A stretch of 64,000 nucleotides of DNA from a virus. Under the pieces are notes generated by a model. That model worked only from the letters and a program-made list of their open reading frames with translations. It did not search any database and was not told where the DNA came from. The translations under genes were made by a program, and so were the position numbers. Positions 1 to 64,000 of the stretch are shown in pieces. The stretch covers positions 302,392 through 366,391 of IMG/VR virus record IMGVR_UViG_3300032236_001850; one strand, written 5' to 3'. Positions within the stretch are counted from its first letter, which is position 1, and every line of letters starts with the position of its first letter.

Positions 1-7
1 TTCTCAG

Positions 8-289
8 ATGGAGCAATTCCTAAACATGTCAATAACCGAATTTGCCAAGGAGGTAAGAACAATGGAAAAAGGTGATATAAGAGAACTTGTTTCTTTTCTT
101 ATAAGAAAAAGAAATGATCTTTATGTGCAAATGGACACTGAAAGAGATGCACTCAATGAATTGATTGCTAAGAAACAAGGTGCAGGTGCAACCAAAGAAA
201 GCGCAGCAGCTAAGCTTAAAGAAATCCGTGAAAAATACATGGACAAGATTAGAGATCTTAGAGGAAAAATAACAATAGTTAGAAGATGA
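8..289 (+). CDS. Small coiled-coil protein, function unknown
   Basis: Encodes up to 93 aa, charged and predominantly helical (Glu/Lys/Arg/Ala-rich, heptad-like from about residue 25 to 88), so probably a coiled coil. The start is uncertain: the frame is open to the window edge, so the gene may begin upstream, and in-frame ATGs lie at 26 and 62. The ATG at 62 is preceded by a perfect AAGGAGGT (47-54) at 7-base spacing, which would give a 75-aa product, but most genes here do not use Shine-Dalgarno sites. Its stop overlaps the next start as ATGA, so the two are probably translationally coupled. I do not recognise the family. Confidence 0.7.
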   Translation: MEQFLNMSITEFAKEVRTMEKGDIRELVSFLIRKRNDLYVQMDTERDALNELIAKKQGAGATKESAAAKLKEIREKYMDKIRDLRGKITIVRR

Positions 290-546
290 TAACATTTAAT
301 ACTTTCAGATTATTGGAGGATGATTCCGAAGCAACAAAGGTTCAGGAACTCAGATTACAATTATCACAAAATTTTGATGAACTAACAGATGCTAAAGCTC
401 TTAAGAAGGAAGGTGATCCTGCTTCGGAATCTGCAAGTTTAGATAAGCAATCTGCTATTTATGTACAGATATCAAACACAATGAAGGCTCTTTCTGCCGA
501 AATCAAAAAACAACAAACAACAGTAGCAACGCCTACTACAACATAA
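286..546 (+). CDS. Small protein with capsid-targeting-like N-terminus
   Basis: An 86-aa protein overlapping its upstream neighbour by ATGA. The N-terminus MITFNTFRLLEDDSE resembles the short amphipathic capsid-targeting sequence of T4 internal head proteins (Met, aromatic residues, then hydrophobic-X-Glu), where the prohead protease gp21 cuts after (L/I)-X-E. The rest is helical and charged with a Thr-rich C-terminal tail. The position just before the 858-aa gene suggests a late virion operon. Being an internal head protein is inference from the N-terminus only; otherwise the family is unknown. Confidence 0.7.
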   Translation: MITFNTFRLLEDDSEATKVQELRLQLSQNFDELTDAKALKKEGDPASESASLDKQSAIYVQISNTMKALSAEIKKQQTTVATPTTT

Positions 547-558
547 AAAGATAAAGAG

Positions 559-3135
559 ATGAATCAATATTTAAAAAATAATCCAGTAGCTAGAGCAATC
601 TTTGAAAACCATAGAGCTGAAAGACTATTTGAAAATGAAGCTGTTGATAATGTTTTAAGAACAATTACTGATGCTTGTATGGGCATATATCAGAAATTAG
701 TTTTTGATATGGCACCTTCCAGAGAAAGAAATCCCGATGGTACAAGAACTAAGCTTTCTCCAATAATAGATGCAAAGGATATCGATGGATTAGTGGCAGT
801 ACTTAGAAACGATTCAGCAGAAAGCGGGGTTAAATCCACAAATTATACCGAAGCTAAGAATTTATATTTACAAGCATTAGAAAAATATACCGAAGCTTTA
901 GTAAGTGCATGTAAGGTAAACAAGGCTAATGAAAAATTCATTCTTGATTATGCTAAAAATAGTGCACAGACTATGCAGAGGAGAACTGAACAACTTGCAA
1001 AATCTGCTAAGGAGGAAAACGAAGCTAAGATGAATGATTCAGAATCTTTTTATTTTAATGGAGAACTTTCACGTCTCTACGAGAGCGGAATTTTTACTGG
1101 TTATAAAGGAAGAGTTGAGGATCTTAGAAAACTTTTAGCTAATCTTATACTTGCTTCAAATGGTAAAACATCCAAAAATGGCTATGGAAGGGATTGGCAA
1201 ACAACATTTGTTGATCTGGACGAAAAAAGAAAATCCCTTGATACATCTAAAGGTGCATTTGGGGAAAAGGATAAAAAAGCACTTGATGACCTTGAAGCTC
1301 AAGTTGATAAATACAGACTTGAGTTTATAAAGGCTTCTAATGCTGCAGTGGATAAATCTTTAGCTGCTGTTGAAAGTGACGAGGAGCTTAATGGTTCGTA
1401 TGGTGACGTTAATACCCTTTGTGACGAGGCTAAATTGCTTAAGACAAGAGCAGATTCACAATATGCAACAGCTCTAACAACAATAAAGGATGATCACAAG
1501 GAGAAGGAAGAGGTTTTCAATAAAACATTATTTCCTATAAAGAAAGGTGACACCGATGCTGATGATAAATTCAAAGATAGTGGATTGATATTTGCTATAC
1601 AAAAAGCTCTTTGTGACGGAATACCTGCAGCTGGTAAATTAATAAAATCAAAAGGTGGACCTAATGGTAAATATGGTCCAGCTACAAAATCTGTTATTGC
1701 AACATTACAAAAAATGGAGGGTAATAAGAATGTTAATGGTGATTTGGATCAGGCATTACTTTCTGATATTCTTTCATCCGATTGGGTTTCTGACGAGAAC
1801 AAAAAGGCTGTACACAAAGCACTCGATATAGCAAAGGTAAAGATGAATGAAAGTTTATCGACAGTTTTTTCTTTTGCTGATTTTGCTAAATCCTCTACGA
1901 TTAATGAGAATAAGATTGTTTTCAATAATGATGATTTTTCTAAGGAACTTGATGCTCAGTATAAAGAAACTGTTTCAAGTGAACCTCTTTCTCAGGAAGG
2001 TGGGACAGACACAAAAGAAGGTGATGATAAATCAGAATCTAATAAGTCTGCTGATGTTGATAAATTATCCAAATTACTTAGAGTAATATATGGTGTTATT
2101 AAGGAGCCTGAAACTTTCAATAGAGAAAATGGATCACTTAAACAAGCATATAGTCCCAATTTTATAAAAGCTTGGATATCTGCACTAGAAAGTGTTAAGG
2201 ACAAGGAACCTAAAAGTTATGCATATTTTTTCTATGATGGTGGATTATACAGAATAGATTCAATCAAGACTTCACTGAAGTCACCATGTAACTGGCCTAA
2301 GTTTGAGAAGGTTGATGATACTGATGATCCTAAATTGTTCCTTACAAATTATCTAAAACCTTTTGACGATAAGCCTATTGGAAGTCTTGGTTTAATAAAC
2401 GGAGAAAATAGACTCGCTGCGGTAAAGAAACTTATGGATGCAAGTAGCTCAGCTGAAGATTCAAATGATATACTACGTACAGGTGGGATGGGCAGGGTAT
2501 ATGGAAAATTATCCGCTTTTATTGTTAATAAGGAAATGCCATATATCACTATAGACGATCTTAAGGAGGTAAAGGATGCTTTCAAGAAAGCAATTGATGA
2601 TTATAGTGATGATCCAGACATGGGATATGAGAATTTTATAGCTCTAAACAATCTGATGGTTATATCTGCAAATATGATAGCTTATAATAAAAACAAGGAT
2701 AATTTTGTGAGTGTTGTAAAATGGCTACATGATAATTTATTGACTGAGACTGTTATTGACAGAATAATGAATGATAATATAATGAGTTCTCCATCATGGG
2801 CGAAAAATAGAAACTCACCGTCCATACTTAAATTTGATGGTAAGGGAGGAATAGTCATGGTCAGCTTTAATGATTATCAGAATTATATAGCTAAACATCA
2901 ATTTACTAAATTTGATTTAACTAAGGATCTTTCAGGTTTCAGTAAAGCAGTAAACTATGAAAGCAAAAATAGTAATGCTGATAAATCTGTACCAAGAAAT
3001 GCATTTGTTATAAACCTAAGAAAAATAGCTAGCAGTATCTATCCTAATTTAAAAATCCAATTAAGAAGGATAAATTCACAGCAGTTTTCTGATGTGCCAC
3101 AGCCTGGTAAATTTAATTGTACTGAAGTAAAATGA
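559..3135 (+). CDS. Large protein with peptidoglycan-binding-like segment
   Basis: An 858-aa soluble protein starting at an ATG behind an A-rich leader (aaaaagataaagag). Residues about 90-330 are helical and charged. Residues about 340-405 resemble a peptidoglycan-binding-1 type fold: an aliphatic IQKAL helix, a GKYGPATKSVIATLQ segment and a final VNGDLDQALLSDIL, which match the fold's Asp/Gly-X-Gly-Pro-X-Thr and second-helix positions. An acidic Ser/Asp/Lys linker follows near 475-505, then a folded C-terminal half I cannot assign. No catalytic muramidase, amidase or peptidase motif is visible, so it is more likely virion-associated than a lysin. It is the last gene before a strong terminator. 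Family assignment is tentative. Confidence 0.85.
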   Translation: MNQYLKNNPVARAIFENHRAERLFENEAVDNVLRTITDACMGIYQKLVFDMAPSRERNPDGTRTKLSPIIDAKDIDGLVAVLRNDSAESGVKSTNYTEAKNLYLQALEKYTEALVSACKVNKANEKFILDYAKNSAQTMQRRTEQLAKSAKEENEAKMNDSESFYFNGELSRLYESGIFTGYKGRVEDLRKLLANLILASNGKTSKNGYGRDWQTTFVDLDEKRKSLDTSKGAFGEKDKKALDDLEAQVDKYRLEFIKASNAAVDKSLAAVESDEELNGSYGDVNTLCDEAKLLKTRADSQYATALTTIKDDHKEKEEVFNKTLFPIKKGDTDADDKFKDSGLIFAIQKALCDGIPAAGKLIKSKGGPNGKYGPATKSVIATLQKMEGNKNVNGDLDQALLSDILSSDWVSDENKKAVHKALDIAKVKMNESLSTVFSFADFAKSSTINENKIVFNNDDFSKELDAQYKETVSSEPLSQEGGTDTKEGDDKSESNKSADVDKLSKLLRVIYGVIKEPETFNRENGSLKQAYSPNFIKAWISALESVKDKEPKSYAYFFYDGGLYRIDSIKTSLKSPCNWPKFEKVDDTDDPKLFLTNYLKPFDDKPIGSLGLINGENRLAAVKKLMDASSSAEDSNDILRTGGMGRVYGKLSAFIVNKEMPYITIDDLKEVKDAFKKAIDDYSDDPDMGYENFIALNNLMVISANMIAYNKNKDNFVSVVKWLHDNLLTETVIDRIMNDNIMSSPSWAKNRNSPSILKFDGKGGIVMVSFNDYQNYIAKHQFTKFDLTKDLSGFSKAVNYESKNSNADKSVPRNAFVINLRKIASSIYPNLKIQLRRINSQQFSDVPQPGKFNCTEVK

Positions 3136-3156
3136 TAATTTTTTTTAAAATAAAGC

Positions 3157-3186
3157 AAGGAGGATCTTAAAAATCCTCCTTTTTTT
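3157..3186 (+). terminator. Rho-independent terminator after the 858-aa gene
   Basis: A perfect 9-bp stem (AAGGAGGAT at 3157-3165 pairing with ATCCTCCTT at 3173-3181) with a 7-base loop is followed by a T run. It begins 21 bases after the stop at 3135 and separates the first three genes from the nucleotide-metabolism pair. Confidence 0.9.
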
Positions 3187-3237
3187 GTGTAATTTTATAG
3201 GGTCGAAATCAAATTAATTTTTGCATCTATAATATTT

Positions 3238-3792
3238 ATGATATACGTATTTGAAGGACCTAGAAATTCTGGCAAGAGCTATCTTTCCAAAGCTATAGAA
3301 AAAAGCTTGATTATACCAAGATTCCAATTTGACTTTGGAAGTTATTTTAATATGCTTGAACTAAAAAGCAAAGATAACAGGGAGGCTCATTCTTTCTCTA
3401 TGGGTAAGGAACTTATGATAATGCAAATAGCTAAAGATCTTAAAAGATCCCTTCCTGATTACATACATGATAGAGGTATATTAACTGTACTGGCTTGGGG
3501 TTTATCCGAGAATAGAATAACTGAGGATGATGTTATAAAACAGATAGAATTTATAAAGGAACATGATCTCATGTCAGAAATTACAGTTATCTATGTCAAT
3601 GGTGACAATCCTGATAAATCCAACAGAAATAAAGATCAGTGGGATTATGCAGAACTTGATGATAAGGAAAGATCAGCTTTTAAATTTGTTATCTTTAAAT
3701 TTATGGAACTCGGATTCCAAAATATAAAGATTTTTGAAAATAAGTTTGATGACGAAAGTGTTGAGAGATTAAAGAATTATATAAACGATTAA
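3238..3792 (+). CDS. P-loop nucleotide-kinase-like protein
   Basis: A 184-aa P-loop NTPase. The N-terminal strand leads directly into a Walker A motif GPRNSGKS (residues 7-14), and a DRG motif at 78-80 sits where nucleoside/deoxynucleotide kinases of the thymidylate-kinase type carry their DR(S/G) substrate- and phosphate-contacting residues. The remaining beta-alpha pattern and length fit a small (deoxy)nucleoside or nucleotide kinase, but the substrate cannot be read from sequence. It is followed after 10 bases by the asparagine-synthetase-like gene and the two probably form an operon. Upstream lie the previous operon's terminator and an AT-rich stretch with no clear promoter match. Confidence 0.8.
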   Translation: MIYVFEGPRNSGKSYLSKAIEKSLIIPRFQFDFGSYFNMLELKSKDNREAHSFSMGKELMIMQIAKDLKRSLPDYIHDRGILTVLAWGLSENRITEDDVIKQIEFIKEHDLMSEITVIYVNGDNPDKSNRNKDQWDYAELDDKERSAFKFVIFKFMELGFQNIKIFENKFDDESVERLKNYIND

Positions 3793-3802
3793 ATAGAAAT
3801 AT

Positions 3803-5209
3803 ATGTGTGGTATCATATTAACTACCGGAGCTAAGACAAATCCTGAAATATTAGATTCCATAAAACATAGAGGTATAGAGAGTCATAGTGAGTCTTTTGG
3901 AAATGTAACTTTATGTCACCATAGGCTTCCAATTCAAACCTTGGATGGTGATGATTGGGGTCAACCGATTAATGTCTCTAAAGACATCTATATGATGTTT
4001 AACGGTGAGATATTCAATTACGATCAAAAACAATTCTCCTCAGATACCGAATATCTTTGTAATTTGTTTTCCAAACTTGATGGTACCAATCTTGAATTTT
4101 TTGCTGCGATGTATATTCCACATATTTGTACATGGGATGGTTTCTGGTCGATAGTTCTATATAGTACTGTAACTGGTCAAGTGATAGCATTTACAGATCC
4201 ACTTGGAAAGAAATGTCTTTATAAGAATGAGCTTGGTGAAGTTTGCTCGGAGATAAAAGGTTTATACACTAGCAATTCTAAAATGGATGAGAAATTCATA
4301 AGCACTGTCAGAAAGTTTGGTTATAATACAGATAATAGAACTGCTTACACCAACATAAAAAGATTGCTACCAAACACGATATATTCATGGAATATGGGAT
4401 CTCCGATGTTCGAACAAACCTATAACGAGTATTATAGAATATGGGATACACCAATACCTGAACTGGTTGGGGAGGATTATGAAACACATAAGGATTGGCT
4501 ATGGGATAGGATGTTTGAGAGCGTTAACAATAGATTGGTATCCAGAAACTATCCTATATCAATATTGGTTTCTGGTGGACTGGATTCTGCTATAATCGCA
4601 GCAATTCTAAAGGAATTAAATGCTGATGTTAAATGGTTCAGCATAGAGAATGGAGAAACCCCCTTTGTTAATGATTTAGAAGCTCATTTAGGCACTTCTA
4701 CAAATTTTCTAGGATATGATATGGATCCGGAAAAAAATGCTCTTATATACGCCCAATGGAATGAATCTCCAATAGATCTAGGATCCGTGATTCCACAATT
4801 CCATCTCTTTGAAACTATCAGAAAAAATACCGACTATAGAATAGTTTTAAGCGGTGATGGTTCTGATGAGTTATTCGGCGGGTACTCACGCATACACGAG
4901 TACGACTCTCAGAAATCTGACATCTTTCAAGAATTAAGTTTTTATCATTTACCTAGACTTGATAAAATGTCCATGGCCCACACCCTTGAATTGAGATCAC
5001 CATTCCTAAATAATGATATAGTGAGATTTGCGATGCATCTTCCACTGGAATGGAGAACTGATAAAAAAATACTTAAGGACACCTTTGGTCCTATGCTTCC
5101 CGATTCCGTTGTCAATAGAAAAAAAGAAGCTCTAAAAAATCCTGAAATAAAGGAGGATAAATTAGCCTACAGACAGAAGGCCGTTGATCTTTTTCTTTCT
5201 AAAGCATAG
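3803..5209 (+). CDS. asnB-like: Glutamine-dependent asparagine synthetase-like amidotransferase
   Basis: A 468-aa two-domain enzyme of the AsnB family. Cys2 after the initiator Met (MCGI) is the N-terminal nucleophile of class II glutamine amidotransferases, which hydrolyse glutamine to ammonia; HHRLPI near 39-44 and NGEIFNY at 67-73 are the glutamine-pocket motifs. The C-terminal synthetase domain has the ATP-pyrophosphatase loop SGGLDS at 257-262 and SGDGSDELFGGY at 350-361, so both active sites look intact. Classical AsnB makes asparagine from aspartate through a beta-aspartyl-AMP intermediate. At 468 aa it is shorter than E. coli AsnB (about 554 aa). The adjacent nucleotide-kinase-like gene leaves open a role in modifying nucleotides or another carboxylate instead of asparagine supply. 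Confidence 0.92.
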   Translation: MCGIILTTGAKTNPEILDSIKHRGIESHSESFGNVTLCHHRLPIQTLDGDDWGQPINVSKDIYMMFNGEIFNYDQKQFSSDTEYLCNLFSKLDGTNLEFFAAMYIPHICTWDGFWSIVLYSTVTGQVIAFTDPLGKKCLYKNELGEVCSEIKGLYTSNSKMDEKFISTVRKFGYNTDNRTAYTNIKRLLPNTIYSWNMGSPMFEQTYNEYYRIWDTPIPELVGEDYETHKDWLWDRMFESVNNRLVSRNYPISILVSGGLDSAIIAAILKELNADVKWFSIENGETPFVNDLEAHLGTSTNFLGYDMDPEKNALIYAQWNESPIDLGSVIPQFHLFETIRKNTDYRIVLSGDGSDELFGGYSRIHEYDSQKSDIFQELSFYHLPRLDKMSMAHTLELRSPFLNNDIVRFAMHLPLEWRTDKKILKDTFGPMLPDSVVNRKKEALKNPEIKEDKLAYRQKAVDLFLSKA

Positions 5210-5233
5210 TCTTTATTAATCTGAATCTTCTTG

Positions 5234-5241
5234 GATATATA
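5234..5241 (+). promoter_or_regulatory. GATATATA late-promoter-like element
   Basis: GATATATA lies 27 bases upstream of the ATG at 5261. It is one of nine such copies in front of genes in this window and resembles the T4 late -10 element TATAAATA. It falls inside a longer TTG-initiated reading (5231), which argues that the TTG is not the true start. Confidence 0.6.
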
Positions 5242-5260
5242 CATAAATAAAAATCTAAGA

Positions 5261-5911
5261 ATGACAAGAATAGTTAAGGATTTTGATTCTTTCTACAATG
5301 AAGAACCAATTCATGAAGACTTTGATATAATGGGATTACTTGGTAAAACCATTGGATATTTAGGTGATGGTTTTATTGACACAATAAAGCAGAAATTTGC
5401 AGCTATGTTGATGGAAAAACTTGGAATAAGAGAAAAATCCATAGCTTCTGAGTTTGTGCAACAGGTTGTTTCGAGTATAGACATGAAAGAATGGCCAGGT
5501 ATACTTAGTGGAGAAAACGACAATAAGAAATTCTTTATACCTAAAATTGCAGAAGCGATACAATACACATTAGAAAGAAAGGGATTTGAAGGGATTGCAA
5601 ATTCTATTGGTCTTGAATCCGAGGGATTGATAATGAGAACTTTAATAAATACGATACAGAATAAAGCAACAGGTAAAGCTAAAATAGAAAAATTTCTTTT
5701 TGATCTTTTTGGTGACGAGAATGTTGGTGGAAATATCATATCCTCTCTAGATAGCAAAGATAAACAACAATTTAGTGATGCTCTTTCTAAAGCAGCAAGT
5801 AAAAAAGTAAATTACAAACCAGGATCTTCTAATTCTGATGGTGGTGAATCGTTTATTGGTAATATAATGGGAGGTTTACTAGGCGGTAGCAAAGGAATAG
5901 CAACAGCATAA
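5261..5911 (+). CDS. Putative packaged head protein, unknown function
   Basis: A 216-aa protein. I chose the ATG at 5261 over a TTG at 5231 because the TTG overlaps the GATATATA promoter-like element. The N-terminus MTRIVKDFDSFYNEEP matches the pattern of capsid-targeting leaders (basic start, F-x-x-F, then X-N-E). The body is alpha-helical, with a Gly/Ser-rich C-terminal tail containing small hydrophobic Gly-rich patches (IMGGLLGG) that could contact membrane or protein. It is followed after 15 bases by a 111-aa gene in the same operon. No recognised domain. Confidence 0.75.
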   Translation: MTRIVKDFDSFYNEEPIHEDFDIMGLLGKTIGYLGDGFIDTIKQKFAAMLMEKLGIREKSIASEFVQQVVSSIDMKEWPGILSGENDNKKFFIPKIAEAIQYTLERKGFEGIANSIGLESEGLIMRTLINTIQNKATGKAKIEKFLFDLFGDENVGGNIISSLDSKDKQQFSDALSKAASKKVNYKPGSSNSDGGESFIGNIMGGLLGGSKGIATA

Positions 5912-5926
5912 AATAAAAGATAAGCA

Positions 5927-6262
5927 ATGAATCAAAAAGATGTAAGCAAAAGAGATATATTGGACTTTGAAAAGTTTTTGACAAAGGTTCATGATGACAA
6001 ATATAAACCATTTGCTCCTGTAAATCAAGAAGATAGGGAGGATGCTAATGGTTTATCCAAAATAAAAAGAGAGGCAAGATACGATTTTGTTGGCTATGCT
6101 GATGCAGTATTTGGACATAATTCAAAAATAAATGTACCTGGATATAGAGTTGATGTCGGAGGTAAACCTGGTATGGCAGATGCTGGTGCATTTGGTACTG
6201 CTTTCAATACAAGTGAATCTGAAAACAATGATAGCTTTATTAAGAAACTATCGGATTTCTAA
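5927..6262 (+). CDS. Small hypothetical protein
   Basis: A 111-aa protein with A-rich leader (aaataaaagataagca). It is charged at the N-terminus with a Gly/Ala-rich, apparently loosely structured second half (GGKPGMADAGAFG around residue 80-92). It is the last gene of the short operon starting at 5261 and ends just before a bidirectional terminator. I do not recognise it; the position among putative head-packaged proteins suggests a virion role, which is inference. Confidence 0.7.
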   Translation: MNQKDVSKRDILDFEKFLTKVHDDKYKPFAPVNQEDREDANGLSKIKREARYDFVGYADAVFGHNSKINVPGYRVDVGGKPGMADAGAFGTAFNTSESENNDSFIKKLSDF

Positions 6263-6277
6263 TCGAATGCAATTATA

Positions 6278-6307
6278 AAAAAAAGAGAGCATCTGCTCTC
6301 TTTTTTT
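6278..6307. terminator. Bidirectional terminator between convergent genes
   Basis: A symmetric hairpin with 13-bp arms (A-rich run plus GAGAGC at 6278-6290, GCTCTC plus T run at 6295-6307) and an ATCT loop. The A tract on one side and T tract on the other let it work on both strands. It sits between the plus-strand gene ending at 6262 and the minus-strand gene ending at 6306. Confidence 0.9.
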
Positions 6308-7031
6308 ATGTGATTGTTTCTATAAATTTTTCTTTTGCTAGTTTGTAGATATCAGAATCTTCATCGAAATCCTCATATATTTCTATAACAAAAAGTTCAG
6401 GAGATACGTTTTTTTCTATTGAAAATTCTTCCAGAATCTCGTGGTATATGAATTCATAATTCATCGAGTATCTTGAATTTTTCAAATTTATCCTTTTTAG
6501 AACACATATTTGTTTGTTACCGTGCTCAGTTTTCATTGTAACTGCACCTTGCCAGTAGTATGGTATGATTTTATCCGTTACCATGTTTCTTATGATGAGT
6601 ATACCAGAATTAGCTGGTTCCTTCTTCTCCGCATTGAATTTAGATTGAACCTTAAATATTTTGATCTTAGATTCCTCATCCTTTAGCATATCCAAAAATA
6701 TTTCTGAATATTCATAGAGTGTTTCTAGGGATGATTCTATAATTGATTCGATGGTATCCCTTTTTTCTTTGCTTAGCTTTTTGAAATCGAAATTATTTAT
6801 GTACTCTCTTTCCTCTTCGGTTAGCTGGGAAATTATAGTTTTTCCTATAGTGTTGTTTTTCTTAAATTCGTTAAGAGATTTAACTATCTTGGAAACAGCC
6901 CGTAATATTGGATAACAGTTTTTTGAATTTATATTTTTGCTTATAGATTTTAGGTAATCTAAAAGAACATATTCTTTATGTTCTGTGTCTATTGGTTCCT
7001 TAATAAACCAAATTGTGCTTAAATTTTTCAT
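6306..7031 (-). CDS. Minus-strand hypothetical protein
   Basis: A 241-aa soluble protein, Lys/Glu/Ile-rich with a helical central part (about residues 40-130) and a more beta-like C-terminal third containing Trp/Tyr (YYWQGAV near 158). It is one of only two minus-strand genes in the window, so it is probably not expressed with the virion operons. On its strand, TTGAAA-N17-TATAAT lies about 25 bases before the ATG, fitting recognition by a host-type sigma factor and early expression. Function unknown. Confidence 0.75.
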   Translation of the reverse strand: MKNLSTIWFIKEPIDTEHKEYVLLDYLKSISKNINSKNCYPILRAVSKIVKSLNEFKKNNTIGKTIISQLTEEEREYINNFDFKKLSKEKRDTIESIIESSLETLYEYSEIFLDMLKDEESKIKIFKVQSKFNAEKKEPANSGILIIRNMVTDKIIPYYWQGAVTMKTEHGNKQICVLKRINLKNSRYSMNYEFIYHEILEEFSIEKNVSPELFVIEIYEDFDEDSDIYKLAKEKFIETIT

Positions 7032-7056
7032 CTTTAACTTTTAAAAGTTGGATCCT

Positions 7057-7085
7057 ATTATATATTTACATTCTAATTTTTTCAA
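7057..7085 (-). promoter_or_regulatory. Sigma-70-like promoter for the minus-strand gene
   Basis: Read on the minus strand: TTGAAA (plus coordinates 7080-7085), a 17-base spacer, then TATAAT (7057-7062), upstream of the ATG at 7031. It matches the sigma-70 consensus spacing and boxes closely, but the DNA is very AT-rich, and Bacteroidota primary sigma factors prefer a different -7 element (TAnnTTTG), so use by the host is uncertain. Confidence 0.4.
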
Positions 7086-7089
7086 AATG

Positions 7090-7097
7090 GATATATA
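7090..7097 (+). promoter_or_regulatory. GATATATA late-promoter-like element
   Basis: GATATATA 28 bases upstream of the ATG at 7118, divergent from and almost abutting the putative early promoter on the other strand. It supports 7118 as the true start, since longer readings from 7013 would have to run through it. Confidence 0.6.
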
Positions 7098-7117
7098 CTT
7101 TAAAATATTTTCTAGAG

Positions 7118-7564
7118 ATGAAAAGAATCAACGAGGGAAGAATTTATGATTATTCTGCTTTTACCGATAGTAAAAAACCAACTAATAGCAATGATTATAC
7201 ATTTGGTATAGAATTGGGATATACTGATATAGACATAACCAATAGGCCTGACGAATACGAGGACATATCCGATGCTAAGATATTTATAGATTACTCAGTA
7301 AATTTGATCATTAAGAAAAGTGGAATAGATGCTATTGATATGGTTGTGAACTCAATGGAACTTGATTTTGAAGTTGATGATTATCCTAATGAAACTAAGG
7401 AATTTGATATAGATCTAATACCTGGTAGAACTGTAGATTATAATCAGATAGAGATTGATAAGAACGATATACTTATACCAACCTATCCAAAATCTGTTCA
7501 AATTGATATGAATAAATCAACGGAAGCTAAAAATTTTAAAATAAACGTGGTTTTTGGATCATAA
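7118..7564 (+). CDS. Acidic small protein, possibly head-packaged
   Basis: A 148-aa acidic protein rich in Asp/Glu/Ile with a likely beta structure. The frame is open back to 7013, but the extra 35 residues are hydrophobic and overlap both promoter-like elements and the minus-strand gene start; ATG 7118 gives MKRINEGRIYDYS. The INE-G near the start fits a (L/I)-X-E prohead protease site. It is followed after 11 bases by the 320-aa gene, which also has a targeting-like N-terminus. No known family recognised. Confidence 0.7.
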   Translation: MKRINEGRIYDYSAFTDSKKPTNSNDYTFGIELGYTDIDITNRPDEYEDISDAKIFIDYSVNLIIKKSGIDAIDMVVNSMELDFEVDDYPNETKEFDIDLIPGRTVDYNQIEIDKNDILIPTYPKSVQIDMNKSTEAKNFKINVVFGS

Positions 7565-7575
7565 TAAATAAAAAC

Positions 7576-8538
7576 ATGAGAATTTTAGACTTTAGAAATT
7601 TTATATTAAACGAGGAGGCTTCTCCCATGTATGACGAGATACCAGAAGTAAAATCAATATCTGATGATGGATATGAGATAGAGGCAGAAAGATTTGATGA
7701 TGAAAATCAGGATCCACCATTTGGTAAGGTGTTACTAACAAAGGATTCTCCTAAAAATGTTAGACTTTCCTTTCATAACTATAAAGGTAAAAAAATTAAG
7801 GATTTGTGGATACCTAAGGATCATTGCCAGATTAAGGACGGTAAGGATGATTCGTGTTTGGTGACAATACCTGGTGATAGCAATTGGTTAAATTCTGATG
7901 AGAATAGAAATAAACTTGAGGATTTTATAGAGGGATTATATAATAGTAAGATGAGGGATAAGCTTTATTCCGATGATATAATTGAAACCATAAAAAATGA
8001 CGTGTATCATATAATGGATATGATCGGTATACCTTGTGAGGTTGTAAGTGTTAATAAACTTGATGGTGATAACGAATATGAGGTTGTGTTGGATAATGAT
8101 ATTTCAATAGACGTTAATAAAAAATCAGCAAAAGAGCTTCTTGGAAATTTTAAGATGTACAAGAACAATAGAGAAACATCTCCTTCGGTTGAGATAAAAA
8201 GCAAGGGTGGAAAGCATAATTTTTATTTCTATAACGAAGATTTGCCAAATTTAGAGGATGAATCAGATTTAATAGACGTTAAGAAGAATCATAGATTATA
8301 TTACTTGCTTAAAAAATCATTAGGTGTTGATAATAATGAGGATAGAGAAATTTTTTACAATCATTTTGAGGCGAAATCTAAAAATTTTAACAATGAGAAT
8401 GGCGAAAAACTAAATCCTGAAATGAAAAGAATGAGAATTGAGGACGGTAAAAAGTTAAAAGATCTTAAGAATATTGCAAGTACTTTTAAACCAGAGAATG
8501 AAATAATAAAAATATTTCCAAAAAACTTAGTAAATTAG
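7576..8538 (+). CDS. Putative packaged head protein with targeting-like leader
   Basis: A 320-aa acidic protein behind an A-rich leader (aataaataaaaac). The first residues MRILDFRNFILNEEAS are the clearest capsid-targeting-like sequence in this region: a basic, aromatic amphipathic helix ending ILNE followed by small residues, as in T4 internal proteins cleaved by gp21. The rest has no motif I recognise; it is Lys/Asp-rich and may bind nucleic acid or protein. It is the second gene of the operon begun at 7118 and is closed by a terminator 16 bases downstream. Confidence 0.8.
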   Translation: MRILDFRNFILNEEASPMYDEIPEVKSISDDGYEIEAERFDDENQDPPFGKVLLTKDSPKNVRLSFHNYKGKKIKDLWIPKDHCQIKDGKDDSCLVTIPGDSNWLNSDENRNKLEDFIEGLYNSKMRDKLYSDDIIETIKNDVYHIMDMIGIPCEVVSVNKLDGDNEYEVVLDNDISIDVNKKSAKELLGNFKMYKNNRETSPSVEIKSKGGKHNFYFYNEDLPNLEDESDLIDVKKNHRLYYLLKKSLGVDNNEDREIFYNHFEAKSKNFNNENGEKLNPEMKRMRIEDGKKLKDLKNIASTFKPENEIIKIFPKNLVN

Positions 8539-8553
8539 TAAAAATAACGAAAC

Positions 8554-8598
8554 AAAACTCCATTATGTAATCTACAATGTTTATGTAATGGAGTTTTT
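8554..8598 (+). terminator. Rho-independent terminator after the 320-aa gene
   Basis: A perfect 12-bp stem (AAAACTCCATTA at 8554-8565 with TAATGGAGTTTT at 8586-8597), a 20-base loop and a short T tract. The A tract upstream means it may also act on the opposite strand. No GATATATA element follows before the next gene at 8641, so that gene may rely on read-through or an unrecognised promoter. Confidence 0.8.
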
Positions 8599-8640
8599 GT
8601 ATGTGAAGAACTCGAAAAAGAAAAAAGAAACTCTAAAATA

Positions 8641-9297
8641 ATGATATCAGGTATTAAAAATCTTTTTTCCTCAAAAAATAAAAAACCTAAAAGAATGAAT
8701 TTAGCTGAAATTAAAACTATTGATGAAGTAAAAGCGCTTTATAACAATATGGAATTCCAATGGATCAAGGGTGATGATGTTGGTGCTATTGAATCTTATA
8801 AGAATGTGACATCTGTTGGTGATGATTTTTTCCTTGAGTTTAACAGTGGCAAAAGAATGAATGTGAATCTTGTGGATGAGTTTCTGATGTACTATCCAGC
8901 CCCACCTAAACAGGATCTTGGAATAAAAGCTGAATTTGTTGAGGTCTCTAAACCTTCAAGTGTTACGTCAATAATCTATAATGACACTCCGACTAGAAAT
9001 GAATTCGAAGAATCACCGATATATAAGCTGTTAAAAAAGCAGAAAAAAAATTCTGTTGAGGTTGGAATAAAACTCAAATTAAACCTTCCATCAAAAGAAC
9101 TCTATGGCGTTTTATCAAGTTCATTTGAAGATGCGGAGAAAGAAATAATAGATTTTGTTCTCTCTGGTGTTGATATAGATGATATTAAGGCATCACTTGC
9201 TGATTCGATAAAAAGAACCTATTACGTTTCTGAAGATAAAAAGGAAACAGTGAAACCTGCTAGAGGTCAAGCAAATAAAAAAGAAACAAATGAGTAA
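8641..9297 (+). CDS. Hypothetical protein upstream of Nudix hydrolase
   Basis: A 218-aa protein with a basic N-terminus (SSKNKKPKR), a mixed alpha/beta middle and a basic, disordered C-terminal tail. No catalytic motif or membrane segment is apparent. The last 8 bases overlap the start of the Nudix gene (ATGAGTAA), so the two are probably co-translated. Function unknown; the location just before the baseplate cluster is the only hint. Confidence 0.75.
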   Translation: MISGIKNLFSSKNKKPKRMNLAEIKTIDEVKALYNNMEFQWIKGDDVGAIESYKNVTSVGDDFFLEFNSGKRMNVNLVDEFLMYYPAPPKQDLGIKAEFVEVSKPSSVTSIIYNDTPTRNEFEESPIYKLLKKQKKNSVEVGIKLKLNLPSKELYGVLSSSFEDAEKEIIDFVLSGVDIDDIKASLADSIKRTYYVSEDKKETVKPARGQANKKETNE

Positions 9298-9874
9298 AGA
9301 AAAAATATTACTTGAAACCCCCAAATTTGATGTTGTAGAAAGAGGTGAAAAACCTGGTGTAGTTTCAAGAGTTGAGACTGTTATGATCCTCCCCTTTATA
9401 AGCGACGATCAGGGGCTACCTTTAATGATTGGTGTTCTTAAAGAACAAAATCTTTTCAGAGATGGCGGAAATGCTCAAAGTCTAATAACAGGAACATGTG
9501 ACGAGGAGGATCCTGATTATTTAGCAACAGCAAAAAGGGAGCTTCTTGAGGAATCAGGCTATGATGTACCTGATAATAATAAGTGGTATTTTTTAGGTAC
9601 AGTTTCCGGAAATAAATTTGTTGACAAAGAATACCCATCCTTTGCAGTTGATGTTACAGGAATAGAAAAGGGTAAAGCAGAGGGTGATGGTTCGGAGCAA
9701 GAAAAAAATGCAGTTTTCCATTTCATTCCTGCAAACGATGTCGTAAAAGCCAAGGATATTTTTATACCTGGTCTTTTTCTAAAGCTTTTTAAATTTGTTG
9801 TTGGAATGGATTTATACAACAGAGAAGATTCAGTTTTCGGTAAGGAGAGTGGATTTAATGATGTTGAAATTTAA
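9290..9874 (+). CDS. Nudix hydrolase
   Basis: A 194-aa Nudix-fold protein. The Nudix box lies at residues 68-91, starting GTCDEED and ending RELLEESGY, which supplies the R-E-U-x-E-E-x-G-U metal-binding helix that hydrolyses nucleoside diphosphates linked to another moiety. Compared with G-x5-E-x7-REUxEExGU, the first Glu is replaced by Asp and one residue is inserted. The surrounding order, with several beta strands before the box and an aromatic C-terminal helix, looks like ADP-sugar/coenzyme pyrophosphatases, but the substrate is unknown. Large phages often carry such enzymes for housekeeping of toxic nucleotides, NAD-type signals or RNA caps. It overlaps the upstream gene by 8 bases. Confidence 0.88.
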   Translation: MSKEKILLETPKFDVVERGEKPGVVSRVETVMILPFISDDQGLPLMIGVLKEQNLFRDGGNAQSLITGTCDEEDPDYLATAKRELLEESGYDVPDNNKWYFLGTVSGNKFVDKEYPSFAVDVTGIEKGKAEGDGSEQEKNAVFHFIPANDVVKAKDIFIPGLFLKLFKFVVGMDLYNREDSVFGKESGFNDVEI

Positions 9875-9884
9875 TATGTAATTT

Positions 9885-10175
9885 ATGAGCAACAGAAGAC
9901 AAAGAAGACAAATTTTAAGATCGATGGGTTTATTAAATATATCTAAGAAAGATCCATTTGATAACAAAGCAAAGATAGAGGAGGGTAAAAATAAACACCG
10001 TCTGCATCTTCAGAATGTTAAAAACAACCAAATACAAAAAGAAAATAAAAATGATTCCGAGGATGATTTCTTCATGTATAGACAACAGGATTCGGAATAT
10101 TCTTCGTTCCAATCCATGCTTATGAAAAGAGATTGGGATAGTCTGGAATCTAATGATGCTAATGCAGGAAATTAA
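9885..10175 (+). CDS. Small basic hypothetical protein
   Basis: A 96-aa protein with a strongly basic N-terminus (MSNRRQRRQILR) and a Lys/Asn-rich, probably disordered remainder. The basic start could bind nucleic acid or be a short assembly peptide. Its 3' end overlaps the next gene by 23 bases. No family recognised. Confidence 0.65.
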   Translation: MSNRRQRRQILRSMGLLNISKKDPFDNKAKIEEGKNKHRLHLQNVKNNQIQKENKNDSEDDFFMYRQQDSEYSSFQSMLMKRDWDSLESNDANAGN

Positions 10176-10488
10176 AGTAAATTTTTATTTATCGAAATAT
10201 TCACCTAAAGAGGCCAAGAAAAGATCAACAATTGGTTCAGATTTCTATGTTGTGGATATATCCAAAATAATAAGAGATCTTGGTTATGAACTAGATAATC
10301 TAACTAGAGAATCGGAGTTTGTAATAAACTACACTATTCGAAAGAAAATACTACAAGGAATATATAGTACAAAGTGTGATGGTATACTTGTGTGCTATAA
10401 GAACATAAATCAAGATTTTATAGAAAATCTTGAAAATCTATTAGACGAACACCCAGAAGAAATACAGTATTCCATTCACAATCTTTAA
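10153..10488 (+). CDS. Small alpha/beta hypothetical protein
   Basis: A 111-aa protein. Three in-frame ATGs lie at 10153, 10156 and 10162; the last gives MQEIKVNFYLSKYS and may be the true start, reducing the overlap with the previous gene. The sequence alternates hydrophobic strands and amphipathic helices (KVNFYLS, GILVCYKNI, ENLENLLDEH), suggesting a small folded domain. Thirteen bases separate it from the first large baseplate gene. Function unknown. Confidence 0.7.
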   Translation: MMLMQEIKVNFYLSKYSPKEAKKRSTIGSDFYVVDISKIIRDLGYELDNLTRESEFVINYTIRKKILQGIYSTKCDGILVCYKNINQDFIENLENLLDEHPEEIQYSIHNL

Positions 10489-10500
10489 AAAAAAGATTAG

Positions 10501-12357
10501 ATGTTTATGGGTCCAACGATAAATACTGGAACTAGTGCTCCTACATTAGAGGAGATTAGAGGCCAAGGTATATTGAACACCTCTGTTCAGAAGTGGAGTA
10601 ATTTAGGTTCTGATAATCCATTCAAAGGTCCAACTGCAAGAACTCTTTTCTATGAGGCTGCAAAAAGAAAACCGGGTAAATATGGGCAATTTTTACTTTA
10701 CTCTTTCGGTAACCATGAAAATAATTTTATAGATGCCTATTACAGATCTGAAAACAGAGAACATAACAGATCGATATCTCCTAGATTGTCTAAAAATCCC
10801 TCGGCTGGTCATCTGGTAAGGGAAACCGGTAATCTGGAATCTGTTATTTATAATTGTAATCATTCGGTTACGGGACTTACTTCAAATCTCGAAAAAAGTA
10901 TAGTTGGAGGATTATCTGCACCTTATTATTGGAAAGATTTTCTTTTCTGTAAATATTACGCAACGATCCCAAATAACTACATGATAACTTTAAGAAGATT
11001 TCCTACCCCAGTTTTGGATAATCTCTCAGTTCCTGCTGCTATAAAAACAAGCGGTGCTTTCAATATTGAGGGTGCTGCAAGACCTGTTGCACAAGCAGTA
11101 ACATGGTTTGGTGGAAATACCGGAAATAAATTGAATGATTTACTGTCATTTAGTGCTGGTATAAAATGGAAAGAAAAGGATCAAAGCTCAATAGCTGAAC
11201 AGCAATCCATGACTCAAGGATTTATAAACGATGGTTCAAAAATTATCGGTGATGTTTTTGGTAGTGGAATAGGTGACAGCGGATTTCTTAAAAATGGTAA
11301 ATCTGTGCTTGAATCGTTAGGTATTGCAGCAGATCCAAGTAATACCAGTATAGAGAATTACAAATTTATGAAATTCAGGGAGTTGATTAAAGATAGTAGA
11401 CAAGGTGCTGGACTTATGGGTGAATATATTTGGACATCTGTCGATGTTGTTAATAAAACACACCTCAGAGATATGGGCTTGCCTTTTACATGGGGTTCTG
11501 GAGCTATATCAGTTAACTTCGAATATGAATTAACATCAGTCGGTGAGGTTAACAGTAAAGCAACAATGTTGGATATTTTGGGTAATCTCCTAAGTATCGG
11601 TACAAATTATGGTTCCTTTTTAACCCCTGATTTTAGATATAATGCAAATTTATCCGCATTTGGATTTCCTGGAGGTAATAAAGGACTTGAAACTTTTTAT
11701 AAAAATCCCTTAAAGTGGTTTGTTGATTTTGGCGATAAACTTACAAATCCATCAAATAAAGATGCATCAGCAGATAGTCTAAACAGAGGTGGTTTTAGTA
11801 GTGATCAACTTGCAGAATTTAAAAATCAAATGCAAACATTAACAAAAAATGCAAATGGTAACTTTTCAGCTGTTGCTGATGCATTGAAAAAAACTTTTGG
11901 TGATGCTGCTGAAAGATTGCTTCAATTAACAGTAACACCAACATTAATTGAGGCTTTCCAATTTCCAGCCAGTATTTTAACAGGTGCACCAATAGGGGAA
12001 TGGCATCTTGTAATAGGTAATCCTTGCAATCCCATAGCTATGATTGGAAATCTTATATGTGAAGGTGTTAAAATATCTTTTGGAGAGGTTTTAGGACCTG
12101 ATGATTTCCCTACCACTTTGAAAGCCACATTCACTTTGAAACATGGTAGAGATAGAGAAAGAGGTGAAATTGAAAGTATCTTCAATAGAGGTGATGGTAG
12201 ACTTTACCAGTCATCAATGCCAACTACAGCAGATTCTCAATCAGTTAATGGAATAGTAAACTCGGAAGGAGCTAATCTTCAATTAGCTGTCAGTGGAGCA
12301 CTTTCTGGAGACTCTTATGGTAGGACAGTAAATAACCAACAATCACCTGGAAAATAA
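10501..12357 (+). CDS. Predicted tail-tube/baseplate completion protein
   Basis: A 618-aa structural protein. The N-terminal part includes IPNNYMITLRRFPTPVLDN and an AVTWFGG-GNKLNDLLSFSAGIKW segment (about residues 160-225), followed by a Gly/Ser-rich linker. The C-terminal 120 residues (GNPCNPIAMIGNL, EVLGPDDFPTTLKATFTLKH, then GRDRERGEIESIFNRG) look like a beta-rich tube-type domain with a basic, charged tail. It begins the run leading to the gp53-, gp27- and gp5-like genes, so a role as a tube initiator or cap, like T4 gp48/gp54, is plausible. That is inference from position and domain feel; no diagnostic motif is present. An alternative ATG lies two codons in. Confidence 0.8.
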   Translation: MFMGPTINTGTSAPTLEEIRGQGILNTSVQKWSNLGSDNPFKGPTARTLFYEAAKRKPGKYGQFLLYSFGNHENNFIDAYYRSENREHNRSISPRLSKNPSAGHLVRETGNLESVIYNCNHSVTGLTSNLEKSIVGGLSAPYYWKDFLFCKYYATIPNNYMITLRRFPTPVLDNLSVPAAIKTSGAFNIEGAARPVAQAVTWFGGNTGNKLNDLLSFSAGIKWKEKDQSSIAEQQSMTQGFINDGSKIIGDVFGSGIGDSGFLKNGKSVLESLGIAADPSNTSIENYKFMKFRELIKDSRQGAGLMGEYIWTSVDVVNKTHLRDMGLPFTWGSGAISVNFEYELTSVGEVNSKATMLDILGNLLSIGTNYGSFLTPDFRYNANLSAFGFPGGNKGLETFYKNPLKWFVDFGDKLTNPSNKDASADSLNRGGFSSDQLAEFKNQMQTLTKNANGNFSAVADALKKTFGDAAERLLQLTVTPTLIEAFQFPASILTGAPIGEWHLVIGNPCNPIAMIGNLICEGVKISFGEVLGPDDFPTTLKATFTLKHGRDRERGEIESIFNRGDGRLYQSSMPTTADSQSVNGIVNSEGANLQLAVSGALSGDSYGRTVNNQQSPGK

Positions 12358-12368
12358 AATAATTTAAA

Positions 12369-12965
12369 ATGTCAAATTTTCAAATAGATACATTATCAAG
12401 AAATAAAAGTATATTTAATCCGGTACCTTCGAGGGATTCATCCGCATTTGGTATATGGGATCTTACCCGTTCTTCAATAAATTATTTGAGTGGAATGGGG
12501 TTGGATGATTTTTTTGTTGTGACTGAATATTATCAGATGAGACCAGACATAATCGCTGCTATAAAATTCGGTGACCATGGTATGGTTGGATCGCTTCTTA
12601 AATTTAATAGTATAAGTAATCCATTTGCAATAATGGAGGGAAATGTTTTAATGATACCCAATTCAGATTCCATTGAAAATTCTTTTAATACTAAAACTAA
12701 ATTAAGTCAGGCACAAGCACTTTCAGACAATAACACAAACACTGATCAAAACACACAATTTAAAAAAAATCAGGAGAGTAAGAAATTTAAGGTTAGTGAT
12801 GCTAGAAGAAAATTTCTGGAGCAAAAAGTTAAAAATCAACCAAATATTGTGCTTCCTCCTAATGTACTTCAACCTAACGAGAAAGCAACACCTATGAAAA
12901 AAGATGGATTCCTGATTTTTGCACCTAATGCAGGTGGTGGTGGATTTAATAAACCAGTTAATTAA
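12369..12965 (+). CDS. gp53/LysM-like baseplate wedge protein
   Basis: A 198-aa protein. Residues about 50-100 (YYQMRPDIIAAIKFGD, then LLKFNSISNPFAIMEGNVLMIPN) match the pattern of LysM-like domains in baseplate wedge proteins such as T4 gp53: residues that seat the domain (R-P-D-I), a helix, a loop F-N-x-I-x-N-P-F, and the closing G-x-V-L-x-I-P strand. The C-terminal half is Lys/Asn/Gln-rich and probably extended, a linker to neighbours. It lies between a tube-like gene and a gp27-like hub gene, as expected for a baseplate cluster. Binding cell wall is also possible for LysM, but the context favours assembly. Confidence 0.72.
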   Translation: MSNFQIDTLSRNKSIFNPVPSRDSSAFGIWDLTRSSINYLSGMGLDDFFVVTEYYQMRPDIIAAIKFGDHGMVGSLLKFNSISNPFAIMEGNVLMIPNSDSIENSFNTKTKLSQAQALSDNNTNTDQNTQFKKNQESKKFKVSDARRKFLEQKVKNQPNIVLPPNVLQPNEKATPMKKDGFLIFAPNAGGGGFNKPVN

Positions 12966-12967
12966 TA

Positions 12968-14506
12968 ATGACGGAGAAGGATATAAAAATAAATTCAATT
13001 GCTTTAAATAACATCAAACTTGATGAGCTGCTAAAGGTCGATAATGCTGATGGATCGGAAGACATTAACGTACAGAGAGACACTAATGCTTCGGAGGAGA
13101 AATCTACAGGTTTGTTATCTCCTTATGTTTATATAAATGGTTATAACGTTTCCAGATTTATGACAAATTTTAATTTGGATCTTTCTGGATTTATGCCTGT
13201 TCTTAGATTTACATTTTCTGCTGCAGATACGATATTCATTTCAGTGAATTATCCAAAAGATGGTGATTTAGTTTCTGTATACATAAGATCTGCCGACAAC
13301 TATTATAAGCCATTCAGAATGGATTTTCTAATACTTAGCGTTGTTGGTGATGTTTCTAGTTCATATTCTGATGAGGGATCAGATCCGGAAGGTGAATATT
13401 TTAGATTCTCTGTTATTGCTGAATGCTACATTCCAGGTATCTATAAGCAAAGAATAAAAGCATTTCCAAATATGAATTCAATAGATGCTCTATTGGAAGT
13501 GTCACAAGACATAAATTTAGGCTTTTCTACGAACGATAAATCAACCAATGATATAATGTCTTGGATATGTCCAAACTATTCGTATTATGACTTTATACAG
13601 GAAATTGCGATTAGATCATATAAGGATGACGAGGTAAGCTTTTATGATTGTTGGATAGATTCGTATTATAATTTGAACTTTGTTAATCTGGGTGCGCAAT
13701 TTGCATTTGAGGGAGAAGTAAAAGAGGAATGTTATTTTGTTCCTGGTTATACCCCAAAAAGCCCAAAGGTTGATACAATTCCCGGAACACCAACACCTGG
13801 AATATCATCATCTCCTCTACTTCTTACTAATTTTGCAGGATATGAGATAACCCCATTTTTTATAAATGGGTATACATTAACATCAAGAGCTGGTAATAAT
13901 AGCAATCAAATGGGCTATATTACAAGTATAGGTTTTTATGATGATATTGATCAACCTGGTAATCCTGTACAAAAATATGTAAAATATGATATTGAATCGA
14001 TAACGACTGATAATGTTTCAACTGGAACAATGTTACAGAAAGGCAGGGTAAAAAGTAAAGATTATAAGGAAGAAACAAGAAGTGAATGGCTCGGTGTGCT
14101 TAATAGATTTTCTGATGGTTCTGGTGTTCATCAGAATTATTTGCATTCTAAATATCAGAATCTTGTAAATCTAAATGATGTAACTAAAATGACATTGGAG
14201 GTTGAACTGTCAACCTATTATCCAGGTATAATAAGGGGTCAAGTAATACCTGTTGCAATATATGTTACTAAAGGTGGAAATCGTCAGCAAAATGTTGGTA
14301 AAATACCAAACAATCAGCTAAATAAAACACTTCAGCCAACTCTTGATTCCTTTCTCTCTGGTAATTATGTTGTCATGGGTATGGAAGTTTATTGGACATT
14401 AAGTGGGGGAATGAGACAAAAATTAATATTAGCAAGGAGAACATGGCAAGCAAATTCATCGGGTGCTACACAAAAAGGTTCACCAATAAGCATACTTAAC
14501 AGATAA
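12968..14506 (+). CDS. Baseplate hub protein, gp27/gpD-like
   Basis: A 512-aa beta-rich protein starting 3 bases after the previous stop. After a 45-residue polar leader, the segment YVYINGYNVSRFMTNFNLDL and an FMPVLRFTFSA strand begin a hub-type beta-barrel; the middle has TNDIMSWICPNYSYYDFIQ followed by a cysteine-bearing SFYDCWIDSYYNLNFVNL, the arrangement seen in gp27/late-control-D hub proteins where a helix-rich insertion joins two barrels. It would form the ring between the tail tube and the spike encoded at 16906. Assignment comes from fold pattern plus neighbours and is moderately sure. Confidence 0.7.
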   Translation: MTEKDIKINSIALNNIKLDELLKVDNADGSEDINVQRDTNASEEKSTGLLSPYVYINGYNVSRFMTNFNLDLSGFMPVLRFTFSAADTIFISVNYPKDGDLVSVYIRSADNYYKPFRMDFLILSVVGDVSSSYSDEGSDPEGEYFRFSVIAECYIPGIYKQRIKAFPNMNSIDALLEVSQDINLGFSTNDKSTNDIMSWICPNYSYYDFIQEIAIRSYKDDEVSFYDCWIDSYYNLNFVNLGAQFAFEGEVKEECYFVPGYTPKSPKVDTIPGTPTPGISSSPLLLTNFAGYEITPFFINGYTLTSRAGNNSNQMGYITSIGFYDDIDQPGNPVQKYVKYDIESITTDNVSTGTMLQKGRVKSKDYKEETRSEWLGVLNRFSDGSGVHQNYLHSKYQNLVNLNDVTKMTLEVELSTYYPGIIRGQVIPVAIYVTKGGNRQQNVGKIPNNQLNKTLQPTLDSFLSGNYVVMGMEVYWTLSGGMRQKLILARRTWQANSSGATQKGSPISILNR

Positions 14507-14521
14507 AAATAAGATAACAGA

Positions 14522-16903
14522 ATGTCATTAGGAGCAACGGATAAACAAAGGAGTTTATTTCTCAAAGGATTTAAACTTTCCAAACAGGGTCAATATGAGG
14601 ATCCAACATATCTTGGATTTAAGATTGTTGTTGATTTTGGTACCCTGCCAATAAATTCGGAGGATGGACTACCACCGAGTCCACTTTTTAAGGCTACCAG
14701 TTATCTGTATGGTAATTCCAATGATTTTTGGGCTAGAAATCCTTTCGGACAGGAGCAGTATAATTTCAGAACCCAAACAAATGTGGCATATTATAGTGCC
14801 ACCAGTTATCTGGAGGAGAGGGAAGCAGATTTCCAATATGGTGGTAAAAGATCGGATATGATAAGACAATTCACTAATTCATTTAGTGATCTTTTGAATA
14901 ACACCCCGTGGTTCATTCAATCTATACAGGGTTTGGATGAACTTATGAAGGCTCCGAGGGGTGGATATGCGTCACAGGGTGATGCTGCCAATGTTTTTAA
15001 TCCACAAAGAACAGCTAATAAAACTTTAACTTTCAATACTCTAGAATCCATGAATCTTAGAGTAACAGCTCTAGCTGATTTGTATAATCAAGCAACTTTT
15101 GATTATGATTTTATGAGGGAGGTTGTTCCTAGGAATCTTAGAAAATTTACGATGTACATATTTGTTTCTGAAATAAGAAATTTCTTCAAAACTTCAAGAC
15201 TTATAGGATCATCTGCAGCATTAACAGCAATAGATGATTTATCATCATTACTAGGATCTGGTAATAATCCAGGAAGCAGTGTGGCTGCAGCAACAGATGT
15301 TGCTTCACAACAAAATTCAACATATAGTAATGGTTCACCTGGAGATTTGAATCCTGCAAGTTCATTCAATTCCTTTGTTGGTAATATATTCAACCAAGCT
15401 GGCTTGGATAATGATTTTTCATTATTGAAAAATCAGCAGGATCAGTCAGGTATAAAACCGATGCTTGTTTTTGAATGTAGAAATTGTGAATTTGATTTTA
15501 GTGAGAGCACACCGATACCTACTGAAATACATGCAGGTACAGCACAGGGTAGCGCTACACCAGAATCTCAAAAATTCAAAGTGCATGTTGGAAGAGTAAG
15601 AATGAGAAATCAATATCCTAATATAAGATTAGATGGTAAGCCTTTAGTACTGGGTGATAGCTGGGACGGTGCAAGATCATCAGTTCAGAAATCTCCAAGT
15701 GGAGAAGCATCAGACCTGTTAAGTTTAGGTGGTGAACTGCTAACAAATTTTGTGAGTAATTCATTAAATGATCTTATAAATGAGGGAGTAGCAAATCTTG
15801 CAAAAAATCTGGCCGGTGCGGATAAAGCAGTTCTTGGTAATGCTTATAGTTTTAATCCAAGTGAGCTTTTAACGCATCTATCTTTTAACAGTGCCCAAGA
15901 TTTTCTTTCTCAGCTGGGTGGAGCAAATATAGGTATAACTAAAACCACAATACCTAATCCACAATCTATGGGACTTGGTGGTCCACCAAATAGAATTTAT
16001 AACGCTCCTTCGGGTGATGAATATCCAACTTCACCAGGACAGGATCTAGGTGTTCCTCAAAGAATTTATAACGCTCCTTCTGGAGATGCTTATCCAACTT
16101 CACCTGGACCAGATCTTGGATTACCTCAAAGGGTTTATCCAGCACCGGGTGGTGATGAATATCCAACTTCACCTGGACCAGATCTTGGATTACCTCAAAG
16201 GGTTTATCCAGCACCGGGTGGTGATGAATATCCAACTTCTCCGGGACCAGATCTAGGTGTTCCTAATAGAATATATCCAGCACCTGGAGGTGACGAATAT
16301 CCAACTTCACCAGGACCGGATTTAGGTGTTCCTAATAGAATTTACCCACCAACCACTGGTGACGAATATCCAACTTCGCCTGGACCAGATCTAGGGGTTC
16401 CAAATAGAATTTATCCACCAACTACTGGTGATAAGTATCCAACTTCGCCTGGACCAGATCTCGGAGTACCGAATAGAATATATCCAGCACCAGGTGGTGA
16501 TGCTTATAGTGGAGTTCCTGGGCAGGATCTTGGGGTTCCAAATAGAATTTATCCAAGCCCATCTGGTGACGAATATCCTGGATCACCAGGAGCTGATCTT
16601 GGAGTTCCTGGAAGAGCATACGGAACGGTAAATCAAAACGTTTATCCGAATCAAGGTGTAGTTTCTAATAGTGGACAATTAATAAATGAAAATAATAGTT
16701 TTCAGCAACCACCAGGTACAGTTTATAGTGCACCTCCTACCAACACTAACACAATATCAAGGGGTGACCTCGAAAAGGCATATCCACCAACTAGTGGGGA
16801 TTTCAAGGTGGAAAAACCATTAAATCTTGGAAACCTAAAACCTCCTACTAAATATAATATAAGTACTGATGGATTTAATTCCGATAAAAATGACTTTGTA
16901 TAA
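14522..16903 (+). CDS. Baseplate/tail structural protein with nine-fold 23-aa repeats
   Basis: A 793-aa protein in two parts. Residues 1-490 are folded: an N-terminal beta region, a helical stretch with NLRKFTMYIFVSEIRNFFK near 210, and a beta region around 315-390 (MLVFECRNCEFDFS, then FKVHVGRVRMRNQYP) that resembles tail-tube-type strands. Residues about 492-698 are nine tandem 23-residue repeats of the type IYPAPGGDEYPTSPGPDLGVPNR, Pro/Gly/Tyr/Asp-rich and probably an extended rod. A short Gln/Asn/Pro tail ends the protein. It lies between the hub and spike genes, so it is probably part of the central baseplate; the repeats may be a spacer or length-determining arm. Confidence 0.8.
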   Translation: MSLGATDKQRSLFLKGFKLSKQGQYEDPTYLGFKIVVDFGTLPINSEDGLPPSPLFKATSYLYGNSNDFWARNPFGQEQYNFRTQTNVAYYSATSYLEEREADFQYGGKRSDMIRQFTNSFSDLLNNTPWFIQSIQGLDELMKAPRGGYASQGDAANVFNPQRTANKTLTFNTLESMNLRVTALADLYNQATFDYDFMREVVPRNLRKFTMYIFVSEIRNFFKTSRLIGSSAALTAIDDLSSLLGSGNNPGSSVAAATDVASQQNSTYSNGSPGDLNPASSFNSFVGNIFNQAGLDNDFSLLKNQQDQSGIKPMLVFECRNCEFDFSESTPIPTEIHAGTAQGSATPESQKFKVHVGRVRMRNQYPNIRLDGKPLVLGDSWDGARSSVQKSPSGEASDLLSLGGELLTNFVSNSLNDLINEGVANLAKNLAGADKAVLGNAYSFNPSELLTHLSFNSAQDFLSQLGGANIGITKTTIPNPQSMGLGGPPNRIYNAPSGDEYPTSPGQDLGVPQRIYNAPSGDAYPTSPGPDLGLPQRVYPAPGGDEYPTSPGPDLGLPQRVYPAPGGDEYPTSPGPDLGVPNRIYPAPGGDEYPTSPGPDLGVPNRIYPPTTGDEYPTSPGPDLGVPNRIYPPTTGDKYPTSPGPDLGVPNRIYPAPGGDAYSGVPGQDLGVPNRIYPSPSGDEYPGSPGADLGVPGRAYGTVNQNVYPNQGVVSNSGQLINENNSFQQPPGTVYSAPPTNTNTISRGDLEKAYPPTSGDFKVEKPLNLGNLKPPTKYNISTDGFNSDKNDFV
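15995..16615 (+). repeat. Nine tandem 69-bp coding repeats
   Basis: Nine in-frame units of exactly 69 bp (23 aa) without interruption. Conserved in most units are I/V-Y, G-D, Y-P-T-S-P-G and D-L-G-V/L-P-N/Q-R. Units 3 and 4 are nearly identical at the DNA level while units 1-2 and 8-9 diverge more, the pattern left by recombination or slippage inside an array. A tenth, degenerate copy follows. Confidence 0.95.
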
Positions 16904-16905
16904 TT

Positions 16906-17583
16906 ATGCCTAGTGAAAAAACCTACCTCGGTCAGATTGTAGATATTAGTGATCCACTTAAACAGGGAAGAGCTAAAGTTGCTGTTTTTGGTCTCTTTGA
17001 TAACATACCAATAGAGAATATACCATGGGCTGAACAAAATTCAGGTTTATCTTTTGGTTCCAATTACGGCGGAGGTAATATAACAGTTCCTAGACTTGGT
17101 GCGGTTGTTTCTGTTCACTTCGAAGAGGAAAACTACTATAAGATAACATATGACTATATTAAAGAACAGTCACATGATATTGCAGCTGAATTGCAGGAAG
17201 AAAATTCATACGAAGGAACTCAATCAATTGTATTTGATGGTGAAGCTTTACCAGGAACACTGAAGATAATATACACCAGAAAGAAAGGTCTAGTTATGGC
17301 TTTGGGTGATGCCAAAGTTCAACTTGACACACAGAATGGTGGTGAACTTAGAATAGTTATTAAAATGGGTGATGATGAAATTAGAATGGAACAGAATAAA
17401 GTTATAGTAAAGTCTGAACATATTGAACTTGGTGAGGGTGCTGTTGAAAAACTTGTTAAAGGTAGCACGTTTTTAAATTACTTCAATTCACATACCCATC
17501 AAACCGGTGTGGGACCTTCTGGAGTTCCAATTGTTCTTATGACGGATGCAGAACATCTTAGTCAAGTTTCAAAAACAAAATAA
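16906..17583 (+). CDS. OB-fold baseplate spike protein, gp5/gpV-like, without lysozyme domain
   Basis: A 225-aa protein. Residues 7-110 form the OB-fold found in gp5 and phage gpV spikes: G-x-I-V, DPLKQGRAKVAVFG, then the characteristic IPWAEQ and a VPRLGAVVSVHFEE strand. A beta-strand-rich helix region follows (about 125-180), and the C-terminus has a His-X-His segment (196-198) followed by GVGPSGVP, the usual ending of gpV/VgrG-type spikes that can coordinate a metal at the tip. Unlike T4 gp5 there is no lysozyme domain between these parts, so cell-wall digestion must come from another protein. It directly follows the hub genes. Confidence 0.82.
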   Translation: MPSEKTYLGQIVDISDPLKQGRAKVAVFGLFDNIPIENIPWAEQNSGLSFGSNYGGGNITVPRLGAVVSVHFEEENYYKITYDYIKEQSHDIAAELQEENSYEGTQSIVFDGEALPGTLKIIYTRKKGLVMALGDAKVQLDTQNGGELRIVIKMGDDEIRMEQNKVIVKSEHIELGEGAVEKLVKGSTFLNYFNSHTHQTGVGPSGVPIVLMTDAEHLSQVSKTK

Positions 17584-17584
17584 C

Positions 17585-19411
17585 ATGGCAGCAGATTGGA
17601 CAACATTCATATCTGATGTAAGCGATAAGCTGGCATCCCAATCTATTGGATCGTACGAGGAGATGGCGGATTTTCTTAGAAATGAATATATTTCTGCAAC
17701 CGTCGGTAAAGCAGCATCCCCGTACGGCGAGATGCACGTGCAGGGGAAAGATGATATAATGTTTGAGGGTTTTAAAAAAGGATTTAAAATACTTTATGAA
17801 GGTGGGGATTTAACATTCGAGGAAAAGAAAACAAGTCCTGAATATGCTGATCTTGATGTACAACCACCAACAATAGACATTTCCGGAGCTGTTGATCAGG
17901 TTGATCTCGATTTTAGAGATTGGGCTGAAGCAAATAAAGACACAATTCCTCCTTTTGTTTATTCTCAATTTTTTTCACAATATCCAAATTTTCCGAAAGA
18001 TAGAAATCAAGCAGTTCTTGAGATTGCTAGAAAAATTCTACACCAGTTTGATGGTACAAGTTCCTACATACAATGGATGATGTCATTGAGAACAGGACCA
18101 TATAGTGATTGGGGAAATCTAATAATGGATCAGGTTGTTAATATTATAAACGTTGCTGATAGTAGCGAACTAAAACCTGGTGATTTGGTAAGAGGATTTG
18201 CTAAGTATAAAAACGTTGATAATATTTTTATTAAATCCGTTGTTGGTGATAATATAGATTATATTATTCAGCCTGATGATGGACATAATTATTACGAATA
18301 TTACGCAATCTATGGCAGAGGTGCTACTGTTAGCGGGAATGACGTCTTTAATTATATAAAAGGTGATACTGACATAGATAATACAAAGGAATTTACGCAA
18401 TCGCGATTAGATACTAACAACCTGCAGGAAACTGATCTTATAGAAGGAAAGATAGTTTCTGTGCTTGATGTTAAGGGAGGACGCAATATTAAAATATCCT
18501 TTTATGATAAAAAATATAATAAAAATTTCATAAAAGAATTGATACCAGGCACAGTTACTAGGAAATTGTCTCTTAGTGATCTTGCTGGAAATATACCGTC
18601 GGTGGATATAACCCGTCAGATTTTCCAGGATCAGCATTTGAGCAATCCTAATAAAATTCCAGATTATATGACATCGAATTTTATAATACATTTTACATAT
18701 TCTAAATATGATGCTGGATATCTTAGTGAATGGTTAAGAAGATATACTAATGGTGGAACCGCCGATGAGATTCTTAGAGAATTTGATGGCTCATATAGTT
18801 ATGGTAGCGATATTATTGGAATTTTGGGAAGAGGTGGTCTATATTCAACAAAATTATATCGTGATAATTCCAATATTTTTTCTTATGGTGGAGGATTTCT
18901 AAATGATTTCTCATGGATTAGTCAAATGCGTAACACAAATAAATATTTTGAATATACTGCGGAAGAAAACAGATTTAGAGAGCTCAAGATAAGATGGATA
19001 AACGAGATAGCTGATAAAGCAAGAAAAAATGAGGATCCTGATAAACCAGAGGATGCATATAATCTCATGGCTAAAGGTGTTTTAGACTATTGGAAATCCT
19101 GTGCACAACAACCTTTAACTAATGAACCCGGTGCTCCCCCATGTTTATTTTCTCCACCACAGGGCGGTATTTATGTTCCCATTTATTATGGAAGTCAAAC
19201 AATGTTGGGTAACAATATAAAAAGAGCTTTTAATACGGGTAAAAGATTCACACAGCCAGGCGAAAAAATAGTAGCTGCAAAAATGGTTGCTTCAGCTCTT
19301 GCTTATTCCTTTTCCATGCATCTCCTTGAATTAAAGTTCATCTATCAGGGTGGTATACCTGGACCAGATGGACCTATTCCTATGATTGGATTTATTCCAC
19401 TTGTATATTAA
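17585..19411 (+). CDS. Large hypothetical baseplate-region protein
   Basis: A 608-aa protein read from the ATG at 17585; a longer reading from 17546 would lie inside the gp5-like gene. The N-terminal ~70 residues (FLRNEYISATVGKAASP, then FEGFKKGFKILYEGG) and the C-terminal ~60 (AFNTGKRFTQPGEKIVAAKM, then ALAYSFSMHLLELKF) are helical and may pack against each other; between them is a mixed region with a small beta-barrel-like segment near 200-320. No catalytic motif, signal peptide or membrane helix is evident. It starts one base after the spike stop, so it is likely co-translated and part of the baseplate. Confidence 0.75.
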   Translation: MAADWTTFISDVSDKLASQSIGSYEEMADFLRNEYISATVGKAASPYGEMHVQGKDDIMFEGFKKGFKILYEGGDLTFEEKKTSPEYADLDVQPPTIDISGAVDQVDLDFRDWAEANKDTIPPFVYSQFFSQYPNFPKDRNQAVLEIARKILHQFDGTSSYIQWMMSLRTGPYSDWGNLIMDQVVNIINVADSSELKPGDLVRGFAKYKNVDNIFIKSVVGDNIDYIIQPDDGHNYYEYYAIYGRGATVSGNDVFNYIKGDTDIDNTKEFTQSRLDTNNLQETDLIEGKIVSVLDVKGGRNIKISFYDKKYNKNFIKELIPGTVTRKLSLSDLAGNIPSVDITRQIFQDQHLSNPNKIPDYMTSNFIIHFTYSKYDAGYLSEWLRRYTNGGTADEILREFDGSYSYGSDIIGILGRGGLYSTKLYRDNSNIFSYGGGFLNDFSWISQMRNTNKYFEYTAEENRFRELKIRWINEIADKARKNEDPDKPEDAYNLMAKGVLDYWKSCAQQPLTNEPGAPPCLFSPPQGGIYVPIYYGSQTMLGNNIKRAFNTGKRFTQPGEKIVAAKMVASALAYSFSMHLLELKFIYQGGIPGPDGPIPMIGFIPLVY

Positions 19412-19443
19412 AATATCCAGCAATTTAAAGGAACTAAAGATGA

Positions 19444-19451
19444 GATATATA
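19444..19451 (+). promoter_or_regulatory. GATATATA late-promoter-like element
   Basis: GATATATA 50 bases before the ATG at 19494, the longest spacing in the set. The intervening leader is AT-rich (ataattaatagtaacg), leaving room for a longer 5' untranslated region on the S1-like mRNA. Confidence 0.5.
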
Positions 19452-19493
19452 GTATAATTAATAGTAACGTATAATCATCTAAAACTAAAAAAA

Positions 19494-20654
19494 ATGAATT
19501 TTGATTCCTTAGAAAATTTTGAATGGGACTTACCTAATGGTTTATCTGTCAATTCTAAAATCAAATCCCCGGCAGGATCTAAAATATATTGCCACGAACC
19601 TTATGCTGACGAACTAGCGAAACTTTATTTTGAAAGCAATGATAAATTCGAAGGAGGATCCAAGGATCTTTTGGACGGTGGAGTTTATCCTTGCACAATT
19701 ATAAGTGTTAAAGCTGATGAGGCTTTAGCGCAAACTAACTCTGGTCAAACAATCTATATTGATTTGAAAAGAGAAAGAAGAGATGCAGAGAAACTTAATA
19801 TTACCGGGATTGGTTTTTATCCTGGTGAGGAGCTTAAAGCAAGAGTTCGAAAAATGAACGGAAGCTATTCCGGTTCTATCATAGAATATTACATACACAG
19901 TCTTAGAGCTGAGTTATTTGAACAAATCAAAAAAGAAAGTAATGCTTACCTTGTTAAGATTGTTAGTATCAACAAGGGTGGATATATTGCTGAATTGTCA
20001 GGTATCAAATGTTTCATGCCTGGTTCATTAGCAGCAGCAAACAAAATAACTGATTTCGAATCGTACATTGGTAAAGAAATGCACGTAATGATTGAAGGTT
20101 ACGTTGAAGCTAAGGATATATTCATAGTTTCTTATAAGAAATATCTTAATAGAATCATGGATTCCAAAATACAGGAACTTGATCTTACTAAGAAATACAA
20201 AGGGTATGTTACAGGAACAAGTGACTTTGGTGTGTTTGTTGAATGGGATGATGTTTATACAGGTCTTATACACAAAACAGAATTTGCTGAAGGAAACAGC
20301 TTAGCTTCACTTTCTCCTGGTATAGAAATTGAATTCTATGTTAAAGAGATAAAAGACAACAACAGACTGACACTTACTCTAGATCAACCACTTGAAAGAA
20401 ACGTAATCATTCAAGATTTGGAATCTCAAGTTAATGATGGAACTGTTGAACCTATGGAAGCAAAGGTTAAACACAAAAGAAAAAATGGAGCTTTGGTAGA
20501 AATACAAGGACTTGGTCTTCTAGCTCTAATACCTCAAGATAAATTGGGTAAGAAAGGAAACAGTATTAAAGTTGGAGACGACGTTACTGTTATTCCTTAC
20601 GAGGTTGAAACGATCTCGGGAAAAATATTCGTTAAAGTAGTAGATGTCGGATAA
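19494..20654 (+). CDS. Ribosomal protein S1-like RNA-binding protein
   Basis: A 386-aa protein with four S1-type OB-fold segments at about residues 62-134, 151-216, 233-298 and 321-385. The third is classical: KYKGYVTGTSDFGVFVEW, then TGLIHKTEF and RLTLTLD; the second has FMPGSL and the fourth ALIPQDKLG. Host S1 binds A/U-rich mRNA leaders and brings them to the 30S subunit. A phage copy could steer translation to phage mRNAs, bind phage RNA, or act as a decoy. It is read from its own late-type promoter and overlaps the next gene by 11 bases. No nuclease or PNPase domain is attached, so an exosome-type role is unlikely. Confidence 0.88.
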   Translation: MNFDSLENFEWDLPNGLSVNSKIKSPAGSKIYCHEPYADELAKLYFESNDKFEGGSKDLLDGGVYPCTIISVKADEALAQTNSGQTIYIDLKRERRDAEKLNITGIGFYPGEELKARVRKMNGSYSGSIIEYYIHSLRAELFEQIKKESNAYLVKIVSINKGGYIAELSGIKCFMPGSLAAANKITDFESYIGKEMHVMIEGYVEAKDIFIVSYKKYLNRIMDSKIQELDLTKKYKGYVTGTSDFGVFVEWDDVYTGLIHKTEFAEGNSLASLSPGIEIEFYVKEIKDNNRLTLTLDQPLERNVIIQDLESQVNDGTVEPMEAKVKHKRKNGALVEIQGLGLLALIPQDKLGKKGNSIKVGDDVTVIPYEVETISGKIFVKVVDVG

Positions 20655-22050
20655 TAGAACACATTTTGATAAGCTCAATGCACTTAGCTCTTCCGTAATT
20701 GGATTTGAATTTGAATTTTTTACTGACCTTTTAAAAGGTAGGGCTGCCGAAGCATTATCCAAACTTATCAAAAAGAAAGTTGTAGTTTCCGAAAAATATC
20801 ACTCAAAAACACCTGTAGATGCCAACAATTTTAAAATTGAACCTGATTATTCTGGTGGTAATAAAATGGTTGAGCTCATCACAGGACCTCTTCCTTACAT
20901 GGAAGCAATTCCAATTTTAATAAAAATATTAAAATGGATAGATGAAAATGGATGGACAAATGATAGATGTGCATTCCAATTTTCTGTAAGCTTCGATAAA
21001 AACAGACCGGAAGTAAAGAACAAAATTGAAACTATCGATAAACTTAAGTTTATATTAGGCCTTGATGAAGGCCTAATATATTCCAAGTTTGGAACTAGAG
21101 AAAAAAATGTTTATGCCAAGTCTGTTAAAAAAGTACTTCCTAGAAATAGATTTTCAATACTTGAAAACATCACCAGCATAGATCCTAAAATGTACCGAGT
21201 ACCAGAGGACAAATATTATGGTGTAAATTTTACAAAGATACCAAAGGGTTACATAGAATTTAGATATCTTGGTAACAGAGATTATCAAAAAAAGATAAAG
21301 GACATAAGGGAAATAATTGATTATATAGTTCTTTACCTTTATGATATTCTAAGCGGAAGAATCAGTGGGTACACTAAACAAGATCTTGCTACTCTCCAGG
21401 GTATGATGAACAAATATGCTAAAGTTGTTAGATCTTTTAGCGATCCTGAAGTTTTCTTTAGAAATTATCCAGATTTTCACATATTCATAGATTTAAAGGG
21501 TTGGGATGAAAATGTTAAGACCTATTTTTTTGCAATAAGGGACAAAATATTTGATCTTATTGTGGATGGTAATATAACATCCTGTTATTTTAACTATGAT
21601 ACAACAACTGGTAGATTCCAAGTTAAGGAAGCTAGAAGTAGAGGTGCATTTGAAATAAGTGGGGTTGATCTTATATTATGTGATATAAAAAATGCAACAG
21701 TTAGAAATTGTAACATTTACAACTGCTCCATAAAAAAATCATGCATCGAGGATTCTTATATTTTTGGTGGAACTAAGGTTATATCATCTAAAATAAAAGC
21801 AACCATAATTGATTTCGGTAACGAGCTCAAGGATTCCTTTGTCGATTGTGAAAATAAGAATATAAATTGTAAGATAATTGGTGGAGTATTTAGAGCGGGG
21901 ATACTTGGTGATAATTCAGAACTAAGTAAAGAAACCATAAAAATTAAAGCTCCGGAGGATATTAGAATGACAAGATTTGTTACTGATAGTAGACTTAAAA
22001 ATCTTAACGACAAATATGGTGGTTCCAAGTTTGGAAACATGAACTACTAA
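20644..22050 (+). CDS. Amidoligase-like enzyme with C-terminal beta-helix
   Basis: A 468-aa two-part protein. Residues 1-320 resemble the putative amidoligase (glutamine-synthetase/gamma-GCS-like) family: GFEFE (20-24) as the first metal-binding acidic motif, KIEPDYS and ELITGPLPY (about 64-85), a QFSVSFD strand (112-117) and IEFRYLGNRDY (204-214), the last typical of this family's C-terminal acidic-arginine motif. These enzymes join an amine to a carboxylate with ATP. Residues about 335-400 have repeating Cys/Ile/Asn-rich rungs (VDLILCDIKNATVRNCNIYNC), like a small right-handed beta-helix. The substrate is unknown; peptide, cell-wall or capsid modification are options. It overlaps the S1-like gene by 11 bases. 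Confidence 0.72.
   Translation: MSDNRTHFDKLNALSSSVIGFEFEFFTDLLKGRAAEALSKLIKKKVVVSEKYHSKTPVDANNFKIEPDYSGGNKMVELITGPLPYMEAIPILIKILKWIDENGWTNDRCAFQFSVSFDKNRPEVKNKIETIDKLKFILGLDEGLIYSKFGTREKNVYAKSVKKVLPRNRFSILENITSIDPKMYRVPEDKYYGVNFTKIPKGYIEFRYLGNRDYQKKIKDIREIIDYIVLYLYDILSGRISGYTKQDLATLQGMMNKYAKVVRSFSDPEVFFRNYPDFHIFIDLKGWDENVKTYFFAIRDKIFDLIVDGNITSCYFNYDTTTGRFQVKEARSRGAFEISGVDLILCDIKNATVRNCNIYNCSIKKSCIEDSYIFGGTKVISSKIKATIIDFGNELKDSFVDCENKNINCKIIGGVFRAGILGDNSELSKETIKIKAPEDIRMTRFVTDSRLKNLNDKYGGSKFGNMNY
21051..21080. other. Perfect 12-bp intragenic inverted repeat
   Basis: TATATTAGGCCT (21051-21062) and its exact reverse complement (21069-21080) with a TGATGA loop, inside the amidoligase-like reading frame. 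No T tract follows, so it is not a standard terminator. Confidence 0.85.
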
Positions 22051-22064
22051 AATAAAAACTTAAC

Positions 22065-22859
22065 ATGACACAGGAAGAATTAGTACAAGAAATCGAGGAT
22101 GCTCTAAATTTTAGCTGCGCATTACCTTATAGCTTAAATGGAACTGAGGTTGAAAGAATCATAAAGAGAGCAAAGGCTTGGTTTTATGACAACTATCAAT
22201 ATGCAGTAGAGGATAGAGTTTTTGTTATAGCAAATAATATTTTCGCACATCCAGAATTCAGAAGAACCAGACAGATAGTACTTCCACCTTCAATAGTTGG
22301 TGTATATGAGGTTAGAGAACTGGGTGGTTATGGTGTATCAGGAACACCGGATAGAGATTTCGGTGATTCAAAATTGCTTGGTTCTGAATTACTTCTTTCT
22401 CCTTTTATGGGTGACAATATGGTTTATAGAACCGTTATGTACTCATATTTTGATTTATCAAAAGCATATCAACTAAACACCTTCGCTTACAAATACAATA
22501 AAAATACGAAAGCTCTAACCATACTTGGTAGAGATCCTAATAGATCTGGTATGGGTGCAAGCCAATCTGCACAATTAGCCCAAGGTTTTAACGGTTCTGG
22601 TGGTATGGACGTTTCTGTTAGATGTCACGTAGCCATTCCTGATGAATACCTGTTTGATGATGAACTTTTTGTTAGATATTGTATAGCTAAATCTAAAATA
22701 GCACTTTCTCAGATGCTTGGTGTATTCACATACAATCTTCCTGGCGGTGTTACAATTAACGCCAGTGAAATAGGAACTCAAGGTACTACTGAACTTCAGG
22801 AGGTCATGGATATGATCACTGGAGAAAATACTCCGTCCTATTTCTTACAATGGAATTAA
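22065..22859 (+). CDS. Putative head-tail connector/neck protein
   Basis: A 264-aa protein: an N-terminal helical half (IIKRAKAWFYDNYQYAVED near 28-46) followed by beta strands (RQIVLPPSIVGVYEV) and a C-terminal helix-loop part (LFVRYCIAKSKIALSQMLG, GGVTINASEIG). The arrangement is like connector or tail-completion proteins found near baseplate wedge genes in large phages, but I see no diagnostic motif. It precedes the gp25-like gene by 29 bases, though a separate promoter-like element lies between. Function is inferred from context and is uncertain. Confidence 0.75.
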   Translation: MTQEELVQEIEDALNFSCALPYSLNGTEVERIIKRAKAWFYDNYQYAVEDRVFVIANNIFAHPEFRRTRQIVLPPSIVGVYEVRELGGYGVSGTPDRDFGDSKLLGSELLLSPFMGDNMVYRTVMYSYFDLSKAYQLNTFAYKYNKNTKALTILGRDPNRSGMGASQSAQLAQGFNGSGGMDVSVRCHVAIPDEYLFDDELFVRYCIAKSKIALSQMLGVFTYNLPGGVTINASEIGTQGTTELQEVMDMITGENTPSYFLQWN

Positions 22860-22863
22860 TCTC

Positions 22864-22871
22864 GATATATA
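22864..22871 (+). promoter_or_regulatory. GATATATA late-promoter-like element
   Basis: GATATATA 25 bases before the ATG at 22889 for the gp25-like gene. A 14-bp palindrome lies between it and the start (22874-22887). Confidence 0.55.
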
Positions 22872-22873
22872 AG

Positions 22874-22887
22874 GGGAATTAATTCCC
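22874..22887. promoter_or_regulatory. 14-bp palindrome between promoter-like box and gp25-like start
   Basis: GGGAATTAATTCCC, a perfect palindrome, starts 3 bases after GATATATA and ends 1 base before the ATG. It would lie at or near the transcription start, suitable for an operator or a 5' hairpin masking the start codon. Function is inference. Confidence 0.35.
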
Positions 22888-22888
22888 T

Positions 22889-23260
22889 ATGAGAGAAATT
22901 TATAATAGAGATCCCGACGATCCAAAGTACAATCCTTACCAATTAGAGGTAACAGATCCAATAGAAATCTGTACTGGTCAACTTAAAATGCTTCTCCTTA
23001 CCAATAAAGGTGAGGTTCTTGGTGATCCTAAATTTGGTTTAAATTTAGAGGATCTTATTTTCAATCTGGAACTTTCTGAATATAGTATAAAAAAGGAACT
23101 TGATCTCAATCTTAAGGTCTACGTTCCTCTTTTTTCTACGCTAGGTGGGACCTATGATTTAAAATTCTATCAGGGAACTCTAAGAGACATTGCAACCCTT
23201 GATTTTTATATACAAGCTGATGGTGGACTAAGTCCATTAGTAACCCTAAAATTAACATAA
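22889..23260 (+). CDS. Baseplate wedge protein, gp25-like
   Basis: A 123-aa protein of the gpW/gp25 family. Diagnostic is the central segment of helix plus TNKGEVLGDPKFGLNLEDLI (about residues 37-56), where gp25 proteins have their Gly-X-X-hydrophobic wedge motif, followed by a C-terminal Y-x-P-hydrophobic strand and beta hairpin. gp25-like proteins form the sheath-initiating wedge of contractile tails and injection systems. It lies immediately before the gp6/baseplate-J-like gene, the conserved order. This gene and the next are the best evidence for a contractile tail. Confidence 0.9.
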   Translation: MREIYNRDPDDPKYNPYQLEVTDPIEICTGQLKMLLLTNKGEVLGDPKFGLNLEDLIFNLELSEYSIKKELDLNLKVYVPLFSTLGGTYDLKFYQGTLRDIATLDFYIQADGGLSPLVTLKLT

Positions 23261-23264
23261 TAAA

Positions 23265-24989
23265 ATGAATATATTTAAGAAGAATAATATACTTATAGAT
23301 GGATTACTTGGTGATACATTTACCTTTCTACAAAGTACATATAATCAAACAGCAAATGTCTTCACCGTTGCTTCCGCTTGGGGACAAATTCTTTTTGTTT
23401 TGCAGAATCTTTCTCAGCTTATACTTTATTTTATTGAGGATTCCATAACAGAGTTAAACATTCAGGAAGCAACGAGGGACTATTCAATAAGAAGCTTAGC
23501 AAGGATTGCAGGTTATGACCCAGGTAGAGCTTCTGCTGCGCAGGGAGAAATTAGTATGGCTTGGAATACCAGGGAAGGTGATGTTTCTGGTGGTGCAGTT
23601 ATTATAAAAAATAATTCTCAAATAAGATGCCTACAAAATGGTAAAATATATTCACTCAGATTTGGAAGTAGTGAGGTTACAATTCCGTTGGTAAGAGGTA
23701 ATAGTATAGCAGCAAAAATAGTTCAGGGTAATTTCGAAACAGCAACACTTACTGGTACTGGAGTAGGTTTACAAAGTTATAATCTTCCATCAGCTTCCGG
23801 AGCTTATATAGATCAATTTTATATAGATGTTTATGTGAATGAGGAGAATTGGAAAAGATATGATTCTTTATATGATATACCGCTTAATGGGAAAGGTTAT
23901 CTTGTTAGAAGTGGAATACAGGAGGGAATAGATCTTTACTTTGGAAATTCTAATTTTGGTATGGTTCCGCCACCTGGTTCAATGATTAGGGTTGAATATT
24001 TACAAACTAGTGGTGTAAGCGGCAATACAAATTCAACAAAAGAATATCCATTGACTTATAAATTCGTAACCAGTGGAACTGATTTGTTTGGTAGTGAGGT
24101 TGATCTCAATCTTTACATAGACATGAAAAATGTTATTGATCCATCTTTTGGAACAAATCCTGAAGCAATCTCTCTAATAAGATTAGTAGCACCAAAAACA
24201 AGTAGATCTTTTGTTTTTGCAAATCCGGAAAATTATGAAATCTTCCTAAGTAAATTTGGTGTTTTTTCACAAATACAAGCATTTTCCACTTTTGATGATG
24301 ATTATCTTGACGACGATAACATAGTTTATCTTTACTTAGTTCCTGATATCACGTTAAATCTTACAACAAATGAGGACTATTTTAGTGTACCAGATGCTGA
24401 CTTTTTACTTACTACCCAACAAAAAACAAAGATTATAAATCTTTTACAGGATTCTGGTTCAATGATAGCTACAACAGTTGTTAAAATCGTTGAACCTGTT
24501 ATAACAAGATATGTTGTTAATGTCGTAATATCCATATTTGAAGGTTATGATCCTGAGACTATAAAACAAACAATAAGAAAAAGATTCTCCGATTATATGC
24601 TAGGTAATAAAAGAAGAGATAAAATACCCAAATCCGATCTTATTGCGATAGTTGAGGGAATACTTGGTGTTGATTCAGTTTCTTTATTTTTCGTTGGTCA
24701 AAAGAATGAGGCTAATCAAATAGCAATTAAGGATCTTACGAATGTTAGTGATGCTCAATATAATGAGGTTATAGGAATGGATAACTTTGGTGACATATTA
24801 ATAGGTAGAAATGAACTAGTAATACTCAGAGGTGGATGGTCAGATAGGAATGGTACATTCTTTACTGATTCAATTGTAGCTGGTAAACCAGGACCTCTTA
24901 ATATAACTATTGCATCAATCGTACCTAAAAATTTAAGAAGCGGTCTAACAGATGATCTAAAAACACAATTAGCAGCACAAAATAAATAA
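23265..24989 (+). CDS. Baseplate wedge protein, gp6/baseplate J-like
   Basis: A 574-aa baseplate-J-type protein. The N-terminal helices (WGQILFVLQNLSQLILYFIED and SIRSLARIAGYDPGRASAAQG, residues about 39-90) are the family start, with the aliphatic N-x-A-x-x-A-G-Y/P-R signature. Beta domains follow (150-270), then the C-terminal helix-beta part with KQTIRKRFSDYMLGN and KSDLIAIVEGILGVDSVSLFF (about 440-475), which contacts neighbouring wedges. In T4 gp6 dimers form the baseplate's inner ring. It begins 4 bases after the gp25-like stop; the two are surely co-expressed. Confidence 0.88.
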   Translation: MNIFKKNNILIDGLLGDTFTFLQSTYNQTANVFTVASAWGQILFVLQNLSQLILYFIEDSITELNIQEATRDYSIRSLARIAGYDPGRASAAQGEISMAWNTREGDVSGGAVIIKNNSQIRCLQNGKIYSLRFGSSEVTIPLVRGNSIAAKIVQGNFETATLTGTGVGLQSYNLPSASGAYIDQFYIDVYVNEENWKRYDSLYDIPLNGKGYLVRSGIQEGIDLYFGNSNFGMVPPPGSMIRVEYLQTSGVSGNTNSTKEYPLTYKFVTSGTDLFGSEVDLNLYIDMKNVIDPSFGTNPEAISLIRLVAPKTSRSFVFANPENYEIFLSKFGVFSQIQAFSTFDDDYLDDDNIVYLYLVPDITLNLTTNEDYFSVPDADFLLTTQQKTKIINLLQDSGSMIATTVVKIVEPVITRYVVNVVISIFEGYDPETIKQTIRKRFSDYMLGNKRRDKIPKSDLIAIVEGILGVDSVSLFFVGQKNEANQIAIKDLTNVSDAQYNEVIGMDNFGDILIGRNELVILRGGWSDRNGTFFTDSIVAGKPGPLNITIASIVPKNLRSGLTDDLKTQLAAQNK

Positions 24990-24994
24990 TAACA

Positions 24995-25525
24995 ATGCAA
25001 TCATATTCACCGTTTTTTCCGGATCCAAATCTTAAAATAAATTACACTGTTAAGGGGATAACTCCAAAAACAACAAACACAACATTTTATAATAGTAAGG
25101 ATCTTTATTCAACAATAGAACTTGCGACTAACCGTGCTTATAATATTGGGTGTTCCGGGTATCGTGCTATTACGTCCAATGCAAATGGAAGCTATTTATT
25201 TGGCCCGTGCTCATCGTCCGATGACTATAAAAGAATAATGAAGGAGATGACAACTGAAAGTGTTGATAGAAGATATTATGATTTCGATCCTGGACAAAAC
25301 ATATATGATATAAGGGACACACAAAATGATAATCTTTACAATGGTTTTGATTATAAGGATCAAATTCTTAGAAGAAGTTTATCTAATGTTATATACAGAG
25401 ACCCTATCAAGGAAGGAATTCTTAGCTATTTTGAAAGAGTAGTATATGGATTGATTGAATCAACAAAGGAGATAAAAAACTTTGTTAACTATACGGTTAA
25501 AAGAAACAATAAAAGAGTTTTCTAA
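24995..25525 (+). CDS. Hypothetical baseplate-operon protein
   Basis: A 176-aa protein with an extended, Asn/Tyr/Ser-rich first half (probably beta or coil) and a helical C-terminal half (EGILSYFERVVYGLIESTKEI) ending basic. No membrane segment or known domain. It is flanked by gp6-like and a giant tail-protein gene with 5- and 6-base spacers, so it is likely a small baseplate adaptor, a guess from position. Confidence 0.75.
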   Translation: MQSYSPFFPDPNLKINYTVKGITPKTTNTTFYNSKDLYSTIELATNRAYNIGCSGYRAITSNANGSYLFGPCSSSDDYKRIMKEMTTESVDRRYYDFDPGQNIYDIRDTQNDNLYNGFDYKDQILRRSLSNVIYRDPIKEGILSYFERVVYGLIESTKEIKNFVNYTVKRNNKRVF

Positions 25526-25531
25526 TTTAAA

Positions 25532-28500
25532 ATGGCAAATCTAAATCTTAATTTTTATAATAAAAACGGGAATCCATTAAATTTCGATTATATAGGACCA
25601 ACCGGACCGACTCCTCTTGATACTAAATTCTCCCACATATTAAGTGATTCTCCATTAGTTGCTGGTTATTTTGAATGGACCGACAATCCGGATGACTATA
25701 CATTAACACTAAATATAAATGATGTAAACAATACGAATTTATATAAGTGGTGTATCGAGGCTGAGGATTTTATTGCTAAAGGTGCAACTCTATACCTTAA
25801 TGGATTAATTCCTGTTGCAAATACAAATTTTAAGGGAAAGGTATCCTCAGTTACGATAAATTCTAATCAAACGTTTGACGTTGTTTTACCAAAGAGCCAT
25901 TTCCTTGGACAAAGTATATTAAGCTATGATACCCAAGTTTATTTTGAGGGAACTTATGAGAACAGACCTGGTGGATATTTCAAAGGTAACATTTATTTTG
26001 ATCCCATTTCAACTAGTCTTTATGAGAATCAGCAAATATTCGTTGTTCAGGAATTTTTAAATCATTCCGGAGATTTAGTGTATGGATTACCTCACACATC
26101 CAATCTTGGTTTAACCGGAGGTAAATGGAGAACAAGATGGTATAATGATAATTATGGGGATATTGACGTTTCCGAGATTATATTTACCTATGCCATAGAG
26201 GACCAGCTGGAAGGTGGTGACGGACAACCTCTTATTGTTAGTTATCCAAATATGGTTATGCCAGTTGGCTCAAGTCTTAGTGATTCGTATTCAAATGGGT
26301 TTATAATTAGTAATAATATAGTTTCTGATGCTATAGGAATAAATGTTGCACTTAATTCCCCGGATGATCTGGAAAATGTTTATGAAAGGAAACTTATTGT
26401 TGAGGACATATCAATCGGAACCCCACAAAAAGTTATAGAAATTGACTTTTATGGACAGACAGTTGGTGAGGATGAGAGGTTTAAGGTGCTTCTTGAAAAT
26501 ATTGGAAGATCGTTTTACAATAGTGATTCCATAATACTTAGAGATCACGATCCTGCTGAACCAGTTCCAAACTTTTTGGAAATCAACGAAAAAAGAAAGG
26601 AGTTACTTATAGCTGGTGAGGATATATTCCCATATATAGGTAGTTATAAAGGCCTTATTAATGCCCTTAAATTCTTCGGTTATCAGGACATGAGAATTAA
26701 GGAGTATTGGTTGAATCTAAATTATAAGAACCTAAAACTTGAATCACCATTACAACAAAACCAATCTTTCCTTAATAAAATAAAAAATGAACAAGCAAAG
26801 AATGGTTATTCACAATCATACACGATAGGGGATGTTCTTGATAATGAAAATTCAGGTAAATATAAATTAACACAGACATATGGACCTGACAATAAAGGAA
26901 ATTATGTTCTTAATGTTACGTCCGAGAATTCTCAACTCCCTAGTAAATCACTAAAGAAAACTTCACTGTTTGGTCTTTATTATGATCTAAATAAGGTTAC
27001 TGATGATGTTGACGAGTATGGATACCCTGTGGTTGTTGATGCTTTTAAATTCACTCAAGAGGAAGTTCTTATAAAAATCTTTGCTCTAAAGCAAAGATTG
27101 AAAAGAGATTATCTTCCATTAAATGCCAGAATAATAGATATCACTGGGGAAGGTGTTTATTTCATGATACAAAACACAAGATCCTGGACTGATCAGATGT
27201 TAAGATCTGATATAAACATAGGTTATGACTTTGATTTTTTTCCAAACCCAGATTTTGGCTTTATTGAGGATCTTAGAAATTTCACGGTAAGACCAAATCC
27301 AAACTATATTCAGATCCCAAGCTCCTATGATAATTCATACAGTATTGATGTTTCCTTTCCTGGTGGAACCGGTAGTGCAATAAGATTTACCGGTGATATT
27401 CCTAATGGTATAACTGGTGATAATCCAATATTAAAATTACAAGCAGGTAAGTCATACACTTTTAATGTTACTGATACTAATTCAACGGGATCGAATCTTA
27501 ACATTACTTCCTTTGCTGGGTTTCCAAATTATCCTTACCAGTGGTCAACAAATACACCAACAGGTATTGTTAATAACGGAGCAACCGGTGGGTATTCCTT
27601 GCAATGGTATATAGCACCTGATGCTTCGGGAACTATACATTATTATTCCACAACAAATCCAAGTCTTATGTCAGGAGTTATACAGATAGTACCTGCAACA
27701 GTATCGGATCTTGGTAACATTATAAATCCTCTGGATGTCCAACAAAATTATACAGCAGCACAAAACGAATCACTTCTATCAGCAATAGCCAAATTTTATG
27801 ATTTAAAACAGAATGGTGAAATATTGGAACTTGGCGATGGTAGATTTGATCCTCCTGCTTATATAGATCCAGTAACGGGTAAGATGTACGAAACACCTGT
27901 GGGAATGCCGGTAATTCTGGAACTCTCTGCAAATAAGTGGATATGGAATGAATTAAATATAGATTGGGACGCATTACTTGTGCCAACTTATAGACCTGGT
28001 GATAGGGTTAAAGTTAAAGCTACAGGAATATTTGGATCAGTTATTACCGTTTATTATAGTAACGGCGAATATGAAATAGCTCTTGACAATTCAACTACTG
28101 GAATATTTGGTGAGGCTGAATTATACTCTGGTGTACAGAATTACAGCATGCTCAATTGGAAGAATATAGATTTTTCCAATATGATGGAAATTGAGTGGAT
28201 ATTAAATAAATCCGCAACACAGACCGGTACACCTTACCATTTCGAATTTAGAGGATCCATAGTTGATTATTATAAACTTGCCCACTTCTTACCTTACACC
28301 GGAGAATATCAAGTCATATGTAACACGTATGACGCTTTTAACGCAAAGACAACCGTTATTAAAAATGCATCAATCTACGTTGATCCGAAAACTGTCGATA
28401 TAGATTCTTGGACTAGATATAGAGAGGTTGAAAATTATCTATGGGATAATGTTGATAGAGAATGGAGAGAATATGAATCCATATGGGAATATCCAGCCGA

Positions 28501-30319
28501 AGGATCAACCATAGACGAACTTAGAAAAAAAATACCTTCGGAGATTCTTGATTTTGCAACATACGGAAATAAATCAAGAGATGGACAGGATGTTTATGTG
28601 AGAACAACTGAACCACCAACCGGAGCTTATGGTACAATAAAACTAAACCAAACAATTCTAAGTATTTCTTCCGTTGAATCCTTACAGATCTCGACCGGAC
28701 AATATGGTTATGCAAACATTATAACTCCTGTTGTACATGATCTTATGAGTGGTGACGAAGTAACTATAACCGGTAGTATTCCACAAATTAATGGTAGATG
28801 GTATGCTACTGTTGTAGATCCGTATACGTTTTATATTCCAGTAACTCTTGATTATTCATGGAGCGGTGTTTTGAATCAAAGTACACCACCACAAAAGCTT
28901 TATGTTGATACTTCCATATACAATTCTCAAAAAATACTTGGTAGTGGAAGTTTATCTGTGTATGTTAATGATAGACTTATTGGATATAGTGAAACAGGTG
29001 ACAGTTTATATAACACTGCAAATGAGATAACTTCAGCAATAAATTCATTAAGAACCTATCCTGATTATTTCGCTTCTTGTGAAAATCCACAGGAAGATCC
29101 AGTAACAATCACAATTTATGCTCCTAGTGAACTTGGAGCAAATCAGAACGGGGTTTCTTTGAGAGTTCAAGAGAGTGGTTCAATTAATATATTTTCATTT
29201 ACCCCTTCTCTAACCGGTGGTATTAATCCTAATGATTATTATGTTTATTGGGATGAAAATATGACAGAATATCCCAATCCAAATCTTAAATATTGGGGAA
29301 CTAAAAGATTGAATTGGGAGATATTCAACGAAAGTACCTGGGAGGATGGTTATGCTCATTCTTGGTATGATTATGAATTTAATAATGATTGGCTTGGTGG
29401 ATATGAGTTACATAGTTTAAGACACCTTGACACATTAAAGATATCGACCGCTAATGAAACTTATCCGTTTCCAGAAACTATGGTTTTCAGCGGGAGTGGT
29501 AAATTCAAAACGTTAACACTTTCTAGTGCAGCAGCACAACTTAATTCTGCTGGACCTAATATAGAAAATTTTTATTATAGAGTTATACCAGACGACACTG
29601 GATCCATGCTAGCTACGGTTGGGCCAATAAATGTTGTTGTTGGTAATAGTGGATTGGTTAATGGACCGTATTATCCGCCACCGTCATTAGTTGGCGGTAG
29701 TCCATTGCTTATCGCTAATTTTGGTTATACTGGAGGTTCTCCTGTTACAACAACTACAACAACCACGACGACTAGTACAACCACAACAACAACGACAACC
29801 ACAACAACAACTAGTACAACCACAACAACAACGTTGCCTCCAACGACAACGACAACCACAACTGCTCCTCTTTATGATTGTAGTTTGTCTGGAACCGCTG
29901 TGGTTAATTATCCAACTACAACCACAACAACCAGTACAACAAGTACTACTACAACCACAACTGCTCCACCATATGGAACATTTAGGGTTAGAAATAGTAC
30001 AGGACATACAGTAACAGGTAATTTTCAAATTACCTTGAATTCTGTTCCACAAAATGCTTACAGCGCTGGTTATGCCTCAATACCTCATACTGGATATGTT
30101 GATTTACCTTTAAATGTTTCATATACTACACCAATAACTGGATCATACGTGGTAACATTCTCAGGAACTGGTATAGGTACATCTAATTTATGTCAGTTAC
30201 TTAATGCACATGTTGTTGGACCTGTTAATTTCACTTATATTGGCGGTAGTCAATATTACGCAGGATTCACTCTAAATAGTGGAAATTCTCAAAATGGATT
30301 TGAATTTGGTGTATATTAA
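25532..30319 (+). CDS. Giant tail adhesin with Thr-rich linkers
   Basis: A 1595-aa virion protein. The N-terminal half is beta-rich with repeated domains and likely anchors to the baseplate. Residues about 604-720 look like a cupredoxin-like sandwich found in other phage fibres (SYTFNVTDT, then SGTIHYYSTTNPSLMSG), but the Cys/His copper ligands are replaced, so it is probably structural or a lectin. Ig-like strands follow to about 1400. Near the C-terminus two threonine-rich tracts (residues 1406-1444 and 1462-1477, with Ser, Pro and Ala) separate small Cys-containing domains. Such tracts are extended, protease-resistant and glycosylatable. It is the first of a series of long adhesins. Confidence 0.85.
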   Translation: MANLNLNFYNKNGNPLNFDYIGPTGPTPLDTKFSHILSDSPLVAGYFEWTDNPDDYTLTLNINDVNNTNLYKWCIEAEDFIAKGATLYLNGLIPVANTNFKGKVSSVTINSNQTFDVVLPKSHFLGQSILSYDTQVYFEGTYENRPGGYFKGNIYFDPISTSLYENQQIFVVQEFLNHSGDLVYGLPHTSNLGLTGGKWRTRWYNDNYGDIDVSEIIFTYAIEDQLEGGDGQPLIVSYPNMVMPVGSSLSDSYSNGFIISNNIVSDAIGINVALNSPDDLENVYERKLIVEDISIGTPQKVIEIDFYGQTVGEDERFKVLLENIGRSFYNSDSIILRDHDPAEPVPNFLEINEKRKELLIAGEDIFPYIGSYKGLINALKFFGYQDMRIKEYWLNLNYKNLKLESPLQQNQSFLNKIKNEQAKNGYSQSYTIGDVLDNENSGKYKLTQTYGPDNKGNYVLNVTSENSQLPSKSLKKTSLFGLYYDLNKVTDDVDEYGYPVVVDAFKFTQEEVLIKIFALKQRLKRDYLPLNARIIDITGEGVYFMIQNTRSWTDQMLRSDINIGYDFDFFPNPDFGFIEDLRNFTVRPNPNYIQIPSSYDNSYSIDVSFPGGTGSAIRFTGDIPNGITGDNPILKLQAGKSYTFNVTDTNSTGSNLNITSFAGFPNYPYQWSTNTPTGIVNNGATGGYSLQWYIAPDASGTIHYYSTTNPSLMSGVIQIVPATVSDLGNIINPLDVQQNYTAAQNESLLSAIAKFYDLKQNGEILELGDGRFDPPAYIDPVTGKMYETPVGMPVILELSANKWIWNELNIDWDALLVPTYRPGDRVKVKATGIFGSVITVYYSNGEYEIALDNSTTGIFGEAELYSGVQNYSMLNWKNIDFSNMMEIEWILNKSATQTGTPYHFEFRGSIVDYYKLAHFLPYTGEYQVICNTYDAFNAKTTVIKNASIYVDPKTVDIDSWTRYREVENYLWDNVDREWREYESIWEYPAEGSTIDELRKKIPSEILDFATYGNKSRDGQDVYVRTTEPPTGAYGTIKLNQTILSISSVESLQISTGQYGYANIITPVVHDLMSGDEVTITGSIPQINGRWYATVVDPYTFYIPVTLDYSWSGVLNQSTPPQKLYVDTSIYNSQKILGSGSLSVYVNDRLIGYSETGDSLYNTANEITSAINSLRTYPDYFASCENPQEDPVTITIYAPSELGANQNGVSLRVQESGSINIFSFTPSLTGGINPNDYYVYWDENMTEYPNPNLKYWGTKRLNWEIFNESTWEDGYAHSWYDYEFNNDWLGGYELHSLRHLDTLKISTANETYPFPETMVFSGSGKFKTLTLSSAAAQLNSAGPNIENFYYRVIPDDTGSMLATVGPINVVVGNSGLVNGPYYPPPSLVGGSPLLIANFGYTGGSPVTTTTTTTTTSTTTTTTTTTTTTSTTTTTTLPPTTTTTTTAPLYDCSLSGTAVVNYPTTTTTTSTTSTTTTTTAPPYGTFRVRNSTGHTVTGNFQITLNSVPQNAYSAGYASIPHTGYVDLPLNVSYTTPITGSYVVTFSGTGIGTSNLCQLLNAHVVGPVNFTYIGGSQYYAGFTLNSGNSQNGFEFGVY
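29747..29863 (+). repeat. Threonine-coding ACN microsatellite, tract 1
   Basis: A run of ACA/ACC/ACG/ACT codons interrupted by AGT and a TTG-CCT-CCA break. Codon shuffling (mixed third bases) shows selection at the protein level rather than a simple repeat. It encodes the first Thr linker of the 1595-aa adhesin. Confidence 0.9.
29915..29962 (+). repeat. Threonine-coding ACN microsatellite, tract 2
   Basis: A second run of Thr codons with Ser interruptions, 51 bases after the first and separated from it by a short Cys-containing segment. It ends in TAPP, the same proline stop as tract 1. Confidence 0.9.
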
Positions 30320-30332
30320 AATTATATAAAAA

Positions 30333-31271
30333 ATGACAGTAACAATACAATTAACAGCAGCAGGAGCAGATACCGGATCATTTTCAATATTTTCCAATTT
30401 GGATCTAGTGACTCCCATAGTAACAGGTATTTCTAGAGCCTCTTTGTTAACCGGGTATGCGGTGGTTGTTCCCAATGGAGCTACAAGTGTTATAGTAAAA
30501 TCAAACTCTACACATTGTACAAATCAAGTAACTATACCTATAACAGGAATAACTACAACAACCACGACAACAACACAGATGTGTACAAGTGCAACTTACG
30601 GATATGATCCCGATATTGGACAAACAGCATGCGATAATTATATAAGTGGACCGAGTGGTCAATCTGTATATCAATGGAATGGATCTATTCTCTATAATTA
30701 CTCATCTACCGATCCTTGCGGATTAACAGCATCTATTGCTGATCCTGGCTATTATTCAGATGGAACGAACATTTGGTATTGGGACGGATCTGGTAGTTTC
30801 ACCTATGATAGTGCATGTAGTAATCTTAGAAATATAACAATCCATGCTAAGAGAAATGGATCAATAGTATCATCCGATAATCACGTAAGAATTGTTGTTA
30901 GTCAGGACGGTGGGGCAACTTGGAATGTAATAACCCCTAATTCAGTATTAACAGCCTCCTTTACATCAACAAATCAATGGACATACAGTGCAACTGCAGG
31001 AAATCCTTTATGGATTGGTGCACTCCTTAGTGATGCTTTTACTGGAATCTCATTTGGTTCGGCCCTATCACCATCAAACACAACCTGTTTAAATCTTATG
31101 GCATATTGTGGTAATCCTTCGACTGTATCAGTGGTAGCTCCTGGGTGTACTTCCTTTGCTGGTCCGTTCTCATATAATTATGGAATAGTTAGCACTGATG
31201 CTGACATATATTTGAATTTTAATACGGTGTATGACGAGTTTTTAGGTAATATTTATATAAGATGCTATTAG
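30333..31271 (+). CDS. Cys-rich adhesin with Thr linker
   Basis: A 312-aa protein behind a leader of ttaaaattatataaaaa. An N-terminal Ig-like strand domain (1-72) is joined by eight Thr codons (30552-30575) to a Cys-rich second part with about eight cysteines and many aromatic/Gly residues (WYWDGSGSFTYD near 150), compatible with disulfide-stabilised beta domains. The tract after an Ig-like domain repeats the architecture of the upstream adhesin's C-terminus, suggesting duplication. A role as a tail tip or receptor-binding protein is inferred from position between the giant adhesin and a glycosyltransferase. Confidence 0.78.
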   Translation: MTVTIQLTAAGADTGSFSIFSNLDLVTPIVTGISRASLLTGYAVVVPNGATSVIVKSNSTHCTNQVTIPITGITTTTTTTTQMCTSATYGYDPDIGQTACDNYISGPSGQSVYQWNGSILYNYSSTDPCGLTASIADPGYYSDGTNIWYWDGSGSFTYDSACSNLRNITIHAKRNGSIVSSDNHVRIVVSQDGGATWNVITPNSVLTASFTSTNQWTYSATAGNPLWIGALLSDAFTGISFGSALSPSNTTCLNLMAYCGNPSTVSVVAPGCTSFAGPFSYNYGIVSTDADIYLNFNTVYDEFLGNIYIRCY

Positions 31272-31314
31272 AAACAAACTTTGCTAGCTATCTATAATAA
31301 TTAAAAGCTAATTG

Positions 31315-32277
31315 ATGTTAAATAAGGTTGTTTTTATTTGTGCCCAACCGGATGTTCCATATTTTCATTGGCAAGTGGAGGTTTTCATTCATAATGCAAT
31401 GAAAAGTGGAATAAATCCAAATTGGATAGAAATTTTGTTCGGATATGATAATAACCCATCCCCCGAAGGTATGGCTCTTGCTAGAAAATATCCGTATGTG
31501 AGGGTTTTCTTTTATAAGAAGGATGTAATTGAAAATTACGGGTACATTCCAATAATAAGACCAAATATTCTTGCAAAACATTTTGCAGCATATCCTGGAT
31601 TATCTGATGAAAATATTTTTTATCATGACTCTGATATAATATTCAGAGAACTCCCAAATTTTGATTCCTTAATAAAAGATAAAACATGGTATCTTAGTGA
31701 TACTGTTTCATATATAGGATCAGATTATATAAAGGGAAAATCTGTTGAATTATTCAACGAGATGTGTAATATAGCTGGTGTTGACCCTTTGTTAGTGGAG
31801 GAGAACAATAAAAATTCAGGGGGTGCTCAATATTTAATGAAGGGAATAGATAGCGATTTCTGGAAGGAAGTCGAGTTTGTTTCCCTTGATCTTTATAAAT
31901 ACATGAGCGACAGGGAGACGGAGGAAAGAAATAAATTATCAGAAACTGAGAATGAAACTTATAATCCAATCCAAAAATGGTGCGCAGACATGTGGGCAGT
32001 ATTATGGTGCGGACTTAAAAGAGGTAATGAAATTAGAATATCTGATGAGCTTGGATTTAGCTGGGGATCATCCTACGGTACAACTGAATGGTACAAATAT
32101 AAAATCATGCATAATGCCGGTGTAACTAATAATTTAAACGGCAAGGTTTTCTACAAAGGTGATTTTATAAACGAAGCTCCATGGGATCACGATTTTAGTG
32201 ATATTGATAAAACCCACAATTCATATAACTACGTCCAAGCAATATTGTACGCTAAGGAAAAAAGGGATTCCCAATAG
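31315..32277 (+). CDS. GT-A fold glycosyltransferase
   Basis: A 320-aa soluble glycosyltransferase-like enzyme. I took the ATG at 31315 over a TTG at 31312. The N-terminal Rossmann-like part ends at a DSD motif (residues 105-107, in FYHDSDIIF), the metal and nucleotide-sugar site of GT-A enzymes. Acceptor-side motifs are NSGGAQYLMKG (167-177), IQKWCADMWAVLWCGLKRG (219-237) and DELGFSWGSS. From memory these resemble peptidyl O-glycosyltransferases of the plant HPAT/serine-galactosyltransferase type, but I cannot confirm it. It lies between adhesin genes and could glycosylate the Thr tracts. No signal peptide. Confidence 0.8.
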   Translation: MLNKVVFICAQPDVPYFHWQVEVFIHNAMKSGINPNWIEILFGYDNNPSPEGMALARKYPYVRVFFYKKDVIENYGYIPIIRPNILAKHFAAYPGLSDENIFYHDSDIIFRELPNFDSLIKDKTWYLSDTVSYIGSDYIKGKSVELFNEMCNIAGVDPLLVEENNKNSGGAQYLMKGIDSDFWKEVEFVSLDLYKYMSDRETEERNKLSETENETYNPIQKWCADMWAVLWCGLKRGNEIRISDELGFSWGSSYGTTEWYKYKIMHNAGVTNNLNGKVFYKGDFINEAPWDHDFSDIDKTHNSYNYVQAILYAKEKRDSQ

Positions 32278-32298
32278 TTTTTGTGCCTATTTTATTTA

Positions 32299-32306
32299 GA
32301 TATATA
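32299..32306 (+). promoter_or_regulatory. GATATATA late-promoter-like element
   Basis: GATATATA 28 bases before the ATG at 32327; the leader between is gaatataaatcgacag. Confidence 0.6.
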
Positions 32307-32326
32307 ATCTGAATATAAATCGACAG

Positions 32327-34207
32327 ATGGCAGATCAACAATTAGGTATAAATCAAGGGGATCATATTTATTATTATGACCTTAGCACCGGAGGGTTATC
32401 AAGAAATTGGACTTTCCAGGGAGGAACACCGCCCGGTGCTACTTCATATGGACCTGATGTTAGATATTATGGCGTTAATTATGATGGATATAGCACGGGA
32501 TTGGTTATAACTGGTGCAGGTGGTATAACTGCTGCTGCATACAAACCAAACATAATTGTGGTTTATCCTGAGATATTCGATCCTGGCATCCAGATAACGC
32601 AGGGTATGGCTGAGGTTATTGATAGCCCAATGAGTAAGGTTGTTACATATTCAGTATCTGGATCTGCAAGTAGTGGTTTTTCTATGTATAATTGGACCAT
32701 ACCTCAATTAGGTCCAACATCCGGATCCCTATTATCTTATGTGAATTATGCTTGTACTGATTGGTACACCCTAACTGGAAGCTATCTTGGATCTCCAAAT
32801 GCATCTTATGTTGCAACTGTAGGTCTGGATGTTATCTCAACTGTGGGTAACGAATCTGCTATGACAGCATCATTTAATTTCAGAAAGATAGGAGTTGTTG
32901 AGAACGTAAACTATTGGTCACCCGGTACATACGCAACAGCTGGGAGATATTACGACTCCTCAACATTGCCACAAAGAACCTCTGCGTTAGGTTTAGGTGG
33001 AACCTCTTTAATATTTAAGATTGATCTTGCTCCTTATACCCCGAAGTGGAATAATACAAGTTTTCATTCCACTCAAGAAGCTGTTTATTTTTGGCCAAAT
33101 AGTCCCGACGTTTCTAAAACATATTCTTCGATAAAAACAAATATCATACTTAACGGTTCTGCTCTATCTAGCGCAGGTATAACTGGTGGATACACAACAT
33201 CTCCAAGGACAATGTCTGGTAATTATATAATACCTGGGGACATAGCATCAAATTTCAATAGTAAATTTTACATCAGTGATAATCTATCCGGTAATATTTT
33301 TACAACCCTGGTTGATGGACTCAGGAAATGGAACACTGCTGCAGTTAGTGATTTTGTTTTAAATAAATACTATCTCTCCGGGTCAAGTAAGTTTATAGAA
33401 CTTGGCGGATATAAGAAGGTTTTTATAGAAAGCCCTGATCCATTAGGTTTTGGTTACTTTATTAGACCACCTTTTGCTGATCTTGCATCGGGAATAGGGT
33501 ATAAGAATAATTATCTTAGTTATCTTTGGGATGGTGGATGGGCAGCAGAAGATGGCTACGGTTTACCAACCTCTGCATATCACGGCATTTGTATACCCAC
33601 AAGTGCTTTTATAGAGGAAATATACGGTGGAGGTGTTGTTAATGTAGATGTGAGAATAATATTGAAAGATTCTGCAGGTTCCACCATAACGGATTTCCAA
33701 TTCGATCTTTCAGCTTCAAGTAATACCGGTAATACCCCAGATTTTTACATGATAAGTGCTTGCGATACCTCATATGGTAACTTTTCAGGAATAGTAACTT
33801 TGCTAAATGCAGGGATAGCGGCTAGACCCGGTGGGCTTTCCAATAATATAATATTTGAATTAAATAATAGTCTTGCACCATATTACGATGGTGGTGCGGA
33901 GGGAATTTATTTGGCTAATTCTTATTTTGGTGGGATGAAGATGTCAATTAAAGATCCTAAAACGAGTTCAACTTATTCCAACCGTTATATACATTCCATG
34001 GAAATATCATGGGGATCTCAGATGCAAAGCTTTTTAACTGAAGTTGGATTGGATTTTGGACCTTTCCCAACAGCCCCTTTTGCATCTAGCGTTACTGCTA
34101 GTGGAGCTGCTATGGCATCCTGGACGGGTCTACCGTCCAAAATAACAGTCCCAACATCATCATATACTAATTATTTTAGAGGTTGGAAAATTGGTGGGTC
34201 TTTATAA
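32327..34207 (+). CDS. Large beta-rich tail fibre/adhesin
   Basis: A 626-aa Gly/Ser/Thr/Tyr-rich protein with only beta-type sequence. Residues 20-75 (NWTFQGGTPPGATSYGP, then YYGVNYDGYSTGLVIT) look like a PKD/Ig-like domain; the remainder has repeated hydrophobic-Ser-aromatic strands with no catalytic motif. A promoter-like element precedes it and the next giant gene follows after 20 bases. It probably forms part of a fibre or host-recognition apparatus; exact family unknown. Confidence 0.78.
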   Translation: MADQQLGINQGDHIYYYDLSTGGLSRNWTFQGGTPPGATSYGPDVRYYGVNYDGYSTGLVITGAGGITAAAYKPNIIVVYPEIFDPGIQITQGMAEVIDSPMSKVVTYSVSGSASSGFSMYNWTIPQLGPTSGSLLSYVNYACTDWYTLTGSYLGSPNASYVATVGLDVISTVGNESAMTASFNFRKIGVVENVNYWSPGTYATAGRYYDSSTLPQRTSALGLGGTSLIFKIDLAPYTPKWNNTSFHSTQEAVYFWPNSPDVSKTYSSIKTNIILNGSALSSAGITGGYTTSPRTMSGNYIIPGDIASNFNSKFYISDNLSGNIFTTLVDGLRKWNTAAVSDFVLNKYYLSGSSKFIELGGYKKVFIESPDPLGFGYFIRPPFADLASGIGYKNNYLSYLWDGGWAAEDGYGLPTSAYHGICIPTSAFIEEIYGGGVVNVDVRIILKDSAGSTITDFQFDLSASSNTGNTPDFYMISACDTSYGNFSGIVTLLNAGIAARPGGLSNNIIFELNNSLAPYYDGGAEGIYLANSYFGGMKMSIKDPKTSSTYSNRYIHSMEISWGSQMQSFLTEVGLDFGPFPTAPFASSVTASGAAMASWTGLPSKITVPTSSYTNYFRGWKIGGSL

Positions 34208-34227
34208 AAAATTAATAAAATAGATAA

Positions 34228-37200
34228 ATGGCAAGTTACAGCTTAATAATGAATCAAATAGCTCTAGATAGTGAATTCTATGTTTGGGGATGTGGTCAGG
34301 ATCTTAGGAGATTCAATGGTGATTCTTGGGAATATTATGATTATACTAATTCTGCAGTTCCTAGCGGATTTCCATATTTTCTTGATACTAGAAGTATTGA
34401 CATTGATAATGAAGATGTTTTATGGTGTGGAGTTGCACAGGGGCCAACTGCTGGACTTAATGAAGTTGCAGTTTTTTCTATGAATACAAATGATGTTTCT
34501 TTGGGAAAAAGTTGGAAATTTTCAGATCTTGGGGTCTTTAATCAACCCCAAGAAATATCCCTTGTTTATGCTTGTCCTTTTGGTGATGATGTTCTTGCAT
34601 TTTCAACTCCTTTGAATGGTATAGGTGGTACTGGAACTACTGGATATACTGAGGTTAATGGTGTTACTGGCGGTAGACTTTTTTATTATCTGAAGGAAAT
34701 TGATAAATGGCAAGAAACAGTACCTGGTTATAAATGGCCTCATATCTACGACATAAAGGCTAAAGGTTACGAGGGAAAGGATTATTTTTATTATGTTGCA
34801 ACTTCAGAAGGACTATTTACTATGCCTCAAGGATCGCAGGAGGTACAATACCTAGATTCTGTTGGTGAGATAGTGGAGCAGGTTGAGGTTTATAATACAA
34901 AAACCTCGGAAATAATATCCGATAACATTTACTCAATAGATCTTGACGAGGATGGAAATCTTTGGATTGGAACTGATCTTGGCTTATCTTTTTTTAATGG
35001 CAAAAAATTCTGGAATTTCCCAAATGACCAGTATGTTGGTGTTGATGGACCAGTAACTAAAGTTCTTTCTAGACCTAATGGACACGTGTTTTTCACTATT
35101 GGTGACGGTGAATTACATCAAGGTACAGGTTTTTATCATTTTAATGGATCAAGCATTAATAATTTTACCGATGGATCTCCATCCCCAAGTAGTACACAAA
35201 CTTATATAGGAAACAATGATGTTCTTGATTTGAAATTAATAAAGCATAACACCAAACAGGGAAATCTCACCCTTTATGAAAATTCATTATGGGTTCTTTG
35301 TTATAATGATCTTGCATCATTTAATTACGATCAACCGCACGTTTATGGTTCTTCCAGAAATGCTGGTGCAACAGGTTGGAACTTTACATATTTTAATGAA
35401 GCTAAAGGATTGGACAATATTCCAATACCAAAGGTTAACAAATACACCTGGTCATATCCAGAATGGAGAGTTTATCAGGACGAATACCTTGCTAAAAGAT
35501 TTCCAGGTCTTGACGAAAGAAATCTTTTTCTCACCACAAAACTGAGCGATATAGCTGACGGAAGTGCAGGAAAGCAGTCATATTGGAATAATTGGCCAAT
35601 TCAAACTTTTGAAGATAAGCAAAAGGAAGATTCAATACAACCAACTTACTTCAACAATCAGATAACATTAGCACATTTGTCACCACCTGATATATTTGGA
35701 CAACTAAGTGGATCTATAACAATAACTTGTTCAACTTCTTTAAAAACGAGACATGGTATAAAATATTACGTTGGTGGATATCTAAATGGAAATGTTGAAG
35801 CAACATTTGGTTATGATTACAATGGTAATCCTATTTCTTTGAAGAATCTTAATCCAACTTTGGGAGGTAACATAGATTATGGAACATATCCATCAAATTC
35901 TCATGATTATGGTGCAATGGGATTTGTTGTAACGTTTAGTGAATATGGCACTGTTGATGCGATAATTCCATTTAGAGGTTATAGAACATACGTTCAGGAT
36001 ATTGCACCTTCCGAGGATGAAAATTTTATTGCTGTTTCTGGTTATTTTTCAAGGTTTATAGAGAATGGTCCGTATATATGGGATTCTTTAGAAACAGAAA
36101 ATGCATTGAGAGGTGGTCCAACAGGAGCACCAGCTGGATTAACTAATAATAATTATTACACTTCTCACTCCTCTGATTTTCCTTGGTGTAATTCAACATC
36201 AACTATAGGATCTGGAACTTGGCAATACACAACAACGGTTCCACCAATAAGTACTGGTTTTAATGTGAATTTTCAGAATAATCAAAATTTTGAGGAAGTT
36301 GTTTCTTTCTCCTTCAATTATAATGATATTTTTGGTAACCAAACAAGTCAATTACAGTCGTTCGTTACTGGTAACGTTCTTAATGTAACGTACGGTGCTG
36401 TTAACGCATCCTATATAATAAATTCTGTAGAGAATATTGAGACTCTTTCTGGTCTTATCTATAATGTTACTTATGCTTCTGGTGCAACTGGTCCTTTCAC
36501 TCCCACACCTGGTAGTAATTATAATTTCCTCTTCTATGATACAAAATCTGGAGTTTTTCCCGCAGTTAAAGGACTAAGATCCAGAGCTCAATATTGGAAC
36601 ACAAACCAAATCATCTGTAATAGTCCATTCGTTGCTAAAATTGGTAGGGATCTAGGAAATACCACCTCATTTACAGGGCTAGGACAGAATTCAGATTTTA
36701 CAAGTGATGTTAGAAAATCTTACAGAGGTCTTGGCTTCAGACATTTTCCTGCAAAATATATGTCGAAAAGAACAGATCTTAAAAATTCCAAGGTGGATAT
36801 AACTAAATATTCTATAAATCTTGCATTGTCATCCTTTGTTAATCTTTCCGTTAATAGATCCGTTATAAAAACAGCTGACGTCTCAACCCTTAAAAATCTT
36901 TGGAAAAGAACCAATGATGGATTTTATACAAGCGAGAAAATATTAGGAACAACATACCCAATATCACAAACTTGGTCCGGGGATTCCGTTATGTCATATG
37001 TTAGATTATCTTCCGATGATTTGTCATTAATGGCAACAACAAATTCACAAACGTATCAAATTGGATCTTTAACATCCTCAACTAAAAATCTTAGTATTGC
37101 TAAGTCCATGCATAATGATTCAAGTACTATCATAACAGGTAATTCTAATAGATCATTTAGTATGGCAGGAATAGATTTTTTTAATGGTACTCAGGGAACA

Positions 37201-38322
37201 TATAATCAATTCTATATCCTTATCGATGGTAAAGGTTTAGGAATAACCGGCGGATACGTGAATGGTAAATCTGGATCTTCGTATTTACCTAAAGCCACGA
37301 ATGATCAATCAGTTTATTATGTCACGACTGAATTTGGAGCATCTGGTAGCTATTTTGGAAATAATTTTATTGCTGAATCCGCAACTGGTTCCTATTTCCT
37401 TACATCAACGATAACTGAACAGGGAACACCGAAGACTTTCTATAAAACTTTTGTTGGAAGACCTTCCATCTCAACTTTCCTTGATGATGTTGAGTTATCG
37501 GGTGATGATCAATATTTAATAACATATAAAACGATAGGTTCCACAAATCCACCGTTTTATAACATGCTTAAAACTGATTTAACTGGTGTTCCTCTTGCTT
37601 CTATTAATTTTGGTGGTGCGAATCTAAATTGTTTTACTTCCACAACTGATCCGGATGGAAATATTTTTATGTCTGGTTATTATTACAGAACAGATGGATT
37701 TGATTATGATGGTTACATATATTTGTCGAACGATAGTGGATTCAGTCTCTTATCAAAAAGACATAAAGCAGATCTTGGTTTAAATATGGGTCAAATTATA
37801 TCAAGACCTGGATCCGGTGCATGGACATGGTGTGATGTTCACTCTACAAATAGCGGAATGCAAATACCACTAATGACAACGGTTGTCTTTAATAATTATG
37901 CTTCCAACATATACGGCAAGAAAAATAATAAATGGATACTTAGTGATTCTGTGACTGGTGAGGAGATTTTAAACGTAAAAAACACCCCTTATTTCATCTA
38001 TACTTTTACAGCACCTGGTAACTATACAATTTACAATAGTGTTGAGGACGCGGCAGGTAACGTGTACGTACAGACCAATCCTGGGTACATCGAAGTTATA
38101 AATCACAAACAAAAAAATCCAAACGATAAACGTCCGGATTTTGTTAATTCGTTTGATTATGGACAGCCTGAAGTATTTCCTGGAAGAGATTATCAAGTTC
38201 ATAAATTAGCTAAAGATATGGAACAAGAACAAGCCTCTATATTAAAAGGTGAAGCCGTTCCTTTTGGTGCAGGCTTTACAGTTTATCATAATCCTGATGC
38301 AACATTTAGACAGGATGGATAA
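34228..38322 (+). CDS. Giant beta-propeller-containing tail protein
   Basis: A 1364-aa protein. Residues about 231-265 contain a two-component-regulator propeller-type repeat (SIDLDEDGNLWIGTDLGLSF) followed by another (GHVFFTIGDGELHQ), indicating an N-terminal beta-propeller, here without any kinase. The middle has Tyr/Ser/Gly-rich strands with collagen-free repeats; the C-terminal 150 residues include a PKD-like segment (YFIYTFTAPGNYTIYNSVED). Such propellers bind glycans or proteins. It ends exactly one base before the minus-strand phoH gene's stop codon, so the convergent transcripts meet with no terminator hairpin. Confidence 0.8.
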   Translation: MASYSLIMNQIALDSEFYVWGCGQDLRRFNGDSWEYYDYTNSAVPSGFPYFLDTRSIDIDNEDVLWCGVAQGPTAGLNEVAVFSMNTNDVSLGKSWKFSDLGVFNQPQEISLVYACPFGDDVLAFSTPLNGIGGTGTTGYTEVNGVTGGRLFYYLKEIDKWQETVPGYKWPHIYDIKAKGYEGKDYFYYVATSEGLFTMPQGSQEVQYLDSVGEIVEQVEVYNTKTSEIISDNIYSIDLDEDGNLWIGTDLGLSFFNGKKFWNFPNDQYVGVDGPVTKVLSRPNGHVFFTIGDGELHQGTGFYHFNGSSINNFTDGSPSPSSTQTYIGNNDVLDLKLIKHNTKQGNLTLYENSLWVLCYNDLASFNYDQPHVYGSSRNAGATGWNFTYFNEAKGLDNIPIPKVNKYTWSYPEWRVYQDEYLAKRFPGLDERNLFLTTKLSDIADGSAGKQSYWNNWPIQTFEDKQKEDSIQPTYFNNQITLAHLSPPDIFGQLSGSITITCSTSLKTRHGIKYYVGGYLNGNVEATFGYDYNGNPISLKNLNPTLGGNIDYGTYPSNSHDYGAMGFVVTFSEYGTVDAIIPFRGYRTYVQDIAPSEDENFIAVSGYFSRFIENGPYIWDSLETENALRGGPTGAPAGLTNNNYYTSHSSDFPWCNSTSTIGSGTWQYTTTVPPISTGFNVNFQNNQNFEEVVSFSFNYNDIFGNQTSQLQSFVTGNVLNVTYGAVNASYIINSVENIETLSGLIYNVTYASGATGPFTPTPGSNYNFLFYDTKSGVFPAVKGLRSRAQYWNTNQIICNSPFVAKIGRDLGNTTSFTGLGQNSDFTSDVRKSYRGLGFRHFPAKYMSKRTDLKNSKVDITKYSINLALSSFVNLSVNRSVIKTADVSTLKNLWKRTNDGFYTSEKILGTTYPISQTWSGDSVMSYVRLSSDDLSLMATTNSQTYQIGSLTSSTKNLSIAKSMHNDSSTIITGNSNRSFSMAGIDFFNGTQGTYNQFYILIDGKGLGITGGYVNGKSGSSYLPKATNDQSVYYVTTEFGASGSYFGNNFIAESATGSYFLTSTITEQGTPKTFYKTFVGRPSISTFLDDVELSGDDQYLITYKTIGSTNPPFYNMLKTDLTGVPLASINFGGANLNCFTSTTDPDGNIFMSGYYYRTDGFDYDGYIYLSNDSGFSLLSKRHKADLGLNMGQIISRPGSGAWTWCDVHSTNSGMQIPLMTTVVFNNYASNIYGKKNNKWILSDSVTGEEILNVKNTPYFIYTFTAPGNYTIYNSVEDAAGNVYVQTNPGYIEVINHKQKNPNDKRPDFVNSFDYGQPEVFPGRDYQVHKLAKDMEQEQASILKGEAVPFGAGFTVYHNPDATFRQDG

Positions 38323-39096
38323 TTAATCTAAATTGTTATCCTCTTTGTATTTTTCGTAGTTATCTGTTAACTCAACTAGAATAGGATTTCTTACTATATC
38401 CTCCCTTGTAAAAGTGAATGAATCACATTGACCTACTCCGTTTGCTATTTTTTCTGAAAATGTAAGTAGGTCTTTTTTTCTTGCTTTTAAATCCCATTGT
38501 GTGATGTCCCCACAAATAACTATTCTAGAATTCTGACCCATTCTGGTTACAACAAGCATTATTTGTCTAAGGTCTGCATTTTGTGCCTCATCCAAGATTA
38601 ATATGGTGTCATCGAAAGTTCTACTTCTCATAAAAGCTAGTGGCTGCATATCAATTGTTTTTGTATCAGTCATTAGTTTTATTTTTTCCTTTGCTTTTAG
38701 TATTTTTTCCATGTTAGAGATATAACCTTCCATGTAAGGTGCTATCTTTTCATCAACTGATCCTGGAAGAAATCCAAGATTTTCCCCTGATTCAACTGCT
38801 GGTCTAGCAAGGATGATTTTAGAATGTTCTCCCTTTCTTATAAGATCTAGAGCTGCATAACACGCCACGAATGTTTTCGCTGTTCCTGCCGGTCCAGTGC
38901 AGACTGTTAAGAAATTACTTTCGATTGTTCTAAAAAATTTTAATTGTGAATCTGTGAATTTGATGTGATTGAAATCTTCCTTCTGTAGAATTGGCCCTTT
39001 TGGTAAACTATCAACTTTAGAAGTTTTTGTTGATTTTGTTTGTTTTTTCTCCGTCTTAATTGGAGCTGGCTCATTTTTTACTTTTTTTCTTGGCAT
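38323..39096 (-). CDS. phoH: PhoH-like ATPase
   Basis: A 257-aa PhoH-family P-loop ATPase. Walker A is GPAGTAKT (68-75), Walker B ends ILILDEAQN (165-173), and a GDITQWD motif (196-202) with downstream Arg residues completes the RecA/helicase-like core; an N-terminal 45-residue Lys/Thr/Pro-rich extension is probably disordered. PhoH-like ATPases are common in large phages and in hosts are phosphate-regulated and linked to RNA metabolism; the phage role is unsettled. It is one of two minus-strand genes, placed opposite the virion operons, so probably an early or middle gene. Its upstream region is shared with the divergent late gene at 39207. Confidence 0.94.
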   Translation of the reverse strand: MPRKKVKNEPAPIKTEKKQTKSTKTSKVDSLPKGPILQKEDFNHIKFTDSQLKFFRTIESNFLTVCTGPAGTAKTFVACYAALDLIRKGEHSKIILARPAVESGENLGFLPGSVDEKIAPYMEGYISNMEKILKAKEKIKLMTDTKTIDMQPLAFMRSRTFDDTILILDEAQNADLRQIMLVVTRMGQNSRIVICGDITQWDLKARKKDLLTFSEKIANGVGQCDSFTFTREDIVRNPILVELTDNYEKYKEDNNLD

Positions 39097-39169
39097 TTGT
39101 TTTTGTTTTATTTAGTTAATAAGAACTTTTTCAGATAACACAAAGGTTTGTAGTGTTGATTTGAACATA

Positions 39170-39177
39170 GATATATA
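39170..39177 (+). promoter_or_regulatory. GATATATA late-promoter-like element
   Basis: GATATATA 37 bases before the ATG at 39207, in the 110-base divergent gap with phoH. The leader is A-rich (cacaaaaaacaattaaaaagaaaa). Confidence 0.6.
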
Positions 39178-39206
39178 TTTCACACAAAAAACAATTAAAA
39201 AGAAAA

Positions 39207-40112
39207 ATGGCAACAGTAAACATTAATGAAATCTTAGGAACCGATTCCATTTCAGGTTCCAGAGTAACCATAAATTCTAACTTTCTAATACTCCAAAATT
39301 GGATAAATGGTTATGTTAGTGTTTTTGGTATAGACACAACAAATGGAATATTAGATTTATCTAATGCTTCTACCGGAAAAGTACAAGCAAAAATTGGTAG
39401 ATTTGATTCTTTATCTCTTCCTTCAAGCGGAACTGCTACTGCATCAATTAGTTCTGCCGGAGCAGCTTTATTTTCTGATGTGCAAACCACAACATTTACA
39501 GCATCGGGAGCTCTAGTTGCAAATGGAACAATAACCTTAGGAACAGGTTCAAGCTTTGTTGCTGGAGGAACCGCTTCATTCAATGGCCAATTGGGAGCTA
39601 ATGCTGCTCTTGTGCTTGGACCCCAAGGTAGAATAACAAGTCAAAACACAACTTTTGTTAATGGTGCAACAGTGGGTCAAGCATTTCCAGCTACCAATTT
39701 AGGTGGCGGTGGAGTAGCTACTTCGGTTAACTCACCTTATGCTATTACTGGATTGGAGGATGTTATTTATGCTAATTGCGCATCTCCAGGATTCTATATG
39801 AAAGTTTGTGATGGTGTTGCACCTGTTGGTGGTACTGTTGCAGCTATAGCAGCTGGTACAAGAATAACCATCATTAACACTTCCTCTACTGCTGGATATA
39901 TTGTAACTGGTGTTACTGGTTCACCTAGCTATTATACTGGGTTTAATACTGCTGCTCTATATGGTGGATTTAATTCACCAGGTATTACAGCTGGTGCCGG
40001 AAAGGCATATAGATCTGCTATAACTTTACAGTGGGAACCTAGAGTTGGTAAAGGACAAGCAACACAAAATGGTTCTTGGGTAGTTCTAAGCCATAGTAAC
40101 GTAACACTATAA
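39207..40112 (+). CDS. Ala/Gly/Ser/Thr-rich virion structural protein
   Basis: A 301-aa protein with an N-terminal anchor-like segment (INSNFLILQNWINGYVSVFG, residues 22-41), like the N-terminal module of the later collagen-like fibres, followed by beta-rich low-complexity sequence typical of trimeric fibre shafts, and a more aromatic C-terminal domain (ITLQWEPRVGKG). Its own late-type promoter and very compact composition suggest abundant expression, perhaps a fibre or decoration protein. No known family recognised. Confidence 0.75.
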   Translation: MATVNINEILGTDSISGSRVTINSNFLILQNWINGYVSVFGIDTTNGILDLSNASTGKVQAKIGRFDSLSLPSSGTATASISSAGAALFSDVQTTTFTASGALVANGTITLGTGSSFVAGGTASFNGQLGANAALVLGPQGRITSQNTTFVNGATVGQAFPATNLGGGGVATSVNSPYAITGLEDVIYANCASPGFYMKVCDGVAPVGGTVAAIAAGTRITIINTSSTAGYIVTGVTGSPSYYTGFNTAALYGGFNSPGITAGAGKAYRSAITLQWEPRVGKGQATQNGSWVVLSHSNVTL

Positions 40113-40129
40113 AATAAAAAACAAATAAA

Positions 40130-42346
40130 ATGGCAAAAACCCCATTTATTAGACCTTTGCAGGTACAGGGAGGAACTTTTTACACATTCTCCTCTTCCGC
40201 AGAAGATCTTTCGTTTACTTTTAATAATACTTCAAACAAATTTAGATTTTCTAAATTTGCTTTGTTGAATATACCAAATTTCGACGATGGTACAGGAACT
40301 AAATCCTTTAGTAATTATGTAAAATTAGATGCTCCAGATAGTTCATTCATAGATTATTCAACATCAGCAGGTAAAATTATAACAGGAAATGGTAATATAG
40401 ATTTTTCACAAAGTTTTCAAAGCTATTGTTTAAATTTGGAATCTACCATAACAGGAACTGATGAGTATGATTCTGGATTGAAACAAAATATTTCAGAGAG
40501 AGTATTTTTCAAATGGCTGAAAGAATTAGGTGCTATTAGATGGAGAAATGCAAATTCTAATGAGGTTGCACCATCACTTAATCAAACAACGGTAACTTAC
40601 GATTCTGCAGGATTACCTGTAACCCAAAAAAGGTACGCGGAAGGGGACGCTCCCGCGGGAACAACTGGATCTTATGGCATGACAGGTTCATTCTATAATA
40701 GAGTTGTACAATATGTTGGTAATTTGGATATAGTAAACTCCGTAAAGAATTCAACAAACACCTATTCGGAAGTTTATGTTTATGTTCCTACAAGGGACGG
40801 TAATTCGCCAACTGTTCTATTTAAAAATGTGGTTGATACCAATTATTATCCTGATTATCAGTGGACAAATAATCCTGCAAATCCTCTTAATGACGAGTAT
40901 CTTCATGGTAGAAATTATGATGAAACAAATCCAAGTGGACTTACCAATCTTGCTATATTTGATGATGATGCTCTAGGAGTACCCACATCATCATACATTG
41001 ATACGTATACGGGAGCAACAGGTATTGCTGGAAATTGGTATTCTCCTAGGGATACTGCAAACACATATTTTACAGATTCCCAATCTGCATTTACTGATCC
41101 TTCCAATTATATAATAACCAAAAATAATAACGGTAGAAGCATCACTTATGTTAGAAGTAAACTTGATTCCATAGGTATAGATTTTGACCCAAATTCATAC
41201 CAGGGTATAGTAAGCAATCCAAACATATCAACATTAGAGGAATTTAATGCAACTGCAGATTCAACAGATTTTGAGTTCAATGCGATTCTTATTTATTATG
41301 ATGTTTACGATCCAGCTACACCATCAAGTGTTGCTACAAATCTTTATGGCGTTCTATTCATAGATGATGTTAATTTGGTTAGCAGTGATGTATTTATACC
41401 TAGACTTGCAAAACACAGACCGAATCCGGTAACTAAACTTAATGGTAATTCTTACGGATTTAAAATAAATCTTAAATTTGATACTGATATAGACCAAACA
41501 GGGGTTGAGCAAGCAATAAATGACTATTCGCCATTCTCCTTATCCATGTTTATGGATGCTATGAATGTGTTACAGGACGCTAGCTCAACTTTAAATAACA
41601 GTGCAACTGAATTTATAGATCTTAGCAATAGAGTGACTAATTTGGAAAATATTACATTATCAACTTCCACCGTCACAAATATAGACAAAAGAATTGCAAT
41701 GTTGGAAGAAGCATTTGCAGCAAATCAGGCATTGTTTAATAACACACAAGCGGTTATGGGACTTATAAATCAGAATTATGATCTAGTAAGAGCAATTATA
41801 AACAACCAAACTAGTGTTGAGGTTTCTTATAATCTTGATCTGTTAAAACAAGGTCCTGGTGTTACTTTGGATAGATCCACGCCTAATCAAGTTACTGTCT
41901 CAAACTCTAGCCAGGATTTTAATATGTTAAATACCTTGGGAGTTGGTACATTTACACAAAATGGTGATAATATTATAGATCTTGTTCCATTTTCTAATTA
42001 TTATAAACATGTGAACAATTCCACACCACTGACTTTAAGCGGTGATCTAACAATAAAAATCAACGACGGAACGGTGAACTGGAAAAATGGACAGAGATTT
42101 AGATTATCATTTGGCGATAAAATATATCCTGGAAATTATATAATAAAGATCCTTACCAATTCACTTGGTAAATATCCAATAGCCAATCCTACAACTTCTC
42201 CGTATTCAAAGATAATAATATCTCTTAATGATGATATCTTTTCTGCTCATGATTATGAACCTGTTTTTGATATAGTTTGTATAGATGAGAATAATCTCAA
42301 ATTCCAGGTAGACGTGATAGGAAAAAGCTTAACAAATAATCAATAA
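40130..42346 (+). CDS. Large virion structural protein with coiled coil
   Basis: A 738-aa protein. Residues 1-60 (PFIRPLQVQGGTFYTFSSSAEDLSFTFNN) begin a beta-rich domain; the middle is an elongated beta region with many Tyr/Asn/Thr. Around residues 495-570 the sequence turns helical (DLSNRVTNLENI, then IDKRIAMLEEAFAANQALF), a coiled-coil oligomerisation stalk, followed by a small C-terminal beta domain. Consistent with a baseplate or fibre attachment protein; family not recognised. Confidence 0.75.
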   Translation: MAKTPFIRPLQVQGGTFYTFSSSAEDLSFTFNNTSNKFRFSKFALLNIPNFDDGTGTKSFSNYVKLDAPDSSFIDYSTSAGKIITGNGNIDFSQSFQSYCLNLESTITGTDEYDSGLKQNISERVFFKWLKELGAIRWRNANSNEVAPSLNQTTVTYDSAGLPVTQKRYAEGDAPAGTTGSYGMTGSFYNRVVQYVGNLDIVNSVKNSTNTYSEVYVYVPTRDGNSPTVLFKNVVDTNYYPDYQWTNNPANPLNDEYLHGRNYDETNPSGLTNLAIFDDDALGVPTSSYIDTYTGATGIAGNWYSPRDTANTYFTDSQSAFTDPSNYIITKNNNGRSITYVRSKLDSIGIDFDPNSYQGIVSNPNISTLEEFNATADSTDFEFNAILIYYDVYDPATPSSVATNLYGVLFIDDVNLVSSDVFIPRLAKHRPNPVTKLNGNSYGFKINLKFDTDIDQTGVEQAINDYSPFSLSMFMDAMNVLQDASSTLNNSATEFIDLSNRVTNLENITLSTSTVTNIDKRIAMLEEAFAANQALFNNTQAVMGLINQNYDLVRAIINNQTSVEVSYNLDLLKQGPGVTLDRSTPNQVTVSNSSQDFNMLNTLGVGTFTQNGDNIIDLVPFSNYYKHVNNSTPLTLSGDLTIKINDGTVNWKNGQRFRLSFGDKIYPGNYIIKILTNSLGKYPIANPTTSPYSKIIISLNDDIFSAHDYEPVFDIVCIDENNLKFQVDVIGKSLTNNQ

Positions 42347-42359
42347 AAAATAACCAAAA

Positions 42360-45300
42360 ATGGCTGGAACACAAAATACAATAAGTTCTTTAGTAGCTCA
42401 GTTTTTAAGACTTCAGAAAAATTCCCTTGAAATAATCAACGGATTAAATCAAGTTGCGGTATCTACGAACAATACCGTTTCTATTGAGGTTCTTGATGAA
42501 CAAGGTTTACCTAAAACCGCAAATATACCTTCGTATGGATTTCTTAGAGGCGAGATAGACAGGCTTGATAACAATATAAAATCACTTGCTGGTATCGGTG
42601 ATTCGTCATCAACTGTTAGAAATCCAGACGGAACATATTCCCAGGTTTTCAAGGTTGAAACCCTAAAAAATCCACCTAGCTTGAGTAATCTTGCTGTTCC
42701 TAGTACATTTGCTGTTAAGGATAACTGGTTTTTCGAAAGCTTTTTAACTCCCTTACTTTATATAAGCATAAATGTAACTGGGCAAATATCGGATGCTGCT
42801 GATAGAATAGTCGTTAAAAGGGTTATTGCGAACACGCAGACGGATGATCAAAAGGCATACTTTGATGCAAATATAAAGGGAAGAAACGACTTAAGTTATG
42901 ATCAATATTTAAAATTGTTAAATGATAACGGTATTGGATATTTTGTTGATGAGGACATAGTTCAACTTCCTTTAAGAACTATAAGATATATCGGAAACTT
43001 CGGTGTTATAAGCTATTATGATGATACTGTTACGTCAGTTGATGCTAATGGAAATTCGTTCCAGGAGACAAGAAGAAATTATAAGTTAGATAAAATAGCC
43101 TACACTGATACATTAACTAACGTTAAAGATGGGAAAAGTCTTGATGCTGGTGATAAAGTTGCAACTCAGGACGGAAGTTTATATCAAGTAACAGCAGTTA
43201 ATAAGGATCAAGCTTCTATACAAGCAAAGAGAGTTTCTGGGTATCAACCTATACAGATTGGTGCAAATAGTATATCAATTTCATCCACCGATTTTGGTCC
43301 TAGATATGTTCAGGTAAACGTTGGATATAATGAAAGACAAGGTATATTTTTCAAAACGATAGATGATAACTTTAACATAGTAAGCGCCGATTGGTCAACT
43401 GGGGTGGTTTTCTGGAGTAATGAACTAAAGACAAAAAATTCCAGCGGTGAACTCGTAACTCTTGAAACGTATTATCTCAATGAGGTTTCGGATCTTGGTA
43501 AGGCTTTCCTTGGTGCTGCTAAGGAGAATAAAATTCCTGCCATTCAGGGTCTCAGACCTGATGCTCCAAAGGTTACCGTTGATAGTTTTAAGGTTGTTCA
43601 GATAAACAAGCAGGTTACTGATTCAACTTCAGTTAAAGTTGTTGAAGATAAGTTAAATCTAAAGACAACTCTAAAAAGTGAAATTGATGCGCTTGACCAA
43701 GCAATAGCTGAAACAAGACTTGAACTGAATGCTGGATTATCCAGACACGTCACACATACTCAGTCACCAAGGTCTTTCATTAGTGATTACACACAATTCG
43801 GAAATGGTTATGATAACGGAATAAACGTTCCGAATAGAAACTATGATAACATCATAACAAATAGTAATATAACTTCACCTCCTGGTACAGATGTTGCTTC
43901 CATAAGAGCAAATCTTAACAGCTTGATTGATGAAAGAACAAAGAAAGCACAATTGTATGCTTCTCTTGTTGATGAGGTGAATGTGTTAGTTAAGGATGTT
44001 CCGCAGATAGTCGAAGCACCTAAATATAGAGTTAGAGGTTTTTGGCCCTTTCCTGCACCTAAGATTGATCCTACGACTGGTGCACAAGAGGTTATCCAAT
44101 TCAATGTTAAATATAGATATCTTAGTAACGGTGGAGCTTCACAGCCAGCTGAACAAATTGAATTTGTTGATAATGATGGCGCGAAGAAGAATGCCGCATT
44201 TTCAAACTGGACCGAATATAAAACCGACATTAGAAAAAAAGTATATGATGAAACAAAAGGGATTTATGTTTGGTCAGCTGAGGTAACTTCGGATGCTAAT
44301 GTTCAGAACGTCAATCAGTTGGATATAGCAATAACTAAGGGTGAAAGAGTAGAAATTCAAATATCTTCTATATCGGAAGCTGGATGGCCAGAAAATCCTT
44401 TAACATCTGATTATTCTGATTCTGTTATTATACAATTCCCTGATAGTTTATCTGTGACTGGTGTTGCTGATACATTGAACACAAATACGCAGGATGCTGC
44501 TGTTGTTAAAATGCAAAGAACCCTTGATTCTCAGGGATTACCTTCGCATCTTTCTCAACAATTCACTGCTGGTAATAATACATATTACCATGACACAACA
44601 GGTATAGCTAGTGGATTCTTTACTAGCGCAGGTACTGTGATAAGCCTGTTTGATAAAATAACCGATTTACAAAATCAGATTACATTATTAACAGCTCAAT
44701 TATCTAAAGCTAAAGGTGTTCTTGAAGTTTATATACTTGATTCAAATAACAATAAAATTAAGGTATCTAAAGGGTCAACAGTTAAAATTACTGCTGGTTT
44801 TTATTCTGATATATTTTCGGATCCTCTTGGATTTGATGCAGGTAAAACAGCCTCATTTACTTACAATCTTCAGCTTTTTAATCAACAAGCTTCCAGCGTT
44901 GAACTTGCATCGATTATACCTGGAGGTTTAGCACAAAAGGCACCTTCAACTATAAGTGCTTCGTTCCCGGTAGGATATAATGATAATCTTAGATATGGTG
45001 ATTGTCCTATTTCATTAACAGCATTAACTCTAACCGATCCATCCATAATTGATAATAAATGGTTTAGACAAGCACCTCCATTTGCTTCCGCTAATGCATA
45101 TTCACAATACGTTTATCCTAGATTTAAAACAGTTGGATATGATCAGCCGTTATATCAGAGTGATGCTAGCTTATCGACATATTTCATTAATCCACCGGAG
45201 ACATCCTCATACAGTGGTAATGCATTGAGTGCAACAAATTTCGGTATAACAAAAAATGGAACATCTGCAACATATCCTCAGAGTGGTTCATTTATGATAC

Positions 45301-46043
45301 CTTATAATCCAACTGTATCTCCTCCGCCAGAATCTGGTCCAACTAATAGTGCTATCTGGAATGGTACTTATTCCGGGGTAACTGGTGGTACTGCTAACGG
45401 TGGTGGTTATATAACAGAATTTTGTATACATAAGGATCACCCTTATTTAATAACTGTTGGCCAGACTAATGGATATAGTACATATGAATATATGGTTAAA
45501 CCTTTCGTTTCTGGTGGTAAGGTTTATCCTCCATTTAGACACACCCAAACTTTCTGGGGTGATACAACTCTTAACTATTATTGGATTCAACAAGCCCATA
45601 GGGATCCTGTAAATTTTGCACAAACCTCAACTGACGTTAGAACTGATTCCATGTATGCTGATAAACTCGGGTTTACTGTTAATGATCAATTTTTAATAGG
45701 CAAGTATTCTTGCGGTGCATATTTATATCTTGCTCCACAATCTGGATCATCCATACAGGTTTCTGGTACCACTGCTCTATCTACACTTTCACTTGGAACA
45801 GGAGAAACTAATGCAATAAATGTTCCTATAATATTTCAATTTAGAGCAGTAGATAAACTTGGATATATCGGAGGATGGAGAAAATCAGGAAATCTTTCAA
45901 ATATAACTTATACAAAGAAAATTGGTATTGATATACAAATACAAAATGAGGATTCATTTTCTTTCGATGTACAAGTTACTGGATCATATAAAAATGACAC
46001 ATTAGTTGCTCCTAATTTTGACAGTGGTCTTACAACTAATTAA
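42360..46043 (+). CDS. Very large virion structural protein
   Basis: A 1227-aa protein behind a leader of aataaaaaataaccaaaa. The first 90 residues are helical (FLRLQKNSLEIINGLNQVAV, then GEIDRLDNNIKSLAG) and probably oligomerise; further on are beta-rich domains, a helical region with DALDQAIAETRLELNAG near 447-463, and another helical stretch with DKITDLQNQITLLTAQLSKA near 765-784, a coiled coil. The C-terminal third is beta-rich and Tyr/Gly/Ser-rich. It sits among tail genes and is likely a large baseplate or fibre component. Confidence 0.78.
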   Translation: MAGTQNTISSLVAQFLRLQKNSLEIINGLNQVAVSTNNTVSIEVLDEQGLPKTANIPSYGFLRGEIDRLDNNIKSLAGIGDSSSTVRNPDGTYSQVFKVETLKNPPSLSNLAVPSTFAVKDNWFFESFLTPLLYISINVTGQISDAADRIVVKRVIANTQTDDQKAYFDANIKGRNDLSYDQYLKLLNDNGIGYFVDEDIVQLPLRTIRYIGNFGVISYYDDTVTSVDANGNSFQETRRNYKLDKIAYTDTLTNVKDGKSLDAGDKVATQDGSLYQVTAVNKDQASIQAKRVSGYQPIQIGANSISISSTDFGPRYVQVNVGYNERQGIFFKTIDDNFNIVSADWSTGVVFWSNELKTKNSSGELVTLETYYLNEVSDLGKAFLGAAKENKIPAIQGLRPDAPKVTVDSFKVVQINKQVTDSTSVKVVEDKLNLKTTLKSEIDALDQAIAETRLELNAGLSRHVTHTQSPRSFISDYTQFGNGYDNGINVPNRNYDNIITNSNITSPPGTDVASIRANLNSLIDERTKKAQLYASLVDEVNVLVKDVPQIVEAPKYRVRGFWPFPAPKIDPTTGAQEVIQFNVKYRYLSNGGASQPAEQIEFVDNDGAKKNAAFSNWTEYKTDIRKKVYDETKGIYVWSAEVTSDANVQNVNQLDIAITKGERVEIQISSISEAGWPENPLTSDYSDSVIIQFPDSLSVTGVADTLNTNTQDAAVVKMQRTLDSQGLPSHLSQQFTAGNNTYYHDTTGIASGFFTSAGTVISLFDKITDLQNQITLLTAQLSKAKGVLEVYILDSNNNKIKVSKGSTVKITAGFYSDIFSDPLGFDAGKTASFTYNLQLFNQQASSVELASIIPGGLAQKAPSTISASFPVGYNDNLRYGDCPISLTALTLTDPSIIDNKWFRQAPPFASANAYSQYVYPRFKTVGYDQPLYQSDASLSTYFINPPETSSYSGNALSATNFGITKNGTSATYPQSGSFMIPYNPTVSPPPESGPTNSAIWNGTYSGVTGGTANGGGYITEFCIHKDHPYLITVGQTNGYSTYEYMVKPFVSGGKVYPPFRHTQTFWGDTTLNYYWIQQAHRDPVNFAQTSTDVRTDSMYADKLGFTVNDQFLIGKYSCGAYLYLAPQSGSSIQVSGTTALSTLSLGTGETNAINVPIIFQFRAVDKLGYIGGWRKSGNLSNITYTKKIGIDIQIQNEDSFSFDVQVTGSYKNDTLVAPNFDSGLTTN

Positions 46044-46063
46044 TAACAAATAATAAATGACAT

Positions 46064-49000
46064 ATGTCTGGATCAAAACTTTTTGATTATAATTCTTCAT
46101 TTGCCGTTATAAGAACAAACCCTAAGATTACTGGTAATCTTAGGGTAACTATTGATTCTTCGGGTAAGGTTTCTTTCAATTCAATGAACGCAAACCAAAC
46201 TCTTAGTAATGATAGATTTAAGAATTTCAACATAACTGGGGAGAATACATTTGCTCTTGATGTTTTTAATTTTTTCGATAAGGGTAAACTAGCAAATAAT
46301 ATAATATTTGATACAGCAAGATTTACTAGAGGTGACAGAGAAGTTTCCAAAATATTCTCAGATCAATATGATTTTTTTTATGCTAGTGGAGCATCCGCTT
46401 TAGCAGATAAAAATTACACTGAAACTTTTAGTTATTTTGCTCCTATTTGGTTAAAAAATGAAATACCCGATTACTTTGTGATCTTCAAAGTTCCTGGTCC
46501 GCTGAGTTACATATATTCCAAAAATGAAACTGATATAAAGTCAGGTTTAAAATACAAGATCATAAAACACTATAACAGTGATTCTGATTTTGTTATATCA
46601 TATGGGAAAACACCATCAGGTGAACCCATATACATAAACAGTGGATCCATATTTACTGGATCCAGTGAATATCCTACTTATGAAATTGTTAGTGGCTCTG
46701 GTATAGTTTGTATATTTGATGAATTATATAATATTGATCTCGTTGATGATGTCACAACAACATTCAAGGAAAAAATATTACCAAATTGTTTAGCTATAAA
46801 AACATTTGATCTTACTAAAACTTCTAAGATTGGTAAATATATCAGAAGTATAGTTTCTGATAAAAATTTTACAGATTCACCAATTGATGTAAATTGGGGA
46901 CCAAATTCATACACATATTATAATGGTGTTTCTGTATCACAGGGTTTATACACAAGAAAGGGTGAAATATTATCCGGATATTTTTCTAGTGATTCGTCAG
47001 ATACTATGATAGATTTTGAATCCTATGTCACTAATGGTTTTTCTAGAAATGGTGTAATCCCACCCAATATATTAAATCTTGAATTTCTTTTTGATGATGA
47101 TGAGGCTGATAACTATTCCATAAATAGATATTTTGGTATGTATGTTTCCAGAAACGATCTTAATGTATTGAGATCTAATGGAGAATTTTATTATAAATTC
47201 AAGGACCTTGATGGTAATGAGAATTTACCCAAACCAACAAGAGATGCTTTTGGATATTATTATAATACTGAAAGTTATGGGATAACTGCAGATTCTGGTG
47301 TTAGATTATTTTATGAAAAAGACATTAGTGATGGAAGTAGTCCTGGCGTATTACCTGGATCCGATAATGTTAACATATTGGATTCCAATAAACTTTATTA
47401 TATAACGGATAAGAATGGTAATTTTTACAGTCTCAAAAGGGATGAAGACTATGTTAATTTTGGTGGTAATTCTCCTAAATATGCATACGGGCCTTATGAC
47501 GAATTAACTGGTACATTTGGTACTACTGGTTCTAATTTTATTTCAACTATGGGAAGTTTTGTTATACAAAATAAAAAAACTGATCTTCTTAATTTCACTG
47601 GAATAACTGAAAAAATATCAACCATTCCAGCAACACATGCAACGACGCCAGGTAGAGCTTATGCTGAAATTAAATTTCTTAAAAGTTATGATAAAATAAA
47701 ACCTGTAACGTTTAGACTGTATTGGCCGAATGGTAAGAATAAGGAGGGTAATAAAAGATTTGATGTAGTTTCTTCTGCGGATCTTTCTGCTGTTCTTGTA
47801 TGGATTGATGGATCTTATTACTCAACCGGATCCTCCTTTTATTTCAATGCAGCAACAGGCAAGACTAGTGATGTTGCTAGCGCTTTTTCCGGTGTTATTA
47901 ATGATGTTGATAGTGTAACTTGGGATGCTGGTGTAAACCTCGATTCCTCCGTAATCAGGCTTAGAGATTACGGAGAGTATGGAAATAATTCATATTCAAT
48001 AGCGGTTTTTGATGATTACGATGATTTTTTATTAAGATTTAAAGGTGATTGGTCAAATAGTAAAACTTACTATCAAAATGAAATTGTTTTGTATAATAAT
48101 ATTTTTTATTATGCCTCAACTACAATTTATCCATCGTATCAGGGTCCTGGTACATATACATCCTTTTGGATAACATATAATGGATTCAATAACGATGGAT
48201 ATATTGAAATCAACGGAACAGATGCCTCCATATATAATGGTCCAGTTAACTTTGTAGGTGGAACTAGAAAATCTGATAGCAGATTAATATTTCCGAGTAC
48301 CTACTTGGATTTTATAAAACCTGGTGATTTTATAAATACCAAGGCTGGTTATACAAAGGTTAATTCAATAACAAGATATATTGACACACCTCAGAGAGAT
48401 CCGATAAGTGATAAAATAATTGGATTTGAAAATTTTACCTATAATTATGTTTTAAATATAGATGATAACATTGAAATTGATCTGGGTTACGATAAATCTT
48501 TTAATGTTTATAAATCTGCTAAAATTAATTTAGGTGTATTTACATTTTTTGACGTTAAGGAATTCGATTTTGATTTCTGGAGTTCCGATTATGGGTACAC
48601 ACCAACTCCTGAAACATATAAATATTTTCAGATACCAACGGGTGTTACCGGAATAATTAAACCAAATGTACCATATTTGGTTAAGCAGGGACAGGTTGAA
48701 TATGCTGGAATCGTTTATCCACAGAGTGGAAGTGGATCAGTTCAAACATCCAATCTTTTTTATGGCGCCACTGGATACACATCAATAAAAAATGCAAGAC
48801 CTGATTTATTTAAGGAACTTATAGTTATTCCTGCTGAATATTCTGATATCTACTATGATTCATCAACTGATATAATTTATGGAGCAACAGGAAGTCCAAT
48901 AGGATATAATAAAGATCTTGATACATTTAATGGATTTATAGGAATACAGGATATTTCGCCAAGTTCTGTTGGTATAGATCCATCCAAAATACAAATATTT

Positions 49001-51613
49001 AATAGAGGTAAATTAGAAACTGAATATCAGTATTTGAATGAAAACTACAGCACTAGTCTTTCAAATGTTTCTAGAATTGTGCCCTTTATAAACAAGTGGG
49101 TTTATACTGACGGTACTGATGCTAGAGGCAATGGGTATAGATTAAATTCAAGTCCTGCCTTTTCGCCAACAAATTTTTCTCCGAGTTTCGATAAGAATAA
49201 TTCCGATTCCAGATATCTTACCCATGAATGGTTCTTATTAGAACAGCCTCCTAGAAATTTTCCAATCGAGGCTATGAAAAACCAAAATAGTTATCTGCCT
49301 GGAAAAATAGATTTGGATCTGGCTATAGGTGATGGTAATTATTTAGAATCTTATTTTACTGTTGAACCCTCCGATTATCCTCTGGAATTTAGAGATGATA
49401 AATCTTACACGAAGGAATTGTTTACTACATTCACGTATAACAAATCTAGTGGCTTTTACGAGACCCTTTTCAGAGGAGCTAAGATTGTGCTTAAAAAAAG
49501 ATCAAATCTCTCTAATAGTGTCTCAGATTCGTTAGACAGATATATTCCAAAATATAGAAACTATGAGGATTATAAATTTGCTGCTATATTAAGACCAATA
49601 GTAGAAAATGATGATGTAATACAAGATCCTGTTAGTTATAGAATAATTGAAAATCAAAACCAAAAATTTATACTGTTTGTTTGTGATGTTGTGATGAGGG
49701 ATTACAAATCCCAGGGAGTTGGTTACACTGGAGGAACTGGGGGTGATCCAATATTGGATTATACTCTTCTTTATTCAGTTAACAATAAGGAAAAACTAAC
49801 ATATCCTATGGTTCCTGGTTCTAGACTTTATGAGATATCGGACATTAAATTAAGTTCAGCTCTGGATCTTTCTGTTGGATCAGGATCTGTTGTAAATACA
49901 ACAACGGGTGGTAAAGTTAATATAATATCTAGTTCAACTTACGATACCGATCTAAGGGAAGAAATTCACACATTCTTCAGTGAAAATTCAGCTAATGCAA
50001 CTTCTGGTCCATCTGCAACTGGACCTGGTAGTTTTTATGTGACCCAATTTACACCTTTGGTAACATATCCTTGGCCAATAGGTGTTGGTCCAAATTATTT
50101 AGATTTTGCAAAAATAGTTCCACCAGGAACACCGAATGGTTCAGGAACATCTCCTGAATATACATTCTCTATAAACTTTTCATCTTCCAATCCGGTCATA
50201 GTTCCTGTTGGACCTCAGTCAATTTATAGAAATAAACCGGTTTTCCAAAAATCAGGAGGTCTGGGTTATTATAGTTCTATACTTCAGAGAATATCACTTT
50301 CTGGTATTGCCTCTAGAGTAAATACCAATTCTTCGTATATTAAATATGAAACTTATAAGGATACTGGTGTAGTTTATAATGATTTTGAATTTCATATGGA
50401 TAAGCCTTCTAGGATAATAAAATCTAAGGGATCAAAATCAAGTAAATATTACGGAGGTCCACAAACTCTTGGTGAATCGGTAGCAACAGCATACACAATA
50501 AATGCAAATCTTGATTTGCCGTCAACACTTTTAAGATACTCTGGTGGATATGAGCCTATCTTTAGAAAGATAATACATTTTGATAGAGATAAAAGTGATA
50601 CAATAGCCCAAGTTTCTTATGATCCTTGGATATTCGATCTTTCTTTTAGAAATTGTAATTTTGCTCCATATAAAAGATATTTTGGACTATCTAGGAATCT
50701 ATCTTTTACCAAGGTTTCAAACGATAAGAACATATTATCATTGAGTCAAAATTTACCGGAAGGTCCAGTATATCCTCTTGTTGGTCAATCACCTATATGG
50801 AAAAAGAATTTCAATGTTTTCTCATCCTCTTGGGATCCAGGATATTATGATAGATTTAGCGGACCTTTGACTTACGATAGAGTTGCAGGTACAAGATCTA
50901 TGCAGGAGTATAAAGGTTTCTTGGGTTCAAAGATAATGAAAACTCCTAACACTTTGGAGTTTGATAATTATATAACCCTGGAGATAGTTAGAAATGGAAT
51001 ATCCTATGCTATCTCTGATGTGGCCCTTATAAATTCCCAGATAGATTCATTTTTAAAATCCATACAAAATATTACTGTTGCTAATTCTGGAACAGGAATA
51101 GGTAGACCTGACCCATATGCTTCGGGTGTTGATTATGATAAACTAGATCTAAATCTTTTTCCTAATGCCGAACTTGTTTGGCAATATTTTCCTGATATAA
51201 ATAAGGTAAAAGGTATTATAAGAATGGATAGAATGCTTAGCAGATATCTTCTAAATGATGGCATAAAACAGGTTTTTATAGATAACATTATATCCGAATT
51301 TGGTGTAGGTAATCCGGATTCCATAGATGATGATGTTGCAGAATATGTAAAAAATAACATTATTCCGTTATTCATGGGTGAAAATATGACACTTTTTGCT
51401 AAAAAAGAATCATCTCCTAATGCACAGGAAACAAACAATACAAAATTAGTTAGAGGTGATATAGCAACAGCATATAAATACCAGGAAGGTTTCTATCCGG
51501 AATCTAATTTTAAATTAACAAAATTGACCAACTTAATATATACATTCGAATATAATCTAGATAACAATTATTTATATTCCTTATTGTTTAATTTAGAAAT
51601 AACCAAGATATAA
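46064..51613 (+). CDS. Giant 1849-aa virion protein
   Basis: The longest gene of the window. The start is the ATG at 46064; an ATG at 46057 is out of frame. The product is Tyr/Phe/Ser/Asp-rich and beta-like through most of its length, with possible Ig/PKD-like domains and no catalytic motif. The last 150 residues include a helical segment (DDDVAEYVKNNIIPLFMGEN) before a compact end. A 12-bp hairpin lies 55 bases into the coding sequence. By size and neighbours it is probably a baseplate peripheral or long-fibre component. Family unknown. Confidence 0.8.
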   Translation: MSGSKLFDYNSSFAVIRTNPKITGNLRVTIDSSGKVSFNSMNANQTLSNDRFKNFNITGENTFALDVFNFFDKGKLANNIIFDTARFTRGDREVSKIFSDQYDFFYASGASALADKNYTETFSYFAPIWLKNEIPDYFVIFKVPGPLSYIYSKNETDIKSGLKYKIIKHYNSDSDFVISYGKTPSGEPIYINSGSIFTGSSEYPTYEIVSGSGIVCIFDELYNIDLVDDVTTTFKEKILPNCLAIKTFDLTKTSKIGKYIRSIVSDKNFTDSPIDVNWGPNSYTYYNGVSVSQGLYTRKGEILSGYFSSDSSDTMIDFESYVTNGFSRNGVIPPNILNLEFLFDDDEADNYSINRYFGMYVSRNDLNVLRSNGEFYYKFKDLDGNENLPKPTRDAFGYYYNTESYGITADSGVRLFYEKDISDGSSPGVLPGSDNVNILDSNKLYYITDKNGNFYSLKRDEDYVNFGGNSPKYAYGPYDELTGTFGTTGSNFISTMGSFVIQNKKTDLLNFTGITEKISTIPATHATTPGRAYAEIKFLKSYDKIKPVTFRLYWPNGKNKEGNKRFDVVSSADLSAVLVWIDGSYYSTGSSFYFNAATGKTSDVASAFSGVINDVDSVTWDAGVNLDSSVIRLRDYGEYGNNSYSIAVFDDYDDFLLRFKGDWSNSKTYYQNEIVLYNNIFYYASTTIYPSYQGPGTYTSFWITYNGFNNDGYIEINGTDASIYNGPVNFVGGTRKSDSRLIFPSTYLDFIKPGDFINTKAGYTKVNSITRYIDTPQRDPISDKIIGFENFTYNYVLNIDDNIEIDLGYDKSFNVYKSAKINLGVFTFFDVKEFDFDFWSSDYGYTPTPETYKYFQIPTGVTGIIKPNVPYLVKQGQVEYAGIVYPQSGSGSVQTSNLFYGATGYTSIKNARPDLFKELIVIPAEYSDIYYDSSTDIIYGATGSPIGYNKDLDTFNGFIGIQDISPSSVGIDPSKIQIFNRGKLETEYQYLNENYSTSLSNVSRIVPFINKWVYTDGTDARGNGYRLNSSPAFSPTNFSPSFDKNNSDSRYLTHEWFLLEQPPRNFPIEAMKNQNSYLPGKIDLDLAIGDGNYLESYFTVEPSDYPLEFRDDKSYTKELFTTFTYNKSSGFYETLFRGAKIVLKKRSNLSNSVSDSLDRYIPKYRNYEDYKFAAILRPIVENDDVIQDPVSYRIIENQNQKFILFVCDVVMRDYKSQGVGYTGGTGGDPILDYTLLYSVNNKEKLTYPMVPGSRLYEISDIKLSSALDLSVGSGSVVNTTTGGKVNIISSSTYDTDLREEIHTFFSENSANATSGPSATGPGSFYVTQFTPLVTYPWPIGVGPNYLDFAKIVPPGTPNGSGTSPEYTFSINFSSSNPVIVPVGPQSIYRNKPVFQKSGGLGYYSSILQRISLSGIASRVNTNSSYIKYETYKDTGVVYNDFEFHMDKPSRIIKSKGSKSSKYYGGPQTLGESVATAYTINANLDLPSTLLRYSGGYEPIFRKIIHFDRDKSDTIAQVSYDPWIFDLSFRNCNFAPYKRYFGLSRNLSFTKVSNDKNILSLSQNLPEGPVYPLVGQSPIWKKNFNVFSSSWDPGYYDRFSGPLTYDRVAGTRSMQEYKGFLGSKIMKTPNTLEFDNYITLEIVRNGISYAISDVALINSQIDSFLKSIQNITVANSGTGIGRPDPYASGVDYDKLDLNLFPNAELVWQYFPDINKVKGIIRMDRMLSRYLLNDGIKQVFIDNIISEFGVGNPDSIDDDVAEYVKNNIIPLFMGENMTLFAKKESSPNAQETNNTKLVRGDIATAYKYQEGFYPESNFKLTKLTNLIYTFEYNLDNNYLYSLLFNLEITKI
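46119..46146. other. Strong 5'-proximal intragenic hairpin
   Basis: ACCCTAAGATTA (46119-46130) pairs perfectly with TAATCTTAGGGT (46135-46146) around a CTGG tetraloop, codons 19-28 of the 1849-aa gene. No T tract follows, so it is not a terminator; it could slow early elongation or protect the mRNA. Confidence 0.85.
47947..47975. other. Perfect 10-bp intragenic hairpin
   Basis: CTCCGTAATC (47947-47956) pairs with GATTACGGAG (47966-47975) with a 9-base loop, inside the 1849-aa gene. It lacks a T tract. Confidence 0.8.
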
Positions 51614-51615
51614 TT

Positions 51616-53157
51616 ATGCCGGTAACCAATATAAAATTTATAAATTATAGTGACGGTCAAAATCTAGCAATAGATAAAATAAACCACAATTTTGACGAAA
51701 TTGTAGAAGCCCATGGTGGATCTGTTGGAGAAACTGGACCTAGTGGGGATAGAGGACCAATTGGAAGTAATGGTTTAATTGGACCGACTGGAAATGATGG
51801 TCCAAGGGGAACCAAATGGTTTGTGCAGGGAATTATGCCATCAACAACACCCGGAAATTCTGTGGTTTATGGAGATTATTGGGTTAATAATGGGGATAGT
51901 TTAATTTATCAATTTGGTCCTACTGGATGGAATAGCACAGGATATAGTTTGTCGTCTTCCGGTAATATATTTAATGATGTTACCTCATATTTTACTAATG
52001 GAGGAACAGGAATTTCTGTTAAATTTGATCAGGTTTCACCCGAAAATTATACTTTTATAATTTCGGATAAATCTGCTCAGTCTGGAATAATTAACGAGAA
52101 GCTAGCAAAATTCCTTATTTCCACAGATACCTCCGGAGATCCTTCGGCTCTTCTTGAATTCATGAAAAGTGATTTGATTTTAAGCAACGCTGGAGATTAT
52201 GCATTACATCCAACTTTCTCGTGGGCTACCAGTTTACCAACTGATAACTCGTTGAAGTTTGATGTTCCTGGTGGATCGTTATTAATAGGAGCATCCGGTG
52301 GATTTTCCTCGAATTCACAAAAAATTGATGTCTCTGCAGGTTCTGCTATAGATATAAATTACGGAGCAACTTCTGGATCTGGTATATCTGCAACTGGTGG
52401 AATCAATATCATTTCATCAAATCCAACAAACGGTGTTTTTAATATACTAAGTGATAATTTAAGTATAACTGGTGGACATGCATCCTTTAAAAGTAGTGTA
52501 GAGTTAAACGGAAGTCCAAGTGGTAATTCTCCATCAGTTGAACTCATCATTGGTGGGACATCAGGTTTAAGAACAAGAAGAACAGCAGATAATTTTAACA
52601 CCATATCAAACAGTGTATATAATGTTTCTCTTGAAACACAAGCTGATAAGGAATTCTACATAAACACAAAGGGTAAAATAAGAACTAAAAAACTTAAAAC
52701 AGGTGTGACTTATCAAAGTTATCAGAATTCAGCATTTAGTTCCGGTGGAACAAATTGGTATTTTATATCAAGACCTGGTGGTCCAGTTCAATCTACTGTT
52801 ATTAAAAATGGAAATACTGTTATAGTAACAATAAATGAACCTAACCCAATAGCAAATTTTGGTATTGGTTTGTATAGTGATCCGCTTTATTCTTTATGGG
52901 GTCCTGGATCAATAGACAATGGACAAGCCATTGATATAAGTGTTTACTGTAGTCCAGATTTAAACCAAGGATCCAATACTCTTTTTAAATATATTGGTGT
53001 TGGTACAACTGGTGGTGTGGTTCCCAAAGTAACTTTACCTACTCCAGCATCAGCTGTTGATTTTACTATTGTCAAGGGTGTAACTGGTAGTACCACAACA
53101 GTTTATTATAAAGCTTATACTAGTGCTGGAGGATCTGGAGGATCTTTTACAGTTTGA
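51616..53157 (+). CDS. Collagen-like tail fibre protein 1
   Basis: A 513-aa fibre protein and the first of three adjacent paralogues. Residues 1-36 form a shared anchor with INHNF (22-26); residues 38-65 are Gly-X-Y repeats rich in Pro and Asp (GPSGDRGPIG), a short collagen-like triple helix; then a conserved G-T-K-W and a small GDYWVNN domain (about 65-115). The rest is a beta-rich shaft with repeated Gly/Ser/Thr strands and a C-terminal receptor-binding-type domain. It starts 2 bases after the giant gene's stop, so is co-expressed with it. Collagen-like triplets are common in trimeric phage fibres. Confidence 0.82.
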   Translation: MPVTNIKFINYSDGQNLAIDKINHNFDEIVEAHGGSVGETGPSGDRGPIGSNGLIGPTGNDGPRGTKWFVQGIMPSTTPGNSVVYGDYWVNNGDSLIYQFGPTGWNSTGYSLSSSGNIFNDVTSYFTNGGTGISVKFDQVSPENYTFIISDKSAQSGIINEKLAKFLISTDTSGDPSALLEFMKSDLILSNAGDYALHPTFSWATSLPTDNSLKFDVPGGSLLIGASGGFSSNSQKIDVSAGSAIDINYGATSGSGISATGGINIISSNPTNGVFNILSDNLSITGGHASFKSSVELNGSPSGNSPSVELIIGGTSGLRTRRTADNFNTISNSVYNVSLETQADKEFYINTKGKIRTKKLKTGVTYQSYQNSAFSSGGTNWYFISRPGGPVQSTVIKNGNTVIVTINEPNPIANFGIGLYSDPLYSLWGPGSIDNGQAIDISVYCSPDLNQGSNTLFKYIGVGTTGGVVPKVTLPTPASAVDFTIVKGVTGSTTTVYYKAYTSAGGSGGSFTV

Positions 53158-53163
53158 TATATA
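53156..53163 (+). promoter_or_regulatory. GATATATA late-promoter-like element
   Basis: GATATATA begins on the last two bases of the previous stop codon and lies 32 bases before the ATG at 53188. Confidence 0.6.
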
Positions 53164-53187
53164 GTCTAAGATAATTAAACTGTATAG

Positions 53188-54879
53188 ATGGCCCTTATAA
53201 AATTACTGAGAATAGAAGACGGAGATTCCCAAAAAAATCTAACTGACAAGTTAAATTATAACTTTAATAGATTAGTTACTTTTGGTGGTGGACCTTATGG
53301 GAGGATGGGTAAAAAAGGTCCCATTGGTCCAAAGGGACCAACCGGTCCTATTGGATCGCATGGAGATTCTGGTATAAGAGGAACAATCTGGACTGTTGGT
53401 GTTTGCCAGCCTTCCATTGCATCATCCATTGATGGTGATTATTGGCTTAATACTTATTCAGGTAATTTAGTTTATCAATTTTCTCAGAGCTCTGGCTGGA
53501 ACTACTATGGATTCAATATAAAATCAACCGATTTATTTGATGTTTTTGGCCCACTTTCAACCTTAAGTGGTGTTAGTGCATATAGAGGATACTTTATAGC
53601 TTCACAAACCCCTCTAAATTATACAGTTGTTATAAGTGATGCTGATCTTTCAAGCGGTGCAGGAGCAACTGCAGCAAATCTTTTTATTAATCCTCAGTAT
53701 TCAAAATTTGTAATTGCGACTGATAGTAATAACACTTCGAAAAATTTATTGGAATTCAGTAAGGGTGACTACGCTGATGATGTGAGCTTCACTTCAAAAA
53801 CACCAAAGATTCTTTGGAATCCTGGTGCAACAGCTGACAGAGGTCCATATGGATTGTTATGGAATAATGACTATCTTAATATAAATGTCAGAAATTCCAG
53901 TTCTTCCAATGGTTATTTTAATATAAAATCAAATACCGGTAATTTCTTAGTAAATTCTACCGGATTTAATTATTTTTCCAATGATCCCAACCAAATATCC
54001 AATCTTATCTCCTATGGAAATATAATTTTTGATTTAGGGTCGGGTAAAGTTCTTTTCTCTACTAAAAATATATCTTGGAACGTTGATAAATTTTATATAA
54101 ATTCCTCGCTTGGTATATCAACTGGAGCATTAGAATCAGAATATGCTTTAGATCTTGTGTCCAGTGATTCTGGGTCTGGAAATCTTAGATATATTTACAA
54201 TTCAAATGGTGTTAGAGATGCGGTGCTTATGAATTTCTATCAAAGTAGCCCATCATATTATCAATTATTTACTGTTACTGGTGATGGTGTAACATATGCT
54301 GATAAAACAGTAAGATCTGTACAAACACCGCAACAATTAACTCAAAGTGGAAGTAGTTCAACTTCCATAGGAACGGTTAATTGGGTTTCATTGGTTCCTT
54401 CGATAACAAATACTGGATATATTAATGGCTGTTTTTATGTTAATAATGGTGCAGACCATATAATAGGAAAATCACCATCAGCATCGGCTGGTAATAGAGG
54501 GATATCAATATTTACACCAGCAACGGGTGGATATCTAAATAGCGAAAATGGTGGATGGCTAAATATCCTTGATAATTATGAAGCAATAAGCTTTACTGTA
54601 AGAAGCGATAATCCAGGAGCAACTGGTAGTTGTTTTAAATACATAGGTCTAAATACAGATTATAATGAACAAACCTCACCTTCAACCCTACCTTCGCAAT
54701 CGGATGTTATTCTTGCTGGGTATGCAGCAAACATCGATATAACGATAATAAACATGACTGGATCTGGAGCAACGTTAAGTTCTAATAGATGGTTTAGAGT
54801 TTATTATTCTGCTTGGGGTGGAACTTTAAACACACCACAATGTGGTGTTATATCAACATATAATTCAATAGCAAATTAA
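53188..54879 (+). CDS. Collagen-like tail fibre protein 2
   Basis: A 563-aa paralogue of the upstream fibre with the same head: anchor with LNYNF (22-26), Gly-X-Y repeats at 35-65 (GKKGPIGPKG, GPTGPIGSHG), then G-T-I-W and GDYWLNTYSGNLVYQF. The shaft and tip diverge completely from fibre 1, as expected when receptor specificity changes while attachment is kept. Unlike fibre 1 it has its own promoter-like element, so the ratio of the fibres may be tuned. The receptor is unknown. Confidence 0.83.
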   Translation: MALIKLLRIEDGDSQKNLTDKLNYNFNRLVTFGGGPYGRMGKKGPIGPKGPTGPIGSHGDSGIRGTIWTVGVCQPSIASSIDGDYWLNTYSGNLVYQFSQSSGWNYYGFNIKSTDLFDVFGPLSTLSGVSAYRGYFIASQTPLNYTVVISDADLSSGAGATAANLFINPQYSKFVIATDSNNTSKNLLEFSKGDYADDVSFTSKTPKILWNPGATADRGPYGLLWNNDYLNINVRNSSSSNGYFNIKSNTGNFLVNSTGFNYFSNDPNQISNLISYGNIIFDLGSGKVLFSTKNISWNVDKFYINSSLGISTGALESEYALDLVSSDSGSGNLRYIYNSNGVRDAVLMNFYQSSPSYYQLFTVTGDGVTYADKTVRSVQTPQQLTQSGSSSTSIGTVNWVSLVPSITNTGYINGCFYVNNGADHIIGKSPSASAGNRGISIFTPATGGYLNSENGGWLNILDNYEAISFTVRSDNPGATGSCFKYIGLNTDYNEQTSPSTLPSQSDVILAGYAANIDITIINMTGSGATLSSNRWFRVYYSAWGGTLNTPQCGVISTYNSIAN

Positions 54880-54887
54880 TAAGGAAG

Positions 54888-57800
54888 ATGCATTTTAATA
54901 CTAAATACATATTTAAGGGTGATACCGAAAAAGAAATAATTGGAAAAATCAATTATAATTTTGATCAAATACTTTCATTTGCAATAGGTCCCGATGGTCA
55001 TCCTGGTCCAAGAGGAGCAACAGGTATCTTTGGACCTGCTGGTAAAAGAGGTCCGAGTGGGAGCCCTGGAATTAGAGCATCGAAATGGTATAAGCAACCG
55101 ACGGAACCTTCCGATGCACCAAATACTAATGATGTTTGGATAGACAATTCGGTTTCTGATGGAAATATAAAGATATTTAATTATCCTATAACAAATTACC
55201 AATGGCAGAACAGCGGATATTCTTTTTTGAATTCCAAATATTTCCAATCCTATTCATATATCCAAGGACCTGGTGGTGCTACTGATAAATATGTGATAGG
55301 TTTTAAATATCCTGGCGGTATAACAGGTTCAGCTAATACCTCTCTTTTAATAAGTGATTTCAATCTTAATTCTGTAAAATCAAATCCTAATAATTCCAAG
55401 GTTGTCGTATCCACACAAGATCAAATTGATAGGCCCATTATGACTTTTTCTAAAAATGGTGCTATCTCCGATGATGTTCCATCATTCTATTGGAACTCGA
55501 CAGGTAATAATGCTGGATTGAAGTTTGATATTGGCGGTGCTTTTAGTGTAACAACAAATAATGATTTTTCTATAGACAGCGGACTTGCTAGAACCCTTAT
55601 TACATCCAATCTTTCAACATTTAGAAACAATCAGGGTGCATTCAATGTTCACGGTGATGGTGATTTTTTATTTGCTAGTAACATTGGTTTAGGTGTTGGC
55701 GGATTTTTAAGTATAACTACAAAAAATTTACAGGTTGATAATTCTTCTGTAAATCATTATGGCGGTGTAACTATAACATCACCTCTGACATCGACCTATA
55801 TACTTAATTCGAAACCGAGTTCCCCGTCATATCTGAATGGAATATCTGCTAATATAAAAACGTCTGCTGTTATAAGAACCTTTGAATTTGAAGATTATAC
55901 TGGGAATGCCATTATGTACGGTAAACCATCTGGATCTGTTTCTAGTGGAAATCTTGCACAGACCGTGTTTGGCACTAGCGGTGGTTTTACTGGTGGAACT
56001 GGAGGACCTTTTTCTTACCATGTTAGAAAGGTGAAAGAGGTTAGACAATCAACAACTGGATTAAGTGCTAGACAATATCTAACAACCACAACAAACAATC
56101 TAACCGATGTATTGGATATGTCAACTAATACTATATGGGAAAATGACATAATTCTTGCAACACCTACCGCATACAGTAGCGTTTCTAGTTCAAATTTAGG
56201 AAGTTTTAAAGTTGGTGACATAGATTCAAGCTTTAATTATTCATCGGGCTTAGACATTTTTGGGTCAGGATTTAAAAATTCTTTAACTGGAACCGGTGTT
56301 TATGATGCTGTTGTTAATGATGTTTTTAGATTAACAGATGGAAGCGGAAGCACAATATTTGCTGGAAATTTTAAATATTATAATGATCAGCCAGTGAAAA
56401 CGGGATCTTTAACTAATGTATTAGGTCTGGTTAAAGTCAATTCTGATGGTACGATGGATACAACATTCAGAGCCAACATTTCTGCAATTTCTTTAGTTTC
56501 TGTTACCTCCATTAATGGTGCTGTAGTTGATGAGTCTGGTGGTCCTTACGGAAGTGGTCTTATTTATATTTATGGTTGCTTTACTCATACTACAAACAAA
56601 AATGGGATATTGTGTTTAAATTTGGACGGAACACTATATAGTACGTTCAATTCAAATATGGGTATTGGAATAAATTCTGGTTCCTCTATATTCAAAGCTG
56701 GTATCGATCCAACAGGTACTAATTTATTTGCTGTTGGTGATTTTACTTATTATAAAACAACAACAACTTTTAGAAATAAGTTAATGAAGATAAAAATAAA
56801 TGGAGCATCGGATGGATTACTTAATACATCATTTTTAAGTGGATCGACTTCGGTGGGACCTGGATTCGTTGGTTCAAGCAATATTCCCTACTGTTTTGAT
56901 TTTTTGCCAAGTGGTAATATAATTGTTGGAGGATCCTTTAATTCCTTCAATTCATCAACGAGCGGTTCACCATTTACTATTAATTCTGTCATTGAATTGA
57001 ATAGCAGCAACGGTTTAAGAGTAACCACTGGAGGATTTGCTAATATAATTTATTCTACATTTATAGCATCTGATCCTATTGTTTCATCTATTAAATATAA
57101 TAGTTATAATTCCTATATCTATATAGGTGGAAGTTTTTCCAAAATAAATGGGACAGATTACGGAAGAATAGCAAGATTTACCATAACCGGAACAACTTTT
57201 ACCCTCGATTCAACTTTATCCTCAACTACAGGATTTAATGATATTGTTTATGATTTTGCTTTTGATGGTAGTAAAGTTTACGTTGGCGGAAGATTTACTT
57301 CTTATAGAGGAACATTATGTCCCGCTTTTGTTAAAATAAATAATAATGGATCAATAGATCCTACCGCTTCGATATATCACAACATTGTTAGTCCTAAATC
57401 AATTCAGCCAACATTTGAATGGACTGTTGGATTGGTTAAAAAAATGTACCTTAGTATAGTTGATAATGAATTCATGTATGTTGGTGGTTTTTTAAATAGT
57501 GTATTTTCAGCATCAGCTTCGAATAACGGAATTTATATCAAGGTACCATCATCCATAACACAAGATTATTTACCTGTTTATACCGATGGTACTACTACTA
57601 ATTATAGAGTATTTCTTAATGATCCAGGCAATGATGCAAAGTTACACTATATAAAGGGATTGGTATTTGATGCTGGTTTACCGAATGCTGTGACGTCATA
57701 TGTTGATTTTTCACAGGGTGCTACTGGTTGTCAATATGTGGATCTCATGTGGGTTTCTAAAACAAGTACAGCAAATATTGCTAATCCTAGACTTTTTTAT

Positions 57801-58742
57801 AAAAACTGCGAGGGTTTTAGCGGTTATGTTGACTTTGGTTCTAATGGTGTTTATTCTACCGCACCTGCATCATCAAATGGTGGACAGAATGTAAGTGTTA
57901 CCTGGGAATTTAGTAGACAACAAACTGGATCGTGTAACATTTATAAAAATGGAACATCAATTTCAAATCTTCTTATAAATAAAACAACTTCAGGAAATGG
58001 TTCTTTACCATACTCCATAGGAGATAAAATATATTCTAACGTTTCCGCTGGTGGTGCTAGCTCCGGTTATATCGGTGCCTATGCATCATTAAGAATAACG
58101 AAAACTTCATTAAGTACTGGTATAACAACAACTGAATTCACACAAAGCATTACTGCAGATGTTGGTACTGTTAATAATTTCTCCAATCCTGTTACGTTAG
58201 TTGCTGGATATTCTTATTATATAGAATGTGTTGCACAATCTACACCAACAGGTGGAGGTTGTTGTTTTGTTGGTGATACTCTTGTAACCATGTATAATGG
58301 AAGTTTAAAAAATATTTCTAGTGTAATAGCTGGTGATCTTATATTAACATATAATGTTGAAACGGATCAATATGGAAAAGGTACTGTAACGTCAATAGAG
58401 TCACCTATAAAGGACGATATTATAGAATTCATACTATCCAATGGAAATTCAATAAAAGCCACAACTGAGCATCCATTTTGGGTTATAGGAAAGGGTTGGA
58501 GCTCTTATAGTCCTGACAGAACGATGTTTGATCATCAAATGGAAGTTTCTAAATTGTCCATTGGTGATGTACTATTGGACGAAAGTGGAAATGAAATTGA
58601 ATTATTATTTATGAATAATGATGCTCAAGATCTTCAAAGAGTTTATAATATTCTTATGGAAGATGGAGATCACACTTATTATGCAAATGGGATATTGGTT
58701 CATAACAAGCTTCAGTATAACGATGGAAATGGTTTAGTATAG
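54888..58742 (+). CDS. Collagen-like fibre protein 3 with beta-propeller and C-terminal Hint domain
   Basis: A 1284-aa third paralogue: anchor with INYNF (21-25), Gly-X-Y repeats (34-61), then a W-Y-K and VWIDN attachment module. Residues about 460-830 hold repeats such as YIYIGGSFSKINGTDYGRIA and VYVGGRFTSYRG, matching delta-60/DUF5122-type propeller repeats. The C-terminus (1125-1273) is a Hint (intein/hedgehog) domain: CCFVGDTLV start, TTEHPFWV block B, and a final DHTYYANGILVHN. The Asn is followed by Lys, not Cys/Ser/Thr, so splicing is unlikely; N- or C-terminal cleavage is likelier, as in bacterial intein-like domains. An 11-residue tail ends the protein. Confidence 0.87.
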   Translation: MHFNTKYIFKGDTEKEIIGKINYNFDQILSFAIGPDGHPGPRGATGIFGPAGKRGPSGSPGIRASKWYKQPTEPSDAPNTNDVWIDNSVSDGNIKIFNYPITNYQWQNSGYSFLNSKYFQSYSYIQGPGGATDKYVIGFKYPGGITGSANTSLLISDFNLNSVKSNPNNSKVVVSTQDQIDRPIMTFSKNGAISDDVPSFYWNSTGNNAGLKFDIGGAFSVTTNNDFSIDSGLARTLITSNLSTFRNNQGAFNVHGDGDFLFASNIGLGVGGFLSITTKNLQVDNSSVNHYGGVTITSPLTSTYILNSKPSSPSYLNGISANIKTSAVIRTFEFEDYTGNAIMYGKPSGSVSSGNLAQTVFGTSGGFTGGTGGPFSYHVRKVKEVRQSTTGLSARQYLTTTTNNLTDVLDMSTNTIWENDIILATPTAYSSVSSSNLGSFKVGDIDSSFNYSSGLDIFGSGFKNSLTGTGVYDAVVNDVFRLTDGSGSTIFAGNFKYYNDQPVKTGSLTNVLGLVKVNSDGTMDTTFRANISAISLVSVTSINGAVVDESGGPYGSGLIYIYGCFTHTTNKNGILCLNLDGTLYSTFNSNMGIGINSGSSIFKAGIDPTGTNLFAVGDFTYYKTTTTFRNKLMKIKINGASDGLLNTSFLSGSTSVGPGFVGSSNIPYCFDFLPSGNIIVGGSFNSFNSSTSGSPFTINSVIELNSSNGLRVTTGGFANIIYSTFIASDPIVSSIKYNSYNSYIYIGGSFSKINGTDYGRIARFTITGTTFTLDSTLSSTTGFNDIVYDFAFDGSKVYVGGRFTSYRGTLCPAFVKINNNGSIDPTASIYHNIVSPKSIQPTFEWTVGLVKKMYLSIVDNEFMYVGGFLNSVFSASASNNGIYIKVPSSITQDYLPVYTDGTTTNYRVFLNDPGNDAKLHYIKGLVFDAGLPNAVTSYVDFSQGATGCQYVDLMWVSKTSTANIANPRLFYKNCEGFSGYVDFGSNGVYSTAPASSNGGQNVSVTWEFSRQQTGSCNIYKNGTSISNLLINKTTSGNGSLPYSIGDKIYSNVSAGGASSGYIGAYASLRITKTSLSTGITTTEFTQSITADVGTVNNFSNPVTLVAGYSYYIECVAQSTPTGGGCCFVGDTLVTMYNGSLKNISSVIAGDLILTYNVETDQYGKGTVTSIESPIKDDIIEFILSNGNSIKATTEHPFWVIGKGWSSYSPDRTMFDHQMEVSKLSIGDVLLDESGNEIELLFMNNDAQDLQRVYNILMEDGDHTYYANGILVHNKLQYNDGNGLV

Positions 58743-58770
58743 AAACTAAATATCATCAAATAAAAAATGT

Positions 58771-58778
58771 GATATATA
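58771..58778 (+). promoter_or_regulatory. GATATATA late-promoter-like element
   Basis: GATATATA 23 bases before the ATG at 58794, the closest spacing in the set. It starts the membrane/coiled-coil cassette and probably the structural genes after it. Confidence 0.6.
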
Positions 58779-58793
58779 ATAAAATTATAAAGT

Positions 58794-59039
58794 ATGAAAG
58801 ATTTAACAGATCAAGAAAAAGAAAGATTGCTTAGATTATCTAAAAAGTTTATTAAGGTCCACCAGGACATTTTTAAAATAGAGGAATCTATTAAAATTAT
58901 GCAAGAGAGATCATGTAAACTGATTGGAGATCTTGAGAAATGTAGAGATGCAGAAAAAGATTTCATAAAGGATCTATCTCAAAAATATGGTAATGGAACT
59001 TTAGATCCACTTACGCTAACCTGGAAAAAAGAAATATAG
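58794..59039 (+). CDS. Small coiled-coil protein
   Basis: An 81-aa protein, almost entirely a predicted coiled coil (EKERLLRLSKKFIKVHQDIF onward) with two cysteines (HQ...C, GDLEKCRD) and no signal peptide or membrane segment. It abuts the membrane-protein gene with no gap (stop ends at 59039, next ATG at 59040), so translation is coupled. Function unknown. Confidence 0.75.
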   Translation: MKDLTDQEKERLLRLSKKFIKVHQDIFKIEESIKIMQERSCKLIGDLEKCRDAEKDFIKDLSQKYGNGTLDPLTLTWKKEI

Positions 59040-59552
59040 ATGGCAACTCCTAAAAAAGAAACAGTTAAGAAACAGACACCCAAGAAAAGAGCTCCAAGAA
59101 AAGCGACTGTTGTTGAATCAGTAGAGACAAAGTTAACACCCAAATTTGACATCAAAACGATAGTTATAATTGTACTTCTTGTTTTTAGTTTGATTTTTGG
59201 TTTAATGTGGTTCTTTGGTGGAAACGATGCTTCCAAGGAAAGAGTAAAACAACTTGAAAGTGAATTTAAAAAGCTTGAAGAAGATAAAGCTGCAGCTGAT
59301 GCTAAAATTGCAGATTGGCAAAACAAGTATAATGACGCAGATAAAAAGGACAAGGAGCTAGAAACTGAGGTTGTCAAATTGAAATCAGATTCCAAGATAG
59401 CACAGGAAAAGGCTAAAAAATCAAAGGAAGATCTTGATAAAGTTCAAGGCGGGATAACTGAAAATAGAAAGGAAATAGAAAATCTTAAAAATAATCCACC
59501 TACATTGAGCGACGAGCAACTTTTAGAAGCTTTAATCAAAAAAATGAATTAA
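59040..59552 (+). CDS. Membrane-anchored coiled-coil protein, spanin-like topology
   Basis: A 170-aa protein: a basic cytoplasmic N-terminus (residues 1-38, many Lys/Arg), one transmembrane segment (39-60, KTIVIIVLLVFSLIFGLMWF), then a long Lys/Glu-rich coiled coil (64-155) on the outer face. This N-in, C-out layout is that of an inner-membrane spanin, which spans the periplasm during lysis, though the cytoplasmic domain is longer than usual. It is followed after 5 bases by a protein with signal peptide and C-terminal membrane helix, which would be its outer partner in this reading. Tape-measure-assembly or host-membrane roles are alternatives. Confidence 0.72.
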   Translation: MATPKKETVKKQTPKKRAPRKATVVESVETKLTPKFDIKTIVIIVLLVFSLIFGLMWFFGGNDASKERVKQLESEFKKLEEDKAAADAKIADWQNKYNDADKKDKELETEVVKLKSDSKIAQEKAKKSKEDLDKVQGGITENRKEIENLKNNPPTLSDEQLLEALIKKMN

Positions 59553-59557
59553 TAGAA

Positions 59558-60070
59558 ATGAGAAAAATTTTTACATTATTAATGGCGTTAGTTTTGACGT
59601 CGCTATACTCACAAGTAACACCTGAAATAAAATATCCAAAATTTGAGACAGATTCACTTGGGCAAAAGGTTATAGTTATGACAATCCCGCAAGCGATGAA
59701 ACTTAACAATAACTCAGATCTTTTGGAAAAGTTTGAAGCTCAGGATATAAAAATGAAAGAATACGAGACACTTTGTGTCAAAGTTATTTCTGAAAAGGAT
59801 GATGTGATTGCTAAGTTAAACCTAACAATAGGAAAACAAGATGGTCAATTATTAGTTAAGGACGAAAAAATCAAATCCCTCCAAGGTGAAATTTTGGGAT
59901 GGATGGAAAGAAATGGTGTTCTTGAAAAACAATTGGCAAATAGACAGCAGGTAATAGATGAAAAAGATAAGCAATTAAGAAGATTAAAAACTAAGATGGT
60001 TGTCGGAGGAATAGGTGGTGGAGCTGTTATAGTTGGCCTTGTTCTTAAAGCTGTAGGAATCATCCACTAA
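59558..60070 (+). CDS. Signal-peptide coiled-coil protein with C-terminal membrane helix
   Basis: A 170-aa protein: a signal peptide (MRKIFTLLMALVLTSLYSQ, no lipobox Cys), a long coiled coil (about 55-140, KMKEYETLCVKVISEKD onward) and a C-terminal Gly-rich membrane helix (146-168, GGIGGGAVIVGLVLKAVGII). This two-end anchoring would tie the coiled coil across the periplasm, like a unimolecular spanin, but classical ones use a lipoprotein N-terminus, missing here. It is in tandem with the coiled-coil membrane protein upstream. A lysis role is a hypothesis. Confidence 0.7.
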   Translation: MRKIFTLLMALVLTSLYSQVTPEIKYPKFETDSLGQKVIVMTIPQAMKLNNNSDLLEKFEAQDIKMKEYETLCVKVISEKDDVIAKLNLTIGKQDGQLLVKDEKIKSLQGEILGWMERNGVLEKQLANRQQVIDEKDKQLRRLKTKMVVGGIGGGAVIVGLVLKAVGIIH

Positions 60071-60091
60071 AAATATTAAAAAAATATAAAA

Positions 60092-62401
60092 ATGGCATTT
60101 AGCACTTCATCTAAATACGTTCAGATAACTCCATATTTACTTATGGAATATATGTATGCTGATCAACCTCAACCGGAGACACATTTTGTTAATACCGGTT
60201 CTTCGACTGTTGGTTACGATAAATTAGTAAATGGATTTAGATCGGGTGATGTACAGATTTTCAATCCAAATAATGATTATGATATAACGCATAATACAAC
60301 ACAGGATAGTGTTGTTAGGATAAGCGAAAACTCCTTTGTTACGTTAGATTCCAACCTTATCATACCATTCAATGATTATGCTGACGAATTAACTAATACT
60401 GCTAATTTACCAATAGTATTTCCATCAAATCTTTTAGTTGTTTATGATAGCGTTAGGTATCATATTAGAGCTGGATATAATCTTGGAAACATAGATGGTC
60501 TTATAATGTCAATTGAATATACTGATGTAGATAATACACAAGTTCTTGTTTCACAGATACTTATAAAGAAAGGAACAAGCGAAGATTACAATCTAAATCC
60601 AAATCCTGTTACCATTGGTTCAAATATTTATGACAAGTATATTGAGATAAAAATCCCCAACCTTAGGGATATGAATAATAAATACCAAGCTGCTTCGTCT
60701 GTATTTAAACCACAAACTTTAGCTGGACTTATTAGTCATAGTGGATTTGGATTCATATATAATGCTCCAATAAGAATAACTGCATGGCAAATCCAAAGTA
60801 CTGTTGATTATGCAGGTTATGCTAAATATGATTCTTCAAAAATAGCTACTCTTTCTCTCGAACAGGAAGATCAGTTTGGGAACATAGGTGCAACAATAAG
60901 ACCTTCTGACAGAGGTGAATTTTTTGAATTCTATGCAACTGATAATGAGGGATTCATTGAGGATTTTATATTGTTCCAAAATTCTTTGGGTAATGCTTAT
61001 TATATAGGACACCAAATCGAAGTGTTAGAACAGATTGGTGCATCACTTATAAGAACGTCACATTTTGATTCTGTACAAACAACAGCATATGATTCACCAA
61101 ACTACTACAGACCGATAGTTAGGAATGCCGCTGTTGCAGCAAGTTTTACACTTAGATACACAATGACCCTTATTAATAGTGTCGATCAAAGTAGAACCAT
61201 AAGAATATCTTCGTACACTTCAGCCAATCCAGCCGAATGGGGATTGAAAATAAAACCAATTCAGCTTAGTACTTTTCCACAGGTTCAGAAAATATACAAT
61301 AGAATATATTCTCAGCCAACAATAAACATGAACAGTAGTAACCCTGCTCCTAAGGAAATCCTAAAATACACTAATGTTTTTATAAATCAGAATTACGTTA
61401 CAGCGAGCATGGATAATCTTACTTTTACCAACAATTCATTAAGAGTTGATTCAGGTTCTTCCCAAACTGTTGCTATAGGTAGTGGTAAACTTACGATATC
61501 CATATCTCCATTTGACACCTATATGAAATTCAAATTTATAAAAAGTGGACCTTCCGGAGATCCGGTTCCTATAGATCTTACAAGTTCTGGTGAATTCAAT
61601 ATTTCTTTTATAGATCTTAGTGGTAGTAAAATACAAATACCTTCATTAAAGGATAACACCCTTGCAAATCCTGGATTGGGTGAGATTGCTTTTAAAATTG
61701 ACGAATCAGCAGCTGGTAGAATTTTACAAATCAACGACCGAAGATTTTTCATAACAAATGGTGTTTCTATAAATCAAACAAACCTTTCTGCTACAGAAAA
61801 GAGCACAATAACTGTGAATGCTGGAACAACAAATAATGTTTTAGAAAAAAGTATTGAAAGCGTTATAGCAGATAGAAGAGATGCTAATAAAGCTATAAAA
61901 GGTGCAAATAACTATGTTAATACAGCAGCACAGAATAATATATTAACTCCTGTTAACAATTCAAATTCTGTTATATATTGGGGTTATTGGAAAAAGAACG
62001 GAGAGGAAGATTTTGCTACCGGAGCTACTGGGTCTACAAGCTTACCTGTTTCTATGGGAAGCACAGGAGCAACAGCCGCTGCTGTTCCGAACCAAGTCAA
62101 TGCTCCTGCGTCATCAATTAGATCGATAATGCCAGCAACGTCAGGATCAGGTACAGCGGGTATAGGTACGCCAACAGCAGCTTCAACAAATCAAACTCTA
62201 GCTGGATCCGCTTTAATAGCATCATTGAGTGCTGAAATGAACGGTTATAAAGCTATTGGTTGGGCTGATCAAACAGTAATAGATTATTTCCTTACTCCTG
62301 GTAAACCTGGAAGAATAAAATATCCAAATATAACAAAAGCTGATGTTGTTAAAGCTGGTAATGGTATATTAGCGCCTGCATCTTTAAAAAAATTAACTTA
62401 A
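60092..62401 (+). CDS. Large virion structural protein
   Basis: A 769-aa protein behind a leader of aaaatattaaaaaaatataaaa. Most of it is beta-rich (YVQITPYLLMEYMYADQPQP at the start; IYDKYIEIKIPNLRDMNNKYQ near 185-205). Around residues 575-620 it becomes helical (NVLEKSIESVIADRRDANKAI) and the region 640-710 is Ala/Ser/Gly/Thr-rich and flexible, before a small C-terminal domain ending KADVVKAGNGIL. It precedes a tail-tube-like gene by 4 bases. Probably a tail or neck protein, by position. Confidence 0.78.
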   Translation: MAFSTSSKYVQITPYLLMEYMYADQPQPETHFVNTGSSTVGYDKLVNGFRSGDVQIFNPNNDYDITHNTTQDSVVRISENSFVTLDSNLIIPFNDYADELTNTANLPIVFPSNLLVVYDSVRYHIRAGYNLGNIDGLIMSIEYTDVDNTQVLVSQILIKKGTSEDYNLNPNPVTIGSNIYDKYIEIKIPNLRDMNNKYQAASSVFKPQTLAGLISHSGFGFIYNAPIRITAWQIQSTVDYAGYAKYDSSKIATLSLEQEDQFGNIGATIRPSDRGEFFEFYATDNEGFIEDFILFQNSLGNAYYIGHQIEVLEQIGASLIRTSHFDSVQTTAYDSPNYYRPIVRNAAVAASFTLRYTMTLINSVDQSRTIRISSYTSANPAEWGLKIKPIQLSTFPQVQKIYNRIYSQPTINMNSSNPAPKEILKYTNVFINQNYVTASMDNLTFTNNSLRVDSGSSQTVAIGSGKLTISISPFDTYMKFKFIKSGPSGDPVPIDLTSSGEFNISFIDLSGSKIQIPSLKDNTLANPGLGEIAFKIDESAAGRILQINDRRFFITNGVSINQTNLSATEKSTITVNAGTTNNVLEKSIESVIADRRDANKAIKGANNYVNTAAQNNILTPVNNSNSVIYWGYWKKNGEEDFATGATGSTSLPVSMGSTGATAAAVPNQVNAPASSIRSIMPATSGSGTAGIGTPTAASTNQTLAGSALIASLSAEMNGYKAIGWADQTVIDYFLTPGKPGRIKYPNITKADVVKAGNGILAPASLKKLT

Positions 62402-62405
62402 TCCA

Positions 62406-62954
62406 ATGTTATTAAACCCAAAAGGTAATAGTTTTTATTTTGTATTTCCTAAAGGATTTTTCCCTCCTAAAGTTGTTGATAAATATTTGCCTTATATCAA
62501 AAAACAACCTGTGCCCTTTGATAATATTAGTGATTACATGAATAGCACAATTCAGACTATAGGGTTTCCTAATATGACGATAGATTCAGTGGAACAGATT
62601 AGAAATCTCGGTAAGAAAATATCATACAAGAGTTCAACGAACGTTCAAGATTTATTCTCCCACGATTTTAGTATTGGATTTAAGAATGTCGATGGGTTTA
62701 TAAACTATTTCATCATGCTCGATACCATATTACATTTTTTAAATTTTGAAAATCCGGAGTTGAGATTACCAAATTTGCCATTAAGAATAATGGACAATGA
62801 AGGAAATATAGTAACATCCGTAACGTTCAAAGAGGTAATATTAACATCATATTCGGAATTGCAATTGAGTTATTCAGCTAATGCAAATCAATTCACACCA
62901 TTTACTTTAGGTTTCAAATGTAACTACCTTGATATAGTTCTAGAAGCAAAGTAG
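62406..62954 (+). CDS. Tail tube-like protein, gp19-type fold (putative)
   Basis: A 182-aa protein with an N-terminal FPPKVVDKYLPYIKKQPVPF lead and a beta-barrel-type pattern: FKNVDGFINYFIMLDTILHF (helix), LRIMDNEGNIVTSVTFKEVI, and a C-terminal strand pair (SELQLSYSANANQFTPFTLG). The size and the final strands fit a tail-tube subunit of the T4 gp19/gpFII type, whose hexameric rings stack to make the DNA channel, though such barrels are also used in baseplate proteins. It is upstream of a late-type promoter element that overlaps its stop codon. Confidence 0.6.
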   Translation: MLLNPKGNSFYFVFPKGFFPPKVVDKYLPYIKKQPVPFDNISDYMNSTIQTIGFPNMTIDSVEQIRNLGKKISYKSSTNVQDLFSHDFSIGFKNVDGFINYFIMLDTILHFLNFENPELRLPNLPLRIMDNEGNIVTSVTFKEVILTSYSELQLSYSANANQFTPFTLGFKCNYLDIVLEAK

Positions 62955-62961
62955 ATATATA
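62954..62961 (+). promoter_or_regulatory. GATATATA late-promoter-like element
   Basis: GATATATA begins on the last base of the tube-like gene's stop codon and lies 27 bases before the ATG at 62981. Confidence 0.6.
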
Positions 62962-62980
62962 CTTAAACAAACAATTTAAA

Positions 62981-63217
62981 ATGAAAACATTCTCAAATTT
63001 AAAAGAACTAAACGAAGCAAAATATGGCCAGCCGTTATATAGCGAAAAGGACCATATGAAGAATCTTCTTATTGCTGCTTGTGGTAATGATAGAAGAGTT
63101 CTTGATGACATCGTAGATTGCCTTACTGATGAGCAAGTTAAGTCTTGTTTTACTAAGTTATCTAAAGTGTATGGAACAACAAATTCGGTTGGACAAAAAC
63201 AGGATATTAATCAGTAA
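62981..63217 (+). CDS. Small putative packaged head protein
   Basis: A 78-aa protein starting MKTFSNLKELNEAKYGQ, closely resembling the capsid-targeting leader of T4 internal proteins (IPIII begins MKTYQEF), with LNE followed by Ala as the expected gp21-type cleavage site. The mature part would be a small helical domain with two cysteines (ACGNDRR, VDCLTDEQ). It has its own late-type promoter element and lies 12 bases before the resolvase gene. Its packaging is inference, but the N-terminus is the best match in the window. Confidence 0.72.
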   Translation: MKTFSNLKELNEAKYGQPLYSEKDHMKNLLIAACGNDRRVLDDIVDCLTDEQVKSCFTKLSKVYGTTNSVGQKQDINQ

Positions 63218-63229
63218 TACATAAATTAT

Positions 63230-63943
63230 ATGAATTTAGTCGGAATCGACTTCTCACTGAATTCTCCAGCTTTTTGTTGTTTTAAGAACAATAGATATAT
63301 ATGGGGATCAGTTTCAAGATCAGACAGAACGTCTGAATCTTTATTAAAAAACAAGAAAAAACCATATTTTATACTTGATTCTAACGATAGCTTTATTGTA
63401 AAGATATTAGAGAAACAGGAATTTACTACAGAGTATTCTGCTAGGGAAAGAGAAAAAATGGGATATTTCTTAGAAATTGTTGAAGTTCTTTGGAATTCTA
63501 TACTTGAGATCATGGGCGATGAGCCATTCCATGTAGCAATGGAGGGTTTAAGTTTTTCGTCCAATGGTAACTCACTTGTAGACATCTCGATGGCAACAGC
63601 TCTACTGAGAGAAAGAATAATAGATAGAATTGGAAGTGAAAATTTTTATGTTTTCTCACCAACAACTCTTAAAAAATTCGCAGTTAAGGGCAACGCAAAA
63701 AAGGATGAATTGTATCACGCATTATATAATTTAAGAGAGGATGAAACAAACTTGAATGTGTTCTGTAAGATATTAGAAGAGAATAAAAACGAATGGATAA
63801 CTAAGGCTAAGGCAATAAACAAGCCAATAGATGATGTTGTCGATTCAACTTGGGTAAACTTGTATTTAAAAGAGGAATTAAGAGGGAATAATGAAATTAT
63901 TAAAGGAAAAAAGAATAACAAAACTACAAAGAAATTGGGATAA
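63230..63943 (+). CDS. RuvC-like Holliday junction resolvase
   Basis: A 237-aa RNase H-fold nuclease. The N-terminal GIDFSLNSPA gives the first catalytic Asp (D7), VAMEGLSFSS the Glu (E105), and the C-terminal DDVVDSTWVNLYL the last acidic pair (D201/D202 with D205); between them FSPTTLKKFAVKGNAKKDE (143-160) carries the conserved basic residues of RuvC-type resolvases. It would cut four-way or branched DNA before or during packaging and recombination, replacing T4 endonuclease VII. The C-terminal tail is strongly basic (Lys/Asn-rich), suited to DNA binding. Its last 53 bases overlap the start of a gene that runs off the window. Confidence 0.85.
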   Translation: MNLVGIDFSLNSPAFCCFKNNRYIWGSVSRSDRTSESLLKNKKKPYFILDSNDSFIVKILEKQEFTTEYSAREREKMGYFLEIVEVLWNSILEIMGDEPFHVAMEGLSFSSNGNSLVDISMATALLRERIIDRIGSENFYVFSPTTLKKFAVKGNAKKDELYHALYNLREDETNLNVFCKILEENKNEWITKAKAINKPIDDVVDSTWVNLYLKEELRGNNEIIKGKKNNKTTKKLG

Positions 63944-64000
63944 AATTCTATTGACTCTTTCTGAGCAATCCCCAATAATCGAACAAGCAATCAATATTTT
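63891..64000 (+). CDS. Partial CDS running off the window end
   Basis: An ATG at 63891, inside the basic tail of the resolvase gene, opens a frame with no stop to the end of the window (36 full codons). The product begins MKLLKEKRITKLQRNWD and continues hydrophobic-polar; it looks like the start of a helical protein. The overlap of 53 bases is longer than elsewhere here, so a later start in this frame is possible. Confidence 0.5.
   Translation, partial: MKLLKEKRITKLQRNWDKILLTLSEQSPIIEQAINI

Follow-up and report, generated by a model that had tools for sequence, protein, structure and literature searches.

The octamer GATATATA is very probably the late promoter of this giant phage, apparently complete in itself and read by the RNA polymerase core of the host together with a 119-aa gp55-like factor encoded by the phage. 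This interpretation, drawn from sequence, is supported by the position and strand of the octamer, its conservation before orthologous genes, an A resembling a transcription start one helical turn downstream, the classes of genes that follow it, and the presence of the gp55-like gene. We analyzed a window of 64,000 nucleotides, corresponding to positions 302392-366391 of a 434,509-base virus record that may be incomplete.

The window contains 11 copies of GATATATA, all on the + strand and none on the - strand, and nine of them are located 23-50 nt before an ATG (Table 1). The total is unremarkable (11 versus 6.7 +/- 2.7 in shuffles), and the raw count was dropped as evidence because it is within reach of shuffled sequence. 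Position is a different matter. The zone 9-60 nt before + strand starts makes up 3.5% of the window and holds 9/11 copies (binomial P ~4e-12), while 279 other anagrams of the octamer place 52 of their 1301 copies there. Among all 8-mers in the 60 nt upstream of starts in the window, GATATATA ranks first. Gene starts were ATG-based calls made in the present analysis; a control with the reversed pattern is not independent, since ATATATAG overlaps GATATATAG. The coordinates and 23-50 nt distances given for the nine boxes by the first-pass annotation were all confirmed, and its estimate of about 1-2 kb of intergenic DNA compares with 1050 bases by our gene calls. Its claim that the clustering before starts is far from chance holds for position, not for total count. 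It had listed a single further copy within a gene, at 63294; that copy is present, but a second one, at 9018, had been missed.

Table 1. Copies of GATATATA in the window, with their distance to the next start and their occurrence before orthologous genes of relatives
Feature	Position	Strand	First base to ATG	Orthologues and remarks
Box	5234..5241	+	27 nt (ATG 5261)	predicted RNA start ~5246-5247; fetched loci without orthologues of the gene
Box	7090..7097	+	28 nt (ATG 7118)	fetched loci without orthologues
Box	19444..19451	+	50 nt (ATG 19494)	box at 21/21
Box	22864..22871	+	25 nt (ATG 22889)	box at 26/26
Box	32299..32306	+	28 nt (ATG 32327)	17/20 exact, 19/20 with any first base
Box	39170..39177	+	37 nt (ATG 39207)	orthologues outside fetched loci
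Box	53156..53163	+	32 nt (ATG 53188)	21/30 exact, 30/30 NATATATA
Box	58771..58778	+	23 nt (ATG 58794)	poorly conserved: 2/35 exact, 10/35 NATATATA
Box	62954..62961	+	27 nt (ATG 62981)	37/38; right after tail tube gene
Within gene	9018..9025	+		next start 272 nt away; probably chance
Within gene	63294..63301	+		probably chance

Baseplate wedge and tail tube proteins are among the genes of the window. The gene behind the box at 22864 has a weak baseplate wedge match, and the gene that follows it, at 23265, encodes a baseplate wedge subunit; the gene behind the box at 53156 has a weak tail-fibre match. The latter box overlaps the stop of the preceding gene. A PHROGs search with single window proteins gave few matches, and no near DNA match to the first 25 kb of the window was found among phage records.

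Relatives were fetched via the tail tube and baseplate genes and thinned to 38 and 27 loci, respectively. When they were sorted into six identity bands, from ~95% to ~50%, GATATATA ranked first in five bands and second in the closest one. The exact box was present at 124/170 orthologues of box genes versus 4/340 orthologues of non-box genes, and for five of the nine boxes in the window the octamer is retained upstream of the orthologue in relatives. Relatives of the baseplate protein occur in named phages that infect Prevotella, Tenacibaculum, Chryseobacterium and Flavobacterium, in Sphingomonas phage PAU, and in uncultured phages of 462-735 kb.

Enrichment upstream of starts recurs beyond the window. 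Genome-wide statistics were collected over ~316 kb of the 434.5 kb, taken as stretches. In 13 held-out stretches, 41 of the 67 copies of GATATATA fell into the -60..-5 zone upstream of starts (log10 P = -40), which ranks the octamer first of all 8-mers, and over all 316 kb 62 of 78 copies were upstream on the coding strand (-60..-3 zone). One-base variants have an upstream share of only 0-22% in the 316 kb, except for those with T (4/10, 40%) or A (12/32, 38%) at the first base. GATAAATA stands upstream in only 1/17 copies in the phage's own DNA.

Downstream composition was examined for the boxes farther than 16 nt from the ATG. An A was present at box+12 in 39/48 cases and at box+13 in 37/48, compared with an expected 0.46-0.47 at matched distances to the ATG; the A preference follows the box, not the ATG. 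With the preferred A 12-13 nt from its first base, the octamer comes to lie at around -13 to -6, the position that it has in T4 (PMC2988020), and no informative -35 position was found in the 62 own-genome boxes. In the mechanism that we propose, host core enzyme carrying the gp55-like sigma-2 protein would recognize the octamer, melt it at this position and start the RNA at that A. There is no -35 element, and the octamer would apparently be the whole promoter. Distances from box to ATG fall into two main classes, 21-37 nt (most boxes) and 12-14 nt (14/62). Most late messages would have leaders of ~10-25 nt, and the 12-14 nt class is predicted to give leaderless transcripts, starting at or within 1-2 bases of the AUG. 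Messages of Flavobacterium johnsoniae are mostly leadered (PMC6847099).

The genes behind GATATATA include those for portal, prohead protease, endolysins and nucleases. Genome-wide, many encode small proteins with N-termini that resemble capsid-targeting sequences: a peptide like MKRIKTFEELFE begins 21/63 box genes versus 18/383 other genes, with the caveat that the regular expressions were drawn after the genes had been inspected, so that the P values serve only as description. In T4, internal proteins are known to carry a conserved capsid targeting sequence at the N-terminus (PMC3012670); they begin MKTYQEFIAEA. The proposal of the first-pass annotation that nearly all downstream genes are virion-type fits the part visible in the window, but across the genome the set also takes in small capsid-targeting-like proteins, endolysins and nucleases. 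The second signal in the held-out DNA was TATATTTG, which fits the -7 element of Bacteroidota sigma-ABfr promoters and precedes replication-type genes. DNA ligase, dCMP deaminase, an ATP-dependent protease and a sigma70-like factor are among its genes, as are clamp-loader-family matches; a gp44-like clamp loader comes after the DNA ligase gene.

The first-pass annotation had proposed looking for a gp55-like sigma factor elsewhere in the genome, and such a gene is present. The open reading frame (281665-282024, 20 kb before the window) encodes 119 aa that span sigma region 2 and match the family of T4 late sigma factors (phrog_234, E 9.6e-16). By sequence, the protein finds nothing in the PDB but T4 gp55 (E 3.3e-7), and an AlphaFold model of a 98%-identical relative (mean pLDDT 83) has 7d7c chain F as its best PDB match (E 4.7e-3). 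In 30 sequences of the family, the C-terminus is IPFSYITGDDNSYNV or a close variant, without the clamp-binding tail of T4 gp55, which ends in ...PSLDFLYEAND. The gene was detected in 15/16 related records, in two of them weakly, and nearly all records that have it use a NATANATA octamer. Two further sigma-like proteins are encoded, a sigma70-like one of 300 aa (204386-205288) and an ECF-like one of 222 aa (274045-274713). The own genome gave no match to gp33 (phrog_254), a short and fast-evolving protein of which a divergent version could be missed, or to the gp45 clamp (phrog_223, PF02916, PF00705), of which a too-divergent copy could likewise be missed. The parallel with T4 late promoters, read by gp55 with the sliding clamp, was borne out as to the presence of a gp55-like gene but not as to the clamp: the clamp-binding tail is absent, and neither gp45 nor gp33 was detected in the own genome. 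An activator may stand in for the T4 clamp and gp33. No RNA polymerase beta subunit (PF00562) was found in the possibly incomplete record; the host core enzyme is therefore presumably used, and the phage multisubunit RNA polymerase that would point to promoters of the phiKZ type was not seen there.

To compare octamer spellings, one pipeline was run on twelve related or control phages. It returned TATAAATA as rank 1 in T4, the positive control, and in 11/12 phages an octamer of the NATANATA form took rank 1 or 2 among upstream 8-mers. The spelling was TATAAATA in pT24, AATAAATA in two Lak genomes, GATAAATA in MaF61, TATACATA in PAU, AATACATA in PTm1 and AATATATA in four phages of 462-735 kb, so that positions 1 and 5 vary by phage lineage. 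Two cases count against the proposed reading: Chryseobacterium phage MA9V-2 yielded no high-ranking NATANATA octamer, although a gp55-like gene is present, and the 735-kb phage has a strong AATATATA signal but gave no gp55 match. The gp55 match of MaF61 is weak (E 0.0018), and this phage has no sigma70-like match.

It is improbable that the sigma70-like protein (300 aa) or the ECF-like protein (222 aa), rather than the gp55-like one, reads the promoter. Both are encoded by the phage, in operons with TAHHTTTG-type promoters, and could thus be intermediate regulators. However, LR745206 has no sigma70-like profile match, and PTm1 and pT24 have no ECF-like profile match, yet all three combine NATANATA octamers with gp55-like genes. 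Sigma region 4 normally accompanies a -35 element; both proteins have this region, but no -35 element is seen at the box. The gp55-like reader is favored by elimination, as only its gene is common to the phages that miss one or the other sigma.

Two readings that dispense with a phage factor or with a promoter altogether were also considered. The box could be a host promoter served by a host sigma factor, which would agree with the presumed use of host core in a record lacking RNA polymerase beta, but this is very unlikely: the host-type signal is separately present as TATATTTG, where it marks other genes, and the octamer spelling tracks the phage lineage. Least likely of all, in our estimate, is that the box acts in the leader, as a translation signal, or at the DNA level, as a mark for modification or replication. 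Its closeness to start codons and the A-rich leaders that are also present would suit such a role. Against it, the box is nearly absent before operon-internal genes (the 4 in 340 orthologues above), the A preference is bound to the box rather than to the ATG, and boxes of the 12-14 nt class all but touch the AUG, which leaves too little room for a leader signal of the usual kind.

The late promoter that we propose resembles that of T4, where TATAAATA is served by gp55, gp33 and gp45, and the sliding clamp acts as the activator of late transcription through gp55 and gp33 (PMC2988020, PMC7892883). In both, a TATA box of eight bases precedes the start (predicted, in the present case) by about one helical turn, there is no conservation at -35, head and tail genes lie behind the box, and a gp55 homologue is encoded. 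In contrast to T4, GATATATA carries two base changes (G1, T5), the gp55-like protein of 119 aa lacks the clamp-binding tail in a genome without detected gp33 or gp45, a 12-14 nt class of boxes predicts leaderless messages, and Bacteroidota-type early signals occur alongside. Lineage variants of the T4 octamer are familiar: the late boxes of KVP40, 44RR and S-PM2 are highly similar to it, and that of Aeh1 is closely related but differs in the first two bases (PMC2988020). In the phages compared here it is positions 1 and 5 that change by lineage (GATATATA, AATATATA, AATAAATA, TATACATA, AATACATA, GATAAATA). The Bacteroidota sigma-ABfr promoter is TANNTTTG (PMC6847099), which GATATATA does not fit; the phage uses TATATTTG for its other, early-type class. 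A survey of 'group 2' jumbo phages, Lak among them, has reported phage sigma factors and an orthologue of gp33 (Iyer et al. 2021, PMC7824862), in passages that contain neither a promoter motif nor the name gp55. With the gp33 profile, nine 'group 2' jumbo phage records gave only two matches, both short and weak and both in Lak-B5. The literature searched had no match for GATATATA together with promoter and phage.

We tentatively suggest a broader picture, somewhat less likely than not, in which giant phages of Bacteroidota share a stripped-down version of the T4-type late system. Its sigma factor would consist of region 2 only (~120-140 aa) with no clamp tether, NATANATA would be re-spelled at bases 1 and 5 by lineage, factor and box would co-evolve into mutually incompatible late codes, and packaged proteins would be served by a leaderless class. 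The two signals offer a readable late/early code for jumbo phages and megaphages, including Lak and the 635-735 kb phages, for which few genetic tools exist, and the sequence by itself would suffice to assign genes of unknown function to an expression class. With a gp55 family that lacks the clamp-binding tail, the generality of the clamp coupling known from T4 becomes directly testable, and the octamer variants with their paired sigma-2 domains form a natural series on how gp55 reads DNA.

A bipartite element precedes the gp55-like gene itself. Few more sites of this kind occur in the 316 kb, and the same geometry was found once, at genome position 134688.

Three sigma-like proteins are encoded by this phage, all outside the window: one ECF-like, one sigma70-like and one short gp55-like, the proposed reader of the probable late-promoter octamer GATATATA. 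The operons of the first two contain TAHHTTTG-type promoters. Neither GATATATA nor TATATTTG, the sigma-A-type element before replication-type genes, was found 5′ of the gp55-like gene (L146 upstream of 1495; same place in L148-L227). At about 20 of the 29 loci (L146, L148-L227), TGAAAT-N17/18-TARAAT or a close variant was present there, mostly preceded by a terminator-like hairpin. This element is possibly a third (middle) promoter class. In the gp55-like gene of Lak phages (L240, L242), TAG occurs three times in frame, which fits the translation of this codon as an amino acid in these phages.

Sigma-like and head genes of the phage (L-numbers, DNA stretches read)
Feature	Stretch	Genome	Strand
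ECF-like protein	L009:4045-4713	274045-274713	
sigma70-like protein	L006:14386-15288	204386-205288	minus
short gp55-like protein	L009:11665-12024	281665-282024	
portal-like gene, first	L009:12552-14186		
portal-like gene, second	L009:14191-15843		
prohead protease gene	L010:6799-8763		

Some GATATATA boxes lie only 12-14 nt from the ATG (L005:3015-3029, L006:10206-10220 and others), a spacing that predicts leaderless messages; the genes concerned mostly start with MK or MR, followed by a capsid-targeting-like peptide. Copies overlapping on opposite strands (L001:9027-9038, L006:17600-17609) may form divergent promoter pairs. Another box precedes the first of two tandem portal-like genes. The open frame of the prohead protease gene runs to 655 codons, a length well beyond that of T4 gp21; the part that matches the protease lies close to the N terminus.

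Follow-up and report, generated by a model that had tools for sequence, protein, structure and literature searches.

Possible ribosomal protein S1 (rpS1) genes were reported in huge phages, including Lak and the 634-735 kb Mahaphage, by Al-Shayeb et al. in 2020, together with the proposal that they act in translation initiation; a 'true' rpS1 could not be confirmed in that work because S1 domains are ubiquitous (PMC7162821). The support then available for a hijacking role of huge-phage S1 was the lack of Shine-Dalgarno (SD) sites, an argument that is shown here to be confounded by host phylum: SD-less, A-rich leaders are typical of Bacteroidota (PMC6847099), in whose ribosomes the anti-SD is concealed (PMC9976891). 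In this phylum, bS1 is suspected of binding an A-rich element (PMC6847099), and added F. johnsoniae bS1 gave an increase of about two-fold in initiation on one SD-less mRNA (PMC9976891). Phage-encoded bS21 and bL12 enter ribosomes (PMC6375957), and the nearest precedent for a late phage bS1 is the bS21 of Bacteroidetes phages, whose gene lies among structural genes and is expressed late (PMC9723584). Like it, the protein described here is encoded in a block of structural genes, would act in initiation on the 30S subunit, and is proposed to steer late translation to phage mRNA, as bS21 has been (PMC9723584); it differs in being a different ribosomal protein. Additionally, four-domain viral S1 proteins are present in BFVD (A0A7S9STL2 of Virus NIOZ-UU157, A0A6J5NIG6, and A0A8D9CG03; 373-385 aa), two of which already carry the annotation 30S ribosomal protein S1. 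These match our protein across almost the entire length (E 3.6e-30 to 5.4e-27), although identity is limited to 26-28%.

The window analyzed here, a stretch of 64,000 bases, corresponds to bases 302392-366391 of a virus record 434,509 bases long and carries an S1-like gene within a block of baseplate and neck genes. The locus comprises the following features:

16906-17583, plus strand: baseplate hub (gp5-like), upstream neighbor (PHROG 430, E 1.7e-11; synteny)
19444-19451, plus strand: GATATATA, promoter-like element (also precedes the S1 start in every syntenic relative printed)
19476-19493, plus strand: A-rich leader without a Shine-Dalgarno site, abutting the start codon (sequence)
19494-20654, plus strand: gene of the phage bS1-like protein, with ATG at 19494, a stop codon ending at 20654, and a product of 386 aa (open reading frame, Pfam, phmmer against PDB, profile against PDB, AlphaFold2, Foldseek, dN/dS)
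20644-22050, plus strand: amidoligase-like protein, downstream neighbor (PF12224, Amidoligase_2, E 8.3e-5; synteny)
22065-24989, plus strand: neck-like (22065), gp25-like (22889), and gp6-like baseplate wedge (23265) neighbors (PHROGs; synteny)

A 621-aa protein lies, with the baseplate hub, on the upstream side of the S1 gene, and the start of the amidoligase-like gene (20644) overlaps the S1 stop, so that the adjacency to an amidoligase gene proposed in an earlier note on this DNA holds. The GATATATA element was found approximately 30-60 bases before the S1 start in all syntenic relatives printed, including L064 and L065, whose S1 identity is about 32%, and a comparable A-rich block precedes the start codons of most relatives. 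Within the window, the element occurs in 11 copies, all on the plus strand, against 6.7 expected on both strands, which is a moderate excess; six other copies are situated just upstream of open reading frames (22864, 32299, 39170, 53156, 58771, and 62954). Since this count is only moderately above chance, a promoter role rests on conservation and position, and on these grounds GATATATA is a likely late promoter of this phage group. The late-type promoter of the earlier note is therefore retained as a conserved element in front of the gene in the window and its syntenic relatives, with a predicted function. The window gave no matches to Rfam, and neither bS21 nor IF3_C was found when they were looked for in the record as companion translation genes. 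tRNA genes were absent from the 164 kb of the record read, which beyond the window was sampled as five 20-kb stretches.

According to Pfam, PF00575 matches the protein only once (aa 234-292, E 2.8e-12), a weak S1_2 match covers aa 322-369, and no non-S1 or enzymatic domain was detected in the 386 residues. The AlphaFold2 (AF2) model consists of four OB folds linked by helices (mean pLDDT 80.9, pTM 0.54). The description of the protein as one classical and three diverged S1 folds without an enzymatic domain was accordingly correct. In a single-sequence search of the PDB (phmmer), bacterial bS1 proteins, including that of E. coli, matched best (about 1e-12), spanning OB2-OB3, and a family profile built from ten divergent phage members aligned along its whole length with E. 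coli bS1 residues 13-345, covering OB1-OB4 in order (E 2.6e-63) and scoring bS1 far above PNPase, RNase R, and Rrp5. The top Foldseek matches in the PDB were ribosome-bound bS1 (9gut, E 3.7e-22; 9guv, 9gux, and 6h4n), with low whole-chain TM-scores (0.3-0.4), as the flexibility of a beads-on-a-string protein would predict. Among the NCBIfam models, those of bS1 were best, yet the score was far under the cut-off (83.1 vs. 524 bits), indicating a diverged bS1 homologue rather than an equivalog. The protein could not be assigned to other S1-repeat classes (PNPase, RNase R, CvfD/GSP13, NusA, Rrp5), as it has no catalytic or partner domain, is not a single-domain protein, and the bS1 models outscore theirs. 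The collinearity with OB1-OB4 and the ribosome-bound bS1 structures as best PDB matches therefore identify it as a bS1 homologue and not a random S1-repeat protein; a chance or non-S1 OB protein was ruled out by the profile alignment and the Foldseek matches.

The organization of the protein along the gene is as follows:

19518-19526, plus strand: F9-x-W11, a motif of the N-terminal tail (unchanged in all 34 syntenic relatives)
19605-19640, plus strand: N-terminal helix, aa 38-49, before OB1 (AF2 secondary structure; bS1 alignment)
19677-19877, plus strand: OB1 (about aa 62-128), matching bS1 OB1 (profile alignment, AF2, alignment)
19941-20132, plus strand: OB2 (about aa 150-213), matching bS1 OB2 (profile, AF2, alignment, conservation)
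20184-20381, plus strand: OB3 (about aa 231-296), classical S1 domain (PF00575; conservation)
20451-20648, plus strand: OB4 (about aa 320-385), diverged (AF2; K326/K330 conservation)

Residue conservation was counted over the 34 syntenic relatives. In E. coli bS1, Lys43 of OB1 inserts into the zinc pocket of uS2; in contrast, the alignment to bS1 shows no Lys at this position in the clade of the window or in Lak phages, and Lys is found there in several distant members, e.g., L065, L066, L068, L069, and L071. OB2 of E. coli bS1 touches the SD segment of the mRNA via K117, F120, and F130 (PMC10123108), and the equivalents in the phage protein are K161 (K in 30/34), Y164 (31 Y and 3 F), and F174 (34/34). 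Likewise, the RNA-binding residues F245, F248, and H260 of OB3 are each present in all 34 relatives, and R291 in 30 of them. OB4 has lost the classical aromatic and His positions and instead carries a basic K-x-[KR]-R-K-N hairpin; it is canonical in distant relatives, with C-terminal S1 matches in L066, L068, L069, and L071. In the stop-recoded S1 of a Lak phage (L067:7977-9083), OB4 is absent and the protein ends in an acidic, alanine-rich tail. When compared to bacterial bS1 (rpsA), the phage protein shares the order of OB1-OB4, the linking helices, the OB2 pocket residues, and the classical OB3, and differs in its identity of only about 20%, the absence of OB5-OB6 and of a Lys43 equivalent, the diverged OB4, and scores under the NCBIfam cut-offs.

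One further likeness is confined to the bS1 of Bacteroidota, namely the F-x-W motif followed by a helix before OB1. Residues 1-36 of the phage protein are variable and AF2 confidence is low at the extreme end; nonetheless, F9 and W11 are invariant, and F-x-W is also found in Lak phages and in the distant members L064 and L065. The helix bears ELAKLY, comparable to ELEKAY in Bacteroides bS1. FNW followed by an ELEKAY-type helix was present in all six Bacteroidota bS1 examined (Bacteroides, Phocaeicola, Parabacteroides, two Prevotella, and PDB chain 9zcd_A, which was counted here because its sequence is closest to the five Bacteroidota records), a small sample whose records, taken from a plasmid collection, are all Bacteroidales. 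Nine bS1 N termini of other phyla all lacked F-x-W (three Alphaproteobacteria, Pseudomonas, E. coli, Neochlamydia, Enterococcus, Limosilactobacillus, and Microbacterium); a tenth record, a bifunctional Pusillibacter protein with another enzyme at its start, was not comparable and was excluded. This distribution suggests that the phage protein docks where host bS1 does, and the position of the segment, equal to that of the uS2-binding helix in E. coli, leads us to infer that it anchors bS1 on the ribosome. In two of the relatives with the longest genomes (L066:5722-6807 and L069:7677-8765), F-x-W is replaced by DF[ED]LLFE[ED], which resembles the uS2-binding helix F5-x-x-x-F9-E10 of E. coli bS1.

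A first scan of viral sequences confirmed 65 contigs or loci with a homologue, and the profile scan returned 451 coding stretches. The S1 gene is under strong purifying selection, with dN/dS values of 0.023-0.032 against the three closest relatives (L002-L004), the lowest of six genes compared (jointly lowest for L004), and 0.064 against the more distant L006, where dS is saturated. In the relatives examined, the order hub, S1, amidoligase, neck, gp25, and gp6 persists to identities as low as about 32% (L054, L061, L064, and L065) and is largely kept in the 462-kb LR756500; S1 homologues of Lak and of the 635-735 kb phages sit among other genes. In L061, a 427-aa open reading frame on the opposite strand (9240-10523) lies between the neck and gp25 genes. 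Homology to the huge-phage rpS1 was evident from tblastn matches in 15 of 15 Lak records and in six huge-phage LR records (E to about 1e-36). In a tree that included only seven bacterial sequences, the phage S1 proteins formed one clade (support 100/100) on a long branch to bacterial S1 (2.94). A recent capture from the host was not supported, since this single long-branch clade was not nested in Bacteroidota bS1 among those seven sequences.

The leaders of the phage genes follow the pattern expected of the presumed host. SD-like 4-mers were found in 7 of 143 leaders, against 4.3-4.5 from shuffles (4.5 +/- 1.9), with no clear excess, and the frequency of A was 0.64 at -3 and 0.60 at -10 to -14, over a background of 0.35. 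The statement that these genes lack SD sites and follow A-rich leaders was therefore accurate, but its use as evidence for S1-based selection was not upheld. PTm1 and MaF61, baseplate-homologous phages on Tenacibaculum and Flavobacterium in whose whole records the profile search found no S1, are equally SD-less (1/37 and 1/32; T4 control 21/34) and also A-rich. The absence of SD sites is thus a host trait here and no argument for phage S1; the rarity of SD sites seen in S1 carriers, as in the huge-phage rpS1 family, is a non-discriminating feature. Phages with homologous baseplate wedges have hosts almost entirely in Bacteroidota (Prevotella, Tenacibaculum, Chryseobacterium, and Flavobacterium). 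One scan of a genome collection returned Candidatus Stammera bS1 alone, so that the assignment of the host to Bacteroidota is based on these relatives. Among 31 baseplate-homologous records, S1 was present in all 21 of at least 462 kb, and the 10 of 168-235 kb all lacked it; across these few related records, its presence is associated with very large genome size. The smaller phages do without it, so SD-less translation in itself does not require S1.

An S1-like translation protein, as originally proposed, agrees with the collinearity with bS1 OB1-OB4, the retained OB2 and OB3 residues, and the Bacteroidota-type N-terminal segment, and we lean slightly towards reading it as a bS1 paralogue reduced to OB1-OB4 that acts late, docks on the 30S subunit, replaces or competes with host bS1, and favors late phage mRNA. 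According to this proposal, the protein would be made late from its own promoter within the baseplate and neck gene block of a giant Bacteroidota phage, and its N-terminal segment (F-x-W, helix, and OB1), resembling that of host bS1, would dock it at the place on the 30S subunit that host bS1 occupies. OB2, OB3, and the basic OB4 could then keep SD-less, A-rich mRNA close to the exit channel, and replacement of or competition with host bS1 would result in efficient initiation of late phage messages. The unconserved Lys43 in the clade of the window, the missing OB5-OB6, the NCBIfam scores under cut-off, the long phage-bacterial branch, and the smaller phages that lack the gene count against this reading. 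Its weakest step is a preference for phage over host mRNA, since the leaders of the two are similar.

The loss of the Lys43 contact and the basic patch of OB4 would also fit a protein whose main work is done away from the ribosome: in free form, it could bind long late phage mRNAs to unfold, protect, or anneal them, or it could assist phage transcription or replication. S1 repeats are present in many RNA proteins, host S1 serves in Qbeta replicase, and Foldseek also matches the S1 of the Qbeta holoenzyme, though that chain is bS1 itself. We consider such a role unlikely, as a free RNA chaperone would have no need of the complete OB1-OB2 ribosome-anchoring module and the Bacteroidota-type N-terminal segment that are kept here. 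The same anchoring domains, combined with the missing OB5-OB6, would suit a dominant-negative decoy, a short bS1 that takes the place of host bS1 and blocks host initiation without recruiting phage mRNA; E. coli ribosomes with phage bS21 gave about 5% of the normal product in vitro (PMC6375957). However, the RNA-contacting residues of OB2 and OB3 are kept under strong selection, four-domain bS1 is normal in many Bacillota and Actinobacteria (PMC6705787), and a late gene block would be late timing for a shut-off, which makes the decoy distinctly improbable. We give even less credence to a structural role, in which the protein would be produced alongside the baseplate and neck as part of the virion or for its assembly and would use its OB folds as protein-protein modules. 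Its fixed place between the baseplate hub and neck genes over wide divergence and the start overlap with the amidoligase-like gene speak for it, but the homologues of Lak and the 635-735 kb phages lie elsewhere, the bS1-specific mRNA-pocket residues are conserved, and tail-protein families gave zero matches (PHROGs).

Beyond the bS1 paralogue competing for late initiation, we tentatively put forward a more far-reaching possibility, which we hold to be rather doubtful: an ancient, strongly constrained bS1 paralogue of giant Bacteroidota phages, with the N-terminal motif of the host phylum, might displace host bS1 late in infection and produce phage-specialized ribosomes favoring late phage mRNA. 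The setting may be hosts in which SD pairing is blocked and bS1 is the main route of mRNA recruitment. If F-x-W anchors bS1 to Bacteroidota ribosomes, it would permit a direct test of a virus swapping a ribosomal protein to change the mRNAs that are read, and the same handle might also teach how SD-less bacteria recruit mRNA.

Phage S1 and its proposed role were already known from 2020 (PMC7162821), four-domain viral S1 proteins were present in databases, and the earlier note had called the family not new. The four-domain form, which had been thought unusual, was dropped as a distinguishing feature because Bacillota bS1 (402 and 410 aa; PMC6705787) and other phage S1 proteins (373-385 aa) share it. 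In the literature searched, what is new comprises the OB1-OB4 collinearity, the N-terminal motif shared with Bacteroidota, the evidence on synteny and selection, and the SD control. Compared with the huge-phage rpS1, with which it forms the single phage clade and shares the translation-initiation proposal, the S1 of the window clade is set apart by its place in the baseplate and neck block; collinearity and the N-terminal motif now support a true bS1 relationship, and collinearity and the key residues largely settle the question of bS1 homology for the huge-phage proteins.

Some minor observations concern the surrounding genes. Each of the six huge-phage LR records that carry S1 also has a homologue of the amidoligase-like protein, which in those of 635-735 kb is not linked to S1; no such homologue was found in Lak phages. 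In the window protein (20644-22050), the weak Amidoligase_2 match is confined to the first 170 aa, and the C-terminal part appears by eye repeat-like and possibly beta-helical. A 793-aa open reading frame (14522-16903) consists of tandem repeats of about 20 aa of the YPTSPGPDLGVPNRIYPAPGGDE type, and homologues of variable length lie upstream of the baseplate hub in relatives. Finally, a 1595-aa open reading frame (25532-30319) carries long poly-threonine tracts near its C-terminus.
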